From Anaerolineae bacterium (GTDB lineage: Bacteria; Chloroflexota; Anaerolineae; Anaerolineales; Villigracilaceae), in assembly GCA_017303655.1 (NCBI GenBank), contig JAFLCE010000002.1, positions 1 to 64,000 on the forward strand: DNA of 64,000 nt, in the 5' to 3' direction. The first letter of the stretch is position 1, and every line of letters starts with the position of its first letter. Shown here piece after piece: positions 1 to 64,000 of the stretch. Made by a program: the position numbers and the translations under genes. Below the pieces are notes generated by a model. That model saw nothing but the letters and a program-made list of their open reading frames with translations. It ran no database searches and was not told where the DNA came from.

Positions 1-2
1 AT

Positions 3-359
3 GATGCCATCCTGCATCCGTTATTTCGGACGATTAACACAACGGGCGGTCACATGGATCGCGCTGCCTATTTAGTGGAATGGGCAACGGGCTTTGATCC
101 TGACGTCATCACCTATTGGGACATGCGTGACGAGCGGATTACTGTCATCGGAGATGTAGCGCTGGTAGGTGCTACAAACAAGTGGACACACGTCCGCGAT
201 GGCGTGGAAGCTTATGGAATGACCTGCTACACAGACACATATGTCCGCACTGGAGAGGCTTGGCTGTGCATCCTCGCACAACTCACCTCGGTTGCTCCTC
301 AAAACTATCCACCAGATGACACCATCGTTGTTCAATATTTACGAGGCGTACTTCAATAG
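3..359 (+). CDS. NTF2-like (DUF4440/SnoaL-type) protein, 5' truncated by window edge
   Basis: The frame is open from the first complete codon at position 3 to the TAG at 357-359, so this is the last 118 residues of a gene that begins upstream. An internal Met at 54 is probably not the start, because the sequence before it continues a fold-like stretch. The pattern of alternating strands (ITVIGDVALVGA, then GMTCYTDTYVRTGEAWLCILAQLTSV) matches the cone-shaped NTF2-like/DUF4440 fold, where the last two strands carry an R-x-G-x-W turn. Such proteins include small enzymes, ketosteroid-isomerase relatives and ligand binders, so no reaction can be assigned. A strong hairpin terminator follows directly. 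Confidence 0.6.
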   Translation, partial: DAILHPLFRTINTTGGHMDRAAYLVEWATGFDPDVITYWDMRDERITVIGDVALVGATNKWTHVRDGVEAYGMTCYTDTYVRTGEAWLCILAQLTSVAPQNYPPDDTIVVQYLRGVLQ

Positions 360-385
360 CAGTGGATAATAAGTCTACTTAACTA

Positions 386-423
386 AAAGCCCGATGGTGG
401 ATTCACCATCGGGCTTTGTTTTT
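386..423. terminator. bidirectional intrinsic terminator
   Basis: A 14-bp perfect stem (arm aaagcccgatggtg, 386-399, pairing with 404-417) with a 4-base loop is followed by GTTTTT on the plus strand and preceded by an A-rich run that gives a U tract on the minus strand. It lies between two convergent genes and can end both. Confidence 0.85.
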
Positions 424-441
424 CACTTAAGTTTTAAATTA

Positions 442-1878
442 TTACGGCGTGGGTGTGGATTCAGGTATAGTGGTCGGTTCAGCGGTTGCAGTCGGCGTTC
501 CCAATAGGTCTTGAACGCTAATGCCTGTTTCCAAACTTTTACAAATATTCCGCACCACTGCCATGTCCGTGGCGATGTTGGGGTCGGAGATGTATTCAGA
601 CGCTTCAACAGTATCTGCGATCTTGAGAGCTTGCGGACAGTAATTAACTTTGGACGTGCTCAAAGCTGCATACTCGGAGGCAAGGATGTCGTAGTAATAC
701 ACTGTGCTGGCTGAGAGCGGCAGCCCAACTACATCTGCTGGGGTGTCGTTCGATCCACAGCCGCCACGTCCGTCGCAGGATTGTTCTGCGGTGCAGCCAT
801 TGACAGCACATTTCAACGCGAGGATGCCTGTCTCATAATTACGGTTCTTGTGATAAAGCACGCCTAACTCACCGTAAAAGACCGGGTTAGCAGGCTCGAA
901 CTCGATGGCTCTTTGCACATTACGAATGGCGATGAAGAACTCACCCATCTGTGAATAGGTCTTGGCAATAGAGATATAAGGCACGGGGTCTTGCACGCCC
1001 AACTGTTGGTTAATGCGGGCGGTCTCTGCAAAATATTCAAGTGATTTTTCGTAAAGCTGTCTTTGTACTTCTTCGTTGGGGCTTTCAAAAGCAAGACGGC
1101 GATAGCCTGCACCAGCGCGCAAATACAAGAAGGTCAAGTTCGGGGTGATGGCAATCGCGCGGTCGTACGCCTCGATTGCAAGGGAGTACTCGCCTAAAGA
1201 CTCGAGTACATAAGCATTAACGCGATGCACATCCATCAGAGATGGGTCTGCTGCCAATGCCTGATCGATGACCTGCTGGGCTTGAGTCCATTTTTGCTGA
1301 TCGACCAAGACTTCGGCATAAAAGGCTTGGGCGAGGACATTGGTGTTATCCAATTGAATCGCGCGTACAGCTTCCTGTTCCGATTTTTGCAACAAGGATT
1401 GTCGCTCGCGCGCATCAGAGAGATAAGATGCCTTCCAGTTCAAAGCGAAGGCATGCACGGCATGAGCATCGCTACTATCGGGATTCACCTCCACAGCTTT
1501 TTCAGCGGAGACAATCGCTTCATCCAAGCGAGCAAGGATGTCATCTTGTTTGACGATCAAGGCAGTGGAATAGGTCTGCACGCGTGAGAGTTGCGACCAG
1601 ACGACGGCATTGTTCGGGTCGACATTGGTCGCTTCGCGATACGCCTCAATTGCAGCGTTCAATTGTCCGGCGGTAAAGTAAGCATCGCCTTCGAGTGAAT
1701 AGGATGCTGCAAAGCGTGTGGGCGTGGCAGTAGGCAGGAACAAAGGCTTCACATCTCCCTGTTGAACGGAGCGAATGAGCCAGATACCCGCAAGGATCAG
1801 CACAACGAAAAAGAACATGCGATACACGCTGGTTTCGTCGCGCCGTCGGAAAAGACTGCGTCGGTTATAGATGTTCAT
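442..1878 (-). CDS. Membrane-anchored TPR protein
   Basis: This 478-residue protein has one N-terminal membrane segment (about residues 19-37) followed by at least six tetratricopeptide repeats up to about residue 360. Repeat signatures such as GEYSLAIEAYDRAIAITPN and GEFFIAIRNVQRAIEFEPA are clear. A Cys-rich stretch (CAVNGC, then CDGRGGC) follows the last repeat, and the tail is a Thr/Pro/Glu-rich segment. The arrangement suggests an extracytoplasmic scaffold held to the membrane. The ATG overlaps the stop of the upstream TPR gene (ATGA), so the two are translationally coupled and are probably paralogues. Partner proteins cannot be inferred. Confidence 0.8.
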   Translation of the reverse strand: MNIYNRRSLFRRRDETSVYRMFFFVVLILAGIWLIRSVQQGDVKPLFLPTATPTRFAASYSLEGDAYFTAGQLNAAIEAYREATNVDPNNAVVWSQLSRVQTYSTALIVKQDDILARLDEAIVSAEKAVEVNPDSSDAHAVHAFALNWKASYLSDARERQSLLQKSEQEAVRAIQLDNTNVLAQAFYAEVLVDQQKWTQAQQVIDQALAADPSLMDVHRVNAYVLESLGEYSLAIEAYDRAIAITPNLTFLYLRAGAGYRRLAFESPNEEVQRQLYEKSLEYFAETARINQQLGVQDPVPYISIAKTYSQMGEFFIAIRNVQRAIEFEPANPVFYGELGVLYHKNRNYETGILALKCAVNGCTAEQSCDGRGGCGSNDTPADVVGLPLSASTVYYYDILASEYAALSTSKVNYCPQALKIADTVEASEYISDPNIATDMAVVRNICKSLETGISVQDLLGTPTATAEPTTIPESTPTP

Positions 1879-3128
1879 GGTGTGGGGGTAGCTTCTGCCT
1901 CGGGTGTCGATTCAACCGTCGGCGTGGAAAGAGGCGCGTTCAGATTCTGCTGGCAGCGGTTGGTAACTTCGTTGGCATTATCCACCGCCAGTTCATCCGC
2001 TGGGATGCGGGAGATGATCAACTGCGCGATCTGCAAGGCTTCGCCGCATTGGTCGAGCCGAGCCAAGGCCAGTGCGTAGGTGAAATAATATTCTGCGATG
2101 CGTGGCGAATCAGGGGTAAGGTTGATGACTTCCATTTCATTACCGTCAGTGGAAAGCCCGCCTTTGACCACATAGGAAAGTTCCTGCACAGCTTCGGGCC
2201 AGTAGGCATTGCGATATAACATGACACCATAGTTGCCGCGCAGGTTGGTATCGGCAGGGTTGTTCGTTACAGCCGATTCTGCAAATTGCAAGGCTTTGCC
2301 GTATTCACCGACGGTAGCATAGGTACGTGAGAGCAACAGGTCTGGGTTGGGGTCTTGCGGATTGAGAGCATCGGCTCGGGTAAAGGCATCGACAGCCTCA
2401 ACGTAACTGCCAAGGGTGCGATAGTTGCGTCCCTTGGCAAGGTAAAGGTCAGCGATGTTGGGGTTGATCGCAATCGCAGCTTGATATTCGCCAATGGCTT
2501 CTTCGTAATTGCCGGTGGCTTCCAGAATGTAGCCGCGCGCGCGATGGGTTTCGAGCAGGTCAGGTGCGAGCGCCTGAGCTACTTTCGATTCTTCGGCAGC
2601 TTTCTCCAAGCCATCGAAATCGCCCAGCCCGCTGTAATAGGAATCCACCAGGATCTCAACATAATAGGCGTGAGCGAGTGCGTTGTTAGGGTCAAGTTCC
2701 AGCGCGCGTTTGATGCTGGATTCGGCTTCGAGATATTCCTCTTGAAAATTCAATGCCCATGCCCGCACAGCATGCGCCATGGAATTACTGGGGTTTAGCA
2801 GCAGGGCATCTTCAGCAGAAGTCTGTGCTTCTTTATACTTCCCCGCAAAGGCTTGCGTGCGTGCCAGAGCAATATGGGCTGCGGGATTATCCGGCTGGGT
2901 GACCACCGCTTGTTGATAGACATCGATAGCCGGTAAGAGTTTGCCTTGCTTGAAGAGTTCCTCCGCTTCGGCGAGCAGAGTTTCGGGTGCGATGGTAGGG
3001 GTAGGCGACGGCACACCTAATGGCTGGATCTCTGCCACGACAAAGCGATTGACATACGCCGCCGCCAGCACCAACAAGCTAAGCAAAATAATGCGGAACC
3101 AGTTTGGGCGGGTCCGCCTTTTGTTCAT
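1875..3128 (-). CDS. Membrane-anchored TPR protein, paralogue of its neighbour
   Basis: The protein has a short basic N-terminus, one membrane helix (about residues 8-26 from the chosen start), a Pro/Thr spacer and about seven TPR units (for example GKLLPAIDVYQQAVVTQPDN and GNYEEAIGEYQAAIAINPN). It ends in a Thr/Pro/Glu tail like its neighbour. I chose the ATG at 3128 (MNKRRTRPNW, 417 residues) because AGAGGAAG lies about 10 bases upstream. A longer ATG at 3155 has no such site and coincides with the predicted transcription start. It is the first gene of a two-gene unit whose second gene overlaps by 4 bases. The likely role is protein-protein interaction at the outer face of the membrane. Confidence 0.8.
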   Translation of the reverse strand: MNKRRTRPNWFRIILLSLLVLAAAYVNRFVVAEIQPLGVPSPTPTIAPETLLAEAEELFKQGKLLPAIDVYQQAVVTQPDNPAAHIALARTQAFAGKYKEAQTSAEDALLLNPSNSMAHAVRAWALNFQEEYLEAESSIKRALELDPNNALAHAYYVEILVDSYYSGLGDFDGLEKAAEESKVAQALAPDLLETHRARGYILEATGNYEEAIGEYQAAIAINPNIADLYLAKGRNYRTLGSYVEAVDAFTRADALNPQDPNPDLLLSRTYATVGEYGKALQFAESAVTNNPADTNLRGNYGVMLYRNAYWPEAVQELSYVVKGGLSTDGNEMEVINLTPDSPRIAEYYFTYALALARLDQCGEALQIAQLIISRIPADELAVDNANEVTNRCQQNLNAPLSTPTVESTPEAEATPTP

Positions 3129-3161
3129 ACTCCATTTACTTCCTCTTAAATACATAAATTG

Positions 3162-3191
3162 ATATTACCATCCCGCGGAAAGCAACGTCAA
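3162..3191 (-). promoter_or_regulatory. sigma70-like promoter for the TPR gene pair
   Basis: Read on the minus strand, TTGACG (3186-3191) and TAATAT (3162-3167) are separated by 18 bases. The predicted start point near 3155 leaves a leader of about 27 bases before the preferred ATG at 3128. Confidence 0.6.
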
Positions 3192-3277
3192 GCAGGGGGC
3201 TTGGCTTCTAATTTGCTTCTTAGACAAAATGACGTTTCTGCCATGTTTTCGCTGCAAAAACGCTCATTATCAAAATA

Positions 3278-3311
3278 AACAGACCCATGAAGCTGGCTTC
3301 ATGGGTCTGTT
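3278..3311 (-). terminator. intrinsic terminator after the multidomain lipoprotein gene
   Basis: A perfect stem (arm acagacccatgaag at 3279-3292 with cttcatgggtctgt at 3297-3310) is followed on the minus strand by a T-rich run. It lies just downstream of the stop at 3335. Confidence 0.8.
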
Positions 3312-3334
3312 ATAGATACAAAGAAATCTTTCGC

Positions 3335-4957
3335 TTAAGGCTTAATCACTTGGGTCTGAGTTGGAACCGGCGTAGGGTTATTGTTATTGTTGTTATTGTT
3401 CGGAACCGCCGAAGGGACAACAGATGCCACCGGAGTAGGCGGCGAAGCCAGCACCGGAATATTCGCAACATCACCGATCAACTTGCCTGTAGAGCTGGCA
3501 ACCCAACACTCGGCTTTGAACTTGCTCCAGAATATGAAGTACCATTGCGTATCTGCGCTCATGCCGCGTACTTCCACAACATCGCCTGAGGGGATGGCGG
3601 TTAGGTCGCTGAAATTAAGCCCGGGACCTTTGCGACAGAAGGCATTCTTGGTAAATTCAAATTGCGGGAATGGGGTGTTGAAACCACTATCATCTACAAA
3701 GTCAGGAATGTTCGTAACATTCACTCCGACAACTGGAGTAGGTGTTGGGTCATTAAAAGCTGGCAGCAATTGATAATCCCAACCAAAATCAATAATATCC
3801 ACATGCACACCAGACTCTATTCCACCAAAGGACTGGTATGCCACACCCTCAGGCGTGACCGAGTCAGGGTAGGTCCATTGACCGGGGAGTAAGATCGAGT
3901 CGTTCGGTGAAGCAGTTGGGTTAACCGCAACACAAAACTCTCCAAATGAAGTGAGACCATCAAATAGATATCTTCCATCTGCATCCGTCAGAACGCTTGC
4001 ATCAATGGTTCCACCAATATCACAACCGCCGTAATATAAATCAACCTGTACCCCTGCAATCCCAGGCTCGCCTTCTTCACGAATTCCATTTGCACGAGCA
4101 GAACCAGATCCATCTTCCACACACCCAGCAGAAAGTGGGTCAGGAAGCGGTCCATCAGGTATGGCACAAATATCATGCCAAACAATTCCACTGATAGAAG
4201 CTGAGTCAGGCGGAGTTCCACCACCACCTCCTCCACTACATGCGCCAGTCGTATCGGCAACGAAACTTCGCGTTGGTGAAAACGGACCAACGGTTGCACC
4301 ATTTCTTGCTGCAACACGCCAGTAATAGGTTTCACATTCCACTAATGGAGGGTCACCAAGCAATACCCTTGTTAGTGGAATATCAACAATGCCAGACGGA
4401 TAAAGTCCACTTGCAAAAGATGAATCAGTTCCAACATCTACCTGATACCCTGTAGGTGTACATCCTGCTGTGTAATCCCACCATAAAAGGTCCGTAGTTT
4501 CATTAAAACTTGCCCCATCTGCTGGCTCAAGCATAGTAGGGGGAACCAGAGACGCATCGGTACATACGGGTCCAGTAAAGAAAATAAAAGTATCTGATAC
4601 CGGTCCTAACGTTGTGCCATTGATCGGCGCCACATTCCAGCGATATTGCTTTCCAGGTTCAAGCGGCGAACCGGGTCCCCATGCAGTAGATGGGTTGCCC
4701 GTTCCCCCGCCGAGATTATCGACCATCACGGGTCCTTCCCACATCGTAATAGCATAGCCCGCCGGGGTACACTCGGTGGATGGATATGTCCATTCAAGCG
4801 TTGGATTCAATGTATCCACAACGCTTACCTGTGCCGGGCTGATCAGCGTCACTTCTTGCAGGCTGTCTGTTGGGCAGGTAGGCAGCGGTATAGTACACCC
4901 AACCAAATTACCCATAACAAGAACCAAAACACACAAAACGAGAAACCTATTTTTCAT
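3335..4957 (-). CDS. Secreted lipoprotein with Ig/FN3-like repeats, SdrD-B-like domain and SH3-like domain
   Basis: The N-terminus is a lipoprotein signal with lipobox LVGC (Cys21). Two related beta-sandwich repeats follow, at about residues 40-130 and 140-235. Each has a C-T-P-x-G-Y motif and an Y-x-W-x-V-A-x-x-N-G-x-x-x-G-P ending like FN3 domains. Residues about 253-390 resemble the SdrD B-type Ca-binding domain (SISGIVWHD, then EEGEPGIAGVQVDLY, then TDADGRYLFDGL). Residues about 430-500 look like a bacterial SH3 domain (CRKGPGLNFSDL, then ECWVASS). The tail has nine Asn in a row and a Pro/Thr segment. An AAGGAG site precedes the ATG. It is probably a surface adhesion or wall-binding protein, and the ligand is unknown. 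Confidence 0.75.
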   Translation of the reverse strand: MKNRFLVLCVLVLVMGNLVGCTIPLPTCPTDSLQEVTLISPAQVSVVDTLNPTLEWTYPSTECTPAGYAITMWEGPVMVDNLGGGTGNPSTAWGPGSPLEPGKQYRWNVAPINGTTLGPVSDTFIFFTGPVCTDASLVPPTMLEPADGASFNETTDLLWWDYTAGCTPTGYQVDVGTDSSFASGLYPSGIVDIPLTRVLLGDPPLVECETYYWRVAARNGATVGPFSPTRSFVADTTGACSGGGGGGTPPDSASISGIVWHDICAIPDGPLPDPLSAGCVEDGSGSARANGIREEGEPGIAGVQVDLYYGGCDIGGTIDASVLTDADGRYLFDGLTSFGEFCVAVNPTASPNDSILLPGQWTYPDSVTPEGVAYQSFGGIESGVHVDIIDFGWDYQLLPAFNDPTPTPVVGVNVTNIPDFVDDSGFNTPFPQFEFTKNAFCRKGPGLNFSDLTAIPSGDVVEVRGMSADTQWYFIFWSKFKAECWVASSTGKLIGDVANIPVLASPPTPVASVVPSAVPNNNNNNNNPTPVPTQTQVIKP

Positions 4958-4983
4958 CGAGACATTCTCCTTATAAAAATATA

Positions 4984-5038
4984 GTTGCTACGTTGGCATA
5001 CTTTGTTAAGGGCAATACTACAAAGTATACGTTGCTAC
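4984..5038. repeat. inverted repeat flanked by 8-bp direct repeats
   Basis: Arms ATACTTTGT (4998-5006) and ACAAAGTAT (5020-5028) are inverted copies. They are flanked by direct copies of gttgctac at 4984-4991 and 5031-5038. The unit lies between the divergent lipoprotein and trmD genes, just upstream of the lipoprotein leader. It could be a regulator site or a tiny insertion remnant with a target duplication. Confidence 0.5.
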
Positions 5039-5141
5039 ATCTTTATTTTAAAAAAAGACAAAATATTTCATCATCCCCCAATCGTCATGGAGCTTGCAAG
5101 ATTCAAACCTTGTCCAGACAAACGATAACTCGCAGCTTCTA

Positions 5142-5150
5142 TGCTAAAAT
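5142..5150 (+). promoter_or_regulatory. extended -10 element upstream of trmD, possible leaderless start
   Basis: TGC-TAAAAT ends 6 bases before the trmD ATG at 5157. Transcription would begin at or next to the start codon. No Shine-Dalgarno sequence is visible and no good -35 is present. Confidence 0.4.
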
Positions 5151-5156
5151 TCCCTA

Positions 5157-5912
5157 ATGCAATTCGAGGTCTTTACCCTCCTGCCCGAAGTCTTCCCCTC
5201 TTATCTTGAAACCAGTATTCTCAAACGCGCGCGTGAACGCAATCTGATCACCGTTAACGTTCACAACATCCGCGACTATACCCACGACAAACACCACACC
5301 ACCGACGATACCCCTTATGGCGGCGGCGGCGGAATGGTGATGAAACCCGAACCGGTCTTCGAAGCTATTGAAACCGTTTTGGGAATCGCTGCGTCTCCGA
5401 CTCCGCCCGAGCCTGCGTCAAATATCCCAATCATTTTGCTTACGCCGCAAGGACGAGTCTTCAACCAAAGCATCGCCAAAGAATTATCACAATACAAAAA
5501 AATCGCCCTGCTCTGCGGACGTTACGAAGGGATCGACGAGCGCATCCGCGAGAATTTGGTCACCGACCAGATCTCCATCGGCGATTACGTCTTGACTGGC
5601 GGCGAGATTCCCGCACTCATCGTCATTGATGCGGTCGCACGCCTCCTGCCTGATGTATTGGGCGACCCCACCGGCGCTGAAGATGACTCACATGCCATGG
5701 GCTTGCTCGAATATCCGCACTACACCCGTCCGCCCGAGTTTCGTGGCAACAAAGTACCCGACGTACTCCTCTCCGGCGACCATGCCAAGATCGACAAATG
5801 GCGCAGAGAACAAGCCCTCGAACGTACATTCAAGAAACGTCCCGACATGCTTGAGAAGGCGGAGTTGACAAAGGAAGATTTAAAATTTATTGAAAAGCTG
5901 CGTACAAAATAA
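5157..5912 (+). CDS. trmD: tRNA (guanine-37-N1)-methyltransferase TrmD
   Basis: This SPOUT-family enzyme transfers a methyl group from S-adenosylmethionine to N1 of G37 in tRNAs that read CNN and some other codons, preventing +1 frameshifts. Diagnostic segments are present: [17 protein letters not shown] near residue 45-60, [13 protein letters not shown], and the SAM-binding knot sequence [15 protein letters not shown]. The length of 251 residues fits the family. It stands alone here without rpsP, rimM or rplS, with which it is often linked. The start has no ribosome-binding site and sits at the predicted transcription start. Confidence 0.97.
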
Positions 5913-5914
5913 AA

Positions 5915-5946
5915 AGTGAAACGCGAATCTTGAATCACGTTTCACT
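5915..5946. repeat. hairpin with AGTGAAACG/CGTTTCACT arms
   Basis: Arms 5915-5923 and 5938-5946 pair perfectly over 9 bases. The CGTTTCAC core recurs in tandem at 7317-7332, which suggests a dispersed repeat rather than a simple terminator. It could still help end the trmD transcript. Confidence 0.5.
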
Positions 5947-5987
5947 CATCACAATTTCTCTCATCAATGATCCAAGGAGATGCAATC

Positions 5988-7271
5988 ATGTCATCAGCGC
6001 GCTTGAATTACGGCAAGACCTTCCTGCTCGGCTTTGGCTTTTTCGGTGTCAGTGTGATCTGGGGTGTCTATAACGCCTTTGTCCCTATCTTCCTCGCCGA
6101 TAAATTCGATCTCTCCCCTGTTCTGATCGGTTTCTTCATGACTCTCGATAATATCGCGGCATTGTTCATTCAACCGCCTGTTGGCGCATGGTCTGATAAA
6201 TTGCGCTCTCCAATGGGGCGTCGCATTCCTTTCATCCTGATTGGTGCACCCATTACAGCTGTGGCTTTTGGTTTGATCCCTATCGCGGCGATACTTCCTC
6301 TTTTCGTTGCCTGTACCAGCACATTGTTGCTCAGCGCGGCTTTATGGCGGACACCCGTCGTGGCGCTCATGCCCGACATTACCCCATCAGAATTCCGTTC
6401 ACAAGCGAATGGCATCATCAACTTCATGGGCGGCATTGGCACGATCATTGCCTTGCAAACGGGCGGCATACTTTACAAGATGAACCCCAACTTTCCGTTC
6501 TGGCTGGGCTCGGGTCTGGTCCTGGTAGCAGCGCTCATTGTCTATCTCTTCATTGAGGAACCAAAGGAATATGAAACAAGCGAAGCTCAACCCGGTATGC
6601 TTGCCAGCCTGAAAGAAGTATTTACTGATCCAGACAAAAGCGGTCTACGCATTTTGCTCGCCATCTTTTTCTGGTTCCTCGGCTTCTCGGCTGTTGAAAC
6701 CTTCTTCACACTCTATGCCAAGAATCACCTCGGCTTGGATGCAGGCGACGGCGCGACTCTGCTCTCGGTGCTGCCTCTGTTCTTCGTACTTTCTGCCATC
6801 CCCTCTGGATTCGTGGCTGGCAAACTCGGTCGGCGTACCACCATTGCGACTGGCTTGATCATCATCACCATTATGCTCGTTCTACTGTACATCACTCCTG
6901 CCGAAGCCTTGCTTACCGGCATCGCTCCGTTGCCGCTAGTCGGCATTCCGCTCGTGGAAGGTGGCGCGCGCATGTTGACTCTCGCAGGGGTTTTGCTTAT
7001 CCTCGGCGGCATCGGCTGGGCATTCATCAACATCAACTCCCTGCCCATGATCGTGGACCTCACCAGCGCCGCGCGCATTGGTACCTTCACCGGTTTGTAT
7101 TATCTCTTCTCCACCTTATCCGCCATTATTGGACCGAACATGAACGGATGGGCGGTGCAACTGACGAATGGCAATTACAACATCATCATGTTGATCGCTC
7201 CATTCTTTATGATGGTGGCATTCGCCTTGATGATGGGCGTGAAAAAAGGTGAGGCAGTGGTTAGTGAATAG
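5988..7271 (+). CDS. MFS transporter (GPH/SLC45-like)
   Basis: This is a 427-residue permease with about 12 membrane helices. The loop between helices 2 and 3 has the major-facilitator motif (D-K-L-R-S-P-M-G-R-R), and the 8-9 loop repeats it as GKLGRRT. The sequence LIGAPITAVAFGL after the first motif and the overall order resemble the sugar/H+ symporter-like GPH and SLC45 groups, so a sugar or glycoside is the likeliest cargo. I chose the ATG at 5988 because AAGGAGA ends 7 bases upstream; an ATG at 5967 lacks such a site. The next gene begins 13 bases after the stop, so co-transcription is possible. Confidence 0.8.
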   Translation: MSSARLNYGKTFLLGFGFFGVSVIWGVYNAFVPIFLADKFDLSPVLIGFFMTLDNIAALFIQPPVGAWSDKLRSPMGRRIPFILIGAPITAVAFGLIPIAAILPLFVACTSTLLLSAALWRTPVVALMPDITPSEFRSQANGIINFMGGIGTIIALQTGGILYKMNPNFPFWLGSGLVLVAALIVYLFIEEPKEYETSEAQPGMLASLKEVFTDPDKSGLRILLAIFFWFLGFSAVETFFTLYAKNHLGLDAGDGATLLSVLPLFFVLSAIPSGFVAGKLGRRTTIATGLIIITIMLVLLYITPAEALLTGIAPLPLVGIPLVEGGARMLTLAGVLLILGGIGWAFININSLPMIVDLTSAARIGTFTGLYYLFSTLSAIIGPNMNGWAVQLTNGNYNIIMLIAPFFMMVAFALMMGVKKGEAVVSE

Positions 7272-7345
7272 TGACGAGTAACAAGTGACGAGCAATAAGC
7301 TACGCTTAAAAAATTACGTTTCACGTTTCACGTATTACTTCTTTC
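7271..7345. repeat. short tandem repeats at the start of the first BMP gene
   Basis: gtgacgagtaacaa is followed by gtgacgagcaa, then by ttacgtttcacgtttcacg. Both are tandem short repeats. They cover the GTG start and encode the first residues of the lipoprotein. Confidence 0.5.
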
Positions 7346-8322
7346 TGACGATGATGGTGTGGGTGCTTGCTGCCTGCCAATCATCGTCAGATTGTTTTCG
7401 TGAGGAAGTCTTCTGCGCGGCGCTGGTGACGGATACGCTGGGCGTCGAAGATCATGGCATCAACCAGGATGCCTGGGCAGGTTTGCAGGAAGCCAAATTG
7501 AATGGGCTGGCAGATCGAGTGGAATATATTGCTTCCGTCGATGCACGCGATTATTCAAAGAATATCGCTTACTTTGCCGACCAAGGCTATGACTTGATTT
7601 TCACCTCTGGTATTGCGTTGGATAATGCCACGCTTCAAAACGCGGACCTGTATCCTGATTCTGTTTTCGTGGGGTTGAATCAAACCTTTGAAGAGCCCCG
7701 CCCAAATTTGATCTCAGTCACCTTCCCTGAAGACCAGATGGGATTCGCCGCTGGGGTGGTTGCCACGCAATTAACCAAAACAGGAATCGTCGCGGCAGTG
7801 TGTGAAACTTCTGGCATCGACTCGATGTGGCGCTACTGCGAAGGCTTTCGTGCAGGCGTCGAGTATGCCAATAGCGAAATTAAAGTCTTGGTGGTGTATC
7901 GTGAAGATGGAGATCGCGAGAAATTATTTATTGATGAAGCATGGGGATATGAAACGGGCAGTGATTTAATCGCACGCGGCGCGGATGTGCTCTTTGCCGC
8001 AGGCGGAGTCACTGGGCAGGGGGCATTGCGAGCGGCTTCAGAGTTTGAGGTTTCTGCCATTGGGTCAGAGCGCGATCAGGCAAATGCTTTGGGAGAATCC
8101 GGCAAAGGTGTAGTGATCTCTCTTTATGGGGCTGCCCAGTTCGAGGTCCAAGAAGTGATGCGTGAGGTTCGCGCAGGCGAAGTTCGTGCGGACAGAGTGG
8201 GAAAAATCGAGTTTTCGGCGTTGAATCCGTCATTTCCACCTGAATTTAGCACTCAAATGGAGCTTTTGCTAGCGGCTTTGGCAAGCGGTGAGCTGGATGT
8301 AAATGTTACAGATGCGCGTTAA
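7285..8322 (+). CDS. BMP-family (PnrA-like) substrate-binding lipoprotein
   Basis: This 345-residue extracytoplasmic binding protein of the basic membrane protein family typically captures purine nucleosides for an ABC importer. The lipobox is VLAAC (Cys31). Family features include CAALVTDTLGVEDHGINQDAWAGL, YIASVDARDYSKNIAYFADQGYDLIF and the C-terminal FSALNPSFP region. The only start giving a complete signal peptide is the GTG at 7285, and the N-region it encodes is made of short tandem repeat DNA. It is the first of two binding proteins; a separate promoter precedes the second. It is more divergent than its neighbour and may bind a different ligand. Confidence 0.8.
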   Translation: MTSNKLRLKNYVSRFTYYFFLTMMVWVLAACQSSSDCFREEVFCAALVTDTLGVEDHGINQDAWAGLQEAKLNGLADRVEYIASVDARDYSKNIAYFADQGYDLIFTSGIALDNATLQNADLYPDSVFVGLNQTFEEPRPNLISVTFPEDQMGFAAGVVATQLTKTGIVAAVCETSGIDSMWRYCEGFRAGVEYANSEIKVLVVYREDGDREKLFIDEAWGYETGSDLIARGADVLFAAGGVTGQGALRAASEFEVSAIGSERDQANALGESGKGVVISLYGAAQFEVQEVMREVRAGEVRADRVGKIEFSALNPSFPPEFSTQMELLLAALASGELDVNVTDAR

Positions 8323-8334
8323 CATTGCGCTCTC

Positions 8335-8363
8335 TTGCACAAAGGTTGGACTAGATTTATACT
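8335..8363 (+). promoter_or_regulatory. sigma70-like promoter for the BMP/ABC operon
   Basis: TTGCAC (8335-8340) and TATACT (8358-8363) are separated by exactly 17 bases. The predicted start near 8370 gives a leader of about 60 bases with a hairpin at 8375-8398 (9-bp stem, one mismatch) and a strong ribosome-binding site before the ATG at 8433. Confidence 0.65.
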
Positions 8364-8432
8364 TACAAGGTCGTAAGGTTCGCAAAAACGCAAACCTTTC
8401 AAATTACTATCTTCTAGAGGAGAAGAAATAAC

Positions 8433-9536
8433 ATGAAGAAGCTCTACTTTTTTATGGCTGCTTTGATCATCGCTTCGATGGTCCTCGTTGCCTGCGGCGC
8501 CCCTGCCGCTACTGAAGCCCCCGCCGCAACCGAAGAAGCTGCTACGGAAGCCCCTGCAACTGAAGAAGCTGCTACGGAAGCCCCTGCTACCGAAGAAGCC
8601 GCTGCTGCTTTGAAGGTCGGCATGGTCACCGACTTGGGCGGTATCGATGACAAGTCCTTCAATGCCACCGCTTATAAGGGTGTTGAACAGGCTATCGCCG
8701 AGCTCGGTGTGGATGGTAAGTATCTCGAATCCACCCAGCAGTCTGACTACGAAAAGAACATCCAGCAGTATCTCGAAGAAGGCACCGACCTGATCGTGAC
8801 CGTCGGCTTCCTCCTCGGTGATTCCACCAAAGCTGCTGCAGAAGCCAACCCAGATGCTAAGTTCACCATCGTGGACTATGCTTACGATCCGGCTCTCCCG
8901 AATGTGCTTGGATTGGTCTTCGCCACCGATCAGGCTTCCTTCCTGGCTGGTTATGCTGCCGCTGCCTCTACCAAGACCGGCAAAGTTGCCACTTGGGGTG
9001 GTATCAACATTCCTCCGGTTACTGACTTCATGGTCGGTTTTGAAGCCGGTGTGAATTATTACAATACTGAAAACGGCACGACCGTTGAAGTGCTCGGTTG
9101 GAATACCGCTGCTGCTGACGGCTCCTTCATTGGTAACTTTGATTCGCTTGATGATGGCCGCGCCATCACTGAATCCCTCGTCCAAGAAGGCGCTGACATC
9201 GTCATGCCGGTGGCTGGTCCTGCCGGTCTCGGTGGCGCTGCTTACTGCCAAGAATCTGGCGCATGCTGGGTCATTGGTGTGGACACTGACTGGACCGTCT
9301 CTGCTTCAGAGTATTCCGATGTCGTCCTCACCAGTGTGTTGAAGAACATGAACGTGGCTGTGTTCGAAGCCATCAAGTCTGTTCAAGACGGCACCTTCGC
9401 AGGTGGCTTGTATGTCGGCACTCTCGCCAATGATGGTGTGGGTCTCGCTGATGTAACTGGTGCTTCCGACGAACTCAAGGCTGGGCTTGAAGCTGTCAAG
9501 CAGGGTCTGATCGACGGCTCAATCACCGTTCGATAA
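8433..9536 (+). CDS. BMP-family nucleoside-type substrate-binding lipoprotein
   Basis: This 367-residue lipoprotein has lipobox LVAC (Cys21). An Ala/Glu/Thr/Pro linker is built from about 10-residue repeats (EEAATEAPAT type, residues about 25-55). The BMP domain starts at LKVGMVTDLGGIDDKSFN, which is the classic family opening, and ends DGSITV. The family delivers nucleosides to the cognate permease pair. It has its own promoter and a strong GAGGAG ribosome-binding site, and is followed by a terminator before the ATPase gene. This is usual for highly expressed binding proteins, which need more copies than the membrane parts. Confidence 0.9.
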   Translation: MKKLYFFMAALIIASMVLVACGAPAATEAPAATEEAATEAPATEEAATEAPATEEAAAALKVGMVTDLGGIDDKSFNATAYKGVEQAIAELGVDGKYLESTQQSDYEKNIQQYLEEGTDLIVTVGFLLGDSTKAAAEANPDAKFTIVDYAYDPALPNVLGLVFATDQASFLAGYAAAASTKTGKVATWGGINIPPVTDFMVGFEAGVNYYNTENGTTVEVLGWNTAAADGSFIGNFDSLDDGRAITESLVQEGADIVMPVAGPAGLGGAAYCQESGACWVIGVDTDWTVSASEYSDVVLTSVLKNMNVAVFEAIKSVQDGTFAGGLYVGTLANDGVGLADVTGASDELKAGLEAVKQGLIDGSITVR

Positions 9537-9553
9537 TTCACCCGTTATGAAAT

Positions 9554-9588
9554 AAAAAGCCGGGGGAGGTTTCTCCTCCGGCTTTTTT
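9554..9588 (+). terminator. intrinsic terminator after the BMP gene
   Basis: A GC-rich stem (aaaaagccgg and gagg pairing with cctccggctttttt) ends in six T. It separates the binding-protein gene from the ATPase gene, either fully or as an attenuator. Confidence 0.85.
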
Positions 9589-9645
9589 CATCCCTAAAGC
9601 CCAAAGGTGTTTTCCTTGGAATCCCCAATCTGCATGCACCTCCTT

Positions 9646-9651
9646 TATAAT
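9646..9651 (+). promoter_or_regulatory. TATAAT -10 element upstream of the ABC ATPase gene
   Basis: A perfect TATAAT lies 59 bases before the ATG at 9711. No convincing -35 is seen at the usual distance. It would give the ATPase/permease genes their own promoter after the terminator. Confidence 0.4.
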
Positions 9652-9710
9652 GTGGCGGTGCAAAAAAGACCTTTCGGCTTTATCGAATTCATGATCATGG
9701 AGGGCATGGC

Positions 9711-11243
9711 ATGACAAATGTTTTGGAATTGCGCGGCATTACCAAACGTTTTCCCGGTGTTCTTGCAAATAACAAGATCGACATTACCCTACGGGAGGGA
9801 AAGATATTGGCTCTATTGGGGGAAAATGGCGCAGGCAAAAGCACGTTGATGAACATTCTATATGGGTTGTATAACCCGGACGAGGGGAAGATCATTGTCC
9901 GCGGTAAAGAGGTGGAGTTTCACGGTCCGAACGATGCCATTGCCCAGGGTATCGGCATGGTACACCAACATTTTATGTTGGTACCGGTGATGACCGTCAC
10001 CGAGAACGTGATGCTCGGCATTGAACCCACCAAGAACGGCATCTTCCTTGATAAAGAAAAAGTATCGAAACGGATCCGTGAGATCTCTGATGAGTACGGG
10101 CTTGATGTTGATCCGCATGCCTACATCAAAGACCTACCGGTGGGAATTCAGCAGCGCGTAGAGATCATCAAAGTCCTCTATCGCCACGCTGATATTCTCA
10201 TCCTTGATGAGCCGACTGCGGTATTGACCCCGCAAGAAGTAGAAGGTTTGTTCAAGATCATCGCTACACTGATCAAAGCGGGTAAGTCCATCATCTTTAT
10301 CACCCATAAATTAAAAGAAGTTTTGGCGGTTGCTGACGATATTACCGTTCTCCGACTTGGAACTGTAGTGGGTGCCATCGACCCGAAGGAAGCCACCTCT
10401 GAAATTCTCGCCACCATGATGGTAGGGCGTGATGTGAACCTAGTCGTGGAAAAACAAGCAGCCAAATCTGGCAAACCCGTTTTAGTCGTGGAAGACCTTT
10501 ATGTCCGCGATGAACGCCAGCATATGACCGTACAAGGGATGACATTCGATGTGCGTAAAGGTGAAGTTCTCGGTGTAGCCGGGGTACAAGGAAATGGTCA
10601 GACCGAATTGGTGTACGCCCTTACGGGTCTTCTGCCAATCGATTCAGGCAGCATTCGTCTGCTGGATGAACCCATTCATAATAGCAGCCCTCGCAACATT
10701 CTCGAACGCGGTGTGGCACACATCCCTGAAGACCGGCAGCGTCATGGACTCATTCTTTCCTTCCCGATCCATGACAATATGATGTTGTGTACCTACTATA
10801 AGCCGCCCTTTGCAAAGGGTATCTCTCTGCAGCCAAAGCAGATCGTTAGTAATGCAGAAGAATTGGTCAAACAGTACGATGTGCGCACACCCAATATTTA
10901 CGTCAATGCTGGAACGCTTTCAGGCGGGAATCAGCAAAAAGTGATCGTGGCACGCGAGTTCTCGCGCCCCATCGAATTACTGATCGCCTCTCAACCGACC
11001 CGCGGGTTGGATGTCGGCTCGATTGAGTACATCCACTCCCAGATCATCAAAAAACGTGACGAGGGAACGGGTGTCCTGTTGGTCTCTTCCGAATTGGATG
11101 AGATTCTAGCGTTGTCTGACCGCATTGCAGTGATGTACAAAGGTCAGATCATGGCGATCGTCGATGTTAATAAAGCCACCAAAGAACATCTTGGTTTGTT
11201 GATGGCGGGCGTTCATCCCTCCGACACGCAGAAAAAGAATTAG
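9711..11243 (+). CDS. ABC transporter ATP-binding protein with two nucleotide-binding domains (RbsA/NupO type)
   Basis: The 510-residue protein has two ATPase domains in one chain, as in nucleoside and ribose importers. Domain 1 has Walker A GENGAGKSTL (about residue 43), signature LPVGIQQRVEI and Walker B ILILDEPTAVLTP. Domain 2 has a degenerate Walker A (GVQGNGQTEL), signature LSGGNQQKVIVAREF and Walker B LLIASQPTRGLDVG. The degenerate second Walker A is normal for this family. A GGAGG-type site precedes the ATG. It powers the two permeases encoded next, and the set with BMP proteins matches the nupNOPQ/bmpA-nupABC organisation. Confidence 0.93.
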   Translation: MTNVLELRGITKRFPGVLANNKIDITLREGKILALLGENGAGKSTLMNILYGLYNPDEGKIIVRGKEVEFHGPNDAIAQGIGMVHQHFMLVPVMTVTENVMLGIEPTKNGIFLDKEKVSKRIREISDEYGLDVDPHAYIKDLPVGIQQRVEIIKVLYRHADILILDEPTAVLTPQEVEGLFKIIATLIKAGKSIIFITHKLKEVLAVADDITVLRLGTVVGAIDPKEATSEILATMMVGRDVNLVVEKQAAKSGKPVLVVEDLYVRDERQHMTVQGMTFDVRKGEVLGVAGVQGNGQTELVYALTGLLPIDSGSIRLLDEPIHNSSPRNILERGVAHIPEDRQRHGLILSFPIHDNMMLCTYYKPPFAKGISLQPKQIVSNAEELVKQYDVRTPNIYVNAGTLSGGNQQKVIVAREFSRPIELLIASQPTRGLDVGSIEYIHSQIIKKRDEGTGVLLVSSELDEILALSDRIAVMYKGQIMAIVDVNKATKEHLGLLMAGVHPSDTQKKN

Positions 11244-11254
11244 GAGTTGTATCT

Positions 11255-12442
11255 GTGAGTACTACAGCCGCTCCCTCCCCAGATGCTGGGAATAAAGAAA
11301 ACAAACGTAACTCGCTAGCGCAGGAAATATTGGTTCCTGTACTTGCCGTTATCACAGGCTTGATCGTTGGCGCGCTCGTTATCTTTGCCAGTGGTGAAAA
11401 TCCCTTGGTGGCGTATGGCGCGCTCTTTGCTGGTTCATTTGGCACACCGACTGCATATATTGAAGGCTTCTCAGCCTTGTTTGCCACCGGTGATACTGCA
11501 GCACTCATAAAAGCGATCTACCCCTTTACAGAAAGCCTTGTCACTGCCACACCTTATATCTTTGCTGGTCTCTCGGTGGCATTAGGCTTTCGTTGTGGTC
11601 TCTTCAATATCGGTGCAGAGGGACAGTTCTTCATTGGCGCACTCTGTTCTGCATTTGTTGGGTACAGCCTTAAAGGTCTGCCAATGATCGTCCACCTGCC
11701 GCTCGCCCTGATGGGCGGTGCCTTGGGTGGTGCCGTTTGGGGCATGATCCCCGGCTACCTCAAAGCCCGCTTTGGTGCGCATGAAGTGGTCAACACCATC
11801 ATGATGAACTGGATCGCCTTCCGTTTAAGCGACTGGTTGCTGAACGGTCCCATGAAAGCTCCCGGTTTTCGCCCGATCACTCCAACCGTGGAAGCCAGTG
11901 CTGAACTGCCGCGTTTCTTCCCAGACCCGCTGCGTTTCAACCTCGGTTTCTTCATCGCCCTAGTAGTGGCATATTTGGTTTACTGGTTCCTGTTCAAAAC
12001 TACGATGGGCTTTGAGATCCGCTCGGTGGGTGCCAACCCTGATGCCGCGAAATATGCGGGCATGAACATTGTTCGAAACTTCGTATTGGTCATGTTCCTT
12101 GCGGGCGGGCTTGCCGGTCTGGCGGGAGCCTCTCAAGTTCTCGGCGTGGACCACTGGGTGGGTCAGGGCTTTTCGGCTGGGTACGGGTTCGATGCGATCG
12201 CACTCGCCCTACTCGGAAAAAGTCACCCAGCGGGCGTTGTCCTAGCGGCGCTTTTATTCGGATTCCTCCGCAGCGGTGCAACGGACATGATGTCGATTGC
12301 AAGGATCCCCATTGACATTATCTCGATCATTCAAGGCATGGTGATCGTGTTCATCGCTGCACCGGATATCATCCGCTGGCTGTATCGCATCCGCACGATT
12401 AAAAAAGAAGAGACCGTCCTCACTCGCGGATGGGGTAGTTAA
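11255..12442 (+). CDS. ABC transporter permease (BPD_transp_2, NupP-like)
   Basis: This 395-residue membrane protein of the branched-chain/ribose permease superfamily has the conserved segment GLFNIGAEGQFFIGAL and the following GAHEVVNTIMMNWIAF. The first helix is separated from the second by an extended extracytoplasmic stretch, as in NupP. The start is GTG, 11 bases after the ATPase stop, with TAGGAG upstream. It pairs with the next permease to form the channel of a nucleoside-type importer. Confidence 0.92.
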   Translation: MSTTAAPSPDAGNKENKRNSLAQEILVPVLAVITGLIVGALVIFASGENPLVAYGALFAGSFGTPTAYIEGFSALFATGDTAALIKAIYPFTESLVTATPYIFAGLSVALGFRCGLFNIGAEGQFFIGALCSAFVGYSLKGLPMIVHLPLALMGGALGGAVWGMIPGYLKARFGAHEVVNTIMMNWIAFRLSDWLLNGPMKAPGFRPITPTVEASAELPRFFPDPLRFNLGFFIALVVAYLVYWFLFKTTMGFEIRSVGANPDAAKYAGMNIVRNFVLVMFLAGGLAGLAGASQVLGVDHWVGQGFSAGYGFDAIALALLGKSHPAGVVLAALLFGFLRSGATDMMSIARIPIDIISIIQGMVIVFIAAPDIIRWLYRIRTIKKEETVLTRGWGS

Positions 12443-12451
12443 GAGGCTTGC

Positions 12452-13714
12452 ATGAAAAACGCCAATCTCACAATTAGTTCTGCCGCCGAACGACGCAAAC
12501 GCGCCTCTTATGGAATTGCGTTACTGGTTGTTGGGTTATTTATTTACCTTGTGTTCGGTTTGAACACGCAAGCCGGTTCATTGACCACCTTTGGTTTGAA
12601 TCTTCCCGGTACAGAAGCTATCAGTATCCCAGACCTGGTCGTTCCGGCGTTGCCGATCGTATATGCCCTGTCGGCGATTGCTGCATTTACTGGAGCGTTT
12701 CAACTGGCTCGCGGTGTACGTTCCACCGGCTGGCTGGTCGGTATCCTCGCCCTAACTTTCCTGTTTTCCTTTCTGCTGTGGGCAACCCAGGATAAGTCAT
12801 TCAACCTGACCGGTATGTTGAGCAGTTCCCTCGTGCGTTCCACACCGATCGCGTTAGCAGCCTTGTGCGGTGTGATCAGCGAACGTTCCGCTGTTATCAA
12901 CATCGGTATTGAAGGCATCATGCTTATGGCAGCACAAGCGGCTGTAGTTTTTGCCACCCTGACCCAAAATTTATATGTTGGATTGTTCGCCGCTATTTTG
13001 ATTGGCGGGCTGGTGGCGGCATTCCATGCCTATCTTGTCATTCGCTTCAAAGTGGATCAGACGGTAAGTAGTGTTGCCATCAACATCTTTGGAGCTGGAG
13101 CCACTTCCTTTATCAGTTCACGCTTCATGCAAGGTGCAACCGATACGCTGAATAACTCGGGCACTTTCCCGATCATTTCCATCCCCGTGCTTTCAAAGAT
13201 CCCAGTGTTAGGTCCTGTGCTATTCGAGAACAATTTGATCGTTTACCTGACGATCATTCTAGTCTTCGCTTTACACATCCTGCTCTATTACACACCCTGG
13301 GGATTGCGTACCCGCGCAGTAGGTGAACACCCCAAAGCAGCAGATACATTAGGCATCAATGTCTACCTCATCCGCTATGTCAACGTGATCCTCGGCGGTA
13401 TGATCGCTGGGTTGGGCGGCGCATACTTTACCATCGGTTCTGTTGGGCGTTTTGACGAAGTCATGACCTCAGGCAAAGGCTTCATCGGTCTTGCCGCCAT
13501 GATCTTCGGGAACTGGAATCCCATTGGCGCGTTCACCTCGTCACTCATTTTCGGGTTTGCCGATTCACTTCAAGTGAAATTACAGATCTTGCGTGTGCCA
13601 ATCCCTTCAGAGTTCCTGCTGATGGCTCCCTATATCGTGACCATGATCATTCTGACCGGCGTTGTGGGACGTGCCATTCCGCCCGCAGCAGACGGTCAGC
13701 CTTACGATAAGTAA
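12452..13714 (+). CDS. ABC transporter permease (BPD_transp_2, NupQ-like)
   Basis: This 420-residue permease is the second channel subunit. The diagnostic segment is SAVINIGIEGIMLMAAQAAV, followed by RFKVDQTVSSVAINIF. At the C-terminal half, GKGFIGLAAMIFGNWNPIGAF is the usual family signature. The N-terminus is longer than in simple family members, with three additional hydrophobic segments before the core (about residues 20-120). It begins 9 bases after the preceding permease gene and closes the operon, followed by a terminator. Confidence 0.92.
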   Translation: MKNANLTISSAAERRKRASYGIALLVVGLFIYLVFGLNTQAGSLTTFGLNLPGTEAISIPDLVVPALPIVYALSAIAAFTGAFQLARGVRSTGWLVGILALTFLFSFLLWATQDKSFNLTGMLSSSLVRSTPIALAALCGVISERSAVINIGIEGIMLMAAQAAVVFATLTQNLYVGLFAAILIGGLVAAFHAYLVIRFKVDQTVSSVAINIFGAGATSFISSRFMQGATDTLNNSGTFPIISIPVLSKIPVLGPVLFENNLIVYLTIILVFALHILLYYTPWGLRTRAVGEHPKAADTLGINVYLIRYVNVILGGMIAGLGGAYFTIGSVGRFDEVMTSGKGFIGLAAMIFGNWNPIGAFTSSLIFGFADSLQVKLQILRVPIPSEFLLMAPYIVTMIILTGVVGRAIPPAADGQPYDK

Positions 13715-13745
13715 ACGCCTCTTTCCGACCTTTTTACGGATCTAC

Positions 13746-13775
13746 AAAACAGGAGTTTTCCCAAACTCCTGTTTT
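13746..13775 (+). terminator. intrinsic terminator of the ABC importer operon
   Basis: Stem aaaacaggagttt pairs with aaactcctgtttt around a 4-base loop, followed by a T-rich run. Confidence 0.85.
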
Positions 13776-13794
13776 TATTTGGGACATAAGTAGG

Positions 13795-13823
13795 GTTACC
13801 CATAAAATGTCTTGCGGTAAAAT
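13795..13823 (+). promoter_or_regulatory. weak promoter for the first NBR1-Ig lipoprotein
   Basis: GTTACC (13795-13800) and TAAAAT (13818-13823) are 17 bases apart. The -35 is poor, the -10 is good, and the leader carries a GAGGAG site. Confidence 0.35.
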
Positions 13824-13847
13824 GTTTTTGTAAAAAGAGGAGAAGCA

Positions 13848-14993
13848 ATGAAAAAACTCATACGCCTGTTCCATTTATTCGTCGTTTGCGCCTTGTTTCT
13901 GAGCGCATGCAACCTGCCTTCTGATGACCCGCAAGGGGCTGAAGCCAATGCCACCTTCGCCGCACAAACTGTAGAAGCCTTGCTGCAAATCAGCCCCACA
14001 GCAACTTCAACGATTGCTGCTGGTGTTACCCCCACCCTCACACCCATTGCATTTCCTACGAATACAAATACCCCTGCCGCCTCCGCAACGCCGGTCTGCC
14101 CACAAGCTCAATTTGTTACGGACGTGACCATCCCCGATGGGACTGTCATGACTCCGGGGCAAGGCTTCGCCAAAAAGTGGCGGATTCGCAATACCGGCAC
14201 CTGCGCCTGGAATGGCTATAACCTCGTCTTCGATAGTGGTGACTCCATGAGCGGACCTGCCACTCAGCCCATTGGTGCGGTTAACCCCGGACAGGAAGTG
14301 GATATTGAAGTTAACCTGACTGCTCCTGCCGGCGCTGGAAACTATCGTGGTTACTGGCGCATCGTCTCCAATAGCAATGTGCTCGTGCCGATGTTGAACG
14401 GCTATCAGGGCAGAGCCTTCTACGTGGACATTAAAGTGCAGGCGCCTGCTGCCGCTACAGCCACGAACACAGTCCCCGCATTGCCACCCGCCATTGCTCA
14501 GGTAATTCTGACCACCCTGAGCGGCGAAGATGGGCATATTACATCCGCTGGAACCACTAACGGAAATCCGAATGTAGGTGATAACAGTTCAAATGAGGGC
14601 TTGCAGGCTTTCGTAAGTTTCGACATGTCTCTGATCCCATCGGGTGCGACGATTACCAAAGTGGTCGTAGATTTCAGCAGCTATGATATGCTCGGCAACC
14701 CATTCAGCCTTGCAGATGGCTGTTTGCGAGCCTATGCCCAAAACTTTGGTGCCTTGGATGCAGGTGACTACGTCGCTTCGGGTGACCCAACCGGTGCATA
14801 CCTCCGCTGGTGTGGCGCCGGTGAACTAAGTTCTCAGTTTGAAAGTGCTGATATGAAAACCTTGGTTCAAACTGCGGTGGGCACGTCGAGATTGCAACTG
14901 CGCTTGCAATTCAAATCGCCCAACCCGAATGGTAATGCCACCGCAGATGCCGTCCGTTTTGGGACTGTGAAGCTAATCGTGACATATCAATAA
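13848..14993 (+). CDS. NBR1-Ig-like domain lipoprotein with a C-terminal DNRLRE/CBM-like beta domain
   Basis: The protein has a lipoprotein signal (LSAC, Cys21) and a Thr/Pro linker. An NBR1-type Ig-like domain at about residues 85-200 includes TPGQGFAKKWRIRNTGTCAWN, PGQEVDIEVNLTAPAGAGNYRGYWRI split over its strands. The C-terminal 140 residues form a second beta-rich domain (VSFDMSLIPSGATITKVVVDF, then ADAVRFGTVKLIV) resembling DNRLRE or CBM96-like modules of surface proteins. In eukaryotic NBR1 the Ig-like domain binds protein partners; in bacteria the role is unknown. It is the first of five tandem lipoproteins of this type and is followed by its own terminator. Confidence 0.8.
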   Translation: MKKLIRLFHLFVVCALFLSACNLPSDDPQGAEANATFAAQTVEALLQISPTATSTIAAGVTPTLTPIAFPTNTNTPAASATPVCPQAQFVTDVTIPDGTVMTPGQGFAKKWRIRNTGTCAWNGYNLVFDSGDSMSGPATQPIGAVNPGQEVDIEVNLTAPAGAGNYRGYWRIVSNSNVLVPMLNGYQGRAFYVDIKVQAPAAATATNTVPALPPAIAQVILTTLSGEDGHITSAGTTNGNPNVGDNSSNEGLQAFVSFDMSLIPSGATITKVVVDFSSYDMLGNPFSLADGCLRAYAQNFGALDAGDYVASGDPTGAYLRWCGAGELSSQFESADMKTLVQTAVGTSRLQLRLQFKSPNPNGNATADAVRFGTVKLIVTYQ

Positions 14994-15013
14994 AATAATA
15001 AAACACTAATCCA

Positions 15014-15039
15014 ACAACGCCCGCAAATGCGGGCGTTGT
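15014..15039 (+). terminator. hairpin terminator
   Basis: Stem caacgcccgc/gcgggcgttg around AAAT has only a short T run after it. It separates the first two NBR1-Ig genes. Confidence 0.6.
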
Positions 15040-15049
15040 CATTTAACAG

Positions 15050-15055
15050 TATAAT
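15050..15055 (+). promoter_or_regulatory. TATAAT -10 element of the second NBR1-Ig gene
   Basis: TATAAT lies 27 bases before the ATG at 15082, with no clear -35. A GGAAG ribosome-binding site follows. Confidence 0.35.
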
Positions 15056-15081
15056 TTTCTAGGAAACACGAAAGGAAGAAA

Positions 15082-16044
15082 ATGTTCAAATTCAAAATAT
15101 ACAACCTGTTTGCCCTGACCGTTATTTCTGCCCTGCTGCTCACCGCCTGCGGTGAAAGCGTAGACGCAGAAGCGGTCATCCAAACCTCTGTGGCAGAAAC
15201 CGTGGCAGCTCAAACGCCCATTATTATCACCGAAACCTCCGCGCCAGGATCTTTGATTCCCACCCAAACGCCTTTTGCCCAGCCTACCCTACTAACGCCC
15301 ATCTCACTTGTCTCACCCACCACGGCACCCGTCACCGGCGGAAAAGCCGAATGTGCTAGCGCCAGCTTACAAGATGAAACCGTAGTAGATGGCAAAATTT
15401 TCAAGCCCGGCGAGCAATTCACTAAAACATGGTATATCACCAATACAAGTCCTTGTGTCTGGGATACCACCTACAAGATTGTTTTCTGGTCTGGTGATAT
15501 TCTCGGCGGCGGCTACGTCTACCAAGTACCTCAGGTTACCGGACCCGGACAGACCTTGCCTATTTCACTTGTCCTCACAACACCTACCACGCCTGGAACC
15601 TATCGCTCCGAGTGGAAACTGCAAACCCCCGATAACATCAACTTTGGTGTTGGGGTCTATCAAGCCGCATTTTATACCGAGATCGAAGTTGCCAACCTCA
15701 CCACTACTACCGCCATTGCGTATGACATCACAAGCGCTAGCCTGGTAATTACCCGCGAACCCAAAACGGGTTGTCAACCTGCAAACATGCTCTATACGGC
15801 AAACGTTACCATCACCACCAATGGTCCACTCAAGGTCAAATATAGGATCTACCAGCAAGATGGCAACAACGGCAACTCCTACAAATTCGAATTGAAAGAA
15901 GCCGGAGAATACACCAACTCCACCCATGTCTGGAAGCTCGGTCGCGCCGCCTCGCAAAACAGCAACCGCTGGATGCAACTTGTGATCACAGAGCCCTTCT
16001 ATCGAGAATATCCACAAGTTCCGTTCGATTTCTACTGCCCATAA
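15082..16044 (+). CDS. NBR1-Ig-like domain lipoprotein
   Basis: The protein is 320 residues with lipobox LTAC (Cys23), a Thr/Pro linker to about residue 90 and an NBR1-type Ig-like domain. The key pieces are FKPGEQFTKTWYITNTSPCVWD, GPGQTLPISLVL and TPGTYRSEWKL, which keep the conserved Trp and Cys positions. The C-terminal 110 residues form a second beta domain with two Cys (TGCQPANMLYTANVTI near its start, FDFYCP at the end) that I do not recognise. It has its own -10 element and terminator, so it is transcribed separately from its neighbours. Confidence 0.78.
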   Translation: MFKFKIYNLFALTVISALLLTACGESVDAEAVIQTSVAETVAAQTPIIITETSAPGSLIPTQTPFAQPTLLTPISLVSPTTAPVTGGKAECASASLQDETVVDGKIFKPGEQFTKTWYITNTSPCVWDTTYKIVFWSGDILGGGYVYQVPQVTGPGQTLPISLVLTTPTTPGTYRSEWKLQTPDNINFGVGVYQAAFYTEIEVANLTTTTAIAYDITSASLVITREPKTGCQPANMLYTANVTITTNGPLKVKYRIYQQDGNNGNSYKFELKEAGEYTNSTHVWKLGRAASQNSNRWMQLVITEPFYREYPQVPFDFYCP

Positions 16045-16054
16045 ACATGCATAT

Positions 16055-16087
16055 AAAAAGAAGCCGGTGTGAACCGGCTTCTTTTTA
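16055..16087 (+). terminator. intrinsic terminator
   Basis: Stem aaaaagaagccgg pairs with ccggcttcttttt and is followed by further T residues. Confidence 0.85.
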
Positions 16088-16146
16088 TTGGGAACATAAT
16101 CTGCATGCCAATCGTCTTTAACAATTGATATAGAAACGGAGGAAGC

Positions 16147-17418
16147 ATGTCTAAAAAGTTTTCGCCCATCGGATTTTTGATCATTATTCTGCTCATAGTT
16201 CAACTTGCCTGCAACCTACCCGGGTCAGACGCAGCCACGCCAGACCCCTTCGCCACCCTTAATGGGATTTATACCGCCTCGGCTCTGACTCAGGCGGCAG
16301 CGGGTTCCCCCACCCCAGGCTTGCCCCAACCGACAGTGACTTTGGCAGGCTCGGCTACAGCAACGAATCACGCTGCAACGTTGCAACCAGCCCAAACGTC
16401 GAAGTGTGATGCGGCGCAATTCCTCGCCGATGTCACCTACGCAGATGGCAGCATCGTCCCGCGTAACACCACCTTCGTCAAAATCTGGCGCATTAAGAAT
16501 GTTGGCACCTGTACTTGGTCTACATCGTATGCGTTGGTCTTCTCAGGCGGCGACGGCATGAGCGCGCCGAACACAGTGGGCATGCCTGGCAGTGTGGCAC
16601 CGGGACAATATATTGAGGTTCCTGTCACATTGATCTCACCTGGCAGCGATGGAAAATATCGTGGCTACTGGAAGATCCGCAATGCAGCGGGGGCGTTGTT
16701 CGGCATTGGCGACGAGGCAGATACCGCCTTCTGGGTGGATATTCGCGTGATAAGTCCTTCTTTCGTTGCCTATAACTTTGCAGATAATTATTGCAAAGCG
16801 GATTGGTCGAATGGCAGCAATGCCCTGCCTTGCCCAGGCTCAAACGGAGACGCGAACGGATATATCATTCGCTTGAATACACCAACGCTGGAAAATGGTG
16901 CCGTGGAAGATGAGCCCGGTCTGCTCACCGTGCCTCAAGATAAAAATAACGGCTTCATCAGCGGACAGTTCCCGGCATTCACCGTGCAGACGGGAGATCG
17001 CTTCCGCACCCTCATTAATTGTCAGCGTGACGCCGTGAAGTGTAATGTGGTCTTTCGGCTCGATTATTTGAATAACGGTGTGGTAAAGACCTACGCCAGT
17101 TGGGCAGAAGTATACGAAGGAAAATACTATCCCGTAGACCTCGACCTCAACAGCCTCGCCGGGCAGACGTTGAAATTCATTTTGGTGGTCAGTGCCAATG
17201 GCGGCAACAACCAAGATTTTGCCATTTGGCTAAATCCGCACATTGTGCGTCAGGGAAATCCGCCTACGGCTACTGCCACGCAACCGCCCACTGTGACATT
17301 TACGCCAACCCTTACCTTCACTCCTACATTAACCTTCACGCCCACACTAACGTTTACGCCCACTTTCACATTAACACCCACTGCAACCGAAACACCCACC
17401 AGTACGCCCACCCCGTAG
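16147..17418 (+). CDS. NBR1-Ig-like domain lipoprotein with C-terminal beta domain and Thr/Pro repeat tail
   Basis: The protein is 423 residues with lipobox QLAC (Cys22). The Ig-like domain (about 80-205) shows RNTTFVKIWRIKNVGTCTWS and DGKYRGYWKIRNAAG. Residues about 210-365 form another beta-rich domain with paired Cys (NYCKADW, then LPCPGSNG, then INCQRDAVKCNV) and a lectin-like flavour, not assignable. The last 45 residues are a repeat of T-F-T-P-T-L units ending STPTP. This is unusual, because such stretches are normally internal linkers; here no domain follows before the TAG. Confidence 0.78.
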   Translation: MSKKFSPIGFLIIILLIVQLACNLPGSDAATPDPFATLNGIYTASALTQAAAGSPTPGLPQPTVTLAGSATATNHAATLQPAQTSKCDAAQFLADVTYADGSIVPRNTTFVKIWRIKNVGTCTWSTSYALVFSGGDGMSAPNTVGMPGSVAPGQYIEVPVTLISPGSDGKYRGYWKIRNAAGALFGIGDEADTAFWVDIRVISPSFVAYNFADNYCKADWSNGSNALPCPGSNGDANGYIIRLNTPTLENGAVEDEPGLLTVPQDKNNGFISGQFPAFTVQTGDRFRTLINCQRDAVKCNVVFRLDYLNNGVVKTYASWAEVYEGKYYPVDLDLNSLAGQTLKFILVVSANGGNNQDFAIWLNPHIVRQGNPPTATATQPPTVTFTPTLTFTPTLTFTPTLTFTPTFTLTPTATETPTSTPTP

Positions 17419-17424
17419 GTGCGA

Positions 17425-17430
17425 TATAAT
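17425..17430 (+). promoter_or_regulatory. TATAAT -10 element of the fourth NBR1-Ig gene
   Basis: TATAAT lies 6 bases after the preceding stop codon and 28 bases before the ATG at 17459. No -35 match is present. Confidence 0.35.
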
Positions 17431-17458
17431 CAAGTTAACCATTTACGGAGGTTTTACC

Positions 17459-18187
17459 ATGAATTTTCGCAAGTCTACCTGGCTGGCCGGATTTGTCCTC
17501 GCTGCTATTTTGCTAAGCGCATGTAATCTCGGCGCTACGCCACCGCCCACACAGGATGCTGGCGCGATCCAAACCCAGGCATTTGCACTGGTGTTGACAC
17601 AAGTGGCAGGTCAAGAAACCCAAACTGCGGCTGCCATTCCGCCCACGCCTTTCCCAACCAGCACCACAGTGCCCACCAATACGCTCCCGGCATTGCCCAC
17701 CAATGATCCGTTCGCGATCGCCTCGAACACTCCTTTCGCATTGAATACACAGCAACCCGGGTTGACCCCGCAATTGCTTGCCTCGCCTACCCTGGGCGTG
17801 GTGAACACCGTCACCACCTTGAATGGCTGTAATGACGGTCAATATGTAGGGGAGACCAAACCCGCTGACGGTGCTGTGATCGAAGCCGGTAAGGAATTCT
17901 CCAAAGGCTGGACAATCAACAACGTCGGCGAATGCACCTGGGATGAAGGCTATATATTCGACTATCTTCAAGATTATGCTTTCGGCACTCCAGAGTTGGT
18001 TGGTTATGATATTGTATTAAAGAAAAACCAGCCCGAAACCTACACCCCTAAAGGCTATGGGCAGACTTTCATTGTCAAGCTAAGAGCGCCTAATAAACCC
18101 GGCGAATACAAAGCCTATTGGAAGCTTAAAGATGATCAAGGCAATTACTTCGGCCCACTGGTCTATGTTTGGATCGTCGTCAAGTAA
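17459..18187 (+). CDS. NBR1-Ig-like domain lipoprotein
   Basis: This short member of the series has 242 residues. The lipobox is LSAC (Cys22). A long Thr/Pro/Ala linker runs to about residue 118, and a single C-terminal Ig-like domain follows (EAGKEFSKGWTINNVGECTWD, then NKPGEYKAYWKLKDDQGNYFG). ACGGAGG lies at good distance before the ATG. The next gene begins 24 bases downstream with no terminator between, so the last two NBR1-Ig genes likely share a transcript. Confidence 0.82.
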   Translation: MNFRKSTWLAGFVLAAILLSACNLGATPPPTQDAGAIQTQAFALVLTQVAGQETQTAAAIPPTPFPTSTTVPTNTLPALPTNDPFAIASNTPFALNTQQPGLTPQLLASPTLGVVNTVTTLNGCNDGQYVGETKPADGAVIEAGKEFSKGWTINNVGECTWDEGYIFDYLQDYAFGTPELVGYDIVLKKNQPETYTPKGYGQTFIVKLRAPNKPGEYKAYWKLKDDQGNYFGPLVYVWIVVK

Positions 18188-18211
18188 GGACAATACAGAA
18201 CAGGAGAACCC

Positions 18212-18859
18212 ATGAAAAAAAAACCGATCCTCGTTTTGGTTGCAGCCTTAACATTTCTCGCAGCCTGCGCGCCTGCCACCCCCGTGGAACCGACGCCAGA
18301 TGTTAATGTCATCCGCACTTCAGCAGCCAGCACCGTAGTGGCAGAGCTTACCCTCACCGCCGCCTTTTTCACACCCACCACTCAGCCGCTACCTACTGAA
18401 ACTCCCACACTAGACCCGGCGTTGATTCCTGCCACTGAAACCCCGATCTCACTGGTGACACTCGACCCAACCACAGCGGCGCTCACCCCAGATGCCCTGT
18501 GTGATGACTACTCCTTTGACCTAACCACATTGGATGTCACCGTCCCAGATGGCACACCCATGACGCCCGGTCAGGACTTTACAAAGACCTGGAAAATCAA
18601 GAACACCGGCATCTGTACATGGGACACAAATTACAAAGCGATTTTTTCTTACAGTGCCCCGCCCAATGAGCGGATGAACGCCCAACCTTTGCCGCTCACC
18701 ACCCTGGTTGCCCCCGGGCAGGAAGTGGATGTTTCTGTTCAGTTCAAAGCCCCCACCACACCGGGCGAATACAAGGGCTACTGGCAAATGGTCAATTCTA
18801 AGGGCATTCCCTTTGGAACAAAAGATTTCATCCTCGTTGTGATCATTGTCGTCCAATAA
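18212..18859 (+). CDS. NBR1-Ig-like domain lipoprotein
   Basis: The shortest of the five, with 215 residues. The lipobox is LAAC (Cys19), then a Thr/Pro linker, then one Ig-like domain from about residue 105 to the end (TPGQDFTKTWKIKNTGICTWD, then TPGEYKGYWQMVNSKGIPFG). The domain is closest in layout to the preceding gene. An AGGAG site precedes the ATG. Its 3' end overlaps the TTG start of queG by 14 bases, which links expression of a housekeeping tRNA gene to this surface-protein run. Confidence 0.82.
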   Translation: MKKKPILVLVAALTFLAACAPATPVEPTPDVNVIRTSAASTVVAELTLTAAFFTPTTQPLPTETPTLDPALIPATETPISLVTLDPTTAALTPDALCDDYSFDLTTLDVTVPDGTPMTPGQDFTKTWKIKNTGICTWDTNYKAIFSYSAPPNERMNAQPLPLTTLVAPGQEVDVSVQFKAPTTPGEYKGYWQMVNSKGIPFGTKDFILVVIIVVQ

Positions 18860-19883
18860 CCTTCGCCTCACCCAAGCCATAAAAGAAAAAGCGCGCCAGC
18901 TAGGATGCATCCTGGCTGGCGTTACTTCTTGTAAGCCCGCTGCACACTTCAATATATTCCAAGAATGGCTGGATACAAATCATCACGCCTCCATGGACTA
19001 TCTCGCCTCAGAACGCAGCCGCACTCGTCGTGCCGACCCACAGTGGATCCTGCCCGAGTGCAAATCGATTTTAGTCCTCGCATTTCCTTATTCCCCATTC
19101 TCAAAAAATAATTCTGAATTTCAAATCGCCTCTTACGCCCTTGGCGATGACTATCATGATGTCATCCCGCCGCGCTTGCAAGAGATCGTTCAATTCATCG
19201 AAGAACAAGTTGGGCATTCGATTCCTAATCGTTACTACACAGATACCGGTCCGATCCTTGAACGCGAACTGGCACAACGCGCCGGGCTGGGTTGGATCGG
19301 CAAGAACTCCATGCTCATCCATCCGCAAGCGGGTTCTACCTTCCTGCTCGCAGAAATCTTACTGGGCATCGAACTCGAATACGACGAACCATTCACCACC
19401 GATCACTGCGGCACCTGCACCCGCTGCGTCGACGCATGCCCCACGCAATGCATCCTCCCCAACCGCACCCTCGACGCACGCCGCTGCATCTCCTTCCTCA
19501 CCATCGAAAACAAAGGCGACATTCCCGAAAACCTGCGAGGATCTATACAAAACTGGATCTTTGGATGTGACATCTGCCAGCAGGTCTGCCCATGGAATCG
19601 TTTCGCCATGCCCGCAGACCCAACTCTTGAGCCGTTCATTCCGCTTCCCGTTCTGACCTCAGACCTGACTCTGACATCCTCAGAGTTTAATCAACGCTTC
19701 AAACGCTCCCCGATCCAACGCGCCAAACGTCGTGGATATTTGCGCAACCTTGCCGTGGCAGTTGGGAACATTGGGAACGAAACCCACATTCCAATCCTTG
19801 AACAAGCTTCGAATGATGAAGAGCCATTGGTTCAGGAACACGCAAAATGGGCAAAAGAAAAAATCAACAACAGGAAACCATGA
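18846..19883 (+). CDS. queG: Epoxyqueuosine reductase QueG
   Basis: QueG performs the last step of queuosine synthesis in tRNA, reducing epoxyqueuosine to queuosine with a cobalamin cofactor and two [4Fe-4S] clusters. The sequence has the DUF1730 part (ILPECKSILVLAFPY), the segment DTGPILERELAQRAGLGWIGKN with the catalytic Asp, cluster motifs CGTCTRCVDACPTQC and CDICQQVCPWN, and a C-terminal HEAT-like stretch. The start is a TTG overlapping the previous gene by 14 bases; no ATG is available before the conserved start of the fold. The stop overlaps the ATG of the next gene (ATGA). Confidence 0.95.
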   Translation: MSSNNLRLTQAIKEKARQLGCILAGVTSCKPAAHFNIFQEWLDTNHHASMDYLASERSRTRRADPQWILPECKSILVLAFPYSPFSKNNSEFQIASYALGDDYHDVIPPRLQEIVQFIEEQVGHSIPNRYYTDTGPILERELAQRAGLGWIGKNSMLIHPQAGSTFLLAEILLGIELEYDEPFTTDHCGTCTRCVDACPTQCILPNRTLDARRCISFLTIENKGDIPENLRGSIQNWIFGCDICQQVCPWNRFAMPADPTLEPFIPLPVLTSDLTLTSSEFNQRFKRSPIQRAKRRGYLRNLAVAVGNIGNETHIPILEQASNDEEPLVQEHAKWAKEKINNRKP

Positions 19884-20479
19884 ACAAACTTCTCATCGCC
19901 ACCAATAACAAAGGCAAGGTATTAGAATTTCAAGAGCTATTAAAAAATACCGGCATTGAATTCATTACACCTGCACAGATCAGCTTAAATCTTGACGTGG
20001 AAGAAGATGGCTCCACTTATCAGGAAAATGCCGGGAAGAAAGCGATTGCCTTCGCCCAAGCCAGCGGATTGATTTCCCTTGCTGACGATTCAGGTCTTGA
20101 AGTGAATGCGCTCGGCGGCGCACCAGGTCTCTATTCAGCGAGATATTCCCCAAAACCAGGCGCCACAGATTCAGACCGGCGTGCATTCCTTTTGGAGAAT
20201 CTTAAAGATAAGCCGCGGCCATGGACCGCACACTTTCATGCCACCATCGCTGTTGCCCAGCCTAACGGAATGATCGAATTTGTGGAAGGTAATTGCCACG
20301 GCGAGATCATCCCAGAAGAACGCGGTACTGGTGGCTTTGGTTACGATGCCATTTTCTTTATGCCCGAACTTGGCAAGACCATGGCAGAATTAGACATGGA
20401 CGAAAAGAATCGTCTTAGCCATCGCGCGCGCGCAGTCCTTGCGGCAATGCCAATTTTGAAGCAAATATTTTCGATATAG
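19880..20479 (+). CDS. rdgB: XTP/dITP diphosphatase (RdgB/HAM1 family)
   Basis: This 199-residue house-cleaning enzyme hydrolyses non-canonical purine triphosphates (dITP, XTP) to monophosphates. Family motifs are LLIATNNKGKVLEFQELL at the N-terminus, ADDSGLEVNALGGAPGLYSARY in the centre, GTGGFGYDAIFF, and the closing KNRLSHRARA. I chose the ATG at 19880, which overlaps the queG stop and is preceded by CAGGAAA. The longer frame from 19847 only extends back into queG. A hairpin terminator follows. Confidence 0.95.
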   Translation: MNKLLIATNNKGKVLEFQELLKNTGIEFITPAQISLNLDVEEDGSTYQENAGKKAIAFAQASGLISLADDSGLEVNALGGAPGLYSARYSPKPGATDSDRRAFLLENLKDKPRPWTAHFHATIAVAQPNGMIEFVEGNCHGEIIPEERGTGGFGYDAIFFMPELGKTMAELDMDEKNRLSHRARAVLAAMPILKQIFSI

Positions 20480-20484
20480 AACAC

Positions 20485-20522
20485 AAAAGAGACAGTCATC
20501 AGTGTGGTGACTGTCTCTTTTG
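20485..20522. terminator. bidirectional hairpin terminator with GACAGTCA core
   Basis: Arms aaaagagacagtca and tgactgtctctttt pair perfectly around a 9-base loop between convergent genes. The inner GACAGTCA/TGACTGTC core is shared with repeats at 31714, 42819 and 57255. Confidence 0.8.
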
Positions 20523-20538
20523 TAGAATCAACTTTCGG

Positions 20539-21297
20539 CTAGGAAAGAGGCGGGACTTCGTCTAAAAATTGTTTCAATAATTTTGCAACCGCATCCGGTT
20601 GTTCGAGCATGAGCATGTGTCCGGTCTTCTCAAGCAGATGCAGTTGCGACTGAGGGATTTGCTCGGCTAATGATTTGGAAAACTTCGGCGGGGTCATTAC
20701 ATCCAAGGTACCACAGAGGATGAGCGTGGGAACTTGAATGATATTTAGTTTACCTGTAACGTCAAAGGAATCGCAGGCAAGAAAATCACCCAACAATGTT
20801 TTCGGATTTAATTTCAGCATGGCTTCCGTAGAAAGCCTTATCAGGTCTTTGGGAGCGTCGGGATTGAAACTGTATTCATTGACTAGTTGAACCGCATCGG
20901 CAAAGGTGGTGGTGTCTTTTGCTTTTTCAAGGATAACTGACGAGACGCGCAGCTTGGCACTGCTACCAAGCAATGCCAAACCAGTGATTTGATTAAGCTG
21001 CTGCAAGGCAAGTGTGAGAGCAATTGCCCCACCCATCGAATGCCCAACCAGAATCGGTTTTTGGATTTGATTTTCTGCAATGAATTGCAAAACATCATCT
21101 GCATAGTCTTGCATAGACTGTTTGCCCATACCGTCAGAATTTCCATGGCCGGGTAAATCGATGGTGTAAACCGTTTCACCTTCAAGTCGCCGCAAGTGCG
21201 GATGCCAGGATAAAAAACTACCGCCTGCACCGTGTATGAAGATCAACGGCGGGCGGTGGTTGGGGATCTTTGGAGCGTGAAAGGTGTGATGCAGCAA
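20539..21297 (-). CDS. Alpha/beta-hydrolase fold protein
   Basis: This 252-residue cytoplasmic hydrolase has a full catalytic triad in place: nucleophile Ser in GHSMGGAIAL, Asp in LCGTLDVMTPP and His in KTGHMLMLEQPDAV. The oxyanion region is HGAGGSFLSWHPHLRRL. The closest types are carboxylesterases and BioH/MhpC-like enzymes; the substrate is not predictable. The start appears to be a TTG at 21297 placed 2 bases after the sensor-kinase stop, with no ribosome-binding site. Translation is therefore probably coupled to the kinase gene. Confidence 0.8.
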   Translation of the reverse strand: MLHHTFHAPKIPNHRPPLIFIHGAGGSFLSWHPHLRRLEGETVYTIDLPGHGNSDGMGKQSMQDYADDVLQFIAENQIQKPILVGHSMGGAIALTLALQQLNQITGLALLGSSAKLRVSSVILEKAKDTTTFADAVQLVNEYSFNPDAPKDLIRLSTEAMLKLNPKTLLGDFLACDSFDVTGKLNIIQVPTLILCGTLDVMTPPKFSKSLAEQIPQSQLHLLEKTGHMLMLEQPDAVAKLLKQFLDEVPPLS

Positions 21298-21299
21298 GG

Positions 21300-23057
21300 T
21301 TAATTTCTGCGGGCGTGATGGAGACGGTCGGCAGCTTCCTCGGTGAGCGGGATATAGACTTGTACACTCGTGCCCTTGCCTACCTGCGACTCGATGTTGA
21401 ACAAGCCGTTTACCAGTTCGGCGCGTTCGCGCAAGTTGACCATGCCGAGGCTGCTACTGGTGCGTTTATCATAATTTTGAGTGACTGCCTTTACATCAAA
21501 GCCAACGCCATTATCTGATATTTCAAGCAAGACTACGCCAGTCTCTACCTGACGCAAACGCACCGTGATGGCTTCGGCTGCGGCGTGTTTGCGGGCATTG
21601 TTGATCGCTTCTTCGATAATATAGAAGATAACACCTTGCTTGCCCATTTCCAATTGTTGAGCCGCGCGTTCATCGATCTCTACTACCACACGCTGCGAAA
21701 AAGTCTCCATCATCTTATCTGACATGGATTGGATGGCTGCCGCCAGCCCTTGCGACTCGAGGATGAGTGGGCGCAAGGTGAAAAGCATATGACGAATCTC
21801 TTTGGTGGTGCGGTGTGCCAGTTCTTCGAGCTTGACAAGTTCTTCATTAGCTAACTTTGGGTCTTTTGCCAGCATGCGACGTGAGATGTTTAACCGCATC
21901 GCCATGGCTGCCACAGACTGGGTGGGACCATCATGCAGGTCACGCGCCAATTTTTTGCGCGCCTCTTCGTACACATCCGCGAGGCGTTCTTTTTCCTCCA
22001 CCAGATCTTGATAGAGGCGGGCGTTCTGAATGGCAATCACTGCCTGACGTCCGATAATATCCAACAGGTTGGTGCGTTCGGTGGTGAAGTAATCGGGTTC
22101 GGGGTGAGCGAACATCATAACGCCATAGACGTTGAAACCACTGCGCAGAGGAAAGACATATCCGCTCGTGCAGGTTCGTAATGCCACCACCCGCCCGAGT
22201 TCATGGTCATACCCGATATCTTTGAATTTGATCGGCTCGCCTTCATCAAGCGCCTTTTTGAGGATACCTTCTGAGCCTTCAAAGGTGATGCGCATATCGG
22301 CATTGGTGAAGCGCCGCGCCGAGCCGATGCGTAACTTCCCGGCATTGAAGAGCATGACTGCGCCCACCAATGGGTCACTAGTAGTTTGTTCCGGTTCCAC
22401 ATTGGGATTCAGTGCAGCGGCGCTCATATCCAGCGCGGAGTCGAGCACGCGTTTGTAACTTAGTGTGGTCGAGAGCGTAGAGGTCAGTTCATAGATGGCG
22501 CGCATCCGTTCATTTTGGATGGCACGCTTCTTATCTTCTTCATCCACCCACAAAGTACGGTTCTTGCGCATATGATCCATTAGCCTGCGCCCAAGAATGC
22601 CAAAAATGATTCCTAATGCGCTAAGGATGCCTGCGATTAAGATACCAAGTGTAGTATTGCCCTCTGCCTGTACGGAGAGATAGATCACAAACGCAGAAAA
22701 TAATAGCGAAGTGATTACCGCACCGACGATCTCAAAATAGATCGAGCCCGTGAGAATGGGGAGCAAACCAGCCCAGAAAGCCGGTCCGCGGATGCCGCCC
22801 TGCACCCAGAAAAAAGCCCCCGTCAAGAGCATATCAACGGCCATGTTCAGGCGGCGGTGGAAGGGTATACGGATGTTCAAGCCCGCCAGCGCGGTCATGC
22901 TTAGATTCCAAAGAATCATGAGCCCGAGGGGCCAGGTAGAACTTAATTCCAGATTTTGCCCCAAGCTAAGCGAAACGATAAGACCCACCAGCATGATCCA
23001 GCGGAGCGAAATGGCAAACCAGTCTGCCATGTAGGGGGTGTCAAAGCGTTTTACCAT
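21300..23057 (-). CDS. Membrane sensor histidine kinase (NarL/HisKA_3 type) with GAF domain
   Basis: The N-terminal region has about six hydrophobic segments (residues about 10-160), followed by a GAF-like sensor domain (about 195-350). The HisKA_3 dimerisation helix carries the phosphorylated His in LARDLHDGPTQSVAAMAMR. A HATPase domain follows with EEAINNARKHAAAEAI (N box), ISDNGVGFD and GLGM-type segments. I chose the ATG at 23057 (585 residues) because AGGAAA lies just upstream; a longer frame to 23117 lacks one. No LuxR-type response regulator is encoded nearby, so the partner is elsewhere. Confidence 0.88.
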   Translation of the reverse strand: MVKRFDTPYMADWFAISLRWIMLVGLIVSLSLGQNLELSSTWPLGLMILWNLSMTALAGLNIRIPFHRRLNMAVDMLLTGAFFWVQGGIRGPAFWAGLLPILTGSIYFEIVGAVITSLLFSAFVIYLSVQAEGNTTLGILIAGILSALGIIFGILGRRLMDHMRKNRTLWVDEEDKKRAIQNERMRAIYELTSTLSTTLSYKRVLDSALDMSAAALNPNVEPEQTTSDPLVGAVMLFNAGKLRIGSARRFTNADMRITFEGSEGILKKALDEGEPIKFKDIGYDHELGRVVALRTCTSGYVFPLRSGFNVYGVMMFAHPEPDYFTTERTNLLDIIGRQAVIAIQNARLYQDLVEEKERLADVYEEARKKLARDLHDGPTQSVAAMAMRLNISRRMLAKDPKLANEELVKLEELAHRTTKEIRHMLFTLRPLILESQGLAAAIQSMSDKMMETFSQRVVVEIDERAAQQLEMGKQGVIFYIIEEAINNARKHAAAEAITVRLRQVETGVVLLEISDNGVGFDVKAVTQNYDKRTSSSLGMVNLRERAELVNGLFNIESQVGKGTSVQVYIPLTEEAADRLHHARRN

Positions 23058-23123
23058 TGATTTCCTATGATAACGAAAAAGCCGAGGTTCGGCAACTTTC
23101 CAGACGTTACAGTCCAATTACAC

Positions 23124-23855
23124 CTAGACGGTCTCGTATCCCATCCGCTTGAGGTATTCAACCAGTTTGGTTAACAAGATCCGTTTCTGTTCACTTGTAT
23201 AAGACTCTTTGTAACGCCCGACCTTACCTTTGTAAAAATGTAATCCTTGCTGACCATCATTGGCACCGGGACGATATTGATCGATTACCGCACGAACCTC
23301 AGGCTTGGTCGGGTCTAAGTTGAGGTAATTCACCAATTTGGCAGATTCAACTTCATAGTTCATGAGCAAGTCTTCGTAACGAGCCACCAGCACATTCTTC
23401 TCGTTCATCCACTTTTCCCAAATGTGGACATACTCCATCATGAAATCTACACTCTTATCAAAATCAGAAAGATGTGAAAACGCATTAGGGCGTCCCTTTT
23501 CGAGCGCACGCTGACCATAGTCATATGCCGAGAGCATAGCATCGCGCGGATCGCGATAAATATAAGTGATGCGCAATATGCCCAAAGAAGCCAATAAACG
23601 CGAAGCGCTGGAAGGTCCGGCATGAGCTTTGATGACAAAGGTATTGCCCATCAAAGCTGGGAGAGTCACCATCGCTAAACGGCGCGGAGAAAGCACACCG
23701 ATATTACAATTCACTTCGGTGAGAATTTTTTGTAACCCATATTTTTTGCGGATATCCTGCGCATCGGCACAACCCGTGGTCTTCATCAGGTCGTGAATGA
23801 GGTTATAGTGCCAGCCCGACCCGGCGCGCGGCATTCCAACAGAGAGAACGATCAT
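23124..23855 (-). CDS. Sulfotransferase (PAPS-dependent family)
   Basis: The protein is 243 residues. The 5'-phosphosulfate loop is at the very N-terminus (VGMPRAGSGWHYNLI), and the 3'-phosphate-binding strand and helix are YIYRDPRDAMLSAYDYG. The C-terminus has YKESYTSEQKRILL, then YLKRMGYE, a Lys/Trp-type end like other family members. It should transfer sulfate from PAPS to a hydroxyl of a carbohydrate or lipid. The start overlaps the stop of the ligase-like gene upstream (ATGA). It is one of five sulfotransferases in this region, all probably fed by the ATP sulfurylase/APS kinase at 57297-59024. Confidence 0.85.
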   Translation of the reverse strand: MIVLSVGMPRAGSGWHYNLIHDLMKTTGCADAQDIRKKYGLQKILTEVNCNIGVLSPRRLAMVTLPALMGNTFVIKAHAGPSSASRLLASLGILRITYIYRDPRDAMLSAYDYGQRALEKGRPNAFSHLSDFDKSVDFMMEYVHIWEKWMNEKNVLVARYEDLLMNYEVESAKLVNYLNLDPTKPEVRAVIDQYRPGANDGQQGLHFYKGKVGRYKESYTSEQKRILLTKLVEYLKRMGYETV

Positions 23856-25285
23856 GAAACTTCCTTGTGCGATTGATTTGCGGCAAGCCCTACCAAGATC
23901 CCCGGCACAACCCAGAGGTTGGGGGTGGTAAGTGAGTCCTGAGTGAAATTATACAGGGCGATAGCCAGCCATGCAAATACGCCCGCCACCATTGCGAACC
24001 GCAGCCAATCCTCTTTACGGGTATGCAGCGACAGCATCTCCCCCAGAATATTGAATTGAAATGCAATAAAAAGTACGAAGCCGATCAAGCCAGTTTCAGC
24101 CAAAAGACGCACGTACAGATTTTTCGGGTTCGGATATAAGCGACTGGCTGGATTCAACTGTTTTGCAATTTCAGGGACGGTGGTGAATGACCAATCTGGC
24201 AAATGACTATAGATGTAAAACCCGCTTCCGCCCAAGCCGACGCCTGTGAGCGGCGATTCTGAAAACGCTCCCATGGCCCCAACCGAGTACGCTCCGCGCG
24301 CCCCGGCGTTGATATCCACAAGATACTCACTCAAATTATCAGCGTTGGATTCCCACATGCGGCTGAAGAAATTTTTCTGTCCGAGAAAGATAGCTGCACC
24401 TGCAATAACACCAATGAATGCGAGAATGATCGAAAGACGAAACAGCAAAGAAGGGATGTGCCCATTACGGAAGCCGCCGATGAACCAGTTCCACATGCCG
24501 CGCAGAACATCCCGCCCGAAGAGCAAGGTCACCAAACCGGTTACACCGACGGTGATGAGCAGCCCGCCGCGCGAGTAGGTAGCCAAAAGCACTAGCGTGG
24601 ACAATGTCAGAAGCGCAGGCTCCAGCCATCGGTGGCGAGTGAGGCGGAAATTCGTCAAGATGGCGGCAAATAAAAAAGGGAAGAATACTGTGGCGAGTTG
24701 TCCCGCCAGCCAGGCAGGTTCAAATGCCAAACCGGAGATGCGATTCGTTCGCACAAGTTCACGCATCGAAAAGGCAAGCTGCCATTTAGTCACCATTTCT
24801 TTGTCGAGCAATTTGGTGTAAAAGGTGAAGGCTTGCAACCCGCTCCATGCGAGGTCGAGACAAAGTCCAGCAAAGATCCATGTGACAGTGAAGCGCAGAT
24901 CGGCTTCGTCTTTATTCATCCATACCGCGCTGATAAAGAAAGCAATGCCAATGATGATGGTAACCAGGGCACGCAAGGCGCGTCCGTCATAGACTTGTCC
25001 ACGCAGGGGGATGGGGTTGATGAGCGAACCCATGGCTGCGGAAAAGATAACGAATAAAACAAAAACGCCGAGTGCAAGGAAAGCCCCAGGCATGGTAAGT
25101 GAAAACTTTTTACGCCATGCAAGGATGAGTAGTAACGGCAGTAAAACCGCCAGTGGATATAACGCCAACGGACGCACAAGCGTACTTTCACCCAAACCGG
25201 GGAACCAACGAAAACTGGTCACTGGCAGAGTGAGTAATGCCAATGCCCATAACAGGCGGGGAAGCTTCACCACAGAGAATTTCAT
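23852..25285 (-). CDS. O-antigen ligase/polymerase-like membrane protein (Wzy_C family)
   Basis: This 477-residue protein has about eleven hydrophobic helices. A large extracytoplasmic loop in the C-terminal half contains SPLTGVGLGGSGFYIYSHLPD, the usual Wzy_C/WaaL active loop position. The family joins polyprenyl-linked glycans, either as polymerase (Wzy) or as ligase to a lipid or protein acceptor. The partner Wzz-like gene lies directly upstream and overlaps by 4 bases, which favours a polymerase. The acceptor cannot be told from the sequence. Confidence 0.8.
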   Translation of the reverse strand: MKFSVVKLPRLLWALALLTLPVTSFRWFPGLGESTLVRPLALYPLAVLLPLLLILAWRKKFSLTMPGAFLALGVFVLFVIFSAAMGSLINPIPLRGQVYDGRALRALVTIIIGIAFFISAVWMNKDEADLRFTVTWIFAGLCLDLAWSGLQAFTFYTKLLDKEMVTKWQLAFSMRELVRTNRISGLAFEPAWLAGQLATVFFPFLFAAILTNFRLTRHRWLEPALLTLSTLVLLATYSRGGLLITVGVTGLVTLLFGRDVLRGMWNWFIGGFRNGHIPSLLFRLSIILAFIGVIAGAAIFLGQKNFFSRMWESNADNLSEYLVDINAGARGAYSVGAMGAFSESPLTGVGLGGSGFYIYSHLPDWSFTTVPEIAKQLNPASRLYPNPKNLYVRLLAETGLIGFVLFIAFQFNILGEMLSLHTRKEDWLRFAMVAGVFAWLAIALYNFTQDSLTTPNLWVVPGILVGLAANQSHKEVS

Positions 25286-25878
25286 TTTTGTTTAAAGAAA
25301 AGAACAAAGAGAACTGCCAAAACGAGAAACCCACTTGCACCAGCGAGAAGATAATTGCTGATTGGAATACTGCGTTCCTTGGGCAGGTTCGCGGATTGAG
25401 TCACTTCGAGTTTGATAAATTCATTTAAGTTACCCGCTTCAATTTCGGCTTGAGCTTTTTCGGCAAAAGCATTCGCCCAGGCAGAAGCAAGCGCTTCGGC
25501 TTTTTGCGGGTCATTATTATCCGCATAGAAATGCCAGCCAGATTCTGCCGGCTGTGAGAGATTCAACGTACCGCCGCGCAAGTCTTCGACGGGAGCATTC
25601 AATTGTCCTAAAACATCATCCGACCAGGCAAGTTCTACCATCTTACGGGCTTCACGCTCAAGGTAATAAAAGTCCTGCCGGTCATTGTTTTCTGGGAAGG
25701 CTTGCTCAAAGTTGAAGTCCACGTTGACGGTGGCCTTGGCGCGATACTCTGGCGGGAAGATGAAGTACACAGCCGCACCGAGAGCGAATCCAATCAATGC
25801 GCCTAATACCCAAAAGCGCCAGGCTTTGAGTAGTCGAATGAGGTCTTCGAGAGAAGGGGAGTTGAAGATGAGTTTCAT
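25282..25878 (-). CDS. Wzz-like chain-length determinant protein
   Basis: The 198-residue protein has two membrane helices (about residues 20-40 and 170-190) around a periplasmic-side region. The N-terminal part LEDLIRLLKAWRFWVLGALIGFAL and the following FPPEYRAKATVNVDF resemble Wzz/GNVR starts. Wzz-like proteins set the number of repeat units added by the polymerase, which is encoded immediately downstream. I chose the ATG at 25878. A longer frame starts with TTG at 25917, but its extra residues are encoded by a palindromic repeat. No Shine-Dalgarno is visible because that repeat fills the leader. Confidence 0.7.
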   Translation of the reverse strand: MKLIFNSPSLEDLIRLLKAWRFWVLGALIGFALGAAVYFIFPPEYRAKATVNVDFNFEQAFPENNDRQDFYYLEREARKMVELAWSDDVLGQLNAPVEDLRGGTLNLSQPAESGWHFYADNNDPQKAEALASAWANAFAEKAQAEIEAGNLNEFIKLEVTQSANLPKERSIPISNYLLAGASGFLVLAVLFVLFFKQK

Positions 25879-25880
25879 AG

Positions 25881-25925
25881 TAATTGGTAATTGGTAATTG
25901 GATATCTTAATTTTCAATTACCAAT
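25881..25925. repeat. TAATTGG tandem/palindromic repeat
   Basis: Three tandem taattgg units (25881-25901) are followed by an inverted caattaccaat (25915-25925) that pairs with attggtaattg at 25890-25900. It occupies the leader of the Wzz-like gene. Confidence 0.65.
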
Positions 25926-25931
25926 CTCTAT

Positions 25932-26705
25932 TTACTTCCTTATCCGCCACTTCCACAGCGGACCAATAATTTTACGAAGATAATATTTTGCCACAATGGG
26001 AGCAAAGAAACTGCCGCCATCGCGGTAGTGGACTCTCAGCATTTCCTGCCAGCCACGCTCGTCGTTGACATTGGTCTTACTGGACGTGTGGATGCGGAAG
26101 TTTGCCCAAGTTTTGCCGGACAGGTATTGAATCGGCGCTTGTTTGGCGATGCGCACCCACAGATCATAATCCATGGCGAAATAAAAAGATGGGTCAAGCG
26201 GACCAAGTTGCTTCCAATACGTTGAGCGGAAGAACATCGTCTGTTGCGGAATGTGGACATAGCCGCGGCGAAGTTTGGCATAGTCCGTTTGGCGTGAGGC
26301 AAACTTCCCGATGATCTCACCATGCTCATTGATAAAGTTGCAATCCGCATAGACCATGGCTATTTCAGGGTGTTCAATGAGGAATTTTACGGCTTCGCCA
26401 ACCGCTTTGGGATTGTACGTATCGTCTGAGTTGATCCACGCCAGGATATCACCAGAGGCGCGGTTGAAGCCTTTGTTAATGGCGTCGGTCTGTCCTTTGT
26501 CTTTAGCCGATCCCCAATAGGCCAATCTGTCTGCATATTTTTGGATGACAGCCACACTACCATCCGTCGAGCCGCCATCCACGATGATGTATTCGATGCG
26601 CGGATAATCCTGTGTCAGCACAGATGTAATCGTCTCTTCAAGAAAGGAAGCCTGATTGAAAGACGGGGTGATGATAGAAACGAGAGGCAGGGCAGGTGGT
26701 TTCAT
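25932..26705 (-). CDS. GT2-family glycosyltransferase
   Basis: The GT-A fold starts at VSIITPSFNQASFLEETI. The nucleotide-binding part is EYIIVDGGSTDGSVAVI and the metal-binding acidic triad is AWINSDDTY. The 257-residue length covers the catalytic domain and a short C-terminal basic tail (WKWRIRK). It should add a sugar from a nucleotide donor to a growing glycan at the inner membrane face. The N-terminal 100 residues are very close to those of the GT2 at 31741-32673, so the two are paralogues. Donor and linkage are unknown. Confidence 0.88.
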   Translation of the reverse strand: MKPPALPLVSIITPSFNQASFLEETITSVLTQDYPRIEYIIVDGGSTDGSVAVIQKYADRLAYWGSAKDKGQTDAINKGFNRASGDILAWINSDDTYNPKAVGEAVKFLIEHPEIAMVYADCNFINEHGEIIGKFASRQTDYAKLRRGYVHIPQQTMFFRSTYWKQLGPLDPSFYFAMDYDLWVRIAKQAPIQYLSGKTWANFRIHTSSKTNVNDERGWQEMLRVHYRDGGSFFAPIVAKYYLRKIIGPLWKWRIRK

Positions 26706-26754
26706 GGCGGCTAAACGCTCTATACGTGGCTAAGTCCCGTCCAGAGCAAGAAGA

Positions 26755-27696
26755 TTATTTCCACTCTTCTTCAGAGTAGAACGATTCTGAAACGCCTTCG
26801 GTGATCTTGCGAATACGAGTTATTTCCTCTGATGAAAGGATATTCTTCCAGTTATCGAGGTTGGCACGACTGTCGAGTTTTACCGAGTGAGTTTTGTTCT
26901 TCGCCAGTTTGGCAGGGTTCTCAGAACTGCTGGAGTTTTGAATAATGTCCTTCACACGCTCAGTGAAATCCAAACCCAGTGATGTGTATAGAGCTTGATA
27001 GCCGCCGATGGGGTCACGGGAAAGGTCTTCGTGGCGCACAATGTTAAATTGAGGGAACCCAGTTCGGGTCGAGTGGACGAAGCGGTAGATTATTTTCCAG
27101 AGTAATGCCGCCTGCCCAACAAGATCATCCTTGGGCATAGACTCCATCGCCGCGCGGTCGCCTTCCAAATGATCACGCATAAAGAGTGGCTGATTGAGGA
27201 AGTTACCGAAGTCAAAATTCCAGCCGAGGCGTTTAAGACTGCTGACAAATCCGCCCGGGTGCCGTGCCGTGATCACAACCTGACAATGCAACTGCTTTGC
27301 AAACCAGGGTGTAGAAAAAACAGCGAACGGATCTTTAATGAGCGCACGCTGCCCGTGCATACTGCCATTAAAGAAAATACGAAAATCACGTCCCATACGC
27401 AGAAAGTCTTTCACCGAACGCAGTGAAATGATCTCATGCAGGGTGTGATATTGGAAGTTCAACAACTCATTGAAAGCAGGTAGATAGTCTGCCCCATTTT
27501 CGTCTGTGATGTAGGTGTACCAATACTTCACCGGCGTACGATACACCCCAGGGCGATGCAGTACATTAAGCGGCTCACTAATGTACGCCGTAGTTACATC
27601 TGCGGCAAGCATTTTGCCGACCCAGGTAGTGCCGCTACGATGCGAACCAGTGACGAGAATGGGATTAAGATTATTCGCTGAAAAAATTGAGGACAT
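26755..27696 (-). CDS. Sulfotransferase family protein
   Basis: The 313-residue protein has the PAPS 5'-phosphosulfate loop ILVTGSHRSGTTWVGKML near residue 15 and the 3'-phosphate site VVITARHPGGFVSSLKRLG. A conserved downstream basic segment (FNIVRHEDLSRDP) matches bacterial carbohydrate sulfotransferases. I chose the ATG at 27696, which has GGAAG upstream and overlaps the preceding gene by 26 bases; a start at 27753 would overlap by 83. It probably sulfates a sugar of the glycan assembled by neighbouring enzymes. Confidence 0.85.
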   Translation of the reverse strand: MSSIFSANNLNPILVTGSHRSGTTWVGKMLAADVTTAYISEPLNVLHRPGVYRTPVKYWYTYITDENGADYLPAFNELLNFQYHTLHEIISLRSVKDFLRMGRDFRIFFNGSMHGQRALIKDPFAVFSTPWFAKQLHCQVVITARHPGGFVSSLKRLGWNFDFGNFLNQPLFMRDHLEGDRAAMESMPKDDLVGQAALLWKIIYRFVHSTRTGFPQFNIVRHEDLSRDPIGGYQALYTSLGLDFTERVKDIIQNSSSSENPAKLAKNKTHSVKLDSRANLDNWKNILSSEEITRIRKITEGVSESFYSEEEWK

Positions 27697-29116
27697 CTTC
27701 TTCTTCCACAGAGATTGCTGTAATTGATTCAACGCCATAAACCTGCGCAGCACATTGGTTCACCCAAAAGAATGGGCGTACATCCAATTCTTTTGTACCT
27801 TCGTAACCGTCCAAGGCAGGGATGACCAGGTCCTGCTCACCATTGGCTTTCATATCATAGATCATTTGCTCACGCTCATCCCAGCGCGATGCAAAAAGAC
27901 GGCGGAACTCATAGGTTGCCAATGGTTGCCGCGTCATCCACAGCGGATACAAGAGCGAAACAAAGGCTAACGCAACCACAACATATCGAACAAAAGACGG
28001 GAACTTGATATAGGATAGCACATAACCGGCACAAATACCGAGTGATGTAAGCATCAATGTAAGCATAAAATGAGCAGGGAAACGCACACGCTCCACCGGG
28101 TACGACTGTCCATACGCACTGGGGGCAAAGGATGCGAATACCAGCCCATAAAGCAGGATGGGAATCAGCAGGAACAGCCAATAGGTCCGCGCCTCAACCT
28201 TAACTGCAGGCTGATTCTGCAAAAGGAGCATGGTCATCAGCGACGAGATCGCCAGCACACCAACGATAGGCAAAGGTAACGTCGTTACAGCGATACGCAA
28301 AAACAGGAAGGAATATTCAAACGTACGGAACAACACTGTGATGAGCGCAGGCGAGCCATTCTCATCGTTGATACGTACAGCATTAGCAGGCGCAAGGAAC
28401 ATTGCCACCAACGCCATCAAAGCGCCAACGAGCAAGGCAATCAGCAAAGTCAACGCCGGTTTGCGGCGTGGAGATTTATCAAATAAGAAGACACAAAGAA
28501 TCGCCAAAGAGAGAATGGCAATGTGCAAAGCACCCAGCGTTTCAGATAACCCGCCAATGAAGAATGCCATGAAGCCAAAAAAGAATGCCAGAGACAGTGT
28601 CACTTTATCTCTGCGGACGAGATTCACCAGCCAGGCAGCAATGAGCGTAAAAAACACAATCGGCGTCAGATACGAGACTTGCCCCGGACGCCAATAAAGG
28701 ATTTGAAAAACATTGGGTGTAGTAAAAAAAGAAAAGAGCGCGAGCATCTCTGCGGCAAGTAATACAACCGGAAGGTTCAATTTCAAGTTGAAGACTTTGT
28801 TCAACTCATTCAACAGCCAAAACAAACCAGCAACCCACAAGATGACATGTAAAGCAGGTACGAAAGCGACATTGTTCGGGAACAGCTCCCAAAAGCCAAG
28901 CACAAATAGATTCGAAAAACGGTTGGACTTAAAAAGATATTTATTCCAGCTATTGGCGAATACATCACCAGTATGCACATCTAACAGCAGACAATAGTCA
29001 TCTGCCATGTAGCGAGAGAAAAAGCCGAGGTAGGCGTACACGGCAAGAGCGGCTGTCATGGCGGCAATGCCAAACCAGGCGAGATAGGTTGAGGTTTTAT
29101 CGTTGGAGAAATTCAT
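27671..29116 (-). CDS. Polytopic membrane protein, GT-C-like (DUF6056-type)
   Basis: This 481-residue protein has about ten membrane helices. The first extracytoplasmic loop carries YMADDYCLLLDVHTGD, an acidic pair at the position of the GT-C catalytic Asp, and NRFSNLFVLGFWELF after it. This layout resembles DUF6056 and related lipid-linked-sugar glycosyltransferases. The C-terminal soluble part is about 90 residues. It lies between a GT39-like gene and a sulfotransferase with which it overlaps, so a shared glycan-building role is likely. Sugar and acceptor are unknown. Confidence 0.6.
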   Translation of the reverse strand: MNFSNDKTSTYLAWFGIAAMTAALAVYAYLGFFSRYMADDYCLLLDVHTGDVFANSWNKYLFKSNRFSNLFVLGFWELFPNNVAFVPALHVILWVAGLFWLLNELNKVFNLKLNLPVVLLAAEMLALFSFFTTPNVFQILYWRPGQVSYLTPIVFFTLIAAWLVNLVRRDKVTLSLAFFFGFMAFFIGGLSETLGALHIAILSLAILCVFLFDKSPRRKPALTLLIALLVGALMALVAMFLAPANAVRINDENGSPALITVLFRTFEYSFLFLRIAVTTLPLPIVGVLAISSLMTMLLLQNQPAVKVEARTYWLFLLIPILLYGLVFASFAPSAYGQSYPVERVRFPAHFMLTLMLTSLGICAGYVLSYIKFPSFVRYVVVALAFVSLLYPLWMTRQPLATYEFRRLFASRWDEREQMIYDMKANGEQDLVIPALDGYEGTKELDVRPFFWVNQCAAQVYGVESITAISVEEEDVLNFFSE

Positions 29117-29134
29117 TTTTATTTGGAATTCGGC

Positions 29135-30706
29135 TTATTTCATCAAGTTGTAAATGATGTACCCATCGCCTTCAGCGAAGATGGGATATGTGCTGAGTTT
29201 TTCTTGCAGATAACTTTGACGCTCGAAATCGTCAAAGTCGGTGACGAGGAATAGGTCTTTCTTGGAAGCAAACTCGTTAAACTGTTCTTCCAGATCTTTC
29301 ACGCCGCCGCGTTCTTCGGCATAGCGCAAGTCGCCAGAGGTGGGCCAGGAGGTGCTGTTCTGCCAGCCCCAGTAGGCGAGGCGCGCGCCGTAATCCTGTG
29401 TCAGCCCGGCTAAATTATACCCGTCTGTGATGGAGCCGATCTTTGCCCACATAATGGCTTGCGGACGATAGTCTACGGTGTTGAGCTGATTGCGGACGTT
29501 CCATGTGGAAGCGATGAGACCGAGGAGAAGAAAGAGGAAAGAGGAAACACTCAAAAATTTTGTTAACGTGAGTTGTGCGAGTTTTGCAAAAAGGAATTCA
29601 GCCAGCGGTGCGATGGACAATGCCACGATAGGAATCAAGGGCAGGGAGTAGTAGTCGTGGGTGTGAATGTGAAAGTTAAAGTAAAAGCCAAAAAGGGCGT
29701 ACCCAGCCCAAAGTCCGAGAAGGAGGCGACGTTTTTTATCATCAAAGAAAAAGAGACCGAGCAAAGCTAGCATCAACGTGAATCCGCCGATGACGAGATT
29801 CAACATGTTGAGCCAGCCAACATAATAGGACGGACTGAGAAAGAGATTGGGGATGAAGCGCCCGCCAAATTGTTGACCGAGAAAATCTTGCACGAAGATG
29901 CCGTAGATGAGATAGCTCGCACCGGGGAGGATGCCCAGGAATGCCATGAGATAAAGCTGTGGATCTTTGAGCGCCTCTTTGATGGACCTGTGAGCGAGCA
30001 CCGCGCCCAAGCCCCCGCCAACGACAAAGAAGGCAGCCGGGAATTTGATGAAGATGGCAAGCCCACCGAAGAGACCGGCGAGGATGACAAAAAGCCAGGA
30101 GCGTTTTGAATCGCGAAGCTCGCCAAGATCGCTAAGATTTTCTTGGTTTTTCTTCGCGTCCTTTGCGCTCTTAGCGGTTACTGCACTTGACCATTCCCAG
30201 ACCGCCCACAGGAACATGATGATGAGCATCGTCATGAGCGGATCGGGCTGGAAGCTGCGGCTGGCGATAATGGCGTAGGGCAAAAGGAGATAAACGGCTG
30301 TCGCGGAGATGGCTCCATCTTCCGAAGTGAGACGACGGGCAAGGAGATAGAGGAAGACTCCGCCAATGATCCAAAACGTGGATGAGTATAGGCGCGCCAC
30401 CCACACTTGCTCGCCCGTGAATTGATACGTCCATGCGACGATGCGCTCGAAGAATTCCGGCTCGACCGAGGCACGTAAATTCCATTGTTGAACGGCAAAG
30501 GTGCGTTCTTCGGGGGAGAAGTTGCTGTTGTTTTCATAGTACATGCCGCGCGCTTTAAGCAAAGATAGCAATTGGCGCGTGGAGTGAAATTCGAGCGGCA
30601 GGTCGGTCATGTCATACAGGCGAATCGCAATGCCAAGGGTGAAGATGACGATGAGGGCGAAAATCCGCGCGGGTTTGGTGGAGAAGAAGGAGGTTTGTTC
30701 GTTCAT
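29135..30706 (-). CDS. GT39/ArnT-like membrane glycosyltransferase with in-frame palindromic repeat
   Basis: This 523-residue GT-C protein has about 11 helices. The first loop has TDLPLEFHSTRQ where family members carry the catalytic acidic residues. The sequence ASRSFQPDPLM in the fourth-fifth helix region is shared with the protein at 32719-34233, which marks them as paralogues. Residues about 176-200 (AKSAKDAK and following) are encoded by a palindromic repeat and form a charged insert in the loop before the next helix. Family members transfer a sugar from a polyprenyl-phosphate donor on the outer membrane face. Confidence 0.75.
   Translation of the reverse strand: MNEQTSFFSTKPARIFALIVIFTLGIAIRLYDMTDLPLEFHSTRQLLSLLKARGMYYENNSNFSPEERTFAVQQWNLRASVEPEFFERIVAWTYQFTGEQVWVARLYSSTFWIIGGVFLYLLARRLTSEDGAISATAVYLLLPYAIIASRSFQPDPLMTMLIIMFLWAVWEWSSAVTAKSAKDAKKNQENLSDLGELRDSKRSWLFVILAGLFGGLAIFIKFPAAFFVVGGGLGAVLAHRSIKEALKDPQLYLMAFLGILPGASYLIYGIFVQDFLGQQFGGRFIPNLFLSPSYYVGWLNMLNLVIGGFTLMLALLGLFFFDDKKRRLLLGLWAGYALFGFYFNFHIHTHDYYSLPLIPIVALSIAPLAEFLFAKLAQLTLTKFLSVSSFLFLLLGLIASTWNVRNQLNTVDYRPQAIMWAKIGSITDGYNLAGLTQDYGARLAYWGWQNSTSWPTSGDLRYAEERGGVKDLEEQFNEFASKKDLFLVTDFDDFERQSYLQEKLSTYPIFAEGDGYIIYNLMK
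30108..30181. repeat. AACCGC-type palindromic repeat inside a GT39-like gene
   Basis: tcgcgaagctcgccaag at one end and cgctcttagcggtta at the other are inverted versions of the same motif, with cttcgcgtcctttgcg inside. The same element occurs at 52504-52567 and 56682-56750. It is read in frame as AKSAKDAK. Confidence 0.8.
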
Positions 30707-30772
30707 TGGGCAAAGTAATTGTAACGTAGATTTATGATGACAATTTTAGAAAGCGATTACAATTTCTGAAAA

Positions 30773-31711
30773 ATGAAATCGCTTAATGCTGTTTCCGCTA
30801 AATTCGACTCGCTCACAAATGGACAATGCCGTCCGCAACTCGCTGCGTTGAATTTCGACTCAACGGGCGATCTGCACGCGCTTGATCATTACTTCCCCAT
30901 CGTGCGCATACTCGATGAGGCTGATTCGTTCTATCAACTCGTTCAACACATTGCCCAGCATCCCAACTTTGATCTACAACTCATCGGCGCGAACAAAACG
31001 AATCTCACAACTCACATGCCTGAATCAGTGCGGCATCTTGTGGCGGGGCACCTTGCAGAGGTCTTTTACTTTCGGCGCGATATCCTCGCGCGTTTTCTTT
31101 CCAGCCCGCGTCACTTTCAACTTTACACCACGCCCGAAGCCTTTCATCAAGATGGCGGCGTATCTGGCGGATGTTACAACCCCGCCCGCGAATGCATCCA
31201 ACTCGTCATGTCGCGTCTGTTCGAAGGCTTCAACGGCGCAACGCCGGGCGTATGTCCGTTCCTGCATGAACTAGGTCACATGCTCGATGCGTTCGGCTCA
31301 GGCTCCGGGTTCATGAAACGAGGCGAGGGACTATATCCCGGATTAAGCGTCAGCGACGGTGACATCTTCACTCCTAAAGCGCGGAGTCTCTTCCTCCAAG
31401 GCAAACGCCTCGAACTGAACCGTTACCTGGCTCGCCAAACTGGAGATTTATCCCAGCCGATACCGGTTGGGCATCCATACGTCTTTCAGAATGACGGGGA
31501 ATTCGTGGCGGGCTATCTTGAGATGTTCTTCCGCAACCCGCATTACTTCGCCGCCCAAAACGCGGATTTGTTCATGGCATACGTTGAACTCTTTGGCTAT
31601 GATACCCGCCGCACATGGATGGAAGATTTCCCACATTACGTCAATGCGAATCGCAGCTTCTATGCCAGCGGTCAAATCCCGCCGAAGACGAAGCTGACAA
31701 TACAGGAATAA
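30773..31711 (+). CDS. Orphan HExxH (gluzincin-type) metallopeptidase-like protein
   Basis: This 312-residue protein has a clear zinc motif, FLHELGHMLDAFG (about residue 163), with the third-ligand candidate Glu in FVAGYLEMFFRNPHYF about 80 residues later. The surrounding pattern resembles ATLF-like and MtfA-like metallopeptidases, but I cannot assign a family. There is no signal peptide, so it is probably cytoplasmic. It is the only plus-strand gene in this part of the glycan region and is divergent from a GT39-like gene. A TACAAT -10 element at 30758-30763 places transcription start within a few bases of the ATG, and no ribosome-binding site is visible. Confidence 0.6.
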   Translation: MKSLNAVSAKFDSLTNGQCRPQLAALNFDSTGDLHALDHYFPIVRILDEADSFYQLVQHIAQHPNFDLQLIGANKTNLTTHMPESVRHLVAGHLAEVFYFRRDILARFLSSPRHFQLYTTPEAFHQDGGVSGGCYNPARECIQLVMSRLFEGFNGATPGVCPFLHELGHMLDAFGSGSGFMKRGEGLYPGLSVSDGDIFTPKARSLFLQGKRLELNRYLARQTGDLSQPIPVGHPYVFQNDGEFVAGYLEMFFRNPHYFAAQNADLFMAYVELFGYDTRRTWMEDFPHYVNANRSFYASGQIPPKTKLTIQE

Positions 31712-31713
31712 AA

Positions 31714-31747
31714 AAGTGACAATTACCTTTAAGTTGACTGTCACTTG
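31714..31747. repeat. degenerate GACAGTCA-family palindrome between convergent genes
   Basis: aagtgaca at 31714-31721 pairs with tgtcactt at 31738-31745, with mismatches inside. It matches the perfect copy at 57255-57289 and may act as a terminator for both flanking genes. It overlaps the stop codon of the minus-strand GT2. Confidence 0.55.
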
Positions 31748-32673
31748 GCTTTTTGTTGTTTCTTTCTTCGTTGCAAAACCAGTTCACGCAATTTTCCCAA
31801 ACCCAGCAAATTCAAAATAGACGAGCCAAAAATGTTCATCCGTTTCAACGCAACCGGCGGATAAATGAACAACGCCCGAAACCATGCACTCAAGGCTTTT
31901 CCGGGCAACCCGCCATCGAGCAGATAACGCGCATCCACACGGAAAGCGGAGGCGTGAGCGCGGCGGTCGATCTTATGCAGGGTGGAAGCCAGGTCTTTAT
32001 CCTGCGCGATGGTTTCCAAAATGCGAAAAGCTTCGCGGCCAAACTCGGCAGCTTTAGCGACATTCTTCGCCTCGGCATGATAACGCGCCGCAGACCAGGT
32101 CTGGTTTATGTGAAGAATGCGCCCCTGCTTGGCAATCTTTATCCAGAGCAAATGATCGAGTAAAAAGTGGAATGTGAGGTCTAGTCCGCTTGTTTTTTGC
32201 AAAGCAGAGCGACGCATAAACACAGCCGGTTGACCAATGATCTGAAAACACAATAAATCTTCGAGGGTGAGTTGTTTGTACGTAAGTGTATTGAAGGTCT
32301 GCCCAGACTCATCCACAGCAAGCATATTTGCATATACTAAAACCACATCCGGGTTTTCTTCAAACACCTTCACTGCCGCACTGATCGTTCCGGGCAAATA
32401 ATAATCATCCGAATTTAACCATGCAACAATCTCACCTGTGGCGTGGGCAAAGCCCTTATTGATGGCATCTGCCTGCCCATCATCTTTGACCGATTCCCAA
32501 TGTGCCAGTCTATCGGCATATTTTTTGATAATCTCAACACTTCCATCCGTAGAAGCACCATCCACAACAATGTATTCCATGCGCGGATAATCCTGCTCCA
32601 ACACCGAGAGAATCGTCTGCTCAAGATATTTAGCTTGGTTGTACGAGGGAGTGATAATGGAAACGAGAGTCAT
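31741..32673 (-). CDS. GT2-family glycosyltransferase
   Basis: This 310-residue GT-A enzyme opens with LVSIITPSYNQAKYLEQTI, has EYIVVDGASTDGSVEII for the nucleotide and AWLNSDDYYLPG for the metal. It ends with a basic helix-rich region. The N-terminal half is a paralogue of the GT2 at 25932-26705. I chose the ATG at 32673. The longer frame to 32697 begins inside a hairpin repeat and adds residues that no GT2 start needs. No ribosome-binding site is seen, since the leader is the repeat. Confidence 0.88.
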   Translation of the reverse strand: MTLVSIITPSYNQAKYLEQTILSVLEQDYPRMEYIVVDGASTDGSVEIIKKYADRLAHWESVKDDGQADAINKGFAHATGEIVAWLNSDDYYLPGTISAAVKVFEENPDVVLVYANMLAVDESGQTFNTLTYKQLTLEDLLCFQIIGQPAVFMRRSALQKTSGLDLTFHFLLDHLLWIKIAKQGRILHINQTWSAARYHAEAKNVAKAAEFGREAFRILETIAQDKDLASTLHKIDRRAHASAFRVDARYLLDGGLPGKALSAWFRALFIYPPVALKRMNIFGSSILNLLGLGKLRELVLQRRKKQQKAK

Positions 32674-32683
32674 GGCATTGAGG

Positions 32684-32710
32684 TAGGGGCACAGCAATGC
32701 TGTGCCCCTA
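32684..32710. repeat. TAGGGGCACAGC hairpin repeat
   Basis: taggggcacagc (32684-32695) pairs perfectly with gctgtgccccta (32699-32710) around AAT. It sits between the stop of the GT39-like gene and the start of the GT2, and could attenuate expression of the latter. Confidence 0.7.
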
Positions 32711-32718
32711 CAATGAAA

Positions 32719-34233
32719 TTAACGGAGGTCGTACAAAATATATCCTTCGCCTTCTACAATAATTGGATACGTATCTAGAATCGTTTTCAAGCCGGGTTGT
32801 TTATCCAATTGTCCAAAAGCGGTGACGAGGAAATAATCCTTGCCTGCGGTCAGGTCGGCAAAATCTTCGGCGAAGTTTTTGCCGGGGTTGCGCGTCTCGC
32901 TCAAACCAGTCGCAAGGGGCCACAAGTCTACGATCCGCCAGCCATACAACATCAGCCGATAGCCATAATCCTGCGTCAACGCGATCACCTCACCATCAAC
33001 AGGCACGGCTTCACCAACTTCACTCCAAAAAGCAGGCTCATGTCGGAAACTTTCCGCAACGAGAACGGATCGCGCCGCATAGGCTTGATATCCGATCACA
33101 ACCACAACCAATGCGATGAAACCCACGCGTCCGACTCCGCCGAGGCTTGACACACTTTCAGTGAGCGGATTCAACACGACGGCGAGTCCCAGCACAATCA
33201 ACGGAATGAGTTGAATGTGATAGTAGCTATGTGTGTACATCTGAAAAGGCAAGGTGAGACCATATAGCACATAGCCGATCCATAAACTAACCAGCAGCCA
33301 GCGCATCCGTGACGGAGCGATCAACGCGCCAGCAATCCCCAGGAAGACGATCGTCAAGCCAAATAGCACGCCCAGGAAAGCCAGCCATTTAGTATAAAAA
33401 TCTGTACTGGTGATGAGCTTCATCAACGCCAGCGACCAGGCAAAGAAGTATTCAGTCGAACGCCCTTGATTGAGTAGGACATAATATAAAAGCGCAGGCA
33501 CAACCATAATGACAGCCATCGCCCAAACTTGTTTTGATCTCCAAAAATCTTTACCAAGCGTGAACAACACCAATGCAATAGCAGCGGCTCCTACCATGAA
33601 CGCGATCACGATCTTTACCAGTGTGGCAAAGCCAAGGAAAGCAGCAGCGAGAAGCGCCCACTTCCATGTTGACCTCACCCCCAGCCCCTCTCCTGCGAGG
33701 AGAGGGGAGTGATCTTCACTCCACCGATATAGGAAATAAATACCCAATACAAATGCCGAAGTCATCAATGGGTCGGGTTGGAAGGAACGGCTGACTTCCA
33801 CCGAAAAGGGCAGGACAAAATAATATGCCATCGCGATCAACGCCGCCCATGGCGAAGTGACTCGGCGCATGAGGTCGAAGAGGGCGATCCCTGCAATAAG
33901 CCAAAACAAAGTACTCCACACACGCGCCACGGAAATGCTCTCACCACTAACAAGGAAATAGGAATAGCCCACAATGGTCTCGATAATAGGCGGCTCGTAT
34001 TTGCCGACAGAGTCTGCAAATTCAAAAGCGAGTTGACGTTGTTCTTCAGTAGCAGTGGGGAGTGCCGAATAATAAATATCACGCGCCACGAGCGAATTAC
34101 GTAACTGGCGTGAAGAGTGAAAATCCAAGGGCGGGTCGGTGAGGTCAATGAGTCGGAGTAGTCCGCCCAAGGTGAGGAGCAGGATGAAGAGGATGGACCA
34201 GGTTTGAGGTCGGGTTTGAGGCGTGATTGTCAT
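32719..34233 (-). CDS. GT39/ArnT-like membrane glycosyltransferase with in-frame hairpin repeat
   Basis: This 504-residue GT-C protein is paralogous to the one at 29135-30706 (TDPPLDFHSSRQL in the first loop and SRSFQPDPLM later). Residues about 175-188 (SPLLAGEGLGVRS) are encoded by a CCCTCTCC-type hairpin repeat inserted in frame between two helices. This is the same loop in which the paralogue carries a different repeat. The C-terminal soluble domain ends EGEGYILYDLR, shared with the paralogue's EGDGYIIYNLM. It likely transfers a polyprenyl-linked sugar on the outer face. Confidence 0.75.
   Translation of the reverse strand: MTITPQTRPQTWSILFILLLTLGGLLRLIDLTDPPLDFHSSRQLRNSLVARDIYYSALPTATEEQRQLAFEFADSVGKYEPPIIETIVGYSYFLVSGESISVARVWSTLFWLIAGIALFDLMRRVTSPWAALIAMAYYFVLPFSVEVSRSFQPDPLMTSAFVLGIYFLYRWSEDHSPLLAGEGLGVRSTWKWALLAAAFLGFATLVKIVIAFMVGAAAIALVLFTLGKDFWRSKQVWAMAVIMVVPALLYYVLLNQGRSTEYFFAWSLALMKLITSTDFYTKWLAFLGVLFGLTIVFLGIAGALIAPSRMRWLLVSLWIGYVLYGLTLPFQMYTHSYYHIQLIPLIVLGLAVVLNPLTESVSSLGGVGRVGFIALVVVVIGYQAYAARSVLVAESFRHEPAFWSEVGEAVPVDGEVIALTQDYGYRLMLYGWRIVDLWPLATGLSETRNPGKNFAEDFADLTAGKDYFLVTAFGQLDKQPGLKTILDTYPIIVEGEGYILYDLR
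33671..33709. repeat. CCCTCTCC-type hairpin repeat inside a GT39-like gene
   Basis: Arms cccctctcct and aggagagggg pair around GCG (33685-33707), with flanking gacctcacccccag. On the coding strand it is read as SPLLAGEGLGVRS, a peptide typical of this repeat family. Confidence 0.8.
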
Positions 34234-34257
34234 TGAGTCAACGGTTGAAGGTTAAAT

Positions 34258-35070
34258 TTAGAAGAGGGAATTGTAGTCCACTTTGGGGAAGACGGTGAGT
34301 TTGCCGCCGACAGTGGCATCAATGATTTGACGACCTACTTGTGTATAGGCTTGGCGCGCCATGAGGTAGCCAACTTCAGAGGTGTCGAGATCGGGGAGCT
34401 GCCAGCGCACGCCTTTGCCAAAATAATTCGGCATGAAGTGATTCGGGTCGTCGCCTTCGGAGGTGATAGTCTTGTTCGCGTCACCCTTGGAGGCGAAGTT
34501 GTGATCGACGCCGATGAGAATGACTTGATCAAAACCCATGTGAAATGCGACTTGTAGTGCCACAGTAGTGACCGTGGCACCTTCCCAGACCCGTCCACAC
34601 ACATCGTTGGAAAACTTTGGACCTGTGTAGGATGTATAAATAAAGTTGGTCGTGTTGTTGTATGTGCGTTCATTGAAGAAACGATGTGAACGCCACGAGA
34701 GAAACTTCGGCATTGTCAGCGCGGAGATGTCTTCGACGAATTGTTCGATGACAATGTTATTGATGGAGGCGAAGTATGTGGTTTGAAAGCCAAGCTCGGG
34801 AAAGGCGACGTAAAAGCGATTCATCCCAAAGGTGATCTCGTTCTTGAGTTTGGAAAGATCGGTCTGTTTGAGCGAGGGTCCATTGCCAATGATGAAGGCA
34901 CGCTTGCCTTTGTGAATATCTTTGAAAGCGGCAAGACGTTGAATACTTTCGCGTCGCCACGGATGCCAATACGCGGCAGGCAATTCGGGCAAACGTCGGA
35001 TAGCATCGTTGGTGTAACGTGCGGCATTCCAGAGCGAAGGCGGGATGATCCGTTTGAAAGTTTGTTTCAT
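34258..35070 (-). CDS. DUF115/MptE-like protein, possible sialyltransferase-like transferase
   Basis: This 270-residue protein opens with a nucleotide-binding segment AFIIGNGPSLKQTDLSKL, as in DUF115 proteins and in GT42 sialyltransferases. Downstream are GMNRFYVAF, GATVTTVALQVAFHMGF and ILIGVDHNF. There is no membrane segment. GT42 enzymes use CMP-sialic acid; DUF115 relatives include pterin kinases and flagellin-glycosylation accessory proteins. With CMP-nonulosonate genes in the same region, a transferase role is plausible but not shown. Its ATG overlaps the stop of the small membrane gene upstream? No: it ends 3 bases inside the next unit, as the ATGA at 35067-35070 joins it to that gene. 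Confidence 0.6.
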   Translation of the reverse strand: MKQTFKRIIPPSLWNAARYTNDAIRRLPELPAAYWHPWRRESIQRLAAFKDIHKGKRAFIIGNGPSLKQTDLSKLKNEITFGMNRFYVAFPELGFQTTYFASINNIVIEQFVEDISALTMPKFLSWRSHRFFNERTYNNTTNFIYTSYTGPKFSNDVCGRVWEGATVTTVALQVAFHMGFDQVILIGVDHNFASKGDANKTITSEGDDPNHFMPNYFGKGVRWQLPDLDTSEVGYLMARQAYTQVGRQIIDATVGGKLTVFPKVDYNSLF

Positions 35071-35450
35071 GATTCCTTAACGTAATGAGATTTGAGGGGA
35101 ATGAGGTTGGCAAGCAGGAATAGGTCGAGCAATCCGACGATAATGTAAAGAACATCTGGAAAGCCAACAAACGTCAGCAGAACGTTAAGTACCGCAATGA
35201 CGATGCAAGTGACATATACCCAGAGTTCGCGCTGGTCTATAATGCGCGCGGCGATCAGCATAGACAGTGCCATCACCAAAAAGAAAAAAGCGACCAAAGC
35301 GGAAGACCAGCCATTTCCATCTTCGATCATCTTATAAACAAACAAACCACCCATGACCAGCCACAAGAACGAGTTGATGGAGAAAAGAATCCGTGCGACC
35401 AGGATGCGAGAAAGGTAGGTTTCACGAGTACGTTTTTTTGTTTTCTTCAT
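35067..35450 (-). CDS. Small four-helix membrane protein
   Basis: The protein is 127 residues with about four hydrophobic segments and a basic N-terminus (MKKTKKRTRETYL). The third and fourth helices (IAVLNVLLTFVGFPDVLYIIVGLLDLFLL) resemble the corresponding part of the neighbour at 35461-35808, so the two are probably diverged tandem copies. I chose the ATG at 35450 over 35510, which would overlap the upstream gene by 50 bases. Its stop overlaps the ATG of the DUF115-like gene. No family assignment is possible. Confidence 0.55.
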   Translation of the reverse strand: MKKTKKRTRETYLSRILVARILFSINSFLWLVMGGLFVYKMIEDGNGWSSALVAFFFLVMALSMLIAARIIDQRELWVYVTCIVIAVLNVLLTFVGFPDVLYIIVGLLDLFLLANLIPLKSHYVKES

Positions 35451-35460
35451 TGGAATAATC

Positions 35461-35808
35461 TTATGCAGGCAGTATTTCTTTGCGCGAGCTGTAGAGGACG
35501 AAGAGGGCAACTCCGTTCAGGAGTACGAAGAAGATGTCGATGAATCCGATTTGGTCGAAAAAGGTGAGGAGGATATTCAAGACCAGGATGGTGATGGTTA
35601 ACCAGAAAATGGTTTTGCTGCGAGCCTTCAAGCGAAAATAACAGACCAACAGCAATGCGGCTTCGATGAACATCATCAACGCATAGAACGCATACCAACC
35701 CACAAACTCCGGGTTGCGCCCAAGGTTGATGAGTGTACCCAGCCCAAAGTAGGTCAGAAGCGCTGAGATTAGCAGAATCAAATACCGTGCCAATTGCGGG
35801 TTGTTCAT
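35461..35808 (-). CDS. Small four-helix membrane protein
   Basis: The protein is 115 residues with four hydrophobic segments (starting MNNPQLARYLILLISALLTY). It ends in a short charged tail (YSSRKEILPA). Its last two helices are similar to those of the next gene. It starts 2 bases after the stop of the SDR gene, within the same transcript. The function is unknown; it may be an accessory of the glycan-export or membrane glycosyltransferase proteins. Confidence 0.55.
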   Translation of the reverse strand: MNNPQLARYLILLISALLTYFGLGTLINLGRNPEFVGWYAFYALMMFIEAALLLVCYFRLKARSKTIFWLTITILVLNILLTFFDQIGFIDIFFVLLNGVALFVLYSSRKEILPA

Positions 35809-35810
35809 AG

Positions 35811-36563
35811 TTACTCCGTGCTCAGTCTGGCAGTCGCGCCGCCATCTACGATCATGGCTTGACCGGTCATGAAAGAAGATTGCTCGTTATCGGCGAGGAA
35901 ATAAATGGCACTGGCAATTTCGGCTGGCGTGCCGACACGTCCGTTGACGGTTTTGCGGGCAAGGTTATCGAGCCGTTCCTGCACACCGCCGGAGCCGACA
36001 TGTCCGCGCCCAAGACCGGCACGCAGCATGGGCGTATCCACGGCGCCGGGCAGAATGGCATTGACACGAATGTTATCTGGCGCGAATTCGATGGCTAATG
36101 CACGCGTCAGGGCAAGCAACCCGCCTTTAGAGGCGGCATAGGCGGCGATGTTGGTGGAAGTTTGCACAGCATGGACGGAGGAGACATTCACGATAGCGCC
36201 GCCTGCTGCTTTCATTAAAGGATGAGCGAGTTTGACGAACAAAAATACAGAACGCAAGTTAGACGCCATGACCGCATCCCACTCATCGACAGTTGTTTCA
36301 ACGAGTGGTTTTGCCACCTGCACTGCGGCATTGTTCACAAGCGCATCCAGAGTCGGGTGGAAATCTTTTGCCTGTTGAAAGATATTTTCGACAGAGTCAG
36401 GTCTGGAAATATCAGCTTTGATGAAACGCCCATTGGTCGGGAAGTCGTCACCAAAGTCATTGCGGTCCACGCCAATGACACGCCAGCCGTGCTCGGAAAA
36501 ATGATGGATACAAGCGCGTCCGATTCCGCCGCCTGCGCCAGTGATGAGGATGGTTTTAGTCAT
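35811..36563 (-). CDS. SDR-family oxidoreductase
   Basis: This 250-residue classical short-chain dehydrogenase has cofactor motif ITGAGGGIGRACI, NNAAV, and active-site Ser/Tyr/Lys in VNVSSVHAVQTSTNIAAYAASKGG. The C-terminal DGGATARLS is typical. Its location in the glycan region suggests a sugar or sugar-acid substrate. It lies 2 bases upstream of a small membrane-protein gene, so it is part of that run. NAD or NADP preference is undecided: the residue pattern after the second strand (GVDRNDFG) favours NAD. Confidence 0.9.
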   Translation of the reverse strand: MTKTILITGAGGGIGRACIHHFSEHGWRVIGVDRNDFGDDFPTNGRFIKADISRPDSVENIFQQAKDFHPTLDALVNNAAVQVAKPLVETTVDEWDAVMASNLRSVFLFVKLAHPLMKAAGGAIVNVSSVHAVQTSTNIAAYAASKGGLLALTRALAIEFAPDNIRVNAILPGAVDTPMLRAGLGRGHVGSGGVQERLDNLARKTVNGRVGTPAEIASAIYFLADNEQSSFMTGQAMIVDGGATARLSTE

Positions 36564-36592
36564 AGTTTTTATGGGGTTCCTTTACAAATTAC

Positions 36593-36606
36593 GCAATACG
36601 TATTGC
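36593..36606. repeat. short palindrome gcaatacgtattgc
   Basis: A perfect 14-base palindrome lies between the GT-C gene stop (36629) and the SDR start (36563). It could be a weak terminator stem or part of a longer dispersed repeat. Confidence 0.4.
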
Positions 36607-36628
36607 ATCATTCGTAAAATGATATTCG

Positions 36629-38194
36629 CTAATTTTCTGTGAACCTGAATATTATACATTCATCGATCGTATTCTCAATTTGATAATTCTGCTCGACGAA
36701 TTCGAAAACTTCATCCATGCCAGGCGGGATGTACATTTTGCGCTTCACGCCGGGCGTGGCATATTGCGCTTCGCGAGTAGTTGCATCCAGTGAGGGAATC
36801 GCATCTACGGAGCGGGAACAGTCGAGAATAAGCTCAGGAGGATTCGTCGTCAGATCATCGTAATAACGATCTTCAATTTCTTTTGTCAGCGACCCATCAA
36901 GGAAAAGTGGATAGTACAAATATTTCACTGGTGAAACACGCCCTGCCATAAAGTTGACGCCCATTTCGGGATACCACGTCAATAAACGGTCTTCAGGCTT
37001 ACTGTTATCCCGAATATAGGCAGAGACAGGGTCAATGAATTCACTGCCACCTGCACGGATCGTTCCCATGTATCGTGACCACGTTGTAGGTGAGAAAATC
37101 AACAACATTACGACTATCGCCGCAGAAACAAAAACGCTAACATTATCACTCCAGCTTTCCAATGCTGGAACCTTGAACAGCAGTTGCCAGACTTCCGCAA
37201 AGGCAAAAGCGGAATAAACTGCCACAGCCAGTGTCCAACTGATGTAGTAATGCGTGAAGTTCCTGCCAGAGAGATTGCTCAAGATGATCTCGACCGGAAA
37301 CCAAAGGATCAGAAAGGTCTCAAATACAACGACCTTTCTCTGCATAAAATTGACCAAGGCACGAATAACCAGCCCGAACCACACCAACAAAGTGAACCAG
37401 CCAACCCAACCCATGCCATAACGCCCAAAGCCGCCGAAAATATCCAACCACTCCCTGTCCTTTGCGGCAGAATAAGAAAAGTTGAAGATGATGGATGCAT
37501 AGATCATCTCCCACGCGTCGCCGAGAATGGCAAAGTAAAGGGTCCACAAAATCAACGGGAGGGCGAACCCAGCCAACGTCGCAAGAAGGATGCGCAGCAC
37601 TTCCGCATAATGGCGTTTGAATCCGTAGTAAAAAAATATCGCACCAAAGATCGCAACCAATCCACCGATGTTGTTGGCGCGGAAAGTAAAGCTCAAACCG
37701 AACAGCGCGCCGACCCAGATGTACTTCCAATAATTTCGTTCCACATCCACCATCGACAGGAAGAGGGCAAGCCCAGCGGCGTTGAACAGCAAGGCATATT
37801 CTTCGGTGTAATTACCGTAGCCCAATACAGTCTTCAACCCCAAGCCTGCCAGGGTCGCGCCGAACAATGCTGCGCCCATGCCCCAGCGTTTCGAAAGTGT
37901 GTTGTACAAAAGCCACAATGTGCCAAAAAGACAAATGAACTCTACCAGCCACACGCCCCAACGTGAGCCGCCACCGAGTAACAATCCCAGTGCGTTGATA
38001 TAAAAAATGCCGGGACCTTTCGAGTCCCAAAAATCTTCATAAGGAATTTTGCCATCCACGATTTGATTACCCGCATATAGGAAAAAGCCGCCATCTCTGG
38101 CGGGCTTATCGAAGAAGGGGTTGGCGAGATCAAGCGCAAGCGCCGTCAGCAGAAACAAAAAAATATAAGGAAGTGCAACACGGAGTTTTGTCAT
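36629..38194 (-). CDS. GT-C-type membrane glycosyltransferase-like protein
   Basis: This 521-residue protein has about 11 helices. The first extracytoplasmic loop has ARDGGFFLYAGNQIVDGKIPYEDFWDSKGPG, broken over the helix start, where the RDGG acidic site fits the GT-C catalytic position and the D-x-K-G-P segment is common in the ArnT-like group. The C-terminal soluble part has LDCSRSVDAIPSL. I chose the ATG at 38194, which overlaps the dehydrogenase stop (ATGA). It probably uses a lipid-linked sugar at the outer face. Confidence 0.65.
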   Translation of the reverse strand: MTKLRVALPYIFLFLLTALALDLANPFFDKPARDGGFFLYAGNQIVDGKIPYEDFWDSKGPGIFYINALGLLLGGGSRWGVWLVEFICLFGTLWLLYNTLSKRWGMGAALFGATLAGLGLKTVLGYGNYTEEYALLFNAAGLALFLSMVDVERNYWKYIWVGALFGLSFTFRANNIGGLVAIFGAIFFYYGFKRHYAEVLRILLATLAGFALPLILWTLYFAILGDAWEMIYASIIFNFSYSAAKDREWLDIFGGFGRYGMGWVGWFTLLVWFGLVIRALVNFMQRKVVVFETFLILWFPVEIILSNLSGRNFTHYYISWTLAVAVYSAFAFAEVWQLLFKVPALESWSDNVSVFVSAAIVVMLLIFSPTTWSRYMGTIRAGGSEFIDPVSAYIRDNSKPEDRLLTWYPEMGVNFMAGRVSPVKYLYYPLFLDGSLTKEIEDRYYDDLTTNPPELILDCSRSVDAIPSLDATTREAQYATPGVKRKMYIPPGMDEVFEFVEQNYQIENTIDECIIFRFTEN

Positions 38195-39141
38195 GATTTC
38201 CTCACTTGCATTCCAAGCCCTTCCACCAGATTCTTGATCGTGCTCCAATGGATGCGCTCCCACGCCGTAGGGCTGGAATTGGAATTATGCGGCGCAAGCA
38301 TGACGTTGTCCATCTTCAACAGCGGAGAGTCCGTTGGTAATGGTTCATACTCAAACACATCGAGCGCCGCGCCTCCCACTTGACCGGAACTGAGTGCCGC
38401 GACCAATGCTTTTTCGTCCACCAGCGGACCGCGCGCCGTATTGATGAGAATCGCAGTGGGTTTCATCAGGGATAGTGTATCTGCATTGATCAGGTGAAGC
38501 GCTGTCGGGTTGAGATCACAATTTACAGAGACAAAATCGGAATTCGAGAGTAGAGATTGGAGATCGGTCATCTCAATTCCAGTTTCACTGACGAACACAT
38601 GGTCAATGTCGATAATATCTGTGCCATAGACTTTCATTCCAAAGGCTTTCGCGCGACGGGTGACGGCTTTGCCGATATTGCCAATGCCAATCACACCCAA
38701 TGTACATTCGCTAAGAGCCTTGCCGGGAATCTTTTCCCATTCGCCGCGTTTCATTGCCGCATCCATCCACGGACCGCGGCGGGCAAAGGCAAGCATATAG
38801 CCCAATACCGTATCCGCCACCGGAGTGGTAAACGCATTCGGCGTTCGCCCAAGCTTCACCCCAAAACGAGAACAAGCCTCGGCGTCGATGGAGTCGACCC
38901 CCGTTCCCCATTTCGAAATGATCTTCAAGCGTGGCGCGCAAGCTTCGATCACACGCGCGGTGTAGCGGTCATCACCACAGATCGTTCCATCGAACTGACC
39001 GGCATATTTAAGAATGTCTGCCTCTTCCATGCGCTCTTGAACATCCGGCACGATCAGGTCAATACCGTAGTCCGCAAGCACGGGACGGAAGCGGTCAAGA
39101 AATGGAATCATGTATGGGGCGGTCATCAAAACAGTGGGCAT
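38191..39141 (-). CDS. D-2-hydroxyacid dehydrogenase (phosphoglycerate-dehydrogenase-like)
   Basis: The protein is 316 residues. The NAD-binding Rossmann part is TLGVIGIGNIGKAVTRRAKAFG, and the conserved Arg and His are in NTARGPLVDEKALV and MLAPHNSNSS. There is no C-terminal ACT domain, so serine-type feedback control is unlikely. The gene sits inside the glycan run and overlaps the next gene, which points to a sugar-acid or 2-hydroxy-acid step rather than serine synthesis. The precise substrate is unknown. Confidence 0.85.
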   Translation of the reverse strand: MPTVLMTAPYMIPFLDRFRPVLADYGIDLIVPDVQERMEEADILKYAGQFDGTICGDDRYTARVIEACAPRLKIISKWGTGVDSIDAEACSRFGVKLGRTPNAFTTPVADTVLGYMLAFARRGPWMDAAMKRGEWEKIPGKALSECTLGVIGIGNIGKAVTRRAKAFGMKVYGTDIIDIDHVFVSETGIEMTDLQSLLSNSDFVSVNCDLNPTALHLINADTLSLMKPTAILINTARGPLVDEKALVAALSSGQVGGAALDVFEYEPLPTDSPLLKMDNVMLAPHNSNSSPTAWERIHWSTIKNLVEGLGMQVRKS

Positions 39142-39144
39142 ATA

Positions 39145-41175
39145 TCACTCGCAAATTTTCTTCGTAATGAATTCGTTCACTTCACTTGAAAGCGTTTCGC
39201 TTTCGGCGAGGTATTTCATATTATTACAAACCTGCAAACGCAAGTATTTATCCAGAACAATCAACTTGGTCATCTCGCGTATCTCTTCCACGTTGCCTTG
39301 CACAGCATACGCTTGCATAAAGGGAATCCACTCGAGCGGGTCGTTGGGATAGTAACCTTTGTTCAAGGCTTCATCAAGTAAGTTTGTCACAGCATCCCAA
39401 TCGCCGCGCTGACGGACAAGGTCTGCCTGTTGATAATAAAAACACCAGCCGCGCTCCGGCTCACTGCCAAAGACATGCTCCGGCACAGTGGGTATTTCGC
39501 CATCGGTCACGACCTCATCTAATTTCGAATAGGGTGCAACCATCGTCACGCGTCCATCATCGAAGGCATTTAATTCAGGTGACGCGCCATTGATAAAACG
39601 CACACAACTATTCGGGCTGGACTGCACCATCACCAAGACATTTCCAAAATCACGTTCGAGATAATTGCCACGCCGCAGCGGAGTTTCCACGCCGCCGTTG
39701 GTCGTAACCTGAGTCACCGTGTTGCCATCCAACACCGCCGCAGGTAACTTCACCACCACCGGGTTGTTGCTTTGCTTTTCAGGATAATAAATTAAATTCG
39801 CCGGACCCCAAATAAAATAATCTTCACTCAACGGGCTATTCGGATACATCGCCAGCAACGTCACGCCTTCTTCGATGTGCGGCGCACGCCACGCCACCTG
39901 CCACCAAAAATTCCGCGTCGCCTGAGTCTCATCCACATAGCGGATGGTGTTGCCATAATGCGTCAACACCGCTACGGCAATCAATATTCCAATCACCGTC
40001 ACTTGCACATTGCGTTTGGAAATATTTTCAACCAGCAACGCCAGCAACATGACCGCACCAATCGAAGCGATCAAGGTATAACGCGAATAATCCGGCAAGA
40101 TGACATGGCGATTGACGAGGATGACGGGAATGAGTCCGCCCGCAATGCTAAGGATGCTGATGAACAAAGTCTCACGCATCGTTCCCGTACTTGAGCTTGA
40201 TTCAGTTTCTCGAGCCTTTTCCTCCGCCCAGCGAAGTCCGTAAAGCAGAGCCGCCACCGCAAGCGACGCCCACATGATCGCCGTTGCCATGTCTTTCAAA
40301 CGCATCGTGAATGCCAGTTGATAGACAGGCAAGTTCCATGCCGCCAGCGTGACGGTGAAGAAATCCTGTATTAGAAAGTTCAGCCACCACAAGACGATCA
40401 GCGGGTCTGTAAAAATTTGCATGACCTGCAAGCTAACATCCGTCGCCTTGCGTTCAGACTCAAAGAAGAACAGCCGCCAGACGAGAAATCCCGCCGCGAT
40501 GAGCAAGAACGGCAAACTGGCGATAATGATCTTCGTAATTTTTTGTCGGAACGTCTCTCCCTGTGCGCGCCACATCAAAACCATGATGGCCGCAAAGCGG
40601 AAAGCCTCAATGCCAATGAAATATTCCATCTGGCTCAAGTAGCCCCAGCCCGTAAAGATTGAGCCTACAATGAGCAAAATCTTTTGGGTTCGGTCAGTCG
40701 TCAGAATCGCTTTAACTGTCAACGCTACAGAAAGAGTCGCAAGGAACAAGCCAAGGATATGCGATTGATAGTCGATGGCGTTCGGCATGGAGAGGAATCC
40801 GGGATAAATAGCGAACAGTAAACCAGTGACCAGTGCAAAAAAGTTTCGACGTTCTCCCCACAGCATGCGCATCGTCCAATAGACAAAGACGCCACCAAAG
40901 GCACGGAATAGGAACGCGCTCAAATGAAACCACAGCGGGTTGAACCCAAACAGCGAGAACAAGGGAATCATCGCCAGCGCCCGCCCGGGGCGGTCAATGC
41001 CGAAGATCTCGTTAAAAAAGCTGACGTCTTTCACCTGCATGTCGTACATTAGGTACCAGTCGTCATTGAGATAGCCGAGTTGGCTTACGAGTGGCAAGTA
41101 AGCAATGCCTGCAATGACAATAATCAGCAGGGCACCGAACCAGAAAGGGGAGATTCTATCTTTTAGGGTTTTCAT
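39145..41175 (-). CDS. Large GT-C-like membrane protein
   Basis: This 676-residue protein is the largest membrane protein of the region, with about 12 helices. The first loop has YLNDDWYLMYDMQVKD with an acidic pair at the GT-C position, and the helix-3 region has GERRNFFALVTGLLFAIYPGF. A soluble C-terminal domain of about 230 residues contains three or more Cys (SCVRFING, GWCFYY) and a TPR-like end (DWDAVTNLLDEALNKGYYP). The ATG lies 3 bases after the preceding feature boundary and follows a long inverted repeat. I cannot name the family. Confidence 0.6.
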   Translation of the reverse strand: MKTLKDRISPFWFGALLIIVIAGIAYLPLVSQLGYLNDDWYLMYDMQVKDVSFFNEIFGIDRPGRALAMIPLFSLFGFNPLWFHLSAFLFRAFGGVFVYWTMRMLWGERRNFFALVTGLLFAIYPGFLSMPNAIDYQSHILGLFLATLSVALTVKAILTTDRTQKILLIVGSIFTGWGYLSQMEYFIGIEAFRFAAIMVLMWRAQGETFRQKITKIIIASLPFLLIAAGFLVWRLFFFESERKATDVSLQVMQIFTDPLIVLWWLNFLIQDFFTVTLAAWNLPVYQLAFTMRLKDMATAIMWASLAVAALLYGLRWAEEKARETESSSSTGTMRETLFISILSIAGGLIPVILVNRHVILPDYSRYTLIASIGAVMLLALLVENISKRNVQVTVIGILIAVAVLTHYGNTIRYVDETQATRNFWWQVAWRAPHIEEGVTLLAMYPNSPLSEDYFIWGPANLIYYPEKQSNNPVVVKLPAAVLDGNTVTQVTTNGGVETPLRRGNYLERDFGNVLVMVQSSPNSCVRFINGASPELNAFDDGRVTMVAPYSKLDEVVTDGEIPTVPEHVFGSEPERGWCFYYQQADLVRQRGDWDAVTNLLDEALNKGYYPNDPLEWIPFMQAYAVQGNVEEIREMTKLIVLDKYLRLQVCNNMKYLAESETLSSEVNEFITKKICE

Positions 41176-41185
41176 AGGAATTTCT

Positions 41186-41284
41186 CGTCATTGCGAGCCG
41201 CGCTCTTGTTCTTTGCAGCGAAGCAATCTCCCATCACAGTCATGGGATTGCTTCGGGCGGAAGAGCACTGCTCTCGCAATGACG
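41186..41284. repeat. CGTCATTGCGAG nested inverted repeat
   Basis: Outer arms cgtcattgcgag (41186-41197) and ctcgcaatgacg (41273-41284) pair perfectly. Inner arms gaagcaatctccca (41220-41233) and tgggattgcttc (41243-41254) pair with one bulge. The whole 99-base unit fills the gap between two glycan genes. Confidence 0.8.
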
Positions 41285-41286
41285 GG

Positions 41287-41949
41287 TTAGTTTCGTTTCC
41301 TCATCAAAAAATCGGCGATCTCAAAATCCAACTCTTCGTCAATGTCCCAAGCTTCATCCGCGTCGATCTCGAACATCAAGGGTTTGTCACCGATGCGGTG
41401 CTTCTTGCGTTCCAGATTTTCGCGGGTAAAGAGATACACACAGGAGTTCTCTTCATACACAGGCGGTAAGTCTTGAGTTTGGAGTAATTCCAGCGGATTA
41501 TGATTGATGGCACGTCCATCCTGCCAGTAAAGGCGAGTCTGTAAACGAGTCACAGAGAATAATGAATCATACGTTGGTATATTGGTAATAAAAGATTGTA
41601 TCCCGCGTGAGATGGTTTCGGCTTTGAGTAATGGATTGGTGCTATGGGTTTGCAGATAAAAGTCCGCTTGCACCTGCGCGGTGTCGTGCAGGAGAATGTC
41701 GTTCATGGGAACATCGTCAGCACGGAGATACTCAGGGCGGGCAATCAACTTCACGGTAGGAAAGAGGCGCTGCACTCCATCCATCACTGGCGCGGAATCT
41801 GTATCCACCATCACCGTGTCGATCTCGGGCACGGCTTGAAGCGTTTCCAAAATATGTTGAAAGAGGGGCTTGCCCGCGAGGGGGCGATAATTTTTGCCAG
41901 GCACGCGCTGGCTGTGATGTCGCATGGGGACAAGGGCGGCAATTTTCAT
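41287..41949 (-). CDS. CMP-sugar-acid cytidylyltransferase-like protein
   Basis: This 220-residue protein of the acylneuraminate/KDO cytidylyltransferase family transfers CMP from CTP to a 3-deoxy-sugar acid. The N-terminal motif is AALVPMRHHSQRVPGKNYRPLAGKPL (two parts), and HSTNPLLKAETI follows in place of the typical LQ-x-TSP-x-R region. The motif is less orthodox than in the NeuA at 53461-54693, so the substrate may be a different sugar acid. The gene is flanked by an acetyltransferase and a membrane glycosyltransferase. Confidence 0.75.
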   Translation of the reverse strand: MKIAALVPMRHHSQRVPGKNYRPLAGKPLFQHILETLQAVPEIDTVMVDTDSAPVMDGVQRLFPTVKLIARPEYLRADDVPMNDILLHDTAQVQADFYLQTHSTNPLLKAETISRGIQSFITNIPTYDSLFSVTRLQTRLYWQDGRAINHNPLELLQTQDLPPVYEENSCVYLFTRENLERKKHRIGDKPLMFEIDADEAWDIDEELDFEIADFLMRKRN

Positions 41950-41968
41950 GCCTTTATTTTACTTTGTC

Positions 41969-42793
41969 TTACAACGCGCGGGACATTTGCCACTGCGAAA
42001 GCGACTCGCGCTCCATGCCAACGTGCTCGAAGATGAAACCCATCTCTTCAGGATAAATGGCTGAGACGTGCCAAATTTTGCCGGGGAATTTCGCGAAGAG
42101 CGCACGCATCAGAACCGCGCTCAAGCCTGCTCCGCGTGAGCGAGCCTTGACCAACACTGACTGGATCGCCACGTCGGTGACTTCGGGATTGCTGATGAGG
42201 CAGTAGGCGTCGTTGATTTTGAAGGCACGCGAGGGCGGGGTGTGTTGCATGATGGTCGTGCCGGAAAGCTGCCAGGGGAGGTCTTTCAAGCCGTGATACG
42301 TGACCTGACGCGCCACTTCACGAATATCGATCTCTTCGATCTCCACATCGGATTCAACTTGTGGATTCTCGAGTTTAAATCCGATCAGTCTGCGAATCTT
42401 TTTGAAACCGACCTTCTCGTATAACTTTACCCCGGCTGTATTTTGTTCGATGACCTCAAGCAGCATTTCTTTATCGCCGCGTGCTTTGGCTTCTGCAATG
42501 AGTTGCTCCATTGCCCATGTGCCTACGCCGCCACTGCGGGCATTAGACGTGATGCCCATCGCCGCGAGTCGACTCGTCCAGCCGCGCCGAGCGATCATTG
42601 CCAAGCCGACGGGTTCGTCGTCTTTCATCAAAACGCGGCTGGCAGTCAGGTCGATGCCGTCGCGGCGCATCATAGTAAACAGGACTGTGTCTGTGATGTT
42701 GATGGGGACAAGATAACCTTCAAAGCCGCGGGTCATTAAGTCCGCGAGGAAGGGGATGGGGTATTCGTGAGCAGGTTTTAGTGTGAGATTCAT
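41969..42793 (-). CDS. GNAT-family N-acetyltransferase
   Basis: The 274-residue protein has an acetyl-CoA site RSGGVGTWAMEQLIAEA and the family end VKLYEKVGFKKIRRLIGF at about residues 85-145. The second half repeats a weaker GNAT pattern (SVLVKARSRGAGLSAVLMRALFAKF, then FIFEHVGM), so it is probably a tandem GNAT pair with the first copy active. It sits next to the cytidylyltransferase-like gene, so it may acetylate an amino sugar or sugar acid. That is an inference only. Confidence 0.75.
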   Translation of the reverse strand: MNLTLKPAHEYPIPFLADLMTRGFEGYLVPINITDTVLFTMMRRDGIDLTASRVLMKDDEPVGLAMIARRGWTSRLAAMGITSNARSGGVGTWAMEQLIAEAKARGDKEMLLEVIEQNTAGVKLYEKVGFKKIRRLIGFKLENPQVESDVEIEEIDIREVARQVTYHGLKDLPWQLSGTTIMQHTPPSRAFKINDAYCLISNPEVTDVAIQSVLVKARSRGAGLSAVLMRALFAKFPGKIWHVSAIYPEEMGFIFEHVGMERESLSQWQMSRAL

Positions 42794-42818
42794 GTTTTAA
42801 GTATTATACCGAATCAGA

Positions 42819-42835
42819 AAGGTGACAGTCATCTT
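42819..42835. repeat. short GACAGTCA-family palindrome
   Basis: aaggtgac and gtcatctt are inverted with one mismatch. The core is shared with copies at 20485, 31714 and 57255. It lies between the GNAT gene start and the stop of a small membrane gene. Confidence 0.5.
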
Positions 42836-42842
42836 GAAAATG

Positions 42843-43175
42843 TTATTTCTCTTTGCTCCTTTTTTTGAGAGCTATCCTACTAGGGCGTTCTACTGACCTA
42901 ACGATTGAATTCCACATTTGTGTTCCAATTTTATCTCGCAGAAAAAGTCTACCGTAAATAATTGGAAAGATAAATGGAAGACATATCAAGGAGCTAATAA
43001 TTCCATTCAAAAAACCCTGAGTCCAGATTAGCGCAGCCACTAATGCGAGTAAACTTAAAATTAAAATAAACCAATTCAGAACATTAATGTATTTACGCTT
43101 ATAAATAGAAACATATAGGTACGAAAACAAGAATAATAAGAAAATTACAATTCCAAACCATTGGTTGGTAGTCAT
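42843..43175 (-). CDS. Small three-helix membrane protein
   Basis: The protein is 110 residues with three hydrophobic segments and a basic C-terminus (PSRIALKKRSKEK). The DNA is more AT-rich than its neighbours, which may signal transfer. Its ATG overlaps the stop of the GT2 gene (ATGA), so expression is coupled. The layout (basic end, three helices) is similar to DUF2304-type proteins found beside GT2 genes. I do not claim the family. It is probably a membrane partner of that GT2. Confidence 0.5.
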   Translation of the reverse strand: MTTNQWFGIVIFLLFLFSYLYVSIYKRKYINVLNWFILILSLLALVAALIWTQGFLNGIISSLICLPFIFPIIYGRLFLRDKIGTQMWNSIVRSVERPSRIALKKRSKEK

Positions 43176-44113
43176 AATCTATCTTCCTTATACTCTATCG
43201 GCTCCACATCCCGTTTTCTTTCATCTTTCTTCTTTCGTTCCCTTGCATAATAAAATGTCTCCCGCAATTGCGGTGTGACCAGACTCGTCTCACGGTGACC
43301 AATGCGCGTTCCATGGAATTGCATAAAGCGGAACCAGAAAATGGAAGTAAAACTTTTCAAGAGAACACCTTCACGAGCTGCATGCCAGAGATCGCTCAGA
43401 ATATTCGTGATGGTCAAACGAAAGAAATCGTACAAGTTGAAATTCGTTTCGGGGTAAATTCTTCGCAATGCCATGGCTTCGCGGCGGTAGCGGTTATAGA
43501 CTCCATGCGGCGTTTCGTTGTGGATGTGGACGATCTCTGCTTCAGCAACGTAGGCGATTCTATGTCCCTGTCCCTTCGCCCATTTGCCCCATTCTAAATC
43601 TTCCAAGCCGGTCAATGTTTCGTCGTAGGGATGCAAGTCCCATAAACTTTTGCGAATAGCGGAATTAGCGTTATTACAAAACGCCGTCACTTGATCGGGA
43701 TTGCTTGCATCAGGATACCATTGATGAAAGATCTGATGCTCGGAATATTTCGAGCCTTCGTATCCGCGTTGTTTGCCATAGGTGAGGGCGACTTGCTCAT
43801 CTTGAAATGGACGCAGCAATGTCTCCAGCCAATCAGGATAGACTGGATAAACATGTGCGCTGGCGATGACGATGAGTTCACGGCTCGCAGCTTTAATACC
43901 CAAGTTGAGCGAACGACCAAATGTAAACTCCGCTGAGGGGATGTAGACGACTTTTGCACCGAAGGATTCCGCGATGGAAACCGTTACATCCGTAGAACCT
44001 GAGTCCACGAGGATGATCTCGACATCTTTGACGGTTTGCTGGCGAATGCCTTCAAGTAATCGTCCGAGATGCTGGGCTTCGTTATAGGCACGAATAACAA
44101 TGGAACAATTCAT
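43172..44113 (-). CDS. GT2-family glycosyltransferase
   Basis: This 313-residue enzyme opens with SIVIRAYNEAQHLGRLLEGI, then EIILVDSGSTDVTVSIAESFGAKVVYI and AEFTFGRSLNLGIKAA. These match the rhamnosyltransferase-like GT2 group. The C-terminal half has several hydrophobic-aromatic helices (RFMQFHGTRIGHRE). It differs from the two close GT2 paralogues in the window. Together with the small membrane protein next to it, it may work at the inner membrane face. Confidence 0.86.
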   Translation of the reverse strand: MNCSIVIRAYNEAQHLGRLLEGIRQQTVKDVEIILVDSGSTDVTVSIAESFGAKVVYIPSAEFTFGRSLNLGIKAASRELIVIASAHVYPVYPDWLETLLRPFQDEQVALTYGKQRGYEGSKYSEHQIFHQWYPDASNPDQVTAFCNNANSAIRKSLWDLHPYDETLTGLEDLEWGKWAKGQGHRIAYVAEAEIVHIHNETPHGVYNRYRREAMALRRIYPETNFNLYDFFRLTITNILSDLWHAAREGVLLKSFTSIFWFRFMQFHGTRIGHRETSLVTPQLRETFYYARERKKKDERKRDVEPIEYKEDRL

Positions 44114-44143
44114 TTTTATTAATAGGGCGAGGAGACCTCGCCT

Positions 44144-44992
44144 CTACCAGTTGTTATCTTTTTCATACCCTAGCTTTACCAATAAATCTCCCGCGACCTC
44201 TTTGAAGATCTTTTTATGCTCATCAGTGAAGTGCTTCTTCCATTCGCCAGTCTTGCCGGAGCGGAAGGTCGGGGACTTTGTCGGGTTGATGGAGGCTTCG
44301 AGGGAATTGAGGATCAACTGTCGGGAAGTAGGAAGCGTGACCCGGCTGAGGAGGTAATCCATGATCGAGGTGAGAGTCGCGGCGCGGGCGTGGATCAGGT
44401 CTTCGAAGTGAATGGTCAAAACTTCGGGACGGTTGAGCCATCCAAGGTACGGCTCAAAACGGTCTGCGATATTCGAGAATTCGATGTTTGCATCAGGTCG
44501 TCCAAGAATGCTGACTTTCAGGCGAGAATCAAAATCGGGCAGGGATTGATAATAGTCATGGTGGACGTGGCGCGCTTCCATGTCGGTGACGTAGAAGACG
44601 TGCGAGACGACCACATCGCGCGGGTCGCGGAAGATGAAGTAAGGTGCAAATTTTGGCGTGCATACGCGGGCGATGGCTTCAGGTCTTGCAAAAAGATGTG
44701 CGGATGCAATGTCACGCGGGCGAAGCGAGTCAAGCCAGGCAAGGGCTTTTTCGGGTTCGCGTTTTTTTCCACTTTCACCTTCGTACTCGGCATAAAAGGA
44801 ATGCAATCGTTTGGCATACGGTGCGACGTTCGAGAAGCCGAGCAAAATCTGGTCGAGCAGGTGCGTGCCGCTTTTCGGGAAGGAAATGCCGAGCAAAATG
44901 GGCAGGTCTGCGGGTTGGGAGGCAAAGCGTAAGCGCTGAGTCAGTTTTTCGGTTTGGTAGATCGTTGAGCGAAGCGATGATCGAAAAGGCAT
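44144..44992 (-). CDS. Sulfotransferase
   Basis: This 282-residue protein has the 5'-phosphosulfate loop LLGISFPKSGTHLLDQIL and the 3'-phosphate site FIFRDPRDVVVSHVFYVTD. The C-terminal motif TFRSGKTGEWKKHFT, then FKEVAGDLLVKLGYEKD, is typical of sulfotransferase_1. It is closely similar to the gene at 51639-52493, so the two arose by duplication. It lies between two glycan-transfer genes and needs PAPS from the enzyme at 57297-59024. Confidence 0.92.
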   Translation of the reverse strand: MPFRSSLRSTIYQTEKLTQRLRFASQPADLPILLGISFPKSGTHLLDQILLGFSNVAPYAKRLHSFYAEYEGESGKKREPEKALAWLDSLRPRDIASAHLFARPEAIARVCTPKFAPYFIFRDPRDVVVSHVFYVTDMEARHVHHDYYQSLPDFDSRLKVSILGRPDANIEFSNIADRFEPYLGWLNRPEVLTIHFEDLIHARAATLTSIMDYLLSRVTLPTSRQLILNSLEASINPTKSPTFRSGKTGEWKKHFTDEHKKIFKEVAGDLLVKLGYEKDNNW

Positions 44993-45015
44993 ATTATCTC
45001 GTTAATTGGTTTCTA

Positions 45016-46542
45016 CTATGGGTTGAAATCGTAAAGATATGCAACCGCATTTGGAGCAAGGATGCGATCACGCATCGAACCATTTTCATTCAAAGAGTTT
45101 TCGAAGAACAATTGCTTATCGCCCTCACAATCATAGCAATATGGAATCTCAGAGAGAATAACCCAAACACGGTCTTTTCCTTGTAGTTCTTTTATGTCAC
45201 TAAAAAAAAGGTCGAGGGCTTTTTGGGGGTTCTGCCGGTCTTTACCTATAATTACATTTTCCGTATCCAAACGAAAAAAAGGAGCGTAATAATTAAAAGC
45301 TGGGACAGAACGATAATGGACATAAATGATATCTCCTGGTTGTTTATTCTCTTCAACGAACGCCAACACAGGTTTCATTTCCGCTATCGTTGGAGGGATT
45401 TTAAAATTCCCCATTGCGGTTTGTGTCAAAGGAACAAGCATTAACAAGACGGGAATACTACAGAGAGCCAGGGCAACATACCGATTGATCTTTGCAAATA
45501 TCTGGTATATCTTCCCGATCCCTTCTGCCATTAACAACAGCGCCAAAGGAAGCAAAAAAAGCATAAACCGATAGGAAAGAGGGTATTTCTGCAATGCAGA
45601 CGCGATTAAGGTGACAATAAAAGGCGAGATAATGATCAATGCTAGACTTCTCTGTCTATACAAAAGCGACAATCCGCCAATGACTGCAAAGACGAGGACC
45701 ATGTACCCAGCACTCAGATCCGTTCGATCTAGAATTATCAGCACAAACTTATAGTAAACATTTTCAAGCCATGGGAAGATATCCCCCGCCTGTAGTGGCA
45801 AAAAAGATTTCAGCCAATACGTATAAAAATATTTATCTGCAGCGGTATGCCGTAAAATAAAAAGATAATCGATGCCGAATGAAATAAGCCATGCAGCGCC
45901 CAGGCTTAAGAGCCATACAAATGAGATTTGTTTTTTGTGGATAAATTTCTCAAAAGCCAATGCCAGCCCGATCCCTGGCAGAATAAAAATAGATACATGA
46001 GATACCCAGATCGCGACAAAGCCTACCGCTCCAAGCCATAGAAAGTCTGTGGCGTTGGGCTTTTCTTTGAGACAGCGAATGGATAAGTAAATTAACAATA
46101 AAGTGACCATTACATCACTGCCATATTGTTTGAACTCAACCGAAAAATTGACCAGCCATGTGTTCAAGGCAAACATCAAAAGCGCGAATACCCCGATAAA
46201 ATCAAAACGCTCCAATGTAATGCGATATATAAGATAAAGAGCCAGGATGCCAGAAAAAAGTGGGAACAAGCGTAGAATATAATCATGATTTCCAAAAACG
46301 GTAATCAGAAATTTTTCAATGAAAAGAAAACCAACGGGGGCAGCTTGATGAAAGCCCAGAGGTTTTGTCAGCTCAATAAATGATCGCGAAACGATATTAA
46401 TAGCCAGGCTGGCTTCATCACCCCAAAAAGAACGGTTTGCAAAATATTGCCGTATCCGTACTATAAATCCTAAGAATACAATACCCCAACCGATTACCTC
46501 TGGCTTTATAATTGACTTTATTCGATTCCTGAGCAAAACCAT
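45016..46542 (-). CDS. GT39-like membrane glycosyltransferase
   Basis: This 508-residue GT-C protein has about ten helices. It has the best catalytic motif of the eight: SFWGDEASLAINIV in the first loop, where Asp-Glu is the PMT/ArnT active pair, followed by GFHQAAPVGFLFIEKFL. The start is uncertain. I use the ATG at 46542, with GGAG 12 bases upstream; a TTG at 46560 and a further upstream AAGGAGG are alternatives. The neighbourhood DNA is AT-rich. It likely transfers a sugar from polyprenyl phosphate to the sulfated glycan or a protein. Confidence 0.78.
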   Translation of the reverse strand: MVLLRNRIKSIIKPEVIGWGIVFLGFIVRIRQYFANRSFWGDEASLAINIVSRSFIELTKPLGFHQAAPVGFLFIEKFLITVFGNHDYILRLFPLFSGILALYLIYRITLERFDFIGVFALLMFALNTWLVNFSVEFKQYGSDVMVTLLLIYLSIRCLKEKPNATDFLWLGAVGFVAIWVSHVSIFILPGIGLALAFEKFIHKKQISFVWLLSLGAAWLISFGIDYLFILRHTAADKYFYTYWLKSFLPLQAGDIFPWLENVYYKFVLIILDRTDLSAGYMVLVFAVIGGLSLLYRQRSLALIIISPFIVTLIASALQKYPLSYRFMLFLLPLALLLMAEGIGKIYQIFAKINRYVALALCSIPVLLMLVPLTQTAMGNFKIPPTIAEMKPVLAFVEENKQPGDIIYVHYRSVPAFNYYAPFFRLDTENVIIGKDRQNPQKALDLFFSDIKELQGKDRVWVILSEIPYCYDCEGDKQLFFENSLNENGSMRDRILAPNAVAYLYDFNP

Positions 46543-46699
46543 GGCTTTGTGTGTCTCCAAAACAGCGATCGAATTTTTCCTCCTTAATACATCAACGCAC
46601 TGTAATTTTTATTGTAAATAATTTTACCATGCCCTGCCTGTAATCTGTTTCAAGCTAATTTCATGCATTTTCTCTTGCCCAAATACTATTTCAAAGTTT

Positions 46700-47308
46700 G
46701 TGACCGAGGATAATTTGAGAAGGACAATATTCAACACTCCCATTCTTAGCCCCATTTTTCGTTTCATAAGCAATACTCTGATGCGCCTTGCCGGTTGGCG
46801 TGTGGAAGGGACGTTGCCCAACCTATCAAAGTATGTGATCATTGGTGCGCCTCATACCTCGAATTGGGACTTTCTCCTATTTCTGGGAGTCATCTTCCGC
46901 CTGAAAGCAGATGTGCGCTACATGGGCAAAGCCGAGTTGTTCCGCAGCCCATTCGGCTGGTTCTTCTATTGGTGTGGCGGCGTGCCCGTAGATCGTAAAA
47001 AGTCTTCCGGGCTCGTAGAGCAAATGGTGGATGCATACAATCAGTCTGAGAAATTCGTTCTGACGATCGCGCCCGAAGGCACACGTCATGGTGTGAAAGA
47101 ATGGAAGCGCGGTTTTTATCATATCGCCAAAGGGGCGGGGATTCCCATCGTCACAGCAAAAGTGGACGGTAAACACAAAGCCATGCGCGTGGGCGAAATC
47201 TTTCACCTGACCGATGACATGGATGCAGACATGAAATCCATTCAAGAGATGTTCAAGGGCATGGTCGGGGTGAATCCGCGAAAGAAATATATTACGTTGG
47301 AAAGCTAA
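46700..47308 (+). CDS. 1-acyl-glycerol-3-phosphate acyltransferase-like (PlsC domain)
   Basis: This 202-residue protein has the HX4D motif in GAPHTSNWDFLLF and the EGTR motif in APEGTRHGVKEWKRGF, both essential for acyl transfer to a hydroxyl acceptor. It is soluble except for a short hydrophobic start. It is short compared with PlsC of model species and resembles the family of small membrane-bound lysophospholipid acyltransferases. The start is a GTG at 46700, which is uncertain. The next gene begins at once after the stop with no gap, so both are co-translated. Confidence 0.85.
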   Translation: MTEDNLRRTIFNTPILSPIFRFISNTLMRLAGWRVEGTLPNLSKYVIIGAPHTSNWDFLLFLGVIFRLKADVRYMGKAELFRSPFGWFFYWCGGVPVDRKKSSGLVEQMVDAYNQSEKFVLTIAPEGTRHGVKEWKRGFYHIAKGAGIPIVTAKVDGKHKAMRVGEIFHLTDDMDADMKSIQEMFKGMVGVNPRKKYITLES

Positions 47309-47755
47309 ATGATCATTGATCGAATTGAAAACGCAACTCTCTACTATCCGCTCCATCCTAAATTCAAACAGGCGTTCGATTATGTCAACAGCATCGATGT
47401 GTATTCAATTCCGGTTGGAAGGCACGAGATCGACAACAAGATGTATGTACTGGTTCAGGAATACACCACCAAACTGAAAGAACAAGGCAAGTGGGAGGCA
47501 CATCGCCGCTACATTGACCTGCAATACGTAGTGCAAGGCGCTGAAGGCATAGGCTATGTCAACATCCATGACTTGCGGCAAGACGAGTACGTTGCGGAAA
47601 AAGATTTCCTGCCTCTTTTTGGCGAAGGTCAACAGATTGAGTTGAGAAGCGGCTATTTCGTTCTTCTATTCCCAGAAGACGCTCACATGCCCAGCATGGC
47701 TCTCGACCAGTCGCAGCCAGCGCGGAAGATCGTTGTGAAAATAGCAGTGGAATAA
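47309..47755 (+). CDS. YhcH/YjgK/YiaL-family protein (NanQ-like)
   Basis: This 148-residue cupin-like protein has the family segments HPKFKQAFDYV, GKWEAHRRYIDLQYVVQG, DYV-type strands and LLFPEDAHMPSMAL. In E. coli the member YhcH (NanQ) acts in sialic-acid use as an anomerase. With nonulosonate genes in the window it could act on sugar-acid anomers. Other members handle different sugars. Its ATG lies directly after the acyltransferase stop. A perfect terminator follows. Confidence 0.85.
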   Translation: MIIDRIENATLYYPLHPKFKQAFDYVNSIDVYSIPVGRHEIDNKMYVLVQEYTTKLKEQGKWEAHRRYIDLQYVVQGAEGIGYVNIHDLRQDEYVAEKDFLPLFGEGQQIELRSGYFVLLFPEDAHMPSMALDQSQPARKIVVKIAVE

Positions 47756-47786
47756 AAAAGAGGAGCCCATGAGCTCCTCTTTTTTG
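47754..47786. terminator. bidirectional intrinsic terminator
   Basis: aaaaaagaggagc pairs with gctcctctttttt around a 6-base loop, between convergent genes. Confidence 0.85.
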
Positions 47787-47797
47787 ATATTAAATAT

Positions 47798-49039
47798 CTA
47801 GCGTTTGTCTTTCACAACCTTGCCATCTTTCATCACCAGCGGAATATTATCCACATTTTCCAATGAACGGATATCTCTCAATGGGTCAGTTTTCAGCAGA
47901 ATAATATCGGCAAGTTTACCCGCTTCAATCGTCCCGACCTGGTCGCCCCAGCCCAAACATTCTGCCGCGGTCTTCGTTGTGGAAACGATGGTCTCCATGG
48001 GGCTCATGCCGATCTTGTTCATTAGCCCCAGTTCGCGCAGATTCGTCCCATGCGGCATGACGCCTGCATCTGTGCCCATGGCGATTCGCACACCCGCCTT
48101 GTGCGCGCGCCCAATACTGTCACTGTGGATCTCGATCACCTCACGAGATTTACGGATACCATATTCTGGCATCCCACCCTTCTCCCCTGCTTCAAGGACT
48201 GCCAGTGGAGCCAGCAAAGTCGGCACAAGATACGTGCCATATTTGAGCATCAGTTCAATGGCTTCATCGTCCAGGAAAATTCCATGCTCAATGGAATGCA
48301 CTCCGGCACGGATCGCGTTCTTAACGCCCTCGGCACCCTGCGCATGCGACATGACCTTCACGCCACGCCGATACGAAGCTTCACGCACGATCACTTCCAA
48401 CTCTTCAGGAGAGAATTGCGTAAACTCCGGATGATCCGTAGGGCTGAGCACACCGCCCGTCGAACAAATCTTGATCACATCCGCACCAGCACGCAGCACC
48501 TCACGCACTTTGCGGCGGCACTCTTCGACACCATCCACGCGGCATTCGGGGAAACCGGGGTATGCCATGAACAGATCATATTCCATGCCTGAAAGCATCC
48601 AGCCATCGCCGTGACCGCCTGTGGTGGTCAACACGCTGATGCTGATCTGCAAACGCGGACCGAGGATCACGCCGCTCTCCACCGCCTGCTTGGTGCCAGC
48701 ATCCGCACCACCCGCATCGCGCACACTGGTAATGCCCGCATCGATGGTGTTCTTCAAATACTTTACTGAATTATAGAAACGCATCGAGAATGGTGTCATC
48801 ATATCGCGCACGATGTTCACACCTTCCAACATGATATGCACGTGAGTGTCGATCATGCCCGGCAGGATGAAACCGCCGTTGGCATCGATCTCCGTCGTCT
48901 GCGCATCTGGCAGGCGAATGCTATTCGCTTTGCCCACCGCCTGAATGCGGTTATCCTTCACAAGCACGGCGGCATCCATCAGCGGAGCAGCGCCCGTCCC
49001 GTCGATCAACGTACCATTGCGGATCAATTGATAGGTCAT
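47798..49039 (-). CDS. Amidohydrolase family protein (imidazolonepropionase-like)
   Basis: This 413-residue TIM-barrel metal hydrolase has HxH in GMIDTHVHIMLEG, a candidate metal Lys in ADVIKICSTGGV, His in VMSHAQGAEG and SIEHGIFLDDEA, and Asp in AMGTDAGVMPHG. The pattern is that of the prolidase/imidazolonepropionase-like group, which cleaves C-N bonds in cyclic amides or dipeptides. AGAGGAATG precedes the ATG. The substrate is unknown. It has no obvious link to the glycan genes and may be an inserted unit. Confidence 0.9.
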   Translation of the reverse strand: MTYQLIRNGTLIDGTGAAPLMDAAVLVKDNRIQAVGKANSIRLPDAQTTEIDANGGFILPGMIDTHVHIMLEGVNIVRDMMTPFSMRFYNSVKYLKNTIDAGITSVRDAGGADAGTKQAVESGVILGPRLQISISVLTTTGGHGDGWMLSGMEYDLFMAYPGFPECRVDGVEECRRKVREVLRAGADVIKICSTGGVLSPTDHPEFTQFSPEELEVIVREASYRRGVKVMSHAQGAEGVKNAIRAGVHSIEHGIFLDDEAIELMLKYGTYLVPTLLAPLAVLEAGEKGGMPEYGIRKSREVIEIHSDSIGRAHKAGVRIAMGTDAGVMPHGTNLRELGLMNKIGMSPMETIVSTTKTAAECLGWGDQVGTIEAGKLADIILLKTDPLRDIRSLENVDNIPLVMKDGKVVKDKR

Positions 49040-49047
49040 ACATTCCT

Positions 49048-50661
49048 CTATTCTTTTAACAAGAAATCTCCGCCATCTAAAACGCCATTCAAGATCGTCT
49101 TTATAGAAGCGGAATTCAGCAACTCATCGAATTCAAACGACTTCAACTTCGTTTGTGTCACGCGCACAGATGGCTCTAAAAACTCACCAAATAGCAACGA
49201 TGTTTTGTACAATTGGTAATACAAGAACTGACGTGCATTGCGTTTAAACTCCGCAGGCACGTCAATGCGTTCCGCTGCCAAAAACTCTTTCATCTTGCTC
49301 CGAACTTCATCCACCGTCTGCGGGAAGAACACCGTGGGGTACTGCGTAAAACGCGCCTTGCCCGCGCACAACACCGCCGCCCCCATGATGGATGCTTCCA
49401 GCCCAATGGTGGAGTTATAGATCATCACAAATTTTGATCGTTGGATCAACTCGTAGGAACTCAACGCCTCAAGCGGACTCACGAAAACGATATTCGCCTC
49501 TTTCCCTACCTCGCGGCTGGTTGCCCAACCCTCAACCGTTTCTCGGCTGGATTTTCTTACCCGTGTCTCGTCGGGATGCGCGCGGATAACAAACAACGTA
49601 TCGCGGCTCTCCCGTGCTACCTCCAACACCATATCGAGCCAGTCAAACATATCTTCAAAAACCGTGTTAGCGTGTGGTTGGCTTGTATCAAAGATGACAT
49701 TCGTAAAGACGGGCACGATCTGTTTGAACCCCGCCGCCTTGCTTAAGAAAGCTTCGTCGAGTCCCTTCATATCCGCCCAGAATTTGACGCCTGCCATCGT
49801 AAAGTCACCTTGAAAGCGTTTGGCAAGATAGGCATCGAGCTTGGCATTTTGGGCGTCGCTCAATTCAAAATCAGCAGGAATGTGGATGGGATACGCTGTC
49901 GCTTCGCCTTCGGTGAAATATGCGGTGGCGGGTTGAAGTCCCACCTCATGTGTAATGACGCGCAGTCCGCGTTTTTGGGCCACGTAACGCGCCGTCGCTT
50001 CGGGGAAGAACTGCCCATTAAAGACCACCACAGCCCGAGGCTGAGTCTGATCGAGAAAAGCAGAAAACTTCTGCGCCACATTCCACGCGGACAAAATGTA
50101 TTCCCGCAAAAGATAGCGCGTGTTCTCATCGTCGTTCAAATGATGGATACGCAGCACCCAACGCAAACCGGCAAGGCATAGCGCGCCGAGTGGAAGGTCA
50201 TGATGAGTGAAACGTGATAATTGATCGATATCCAGATCACGGACGGCTTTCTCGATATCAGTATCTCTTTGAAAGTCAAACCAATTTACTTGTGTGCTTT
50301 TTTCCTTGTCTACTTGCACTCCCGTATACAACGCCTGCGACTGCATCACACAAGACTTGCATGGCATTTCCTTTTGCGGATTGTCGCGATTCGTTCCCAG
50401 CACACATTTGCTCAAGCCCGAATTACAAGCAAAATACGCCACAGGGATTCCCTGCAAACGGAACGCCCACGAGGTTAAAAGGTGAAAGCCGCTATTCCAG
50501 GAAAGATCGTCGATACCGGTGGATGCCTTGAAAAAGACAACGGGCGCGCCGTTCGGCTGAGGCTCTTTGCGAGCCACCTTCCGCGCGATAGAAGCAACCT
50601 TAAGCAAGGTAAGTCTGCGGACAAGCCCGCGTTTGATGCGTTGGGTGAAAAATTCTTTCAT
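49048..50661 (-). CDS. Capsule-type glycosyltransferase-like protein
   Basis: The protein is 537 residues with no membrane helices. It contains a Cys set (CNSGLSKCVLGTNRDNPQKE, then CKSC) near residue 80-110 of the type found in some surface-glycan transferases. The C-terminal half has FTNVIFDTSQPHANTVFEDM, VIRAHPDE and IYNSTIGLEASIMGAAVLC, which resembles the GT-B-like donor side of capsule synthesis proteins (KpsS/KpsC and CDP-glycerol transferases). I chose the ATG at 50661 over a TTG at 50673. It probably builds or primes a polysaccharide. Confidence 0.65.
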   Translation of the reverse strand: MKEFFTQRIKRGLVRRLTLLKVASIARKVARKEPQPNGAPVVFFKASTGIDDLSWNSGFHLLTSWAFRLQGIPVAYFACNSGLSKCVLGTNRDNPQKEMPCKSCVMQSQALYTGVQVDKEKSTQVNWFDFQRDTDIEKAVRDLDIDQLSRFTHHDLPLGALCLAGLRWVLRIHHLNDDENTRYLLREYILSAWNVAQKFSAFLDQTQPRAVVVFNGQFFPEATARYVAQKRGLRVITHEVGLQPATAYFTEGEATAYPIHIPADFELSDAQNAKLDAYLAKRFQGDFTMAGVKFWADMKGLDEAFLSKAAGFKQIVPVFTNVIFDTSQPHANTVFEDMFDWLDMVLEVARESRDTLFVIRAHPDETRVRKSSRETVEGWATSREVGKEANIVFVSPLEALSSYELIQRSKFVMIYNSTIGLEASIMGAAVLCAGKARFTQYPTVFFPQTVDEVRSKMKEFLAAERIDVPAEFKRNARQFLYYQLYKTSLLFGEFLEPSVRVTQTKLKSFEFDELLNSASIKTILNGVLDGGDFLLKE

Positions 50662-50689
50662 TACATGTTCCAACTAGGATTTTTGTCAC

Positions 50690-50718
50690 TTGTACTAAAT
50701 TTATTCTTTTAGTATTAT
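50690..50718 (+). promoter_or_regulatory. sigma70-like promoter for the lipoprotein gene
   Basis: TTGTAC (50690-50695) and TATTAT (50713-50718) are 17 bases apart. The predicted start near 50725 leaves a leader of about 24 bases holding AAGGAGAGG. Confidence 0.6.
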
Positions 50719-50748
50719 ATGGTTAATTCCATAAAAAGGAGAGGAAAT

Positions 50749-51510
50749 ATGAAAAGGAAAAATACCAATCTGTTAATCTTATTTGTTACAACATTGTTTG
50801 TGGTGTCCTGTTCGTTTAGCCCCATCCCAGAACCAACAGCAACCCCAGCTCCCACCGACACACCCACTGCCACAGCCACAATAACGTCAACTCCCACAAA
50901 AACCCCACTCCCAACGAAGACACCCAATCTGGCAGCAACTCAACAATTTGGTGAATGGTACGCTGAAATTGAAGAGTTTTACAATAAAGGCTATATCGGT
51001 ACTAATAAGGGTACCCTGAAGCAATTGAAGAATTTCTCAGAGGAATGGGCACAGCTCAATTGGTATATAACCTGGCCTCTTAATATCGAAGCAAGCGATT
51101 TTGTCTACAGCGCTCACTATTCATGGAGTAGCGCAAGCAAAACTCCAAATCCTTCAGGTTGCGGCATAGTGTTCGGTATTCAAAATGACGGCAGCGACTA
51201 TTCCGTATTTCTAGATCAATCATCAATCATGTTCTTACACACCGAAAACAATCGTGGTTTTCGAGTAGGGAAATCCCGCGGAACGGGCAAGGTGGACCTA
51301 GTGGGAAACACCGAAGCTGATTTCACCCTGATCGTAAATGGCTATTATTCCTATGTCATCGTGAATGGAGAAGTCATCGGAGAATATGCCTTCCCACAAA
51401 ACGAGTCAATGGAGGGTGATTTGGGAGTATCCATCCTTTCGGGTACGAATAAAGATTTCGGAACCCGTTGTTCGATTACGAACATTCGCATCTGGGAGCC
51501 AGCAAAGTAA
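50749..51510 (+). CDS. Secreted lipoprotein with a concanavalin-like beta domain
   Basis: This 253-residue protein has lipobox VVSC (about Cys18), a Thr/Pro linker, and a C-terminal domain of about 170 residues rich in aromatic beta-strands (DYSVFLDQSSIMFLHTEN, then RCSITNIRIWE). The layout resembles LamG or 3-keto-glycoside-hydrolase-like beta-sandwiches, but key residues cannot be assigned. The ATG at 50749 follows a strong ribosome-binding site. It is the only plus-strand lipoprotein gene within the glycan region, with its own promoter and terminator. Confidence 0.7.
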   Translation: MKRKNTNLLILFVTTLFVVSCSFSPIPEPTATPAPTDTPTATATITSTPTKTPLPTKTPNLAATQQFGEWYAEIEEFYNKGYIGTNKGTLKQLKNFSEEWAQLNWYITWPLNIEASDFVYSAHYSWSSASKTPNPSGCGIVFGIQNDGSDYSVFLDQSSIMFLHTENNRGFRVGKSRGTGKVDLVGNTEADFTLIVNGYYSYVIVNGEVIGEYAFPQNESMEGDLGVSILSGTNKDFGTRCSITNIRIWEPAK

Positions 51511-51518
51511 TATTAATT

Positions 51519-51550
51519 CAAACAGACCCTGCAAATGCAGGGTCTGTTTG
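51519..51550 (+). terminator. hairpin after the lipoprotein gene
   Basis: caaacagaccctgc pairs with gcagggtctgtttg around AAAT; the T run after it is weak. Confidence 0.7.
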
Positions 51551-51603
51551 AATATCTACTAGTTATCACCTTCATACTTCAAGCATTGGAACACATCAAT
51601 GAA

Positions 51604-51636
51604 TAAAAAAGACCAGAATATTCCGGTCTTTTTTTG
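51604..51636. terminator. intrinsic terminator after the sulfotransferase
   Basis: aaaaaagacc pairs with ggtctttttt and is T-rich on both strands. It lies just before the minus-strand sulfotransferase stop. Confidence 0.7.
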
Positions 51637-51638
51637 AA

Positions 51639-52493
51639 TTACCAGTAATTGTCCTTCTCATACCCCAATTTCACCAACAGATCCCCCGCAACATCTTTGA
51701 ATAATTTTTTATGTTCTTCGGTGAAGTGCTGTTTCCAGCCGCCGGTCTTACCCGAGCGGAAGGTATGACTCTTCTTCGGCTGAATGGCATCCACCAAAAT
51801 GAGCAATGCCTTCTCACGCGGAGTGGGGATTTTATACCCGGTACTTTCCACTTCATCGAGCATGGCGAGCAGCGTTGCGTCGCGATTATTGATGAGGTCT
51901 TCGAAGCGCAGGCACATTGTGTTCTTCTGTTCAAGCCATGCAAATACGGCTTCATATCTCTGCTTCACGCTGACCATCTTCAAGCCGTCTTTATCAATGC
52001 CTGTGATGGCTACATTGAGTCTCGCCGCAAAATCAGGTAGGGAGTTGTAGTGTGCGTGCATGCCATGCTCTTCGTGCATATCGGTCGCGAAGAAGACTTG
52101 TGAGACGAGCATATCTCTCGGGTCACGATAAATGAAAAAGTTGACGCGCCCAGCTGAGGTTAAGAAAGAGGCGTTCTCTTTCGTCGCATCCACATAGCCC
52201 CAGCCGATCACACCCGCAGGCACAGATCTTAGATCCGTAAGAATTTCTTCTTTCGTCTTTCTTCTTCCATCTCGTGTTATCGTCCGCACCGGGTCGGCAT
52301 CCACATAACGATACGGCATGATTTGCGTGAATCCGTTGAGAATTTGCAGCAACAAATGCGAGCCGCTCTTCGGTTTGGAATTGCCAAAGATGGGCGGTAC
52401 GTCGTTAAATGAAAACCGCTTCCAGCGCAGAATTGCCTGGGCGGTTTTGCCATATGGGCGGAGCGTGCGGCGGATGTTCTGTTTAATACCCAT
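51639..52493 (-). CDS. Sulfotransferase
   Basis: The 284-residue protein has the 5'-phosphosulfate loop IFGNSKPKSGSHLLLQIL and the 3'-phosphate site FIYRDPRDMLVSQVFFATD. The C-terminus has TFRSGKTGGWKQHFTEEHKK, cut over two parts, and VKLGYEKDNYW. It is a close paralogue of the gene at 44144-44992. It is next to neuB, with only a palindromic repeat between them, so a nonulosonic-acid-containing glycan is an attractive acceptor (inference). Confidence 0.92.
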   Translation of the reverse strand: MGIKQNIRRTLRPYGKTAQAILRWKRFSFNDVPPIFGNSKPKSGSHLLLQILNGFTQIMPYRYVDADPVRTITRDGRRKTKEEILTDLRSVPAGVIGWGYVDATKENASFLTSAGRVNFFIYRDPRDMLVSQVFFATDMHEEHGMHAHYNSLPDFAARLNVAITGIDKDGLKMVSVKQRYEAVFAWLEQKNTMCLRFEDLINNRDATLLAMLDEVESTGYKIPTPREKALLILVDAIQPKKSHTFRSGKTGGWKQHFTEEHKKLFKDVAGDLLVKLGYEKDNYW

Positions 52494-52503
52494 AGATATT
52501 TTG

Positions 52504-52567
52504 AACCACGAAGCACGCGAAGGGCGCTAAAAAATCTTTCTTTGCGCTCTTGGCGGTCTTCGCGGTT
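52504..52567. repeat. AACCGC-type palindromic repeat between neuB and a sulfotransferase
   Basis: aaccacgaagcacgcgaag at one end is the inverted form of gcggtcttcgcggtt at the other, with ggcgct and tttgcgctcttgg inside. It is the intergenic form of the element that is in frame at 30108-30181 and 56682-56750. Confidence 0.8.
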
Positions 52568-52576
52568 AATGGTTTT

Positions 52577-53458
52577 TTATTCGTTCACAACGCGGCGGAG
52601 TTTCTTCATCGAACCCTTTTCGGATTCATAGACACGCTTCACGCCGTCGCCCATGCCTGCTTCGGTCACGCGGATGTATTTTACGAGACGCTCAAAACCG
52701 CCCGGCTCCACAGACGCCGCCTGGTCACTACCCCACATGGCACGATCAAGCGTCATGTGACGTTCCACCGAACAAGCACCCAACGCAACTGCCACTGCCG
52801 AAGGAACGAGCCCCACTTCATGACCAGAATACCCGATGGGATTCTTCGGAAATTCATTGCGCAGAGTTTCGATCATGCGCAAGTTCAATTCTTCGGGTTC
52901 ACATGGATACGTGCTAGTGCAGTGCATGATGACGAGATTATCTTCACCAACAGCATTCACACCTTTATGAATTTGCTCCATGGTGGACATGCCCGTGGAA
53001 ATAATGATAGGCTTGCCTGTCTGGCGGACATATTTCAACAGGTTATGATCTGTCAAAGAAGCAGACGGCACTTTATATGCAGGTGTGTCGAACTTCTCCA
53101 TAAAATCCACGGCGGGTTCATCCCACACCGAGACCATCCAATCAATGCCTTTTTCTTTGCAATAGCGGTCAATCTCGCGGTACTGATCTTCGTTGAATTC
53201 AACCTTGTAGCGATAATCCAAGTAGGTGATGTAACCCCAGGGAGTTTCACGCATCACCTTTTGTTGTTCGAGCGGCGTACTTACTTCCGGAGTGCGCTTC
53301 TGGAATTTGACCGCATCCGCGCCCGCATGTACCGCACCGTCAATGATCTTCTTTGCAACATCTAGGTCGCCATTATGGTTGATGCCGATCTCCGCGATCA
53401 CATAAGCAGGGTGACCATCACCCATCATTCGATTTCCAAATTTAATTTCACGCGCCAT
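52577..53458 (-). CDS. neuB: Nonulosonate synthase (NeuB family), no SAF domain
   Basis: This 293-residue enzyme condenses an N-acyl-hexosamine (or hexose phosphate) with phosphoenolpyruvate to a nine-carbon 3-deoxy-sugar acid. Family segments are AYVIAEIGINHNGDLDVA, AGADAVKFQKR, IISTGMSTM, MHCTSTYPCEPEELNL and GYSGHEVGL. The chain ends after the TIM barrel, without the C-terminal SAF (antifreeze-like) domain that normal NeuB proteins of about 345 residues have. I chose the ATG at 53458, preceded by AAGGAG. It lies 2 bases after the NeuA stop. Confidence 0.88.
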   Translation of the reverse strand: MAREIKFGNRMMGDGHPAYVIAEIGINHNGDLDVAKKIIDGAVHAGADAVKFQKRTPEVSTPLEQQKVMRETPWGYITYLDYRYKVEFNEDQYREIDRYCKEKGIDWMVSVWDEPAVDFMEKFDTPAYKVPSASLTDHNLLKYVRQTGKPIIISTGMSTMEQIHKGVNAVGEDNLVIMHCTSTYPCEPEELNLRMIETLRNEFPKNPIGYSGHEVGLVPSAVAVALGACSVERHMTLDRAMWGSDQAASVEPGGFERLVKYIRVTEAGMGDGVKRVYESEKGSMKKLRRVVNE

Positions 53459-53460
53459 TC

Positions 53461-54693
53461 TTAATTCTCCTTTTGAGGTAATTGCTTCAATACTAATTCG
53501 CAAAGCTCACGGATCGCCCCGTGCCCACCATTCTTCGTCAACACATGGTCTGCCGCGCGTAAGACTTCAGGATAGGCATCCGCGACTGCCACAGACCAGC
53601 CTGCCACTTCAAAACAAGGCAGGTCGTTGAGATCATTCCCAACATAGATGACATCTTCTGCTCGAACCTTTTTCTGCTCGAGGACTTCACGCATCACACG
53701 CCCTTTGTCCTGCATCCCGATCCCATGAATTGCCTCCACTCCCATCTTTTTCGCACGTGCCTTTACGACCGGGTTCGGTTCCGAAGAGAGGATCATCACT
53801 TCCACGCCTTTTTCACGCAAAGCTTTAATATGCATGCTGTCACTACGTGAAGCAGAGACGGTCTCTTTGCCGTTCTCATCCGTTAAGACCAGGTTATTCG
53901 TCACTACACCGTCAAAGTCACAAATGATCATCTTTACATTTTCAGGTATTAAGCGACGAGCCTTGCCAGGCGAAACCATATCCAGTCCGCTGTATACCAC
54001 GGCTTCATACTTTGCCCAATCTGCCGGAGTGTCAATATCAACTGTGTACTTCGGGTCGATCACCAGGGGATAAATAATATTGCCAGTTAACGATTTCTTT
54101 TCGGAAATGGTCGTTGTGCGAATGACATCAATATGACCCGTCTGCCAATACACCGACGGCAGGATCTGGCGCGGCGCATTATAAGGTTCGGCGATGCCGG
54201 GAACTTCAAGCAGTTGAGCCAACGGCTTGTCCTCTCCATAAAAGCGCCACATCTTGAAAGGGTTTTGTCCCGCAGGCACTACACCGCGGACACATTCAGC
54301 ATCTTTATGGTCAAGCAAAATTCGAATAGCATCATCCACCATGCTCTTTGAGCGGATCGGCGAGGTAGGACGCAATTGAACGACTGCATCCGGGCGGTAG
54401 CCTTCCACATCTTCGAGCCATTTGAGCGCATGCACAAAAACAGGTAGATCTGTGGTCTTGTCTTGAGCCAGTTCGGTAGGACGCAGAAAAGGTGTCTCTG
54501 CACCCCATTCATGGGCAACTGCTGCGATCTCTTCATCATCCGTCGAAACGATAATGCGAGTCACCAACTCTGATTGTTTTGCCGCGGCAATGCTCCAGGC
54601 AATCAGTGGATAGCCCGCAAAGAGGCGTATGTTCTTGCGCGGAATGCCTTTCGAGCCGCCGCGCGCAGGGATGATAGCGAGGATGTTTGTCAT
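53461..54693 (-). CDS. neuA: CMP-nonulosonate cytidylyltransferase fused to a HAD (KdsC-like) phosphatase
   Basis: The N-terminal 230 residues are a NeuA-type enzyme (ILAIIPARGGSKGIPRKNIRLFAGYPL, then VQLRPTSPIRSKSM) that makes CMP-nonulosonate from CTP. The C-terminal 160 residues are a HAD phosphatase: MIICDFDGVVTNN, MHIKALREKGVEVMILSSEPN, and VIYVGNDLNDLPCFEVAG. The fusion is like that of animal CMAS and of KDN/Neu 9-phosphate pathways, so the product of NeuB may be a 9-phosphate that this protein dephosphorylates before activation. neuB follows 2 bases downstream. Confidence 0.9.
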   Translation of the reverse strand: MTNILAIIPARGGSKGIPRKNIRLFAGYPLIAWSIAAAKQSELVTRIIVSTDDEEIAAVAHEWGAETPFLRPTELAQDKTTDLPVFVHALKWLEDVEGYRPDAVVQLRPTSPIRSKSMVDDAIRILLDHKDAECVRGVVPAGQNPFKMWRFYGEDKPLAQLLEVPGIAEPYNAPRQILPSVYWQTGHIDVIRTTTISEKKSLTGNIIYPLVIDPKYTVDIDTPADWAKYEAVVYSGLDMVSPGKARRLIPENVKMIICDFDGVVTNNLVLTDENGKETVSASRSDSMHIKALREKGVEVMILSSEPNPVVKARAKKMGVEAIHGIGMQDKGRVMREVLEQKKVRAEDVIYVGNDLNDLPCFEVAGWSVAVADAYPEVLRAADHVLTKNGGHGAIRELCELVLKQLPQKEN

Positions 54694-54759
54694 AATCAGA
54701 CCGTTGACCTCGAACGACGGACCATTTTCAATGATCTACCGTCCATCGTCTAGTTTACC

Positions 54760-55587
54760 TTACCAGGCTGTCCAACCGCCATCGACGATGACATTGTTGC
54801 CAGTCATGTACGAAGAGGCTTCTGAGGCAAGGAACAATAACGCGCCGTTCATTTCATCCTTCTTCGCCATGCGACCAAGAATAGTTTTGGCGGAGTAATT
54901 CTTGACGAAATACTCTTCATGGTTATTGTATACACCACCGGGGGTCAGTGCATTGACGCGGATTTCGGTCTCGGCATAGTAGGCGGCAAGATATTTGGTA
55001 AAACCCATCACACCAGCTTTGGTGGTGGTGTAGTAAGCAGGCTTGAATGCCACACGCTTGCCATCTTTGATATAGATACGCTGATCCGGCCCATTTAAAC
55101 CATACGTTGAACAGATGTTAATAATGCTGCCTTTTTTGCCTTGTGCGATCATCTGTTTAACGCAGGCTTGGGTGGTGAGGAACATACCGGTCAAGTTGAC
55201 GTTTAGGGCTGCCTGCCAATCGGCAAGTGGATAATCTTCGAAGGCGCCGGGGGCGATTCCTTTTTCGGCAGCAGTCGGGTCAAATTTAGGGTCTAGTGCG
55301 GCACTGTTGACGAGAATGTCGAGGCGACCGAATTGTTTGACGGTTTCAGCGACCAGCTCCCGGGTCGATTCGAGGCGGGTTACGTCGAGGGGAAATGCCA
55401 TCGCAGAGTATCCGGCTTCGGTGAGTCGAGTCGCGGTCTTGCCAGCAAAATCCATGTTGAGGTCTGCGGCAACGACGGCTGCGCCTGCTTCGGCCAGGGT
55501 CTTGCAAAATTCATAGCCCAACTGTCCGCCGCCGCCAGTAACGACAGCTACGCGGTCTTTCAAATTGAATTTATCGAAAATGGTCAT
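54760..55587 (-). CDS. SDR-family oxidoreductase
   Basis: This 275-residue short-chain dehydrogenase has VVTGGGGQLGYEFCKTL, LVNSAAL, and active-site Ser/Tyr/Lys in NICSTYGLNGPDQ and YYTTTKAGVMGF. There is a longer insert around residues 110-125 (DPTAAEKGIAPGAFEDYPL) and the C-terminus is VIVDGGWTAW. The position directly upstream of neuA-neuB suggests it prepares or modifies a sugar for that pathway, but the reaction cannot be deduced. Confidence 0.9.
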   Translation of the reverse strand: MTIFDKFNLKDRVAVVTGGGGQLGYEFCKTLAEAGAAVVAADLNMDFAGKTATRLTEAGYSAMAFPLDVTRLESTRELVAETVKQFGRLDILVNSAALDPKFDPTAAEKGIAPGAFEDYPLADWQAALNVNLTGMFLTTQACVKQMIAQGKKGSIINICSTYGLNGPDQRIYIKDGKRVAFKPAYYTTTKAGVMGFTKYLAAYYAETEIRVNALTPGGVYNNHEEYFVKNYSAKTILGRMAKKDEMNGALLFLASEASSYMTGNNVIVDGGWTAW

Positions 55588-55626
55588 ATGGGTTCCTTTT
55601 GAAGTAGGGCAACATAGTATGTCGCC

Positions 55627-57246
55627 TTACGGAAATGCAGTATAGATTTTATCGCCTTGTTCGTTGAATGCGAGATACAGCCCATCGGCAAGAGTTTGAT
55701 AAACCGATTGTACATCTTCATCCTGCGAATCAACATCAAAGAGTGCCAGCACGGCTTCGCCAGAAAGAACGTCGGCTTGAAGCTTGCTAACACTTTCATC
55801 GAAAAGCCCGCGCGGCAGACCAGTGACCGGATCAATCAAATCAGGTAGAACATAACCGGGGTGATCTGTGTAGAGATAGATGGCTGCGGTTTCATTGGAA
55901 TAAATGCGCACGTCTTCGGGCAGTGTTTGCAGAAATTTCATCCCGTCTGAGTCGAACCATTGGAAGGAGGCGTATCCCTGTCCGCCTTTGCGGAGTTGGG
56001 TGAGGGTGTCAGTAAAGCCAGAAAGAGAAAGGGAGAAGATGACTAAAGATAAGAGGATAGTAACGGCTTTTTGTTTTTGCCAAAGCCAATAACCAAGATA
56101 GACAAGCATGATCAGCAGGCTGACGTACACCGGCGAAACGATGCGGAGTTGGAATTTGGTGCTGGCATCGAACCAAGTCATGGAAGAAATAATGGATGCC
56201 AGATAGCCAAAGATATAAAGTGTACTGATAAAAGATAGAACTTCGAGGGGTTCGGTTGCTGGTTGGAAGAATTTTTTTACACCCTTAAATAAAACCCAAA
56301 GAAGTAAAGCCAGAACAAGTAGGGCGAGAAGCGTTACAAAGAAATTTGGTACTTTGATCAGCGCACGCCGCCATTCTTCAATGGGCATAACGAAAGTAGC
56401 AAAGTTGGAAATGCCAAGTTGAATATTTTCTGCTGTGATTGGGTGATAGACGATGGTGCGATTGGTAGCATTATCTGCTAATAGACGGTTGCGGATGCCC
56501 CACGCCAGTGCGAAGGGAATAAACCCGGCAAGGAAGATGGCAATACTAGTGAGTCGTTTTTCCCAGGTGGGGTGAAGAATGAAGAGTGAAACTAGGAAGG
56601 TGGCGAGTAGAGCCAGACCGGCGTAGCGAGTGAGGTAGGCGAAAGCGGTGAGAACCGCTGTGAGGAGGAGAAAACCATTTGAACCGCGAAGCACGCGAAG
56701 AGCGCCAAGATTTTTAGGTTCCTTTGCGTCCTTCGCGCTCTTGGCGGTTAATTTATTTTGTTCTTCAGAAAAATAATGCCAAAAGAATAAGAACGCAGCA
56801 AGAGTAAAAAAGATATATAGCGGTTCGCTCATCGCCAGGGTATGGACACGGAACAACTGTCCATTCACCAGAAGTAGAAGAGCGAGTACGCCTCCCGCCA
56901 CTTTTGATCTGGTCATGCGCCAGCCGATGATTCCAAGCATGAAAATATTCGCGCCAAACACAAGCGCATTGACAAAGCGTGTGCCGCGTAATGGATCGAG
57001 CCCGCTTAAGCCGACGAGGGCGAGGATGGTTGAAAAACCAGGAGGGAAGTGAGTCACCGGCTGGTTCGATGCCAGCCACGCTTCGCGATAGCCTTGTCCG
57101 CTTAGGATGCTTCTTGCTCCAGCAATATAGCCGATGGAATCATCCAAGAGTCCCATGCCTTGTGGAGTCGCATAAAGGATAAGAAAAGTCCCTGAAAGGG
57201 CAAGCAGGCTGAGGATTAAGGATGAAGCGTAAGGGGGTTTGGTCAT
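55627..57246 (-). CDS. GT39-like membrane glycosyltransferase with in-frame palindromic repeat
   Basis: The 539-residue GT-C protein has about 11 helices. The first loop carries GLLDDSIGYIAGARSILSG with the acidic pair. Residues about 166-189 (AKSAKDAK and following) come from the same palindromic repeat as in 29135-30706, in the same reading frame and at the same place after the fifth to sixth helix. The C-terminal soluble part has FDSDGMKFLQTLPEDVRIYSNE. It probably transfers a sugar from a polyprenyl carrier. Confidence 0.72.
   Translation of the reverse strand: MTKPPYASSLILSLLALSGTFLILYATPQGMGLLDDSIGYIAGARSILSGQGYREAWLASNQPVTHFPPGFSTILALVGLSGLDPLRGTRFVNALVFGANIFMLGIIGWRMTRSKVAGGVLALLLLVNGQLFRVHTLAMSEPLYIFFTLAAFLFFWHYFSEEQNKLTAKSAKDAKEPKNLGALRVLRGSNGFLLLTAVLTAFAYLTRYAGLALLATFLVSLFILHPTWEKRLTSIAIFLAGFIPFALAWGIRNRLLADNATNRTIVYHPITAENIQLGISNFATFVMPIEEWRRALIKVPNFFVTLLALLVLALLLWVLFKGVKKFFQPATEPLEVLSFISTLYIFGYLASIISSMTWFDASTKFQLRIVSPVYVSLLIMLVYLGYWLWQKQKAVTILLSLVIFSLSLSGFTDTLTQLRKGGQGYASFQWFDSDGMKFLQTLPEDVRIYSNETAAIYLYTDHPGYVLPDLIDPVTGLPRGLFDESVSKLQADVLSGEAVLALFDVDSQDEDVQSVYQTLADGLYLAFNEQGDKIYTAFP
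56682..56750. repeat. AACCGC-type palindromic repeat inside a GT39-like gene
   Basis: aaccgcgaagcacgcgaag and agcgccaag at one end face cttcgcgctcttggcggtt at the other. It is read in frame as AKSAKDAK. Copies lie at 30108-30181 and 52504-52567. Confidence 0.85.
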
Positions 57247-57254
57247 ACAAAGAA

Positions 57255-57289
57255 CAAGTGACAGTCACCTTAAAGGTGACTGTCACTTG
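57255..57289. repeat. perfect GACAGTCA-family palindrome
   Basis: A 16-base stem (caagtgacagtcacct with its exact reverse complement) encloses TAA. It lies between the GT39-like gene start (57246) and the PAPS-synthase stop (57297) and may end transcription of the latter. Confidence 0.8.
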
Positions 57290-57296
57290 CATCAGA

Positions 57297-59024
57297 TTAC
57301 TTCACCGGAAGCAGGAAACCCTGTTCTTCCAAATACTTGACGATAATACGAGCATTGTCTTCAGGGGTGGATTCATAACCCTTGAGCGTGATTTCCGGCT
57401 TGACGGGCGGTTCATACGGATCATCCACACCGGTGAAGCCCATCGGCTTGCCATCGACCATGGCTTGACGAGCCTTGGCATACAGACCTTTCACATCACG
57501 CTGTTCGCAGACTTCAACAGGCGTATCCATGAAGACTTCGATGAAGTTCTCACCGACCATCTTGCGAGCTTCTTCACGGGTGGCGCGGTAGGGACTGATA
57601 GCGGCACAAATGACGATGCCACCAGCATGCACGATCTCGCCAGCGACAAAACCGATGCGGATGATGTTGGTATCGCGGTCTTCCTTGCTGAAGCCGAGAC
57701 CCTTGGAAAGATGGGTGCGAACCACATCGCCATCGAGGATGGCAGTTTCACGTCCGCGTTCGAGCAGCAGAGTAGTGAGCACGGAAGTGGTAGCAGATTT
57801 TCCGGAACCGCTTAAGCCGGTGAACCAGATACCAAAGCCCTGCTCATGGCGCGGCGGATACATCTCACGCAGAATTTCAGCAGTCTCGGGGCGGGTGAAC
57901 CATTCGGGGAGCAGCTTGCCTTTGGCAAGATAATCATCGCGGACTTGTGTGCCGGAGATATTGGCAACCTTCGCACCCTTGGGAACATCTTTCTCTTCCA
58001 CGTAGCGCTCTTCGTCGGGGAGGTAAACCAGCATTTCGAACGGAACCATCTTGACGCCGATTTCCGCTTCATATTGCTTCATCAATTCCTGCGCATCGTA
58101 CGGACCATAGAACGGCTTGCCGGTCGAGTCATTGCCCGGACCAGCATGATCGCGCCCGACGATGAAATGATTTGCGCCGTGGTTGCGGCGGATGATCGCG
58201 TGAAGGATGGCTTCCTTCGGTCCAGCCATGCGCATGGCAAGCGGGAGCAAGCTAAGCATGGTACTCTTCTGATCGTAGTGATTATCAACCAATGCCTTAT
58301 ACGTGCGGACGCGGGTGTAGTGATCCACATCACCGGGCTTGGTCATACCGACCACAGGGTGAACTATCAACGAGCCATTCACCTGAGCAGCGGCGCGTTT
58401 GGTCAGTTCTTCATGAATGCGGTGTAAAGGATTGCGGGTCTGGAAAGCGACGACATTATCTTGCCCCATCGCTTCGAGCATTTCGCGCACCTGAGCCGGT
58501 GTGTGGCGCAGGTTTACAAAGTCATAATATTTAGGAAGGTTTACAACTTTCATCGGACCGCTGATGCAGACCTTGCCCCAACGTCCCATTTCCGAAACCA
58601 TCGGGTGCTTGGTATCGGTCGAGCCGTATGCCAGCGCGGCTTCGGTGTTCGCGTCCCAATGAAAAACTTCTTCCAATGTCATCACTGCGATCAGGTCAAA
58701 GTTCGCAGAACGCAGCGCGAGTTCTTCACCCACGGTCGGCAGTTCTTTCGGGTCAGCCGTCAGCGTGATGGGAAGCGGGAAGAGCGTGCCATCGGCAAGA
58801 CGCAGTTCCTTGAGCACGCGGTCGTAATCGGCTTTGCCCATGAAGGTCGTCAGCGGAGAAAAACCGCCAGTGGCGATCAACTCCAGGTCACACAAATTCC
58901 GCATGCTGATCTTGATCGAAGGAAGATGTCCGGCACGCGCGATCAATTCATCACGCTCGGCTCCCTTCACGACCAAGTCAACAAGTTTTCCACCATAGGG
59001 GGAGATAAGATTAGCTTTTGCCAT
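57297..59024 (-). CDS. sat/cysC: Bifunctional ATP sulfurylase / APS kinase (PAPS synthase)
   Basis: The N-terminal 390 residues are ATP sulfurylase (QTRNPLHRIHEELTK and VGRDHAGPGND, the HxxH-type and GRD motifs), which makes adenylylsulfate from sulfate and ATP. The C-terminal 180 residues are APS kinase (Walker A GLSGSGKSATTS, AGEIVHAGGIVICAAISPYRATRE), which makes PAPS. I chose the ATG at 59024, preceded by GGAGTGAC; this gives 575 residues. A -10 TATAAT and a perfect inverted repeat lie upstream, so the gene is probably regulated alone. It is the likely donor source for the five sulfotransferases here. Confidence 0.96.
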   Translation of the reverse strand: MAKANLISPYGGKLVDLVVKGAERDELIARAGHLPSIKISMRNLCDLELIATGGFSPLTTFMGKADYDRVLKELRLADGTLFPLPITLTADPKELPTVGEELALRSANFDLIAVMTLEEVFHWDANTEAALAYGSTDTKHPMVSEMGRWGKVCISGPMKVVNLPKYYDFVNLRHTPAQVREMLEAMGQDNVVAFQTRNPLHRIHEELTKRAAAQVNGSLIVHPVVGMTKPGDVDHYTRVRTYKALVDNHYDQKSTMLSLLPLAMRMAGPKEAILHAIIRRNHGANHFIVGRDHAGPGNDSTGKPFYGPYDAQELMKQYEAEIGVKMVPFEMLVYLPDEERYVEEKDVPKGAKVANISGTQVRDDYLAKGKLLPEWFTRPETAEILREMYPPRHEQGFGIWFTGLSGSGKSATTSVLTTLLLERGRETAILDGDVVRTHLSKGLGFSKEDRDTNIIRIGFVAGEIVHAGGIVICAAISPYRATREEARKMVGENFIEVFMDTPVEVCEQRDVKGLYAKARQAMVDGKPMGFTGVDDPYEPPVKPEITLKGYESTPEDNARIIVKYLEEQGFLLPVK

Positions 59025-59087
59025 TATTGTCACTCCATTGAATTCATAAACCCTGAAAACAGAGTTTGGATTGTCATACAAGCGCCC

Positions 59088-59120
59088 ATTATACTCCAAA
59101 ATTCAGTGAGTGAATTTTGG
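59088..59120 (-). promoter_or_regulatory. promoter and operator candidate of the PAPS-synthase gene
   Basis: On the minus strand a TATAAT (59088-59093) is preceded by a perfect inverted repeat, ccaaaattca (59096-59105), five bases, tgaattttgg (59111-59120). The repeat covers the -35 region, where a good -35 hexamer is absent, so a regulator probably binds here. Confidence 0.55.
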
Positions 59121-59199
59121 AATTCCCCGCCTCATTCTGGAAGTTGAACCTGTCTCCCACCATCGGTATTTCACCACCCTGAAAATGGATTCAATCTAA

Positions 59200-59234
59200 A
59201 AGACCTGACAGGTTTCTGAAACCTATCAGGTCTT
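59200..59234. repeat. AGACCTGACAGGTTT hairpin repeat
   Basis: aagacctgacaggttt (59200-59215) pairs with aacctatcaggtctt (59220-59234) with one mismatch. It lies after the minus-strand oxidoreductase gene stop at 59239 and before the PAPS-synthase promoter, and can act as a terminator. Confidence 0.75.
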
Positions 59235-59238
59235 GAAA

Positions 59239-60231
59239 TTACAACGAGATCAACTTGCCTGTCTTTTGCGACTCATGCACTGAAGAAATGATCTTCTGCA
59301 CTTGAACACCATCCTCCAACGTGCAAGACGGCTCAGCTTCTCCGTTGACCACATCTACAAAATGCTTCGTCTGCTGCTGGAACATGACGTTGCGTTCCCA
59401 ACCTTCAGGCAGTGGAAAAACATCCCAATCTTTTTTCTCAGTTCGGTAAACCCGTGCCGCACCATCAACTAAATTCCACTTGATCGTTCCATTCGTACCA
59501 ATAATGCGGAACTCGTGCTCTGGCGGTTGTTGGTTGTAGTCGAGATGCAAACTTCCCAGCGCGCCACCTTCAAAACGCAGAGCGATCTTGGCTGTATCGT
59601 CCGCTGTCACTTCAAGGTCGCTCAATTTCGCGGCAAAGCCCCAAACGGATTCAACTTTTTTCCCAACCAGCCACGGCAAATAATCCAGCGAGTGACATTG
59701 AGTCGCCACCACGCCGCCGCCCATATCTAATCGAGCCGCATACCCCTGACGATAATCTTCCCATGGGTGCCAAGCAGGCAAATACTCTCCAAAATGGACA
59801 TGCGCCGAAACCACGCGTCCGATCTCACCGTTCTCGATCAACTGACGCACCTTGACCATACCCGGATGAAACCGAAATTGAAATGCGACCAATACTTTCG
59901 AATCGCTTTTCTGCACGGCTTTTTGCAGAACATCCACCCGCTCCATGGAAGCGGCAATGGGTTTCTCCAATAAAATGGCACATCCCGCTTCGGCAGCAGG
60001 AATGGCAACATCCAAATGTAACGAAGTGGGATTTGAAACAATGACAGCATCCGGCTTATGTTTCTTCAACGCTTCGGCAAAATCCGTTTCAACTGGGTAG
60101 CCCGCCAACTCTTCATCAGGTAGGGTCGCTTTGTGTGTGCGATAGAGGACAATGTCCGTTTCACCCAACGCGACCAGATTACGCATATGACGTCGTCCCA
60201 CAGAGCCAAGACCAGCGATCAAATATTTCAT
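59239..60231 (-). CDS. Gfo/Idh/MocA-family oxidoreductase
   Basis: This 330-residue enzyme has an NAD(P)-binding start YLIAGLGSVGRRHMRNLVALG, the EKP motif in LLEKPIAASMERVD, and a C-terminal alpha/beta domain (QCHSLDYLPWLVG, with the usual His). These enzymes oxidise or dehydrate sugars, often nucleotide sugars. The place in the run that also holds SDR, NeuA and NeuB suggests a sugar-donor step. The exact substrate is unknown. Confidence 0.92.
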   Translation of the reverse strand: MKYLIAGLGSVGRRHMRNLVALGETDIVLYRTHKATLPDEELAGYPVETDFAEALKKHKPDAVIVSNPTSLHLDVAIPAAEAGCAILLEKPIAASMERVDVLQKAVQKSDSKVLVAFQFRFHPGMVKVRQLIENGEIGRVVSAHVHFGEYLPAWHPWEDYRQGYAARLDMGGGVVATQCHSLDYLPWLVGKKVESVWGFAAKLSDLEVTADDTAKIALRFEGGALGSLHLDYNQQPPEHEFRIIGTNGTIKWNLVDGAARVYRTEKKDWDVFPLPEGWERNVMFQQQTKHFVDVVNGEAEPSCTLEDGVQVQKIISSVHESQKTGKLISL

Positions 60232-60253
60232 AAAAACCTCTTCGAAAAGAAAA

Positions 60254-61951
60254 TCATCCGTTCATGAACCAATCTGCCCCATAAAGATTAACAGCAATAC
60301 TGAGCAACACAGCAAGGATAAAATGCCAGGGGATCTTGCGATTGCTAAACCCAAGTGCAAACATGGTGATCAATGGTAACAACATATCCAAAATATAACG
60401 ATACCCAAACTGGTGCGCCCCCGTGTTATGGTACATGCTGAGCAAGCCAATATTGAATAAGACCGCTGTCCACGCCCCAATCACCCACCAGTCTTTCGGA
60501 TAACGTCGGAAGAGATAAAACAGCGCAGGCGTGGTCAAAAAGATGCTCATCCCTGTGGTAGAGGGTTCAATGGGCCAGCGGTTCTGCGGGTTCCACCAGG
60601 GCATTTCAAAAAGCATGACCTGAAGATTTCTGGAAATAAAATGCGGATGGAACATTCCCCACGTTTGTACATTTGCAACGATATCTGAACCGGCATTGAC
60701 GGTGGTATAACCGAAATCCAGAAAATCATCGAACCGCAGATAGTTATAGGTCAGTAGCGCGCCGACAGCCACAACCACAGGGACTGCCGTTTTCAAACTC
60801 CACAAAAAAGCGTCTCGCCAACTGACTTGCCCATGTTTTTCTTTTAGCAACTGCATGGCAATCGCAAAAAGAAAAGGCCAGGTCATCAGCCCATTGGGGC
60901 GGGCTGTCATGGCGAGCCCGATACAAATCCCAACCCACCACGGAGACCAAGCCCGCAGAGCAACGTACACAGCCAACGCTAGGAAGAGAACCGTGAGTAT
61001 CTGGCTGACGTACCAGCCCCTGCCGCTGATCCCCACCCAAAGATGAGGTGTACCGAAAAGAAACAAGACAATCAGAACAAATATCCCGGTAGTAGAAAGT
61101 TGGATCCACTTGCGGGTATTGAGTTCCTTCAAGATCGCATAAACGATGACCCCATTCAAGGCGCTAAAAAAAATGGAGAAATAACTGGCATTGATGTTTT
61201 CCGCCCCAATCCAATATGCCAATGGAACCATCAAAACACCAGCCAGGGGCGGCATGGGGACATACCAATTGCCCTGATACAAGGTGAGGTCATGTGTGTA
61301 AGGCGGGTTGGGAATGTAGAGACGCCCTTGAATGATTTGCCCGGCTAGTAAATCCCAAAAGGCATATTTACCTTTATTCACCCAGCCGATCAGGGCTGCA
61401 AAATGAGCATACAGAAAAAATACCGCTACAAAAATAACAGCCGCAACCATGAGTCGCTCTACAAGAGTGACGGTTTTCTTTTCACGGAGCAAATCGGCAT
61501 AGCGGCTTCGAAGATATACGATCAAAACCAGGCACAACAAAAACAACCAGAGGAATAAGCTGTCTAGTTGTTCTCGCATAGACCGCAAGAATTTGAACAA
61601 GCCCAGCATGGGAGGGAGCATGGCAACCCATGTTGTTATCGCTACAAGAGCGGTGAGATAAAGCAGGGACAATCCCCAGGGAACCCAGGTCTGCGCTTTG
61701 CCTTCCACCCAGGTTTGTAAAGAGGCGAGCTTTAACGTTCGCAGGATCAATGCGGTTAGATTAACCGTCCAAAAGAAAACGAACACCCCACCAAGGATAA
61801 ACCGTCGCAAGGACAATCCAAACAAGAACTGATTCTCCGCCTCGGAGCGCGGTGCAAGGAACTCGAACAATAGAAAAGCACCCACAACAACCAAAACACT
61901 AAGTGCCAAATTGAAAAACCGATAGGGAGGATCGAACATTGTTTTTTTCAT
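60254..61951 (-). CDS. Polytopic membrane protein, GT-C-like
   Basis: This 565-residue protein has about 13 helices. A hydrophilic segment between helices (ERLMVAAVIF region, then the loop PNPPYTHDLTLYQGNWYVPMPP) is on the outer face. There is no clear DE pair in the first loop, which makes the GT-C link weaker than for the others. The C-terminus has HNTGAHQFGYRYILDMLLP, a segment seen in such dolichyl-phosphate-mannose-like transferases. It precedes the oxidoreductase gene by 22 bases. Confidence 0.55.
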   Translation of the reverse strand: MKKTMFDPPYRFFNLALSVLVVVGAFLLFEFLAPRSEAENQFLFGLSLRRFILGGVFVFFWTVNLTALILRTLKLASLQTWVEGKAQTWVPWGLSLLYLTALVAITTWVAMLPPMLGLFKFLRSMREQLDSLFLWLFLLCLVLIVYLRSRYADLLREKKTVTLVERLMVAAVIFVAVFFLYAHFAALIGWVNKGKYAFWDLLAGQIIQGRLYIPNPPYTHDLTLYQGNWYVPMPPLAGVLMVPLAYWIGAENINASYFSIFFSALNGVIVYAILKELNTRKWIQLSTTGIFVLIVLFLFGTPHLWVGISGRGWYVSQILTVLFLALAVYVALRAWSPWWVGICIGLAMTARPNGLMTWPFLFAIAMQLLKEKHGQVSWRDAFLWSLKTAVPVVVAVGALLTYNYLRFDDFLDFGYTTVNAGSDIVANVQTWGMFHPHFISRNLQVMLFEMPWWNPQNRWPIEPSTTGMSIFLTTPALFYLFRRYPKDWWVIGAWTAVLFNIGLLSMYHNTGAHQFGYRYILDMLLPLITMFALGFSNRKIPWHFILAVLLSIAVNLYGADWFMNG

Positions 61952-61972
61952 AAATGCATTAAAACGTTCATA

Positions 61973-63001
61973 CTACCAATTTAAGTCTTTCTCGTATCCC
62001 CATGTGACCAGCATATCACCGGCAACTTCTTTGAACAAGGCTTTATCTTTTTCAGTGAAGAGTCTGCGCCAATTCCCGGCTTGACCCTTCGGGAGGAAGG
62101 ATGCGATGCCTTCATTACGTTTTGCCTGCCATTCTTCATCCGGGTTGGAAGACATTTCAGCCAGCAATTGTTTCTCCAGTGATTTGTTCACTTTCTTCAC
62201 GCCGAGGAATTTCCACAAGCGTGATAGTTCAGTGAAAGGTTGAGCAAGCATATCTTCATAACGCAATGAGATGTAGTTCCCAGCATACAAACGCTTGCTT
62301 TCAGAGTCGATCTCGTGCAGGTCATCTACCCAGCGTTTGGCAATATTACGAATGGATGCCTCATTAAAGATCGAGCGGCGACCGTCACTGAATGGAGCCG
62401 AATCAGCTTTGAGGTCCGCCATGATGCGCTTATCTTCTGTGGTGAGGAACTTCGACTCTTCCACAAAATTACGGAAGCGTTCCGAGGTCAATACATCACG
62501 TCCATCACGGACGATGTAAATAAGTTTGGCATCAGGATATAGAAGATGCGTATCGCGCACGATCTGTCCATGGATCGTGGATGACGGGCTTTTATCACCG
62601 ACGATGTGTTTGCCTTCGCGGGCGGCATCGCGCTCCATGATGAAGTCGGCAGCGGCACGCAAAACGAGCGGAGAAAGGTCTCGCCCATGATTCCATCTAT
62701 TCGATTTGCGCGTCAGCCACTCTTCGGCTTCGGGCGTATCCACCAATGACTTGAGCATGGGCTTGCGCGTAAAGAAATGTGCCTGATAATTGCAATGGAC
62801 TTCGTCATGCAAGCGCAGAAGGCGCATCAATAAGGTCGTGCCCGAGCGAGCATGACCCATGATAAAAAATTTTTCGCGGGGAAAGAATTGTTTGATCTCT
62901 GCCAGTTCTTCGGTGGTGATGGCAGGAATGGGGGTTCGAGCTTTCTTTTTGGGTTCGCCCTTAAGTAGAATGCGGGCAGCAGATTTAATCCGAGAAAACA
63001 T
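61973..63001 (-). CDS. Sulfotransferase family protein
   Basis: The 342-residue protein has the 5'-phosphosulfate loop FFIMGHARSGTTLLMRLLRLH at about residue 48, the 3'-phosphate site YIVRDGRDVLTSERFRNF, and the C-terminal motif WRRLFTEKDKALFKEVAGD, then GYEKDLNW. It is longer than the other four and has an N-terminal basic extension. I chose the ATG at 63001, with GGAAAAG upstream; the longer frame overlaps the transporter gene. It follows that gene by 2 bases. Confidence 0.92.
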   Translation of the reverse strand: MFSRIKSAARILLKGEPKKKARTPIPAITTEELAEIKQFFPREKFFIMGHARSGTTLLMRLLRLHDEVHCNYQAHFFTRKPMLKSLVDTPEAEEWLTRKSNRWNHGRDLSPLVLRAAADFIMERDAAREGKHIVGDKSPSSTIHGQIVRDTHLLYPDAKLIYIVRDGRDVLTSERFRNFVEESKFLTTEDKRIMADLKADSAPFSDGRRSIFNEASIRNIAKRWVDDLHEIDSESKRLYAGNYISLRYEDMLAQPFTELSRLWKFLGVKKVNKSLEKQLLAEMSSNPDEEWQAKRNEGIASFLPKGQAGNWRRLFTEKDKALFKEVAGDMLVTWGYEKDLNW

Positions 63002-63003
63002 AT

Positions 63004-63450
63004 TTATCTTTTCCAATTCAGCATCACAAGCCCAGCCAGGCAAACGACCACCCCGGCGATATTGATCCACGAAATTTTATCTTTGAAAACAAAGACTGCC
63101 ACTGGCACAAGGATAAGCGCCGCCAACACAGTCACCAGCACTGCAGCAATGCCAAGATTCCAACCGGCGCGATACATCAACAGATATCCAAATTCGATTC
63201 CCATCACCGCTACCGCCAGCCCAACACTCGCCCAATTCAGTTGTTTTAGTTCTGCTACAACATTTGAGGTAGGAAAGAAAAAGAAGGTAAAAAGGGTTGC
63301 CACAAAAGCAACCCCATACGTTACCAAAAGCGAAACGGTAAAGTTCACATTGGCAGGTGTGCTCTTTGCTACAAAATGATAAAGTGCACTGGAACAGATC
63401 GCCAGCGTGATCGAGAAATAAAAAAGGAACATGGAACCAGCTTTGCTCAT
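63004..63450 (-). CDS. Half-size EamA/SMR-like membrane transporter
   Basis: The 148-residue protein has four to five helices and the EamA ending FVFKDKISWINIAGVVVCLAGLVML. It lacks the second repeat of normal ten-helix EamA proteins, so it should act as a dimer. Similar half-size proteins (ArnE/ArnF) flip undecaprenyl-phosphate sugars, which would suit the GT-C enzymes here; this is inference. The sulfotransferase gene starts 2 bases after its stop. Confidence 0.7.
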   Translation of the reverse strand: MSKAGSMFLFYFSITLAICSSALYHFVAKSTPANVNFTVSLLVTYGVAFVATLFTFFFFPTSNVVAELKQLNWASVGLAVAVMGIEFGYLLMYRAGWNLGIAAVLVTVLAALILVPVAVFVFKDKISWINIAGVVVCLAGLVMLNWKR

Positions 63451-63457
63451 TGATCCG

Positions 63458-64000
63458 TTATCTAAAATCTACAGATTCTTTTGTGACCTTAACCTTGTAA
63501 ATAATGGATGCATCTGTGATGCACATGACCTTGTCGCCCGATCGGGCAACAGATTCTTCCTCGCCAGTGATCCAGGCATAGCCCCAATAACAGCCCGCCA
63601 CAACATTAGCGCTTAACACATCGCCTCTGCCGACCGAGAACGAATAGGTATAACATTCGCCTTTATCGTTGGGGTTCAGCATGCCAAACGCCAGGTTGGC
63701 ACTACCCAAGGCTTCATTGTAAAACTCAACCTTCACCAAAGTCCCTTTCGGCTCAGCGACAGGGATCTGGTTACATTCAGGAGTAGCAGTCGCCGCAACC
63801 ACCGCCACAGGAGCCGGTTGCGTGGGCAGCAATTCGAGTACAGGCGCAAGGGTTGCAGTGGGCTGCGGAGTAAAAGTCGGCGGAACAGGTGTGGCAGATG
63901 GCATAGCAGCCGCGGTCTGCGTAATGATCACCCATGCCTCGGCAACAGCAGTCGCAGCCAGATCTTCCGAGCTGACCTCAGGGGTAGCTTCCGCGCCGCC
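63458..64000 (-). CDS. Secreted protein with Thr/Pro linker, 5' end outside window
   Basis: The frame stays open to the window edge, so the N-terminus is missing; about 180 residues are visible. The first part (AEATPEVSSEDLAATAVAEAW) and the Thr/Pro-rich linker are like those of the lipoproteins elsewhere in the window, so a lipoprotein signal is expected beyond the edge. The C-terminal 110 residues form a beta domain with Cys (PECNQIP, then KGECYTYSF, then AGCYWGYAW and MCITDAS) that I do not recognise. The stop lies 8 bases before the transporter start. Confidence 0.65.
   Translation of the reverse strand, partial: GGAEATPEVSSEDLAATAVAEAWVIITQTAAAMPSATPVPPTFTPQPTATLAPVLELLPTQPAPVAVVAATATPECNQIPVAEPKGTLVKVEFYNEALGSANLAFGMLNPNDKGECYTYSFSVGRGDVLSANVVAGCYWGYAWITGEEESVARSGDKVMCITDASIIYKVKVTKESVDFR

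Follow-up and report, generated by a model that had tools for sequence, protein, structure and literature searches.

Unrelated palindromic repeats inserted in frame at one loop of membrane-protein genes in an Anaerolineae genome and its relatives

In a group of Chloroflexota, unrelated short palindromes have repeatedly entered the same few membrane-protein loops, with the reading frame kept intact. The most familiar cases of palindromes within reading frames come from Rickettsia and Wolbachia. Here we describe such palindromes in a stretch of 64,000 nucleotides from an Anaerolineae bacterium (hereafter: the window), where an original prediction had placed two unrelated repeat families at the same loop of three GT-C genes. 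The repeats are dispersed; in two of the three genes they are in-frame insertions at sites that are empty in relatives; the families found at a given loop differ among relatives; and the insertions are concentrated at one loop.

All three host genes lie on the reverse strand, and their open reading frames (ORFs) and inserts were found as predicted. The genes g1 (29135..30706, 523 aa), which carries family A in frame, and g2 (32719..34233, 504 aa), which carries family B in frame, match the PMT_2 family of GT-C glycosyltransferases in Pfam (4e-10 and 3.8e-14, respectively) and align with each other as paralogues. The best Foldseek matches of g1 include oligosaccharyltransferase (1.1e-4) and ArnT (9.6e-4), obtained with a low-confidence AF2 model that was built from 8 sequences (mean pLDDT 57) and in which residues 178-201 form a low-confidence stretch separating helices 155-176 and 202-220. 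When the g1 sequence was compared with the PDB, one weak match appeared, to a motility protein, and was judged to be due to chance. The third gene, g3 (55627..57246, 539 aa), codes for a polytopic GT-C-like protein and also carries family A in frame. Unlike g1 and g2, it is not recognized by the PMT_2 profile; its Pfam match is to PMT at E=0.33, and an attempt to align it with g1 and g2 as a homologue failed (hhalign probability 0.4%), so that at the sequence level its homology to them does not appear demonstrable. Because g3 is unalignable to g1 and g2, its labels "GT-C" and "same loop" rest on helix order. The proposed paralogy of g1 and g3, based on the shared sequence SRSFQPDPLM, is not borne out: this sequence is common to g1 and g2.

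Family A is an inverted repeat of ~70 bp, of which 35 paired-arm elements were located in the genome that contains the window; the core spans 53-73 bp in 33 of them, and 45 and 106 bp in the remaining two. According to arms and translation, the element in g1 (30110..30178) codes for TAKSAKDAK...LSDLGELRD at about residues 177-200 and that in g3 (56683..56748) for TAKSAKDAK...LGALRVLRG at about residues 167-189, while an intergenic copy in the window (52505..52567), delimited by its arms, serves for comparison; strand is not applicable to these three. In the genes of this genome, family A is always read as TAKxAK, and its peptides are lysine-rich. Family B, about 35-45 bp long, is represented in g2 by the CCCTCTCC hairpin (33673..33707, reverse strand), identified by pattern search and comparison with relatives and coding for SPLLAGEGLGVR; in different genes B is read in three frames, giving peptides of the PSPSGRG, PLPxGEG and LSLRERG types. 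The reading frame runs through all three inserts. Both families are more numerous than expected by chance: in the same genome the A pattern, with up to 2 mismatches, has 44+67 matches vs 15+8 for the reversed pattern, and the B pattern, with up to 3 mismatches, occurs at 3 places vs 0. In seven relatives B has from 11 to 191 matches per strand (the palindrome being matched on both strands), and its reversed pattern 3-16. A further family, D, is matched in 9 of 11 genomes, with up to 26 matches on both strands summed and none for its reversed pattern.

The original prediction proposed a comparison with homologues without repeats, and stated that homologues of equal length would speak against insertion. 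The tblastn alignments of g1 with relatives split at residues 174/202 and those of g3 at 164/189, and 24 of the 50 g1 orthologues lack the segment, holding only 33-36 nt in place of the 111 nt of the window gene; because the alignments break at the insert and these orthologues are short there, the A segments of g1 and g3 are insertions. The g1 and g3 sets comprise 50 orthologous ORFs each, out of 88 and 81 matching genomes among 121, and the g2 set comprises 40 orthologues, 20 of which were placed in the tree. Four relatives whose protein is 75-86% identical to g1 also carry the A insert in frame. The empty site of g2 seems less clean, as judged from its three shortest same-genus orthologues, with 48-54 nt vs 72 nt in the window gene. 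The observation is confirmed, with in-frame insertion shown for g1 and g3 and probable for g2.

In relatives, the loop that follows helix 4 in g1, g2 and g3 contains unrelated repeats (A, B, C, D and others) or none, in agreement with the proposal that it takes up repeat DNA repeatedly without frameshift. A and B are indeed unrelated by pattern, but relatives carry more than the two families proposed. Labels were assigned with six patterns, each compared with 100 single-base shuffles, a few false labels being possible. For g1 (n=50) this gave 7 A, 9 B, 4 C, 24 none and 6 unlabelled loops, and for g3 (n=50) 4 A, 7 B, 11 D, 16 none and 12 unlabelled; one locus (L149) falls under "none" solely on account of a contig end at the loop, and retains a remnant of B. 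On single quick gene trees built without the loop, with several branches weakly supported, g1 needs 15 changes of state and g3 needs 16, the 6 and 12 unlabelled rows being omitted. Hand labels, in whose place the pattern labels were used, had given 20 changes for g1 and 25 for g3. The states hardly follow the trees: the 25 hand-label changes of g3 compare with a shuffled mean of 29.6, and for g2 there are 9 changes vs a shuffled mean of 8.1. Sister genomes joined with good support differ in state; for instance, G036 and G017 contain A and B, respectively, in both g1 (support 100) and g3 (97), and other sisters differ in having an empty or a filled loop (G025/G018, and G005/G031+G046). A recognized repeat is missing from 23 of 80 long loops, whose folding (mean z -0.58; 3 of 23 at the 5% level) is little above that of controls (17/320), so that some of them may not derive from repeats. 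Among labelled loops, the 5% level is reached by 6/11 with A, 11/27 with B, 2/4 with C and 11/15 with D.

Insertions of at least 8 aa are present in 23 of the 50 g1 orthologues, 22 of them at residues 175-199 and one at 202, and the g1 interior beyond the fourth-helix loop has none in any of the 50; in g3, sites other than the loop have few long insertions. The neighbouring DUF6056 gene g0 (27671..29116, reverse strand; Pfam), taken as a control, has no such insertions in 29 homologous ORFs, a weak comparison in that only 9 of 30 listed matches are at least 57% identical and the others 32-49%. GT-C genes as general hosts were rejected by a strict scan for A/B pairs in the 29 PMT_2 matches of the same genome (two of them in g1), which returned only g1 and g2 plus a weak pair at one locus (L305) that lies outside its ORFs; C and D were scanned only loosely. 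The insertion process would be wider than the GT-C loop, judging by B in frame in other conserved genes, SecA, UvrD and shikimate kinase genes among them. Repeat patterns combined with Pfam placed B-like copies in frame inside or between domains in 11 of 40 sampled regions from two relatives, 5 of these 11 with 2 mismatches. The sample (15 regions from G018 and 25 from G031) represents about 42 of the 54 places counted, leaving aside three host loops (g1 and g2 in G018, g2 in G031); reversed patterns gave 4+4 and 6+5 matches, by which a few copies may be due to chance, and Pfam was applied to 20 ORFs, those with the copy near an end being mostly left out. In a heparinase-like gene, the one ORF compared among the others that span A copies in the window's genome, A in that genome and a double B in G018 occupy one site, with 558 of 683 aligned residues identical.

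We consider it probable that these observations reflect mobile, non-autonomous palindromes, with reading frame and loop tolerance acting as filters. All four families (A, B, C and D) are dispersed repeats that would insert at many places, and a copy within a gene would be retained only when its length leaves the frame unshifted, when it contains no stop codon and when the protein can accommodate the added residues. The short loop past the fourth helix, which would lie on the cytoplasmic side, may be tolerant to extra residues, and different families would therefore have occupied it, decayed, been lost and been replaced by others during species divergence. What we infer is whether a given change was a gain or a loss, that the inserts are neutral, how they transpose and why this site is preferred. 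Tolerance by itself does not account for the lack of use of other loops in g1, or for the 33-36 nt that are kept in 24 of 24 insert-free g1 orthologues. Y1/RAYT transposases were considered as a mobilizer: Y1_Tnp matches are present in all eight genomes searched, but among 18 loci in five of them copies do not flank the genes (A, B or C patterns occur 0.3-2.3 kb away at five, on one side), and no mobilizer was found among the genes sought.

The principal competitor, less probable but worth attention, is that resident hairpin or site DNA attracts further insertions and helps deletion, either by template switching at single-stranded fork hairpins or as a hot spot of a hairpin-targeted transposase, so that repeats replace repeats. 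It would account for the same few codons holding different families in sister species, for long insertions being absent from the rest of g1 and few in g3, and for tandem double B inserts in g1 (L076), g3 (L105, L153), the heparinase-like gene (L202) and a terminase-like gene (L214). However, the empty/filled sister pairs indicate that a resident repeat may be dispensable, with gain and loss indistinguishable, and neither a target motif nor a target duplication is established. Were it true, genomes of the genus would keep a few protein positions that continually convert selfish DNA into new peptide.

Use of the insert or its mRNA hairpin, e.g. in a translation pause during membrane entry of the fourth helix or as positive charge for a cytoplasmic loop, is improbable: the four relatives with A in frame and the lysine content of the A peptides are in its favour, but 24/50 g1 orthologues do without any insert, B is used in three frames, and peptides of different families have no evident sequence or charge in common. 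It is even less credible that independent insertions were overcounted because a few initial inserts had travelled with the loop region by local recombination or horizontal transfer; only gene trees were used, and transfer within polysaccharide clusters would be plausible, but unrelated families at one site still require separate insertions and one pair of species differs at g1 and again at g3. A native long charged loop or an assembly artefact can be practically dismissed. The long loops with no recognized repeat and the small difference of 18-24 nt between g2 and its shortest same-genus orthologues might suggest it, but g1 and g3 orthologues break at the insert ends, copies are dispersed elsewhere in the genome and such inserts recur in many separate assemblies; for A in g1 and g3 it is refuted.

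With filtered mobile palindromes as the preferred reading, the loop series would display stages of selfish DNA turning into protein sequence, about 50 related genomes showing empty, filled and differently filled states of one loop. Among the matches listed in literature searches, none found with the DNA string CCCTCTCCC was by its title on these repeats and none for this lineage concerned in-frame palindromes; papers on such palindromes dealt with Rickettsia, MITEs and REPs. In the portions of the R. japonica study drawn on here (PMC3767692), it was left open whether insertions of separate origins meet at a hot spot or a single insert has diverged there. Because the families at one site are here unrelated by pattern and the states of the loop are available from ~50 genomes, this alternative becomes testable, as does the question of which process (insertion, deletion or selection) determines the site.

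MITEs (ERIC and others) are described as small, non-autonomous and sometimes fused in frame (PMC10969869, in part), like the present repeats, for which neither target-duplicating terminal repeats nor a parent transposon is established. RAYT-associated REPs with GTAG or CGTC tags are, in the parts of PMC3733652 considered, short palindromes found inside ORFs of several species, with GTAG repeats reported for Chloroflexi; in recB, two Xanthomonas species have different REPs at roughly one position, a precedent for a shared site. The window copy of B, the only one examined for this, has no GTAG/CGTC tag beside its stem, and no RAYT gene was found with copies on both flanks (18 loci, five genomes). 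The Rickettsia palindromic elements (RPEs) and the protein-coding palindromic repeats of Wolbachia, as far as the accounts considered go, are dispersed in-frame palindromes in unrelated genes, as here; some Rickettsia orthologues have, close to the corresponding position, an RPE of another group or no RPE at all (PMC3767692, PMC10969869). Many dispersed copies and in-frame insertion in conserved genes, with empty sites for g1 and g3, are traits in common. On the other hand, RPEs are described in these accounts as 100-150 bp long (from 84 bp in the R. japonica table, PMC3767692) and coding for a conserved peptide (PMC3767692, PMC10969869), while A is mostly 53-73 bp and B about 35-45 bp, and B, unlike A with its constant TAKxAK, is not tied to one frame. 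The predicted likeness to RPEs, known here by description, would accordingly be one of behaviour, and as such the original interpretation, repeated in-frame acceptance of RPE-like DNA, is supported.

The original prediction placed three GT-C genes in the window, and ORFs are present at all three sites, each on the minus strand: g1 (29135-30706, 523 aa), g2 (32719-34233, 504 aa) and g3 (55627-57246, 539 aa). Both g1 and g2 match the Pfam profile PMT_2 (E 4e-10 and 3.8e-14), and alignment identifies g2 as a paralogue of g1. An AlphaFold2 model of g1, though of low confidence (mean pLDDT 57), has oligosaccharyltransferase (1.1e-4) and ArnT (9.6e-4) as its best PDB matches, so that GT-C seems a fair name for g1 and, via paralogy, for g2. 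The match of g3 to the PMT profile is weak (E 0.33), and profile alignment with hhalign gave no alignment between g3 and g1/g2 (probability 0.4%). The claim that all three genes carry repeats in the same loop thus survives for g3 in the order of helices only, its insert coming, in our reading of the sequence, after the fourth hydrophobic stretch.

Palindromes of family A lie in g1 (30110-30178) and g3 (56683-56748), and a family B hairpin lies in g2 (33673-33707). Family A has an A/T-rich centre between two arms, each of about three 9-base units (NNCGCNAAG); allowing up to 2 mismatches, it gave 44+67 matches in the source genome of the window vs 15+8 with the reversed pattern. Among the loci fetched from that genome there are 35 paired-arm elements, three of them in confirmed genes (g1, g3 and the heparinase-like gene L024). 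Family B is scarce there (3 places in each of two scans, four distinct in all), and its pattern matches the relative G036 188+191 times (reversed pattern 8+10). Exact matches to family A are patchy across the phylum, occurring in 22 of 201 genomes; there are 51+43 in G058, and three genomes from a distant family have 66-71 each, its other members having fewer or none. The degenerate positions of the A arms seldom pair (26 of 231 complementary vs 73 expected, in 33 of the 35 elements, e.g. 30110-30178 and 56683-56748), and the same was seen by eye in 8 elements from four other genomes (3/48). These hairpin mismatches seem to be kept, perhaps in part because of an asymmetric common ancestor. A further palindrome family (AAGTGACAGTCACC...GGTGACTGTCACTT) occurs at 20484-20520, 31711-31747 and 57253-57289, its copies being 68-86% similar to a reference copy. 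Segments 26421-26694 and 32404-32677 are 73% identical, the latter within an ORF (31741-32697) that looks like a putative glycosyltransferase.

Matches to g1 and g3 were found in 88 and 81 of 121 genomes, respectively. Insert-free orthologues align as two pieces, with breaks at about residues 174/202 of g1 and 164/189 of g3, and in 24 of 50 g1 orthologues the loop stretch measures 33-36 nt, vs 111 nt in the window gene. Close homologues with a charged loop of the same length and no repeat, which would have spoken against insertion, were therefore not what we found for family A, since orthologues split at the insert ends and 24/50 are short there. In g2 the empty site is less exact, because the loop measures 48-54 nt in three same-genus orthologues and 27-54 nt in four more distant ones, vs 72 nt in the window gene; judging from these lengths, an insertion of B is nevertheless likely. 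In some g2 orthologues (L158, L171, L172) the palindrome has decayed and the length has been retained.

The loops of relatives contain B hairpins, family C (ACCACNAAG; A-like, read in another frame), family D (a double hairpin, GGAGTGCAGGAGCTTGCTCCTGCA...GACTCC, in g2 and g3 loops) and single-case repeats. Of 11 genomes scanned for family D, 9 gave matches (26 in G048, both strands together); the source genome gave none, and neither did the reversed pattern. The single-case TTGCGAGCGAAGCGAAGCAA repeat of locus L173 matches G005 exactly at 2 places, of which one is the g2 loop itself; in G041 it gives 12+7 matches (reversed pattern 1+1). When each loop was labelled by its best pattern match, accepted if no more than 1 of 100 shuffles matched as well, the 50 g1 loops comprised 7 A, 9 B, 4 C, 24 without insert and 6 unlabelled; the g3 loops 4 A, 7 B, 11 D, 16 without and 12 unlabelled; and among the 20 g2 rows there were 11 B and 4 D, with 5 left unlabelled. 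Folding was better for inserts with a label than for the 320 control stretches: mean z was -1.6 (A), -1.7 (B), -3.0 (C) and -3.7 (D), vs -0.01 in the controls. The 5% level was reached by 6/11 A, 11/27 B, 2/4 C and 11/15 D vs 17/320 controls, and unlabelled loops barely differ from the control (mean z -0.58; 3/23).

Insertions of at least 8 aa are concentrated at this loop. Among 50 orthologues of g1, 22 have them at residues 175-199 and one at 202, with none elsewhere inside the protein (upstream extensions were excluded, because ORFs were taken from stop to stop); among 50 of g3, 30 have them at 161-186, 5 at 396, 1 at 329 and 3 at residue 11. Around residue 396 of g3, some relatives (L138, L153, L093, L139) have repeat-like strings (VIAR..., in two rows, and ASRIT), which are perhaps further repeats. 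The g2 set is uninformative here, as most of its rows are filled. The adjacent DUF6056 protein has no such insertion in 29 homologous ORFs, which is a weak control, because just 9 of the 30 matches listed reach at least 57% identity. A strict A/B scan of the 29 PMT_2 matches in the source genome retrieved g1 and g2 only.

On single quick gene trees built without the loop columns, and counting changes rather than gains, the labelled state changes 15 times in g1 and 16 times in g3 (unlabelled rows left out), or 7 times in each with filled loops alone; earlier hand labels had given 20 and 25. The sisters G036 (A) and G017 (B) show the same contrast in g1 (support 100) and g3 (97), and in g1 G018 (B) is sister to G025 (none; support 88) and G031 with G046 (C) to G005 (none; 99). 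Labels hardly track the trees (g3 with hand labels, 25 changes vs a shuffled mean of 29.6; g2, 9 vs 8.1), which would fit rapid turnover but also labelling noise. Local recombination is a possible source of the loop differences among species, with which the gene trees are compatible. In the reading that we prefer, mobile palindromes filtered by frame and loop tolerance, repeat copies would reach genes, where survival would be easier because the A and B arms, as we read their units, lack stop codons in most frames; selection would purge copies causing a frameshift or damaging the protein, and the remainder would be tolerated by a short loop between two helices, presumably cytoplasmic from the helix order, later to erode or vanish and be replaced by others. 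Y1 transposases occur in all 8 genomes searched, but only 5 of 18 fetched loci (5 genomes) have an A, B or C pattern close to the Y1 gene, on one side each. One Y1_Tnp gene of the source genome (L247, G000:C104:10706-11519), RAYT-like in our reading, itself contains in-frame TSEV-coding palindromes (GACTTCGGAAGTC-like). The loop may possibly act instead as a landing pad, since tolerance alone explains neither the choice of one g1 loop nor the constant length of repeat-free loops.

Outside the GT-C genes, the main finding recurs in the heparinase-like gene, which at the same point contains A in the source genome (L024) and a double B in G018 (L202), the two proteins sharing 558 of 683 aligned residues. 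In 11 of 40 sampled regions near B-like sites of G018 and G031, a long ORF has a copy in frame, either within its Pfam domains or between them. The products are an NRPS-like protein (L197), UvrD (L199), the heparinase-like protein (L202), shikimate kinase (L206), SecA (L207), an ABC transporter (L209), MoeA (L225), a xanthine-dehydrogenase-like protein (L227), an amidohydrolase (L228), an ABC ATPase (L229) and a DUF1156 methylase (L231); orthologue comparison covers only the heparinase-like gene of these. Their stems have 0-1 mismatches in six copies (L197, L199, L202, L206, L209, L225) and 2 in five; four more in-frame copies are probable (L196, L208, L210, L214). B-like copies are read in three frames, giving PSPSGRG, PLPxGEG and LSLRERG types.

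Similar behaviour is known from Rickettsia palindromic elements (RPEs), described as palindromes of 100-150 bp, many in frame within ORFs (PMC3767692), each of which is said to code for a conserved peptide (PMC10969869). Among orthologues in Rickettsia japonica, some have a different RPE group, or no RPE, at nearly the same position; the authors of that study propose either a hot spot or the divergence of a single insert as the explanation (PMC3767692). REPs of the GTAG and CGTC types are likewise present within ORFs, GTAG repeats have been described in Chloroflexi, and recB of two Xanthomonas species has different REPs at about the same site (PMC3733652). A literature search, with subscription journals mostly outside its coverage, returned no report of in-frame palindromes for this lineage. 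From this comparison, the kind of behaviour is one already known; the host group appears to be new, the repeat families are different ones, and unrelated families have a site in common across many species.
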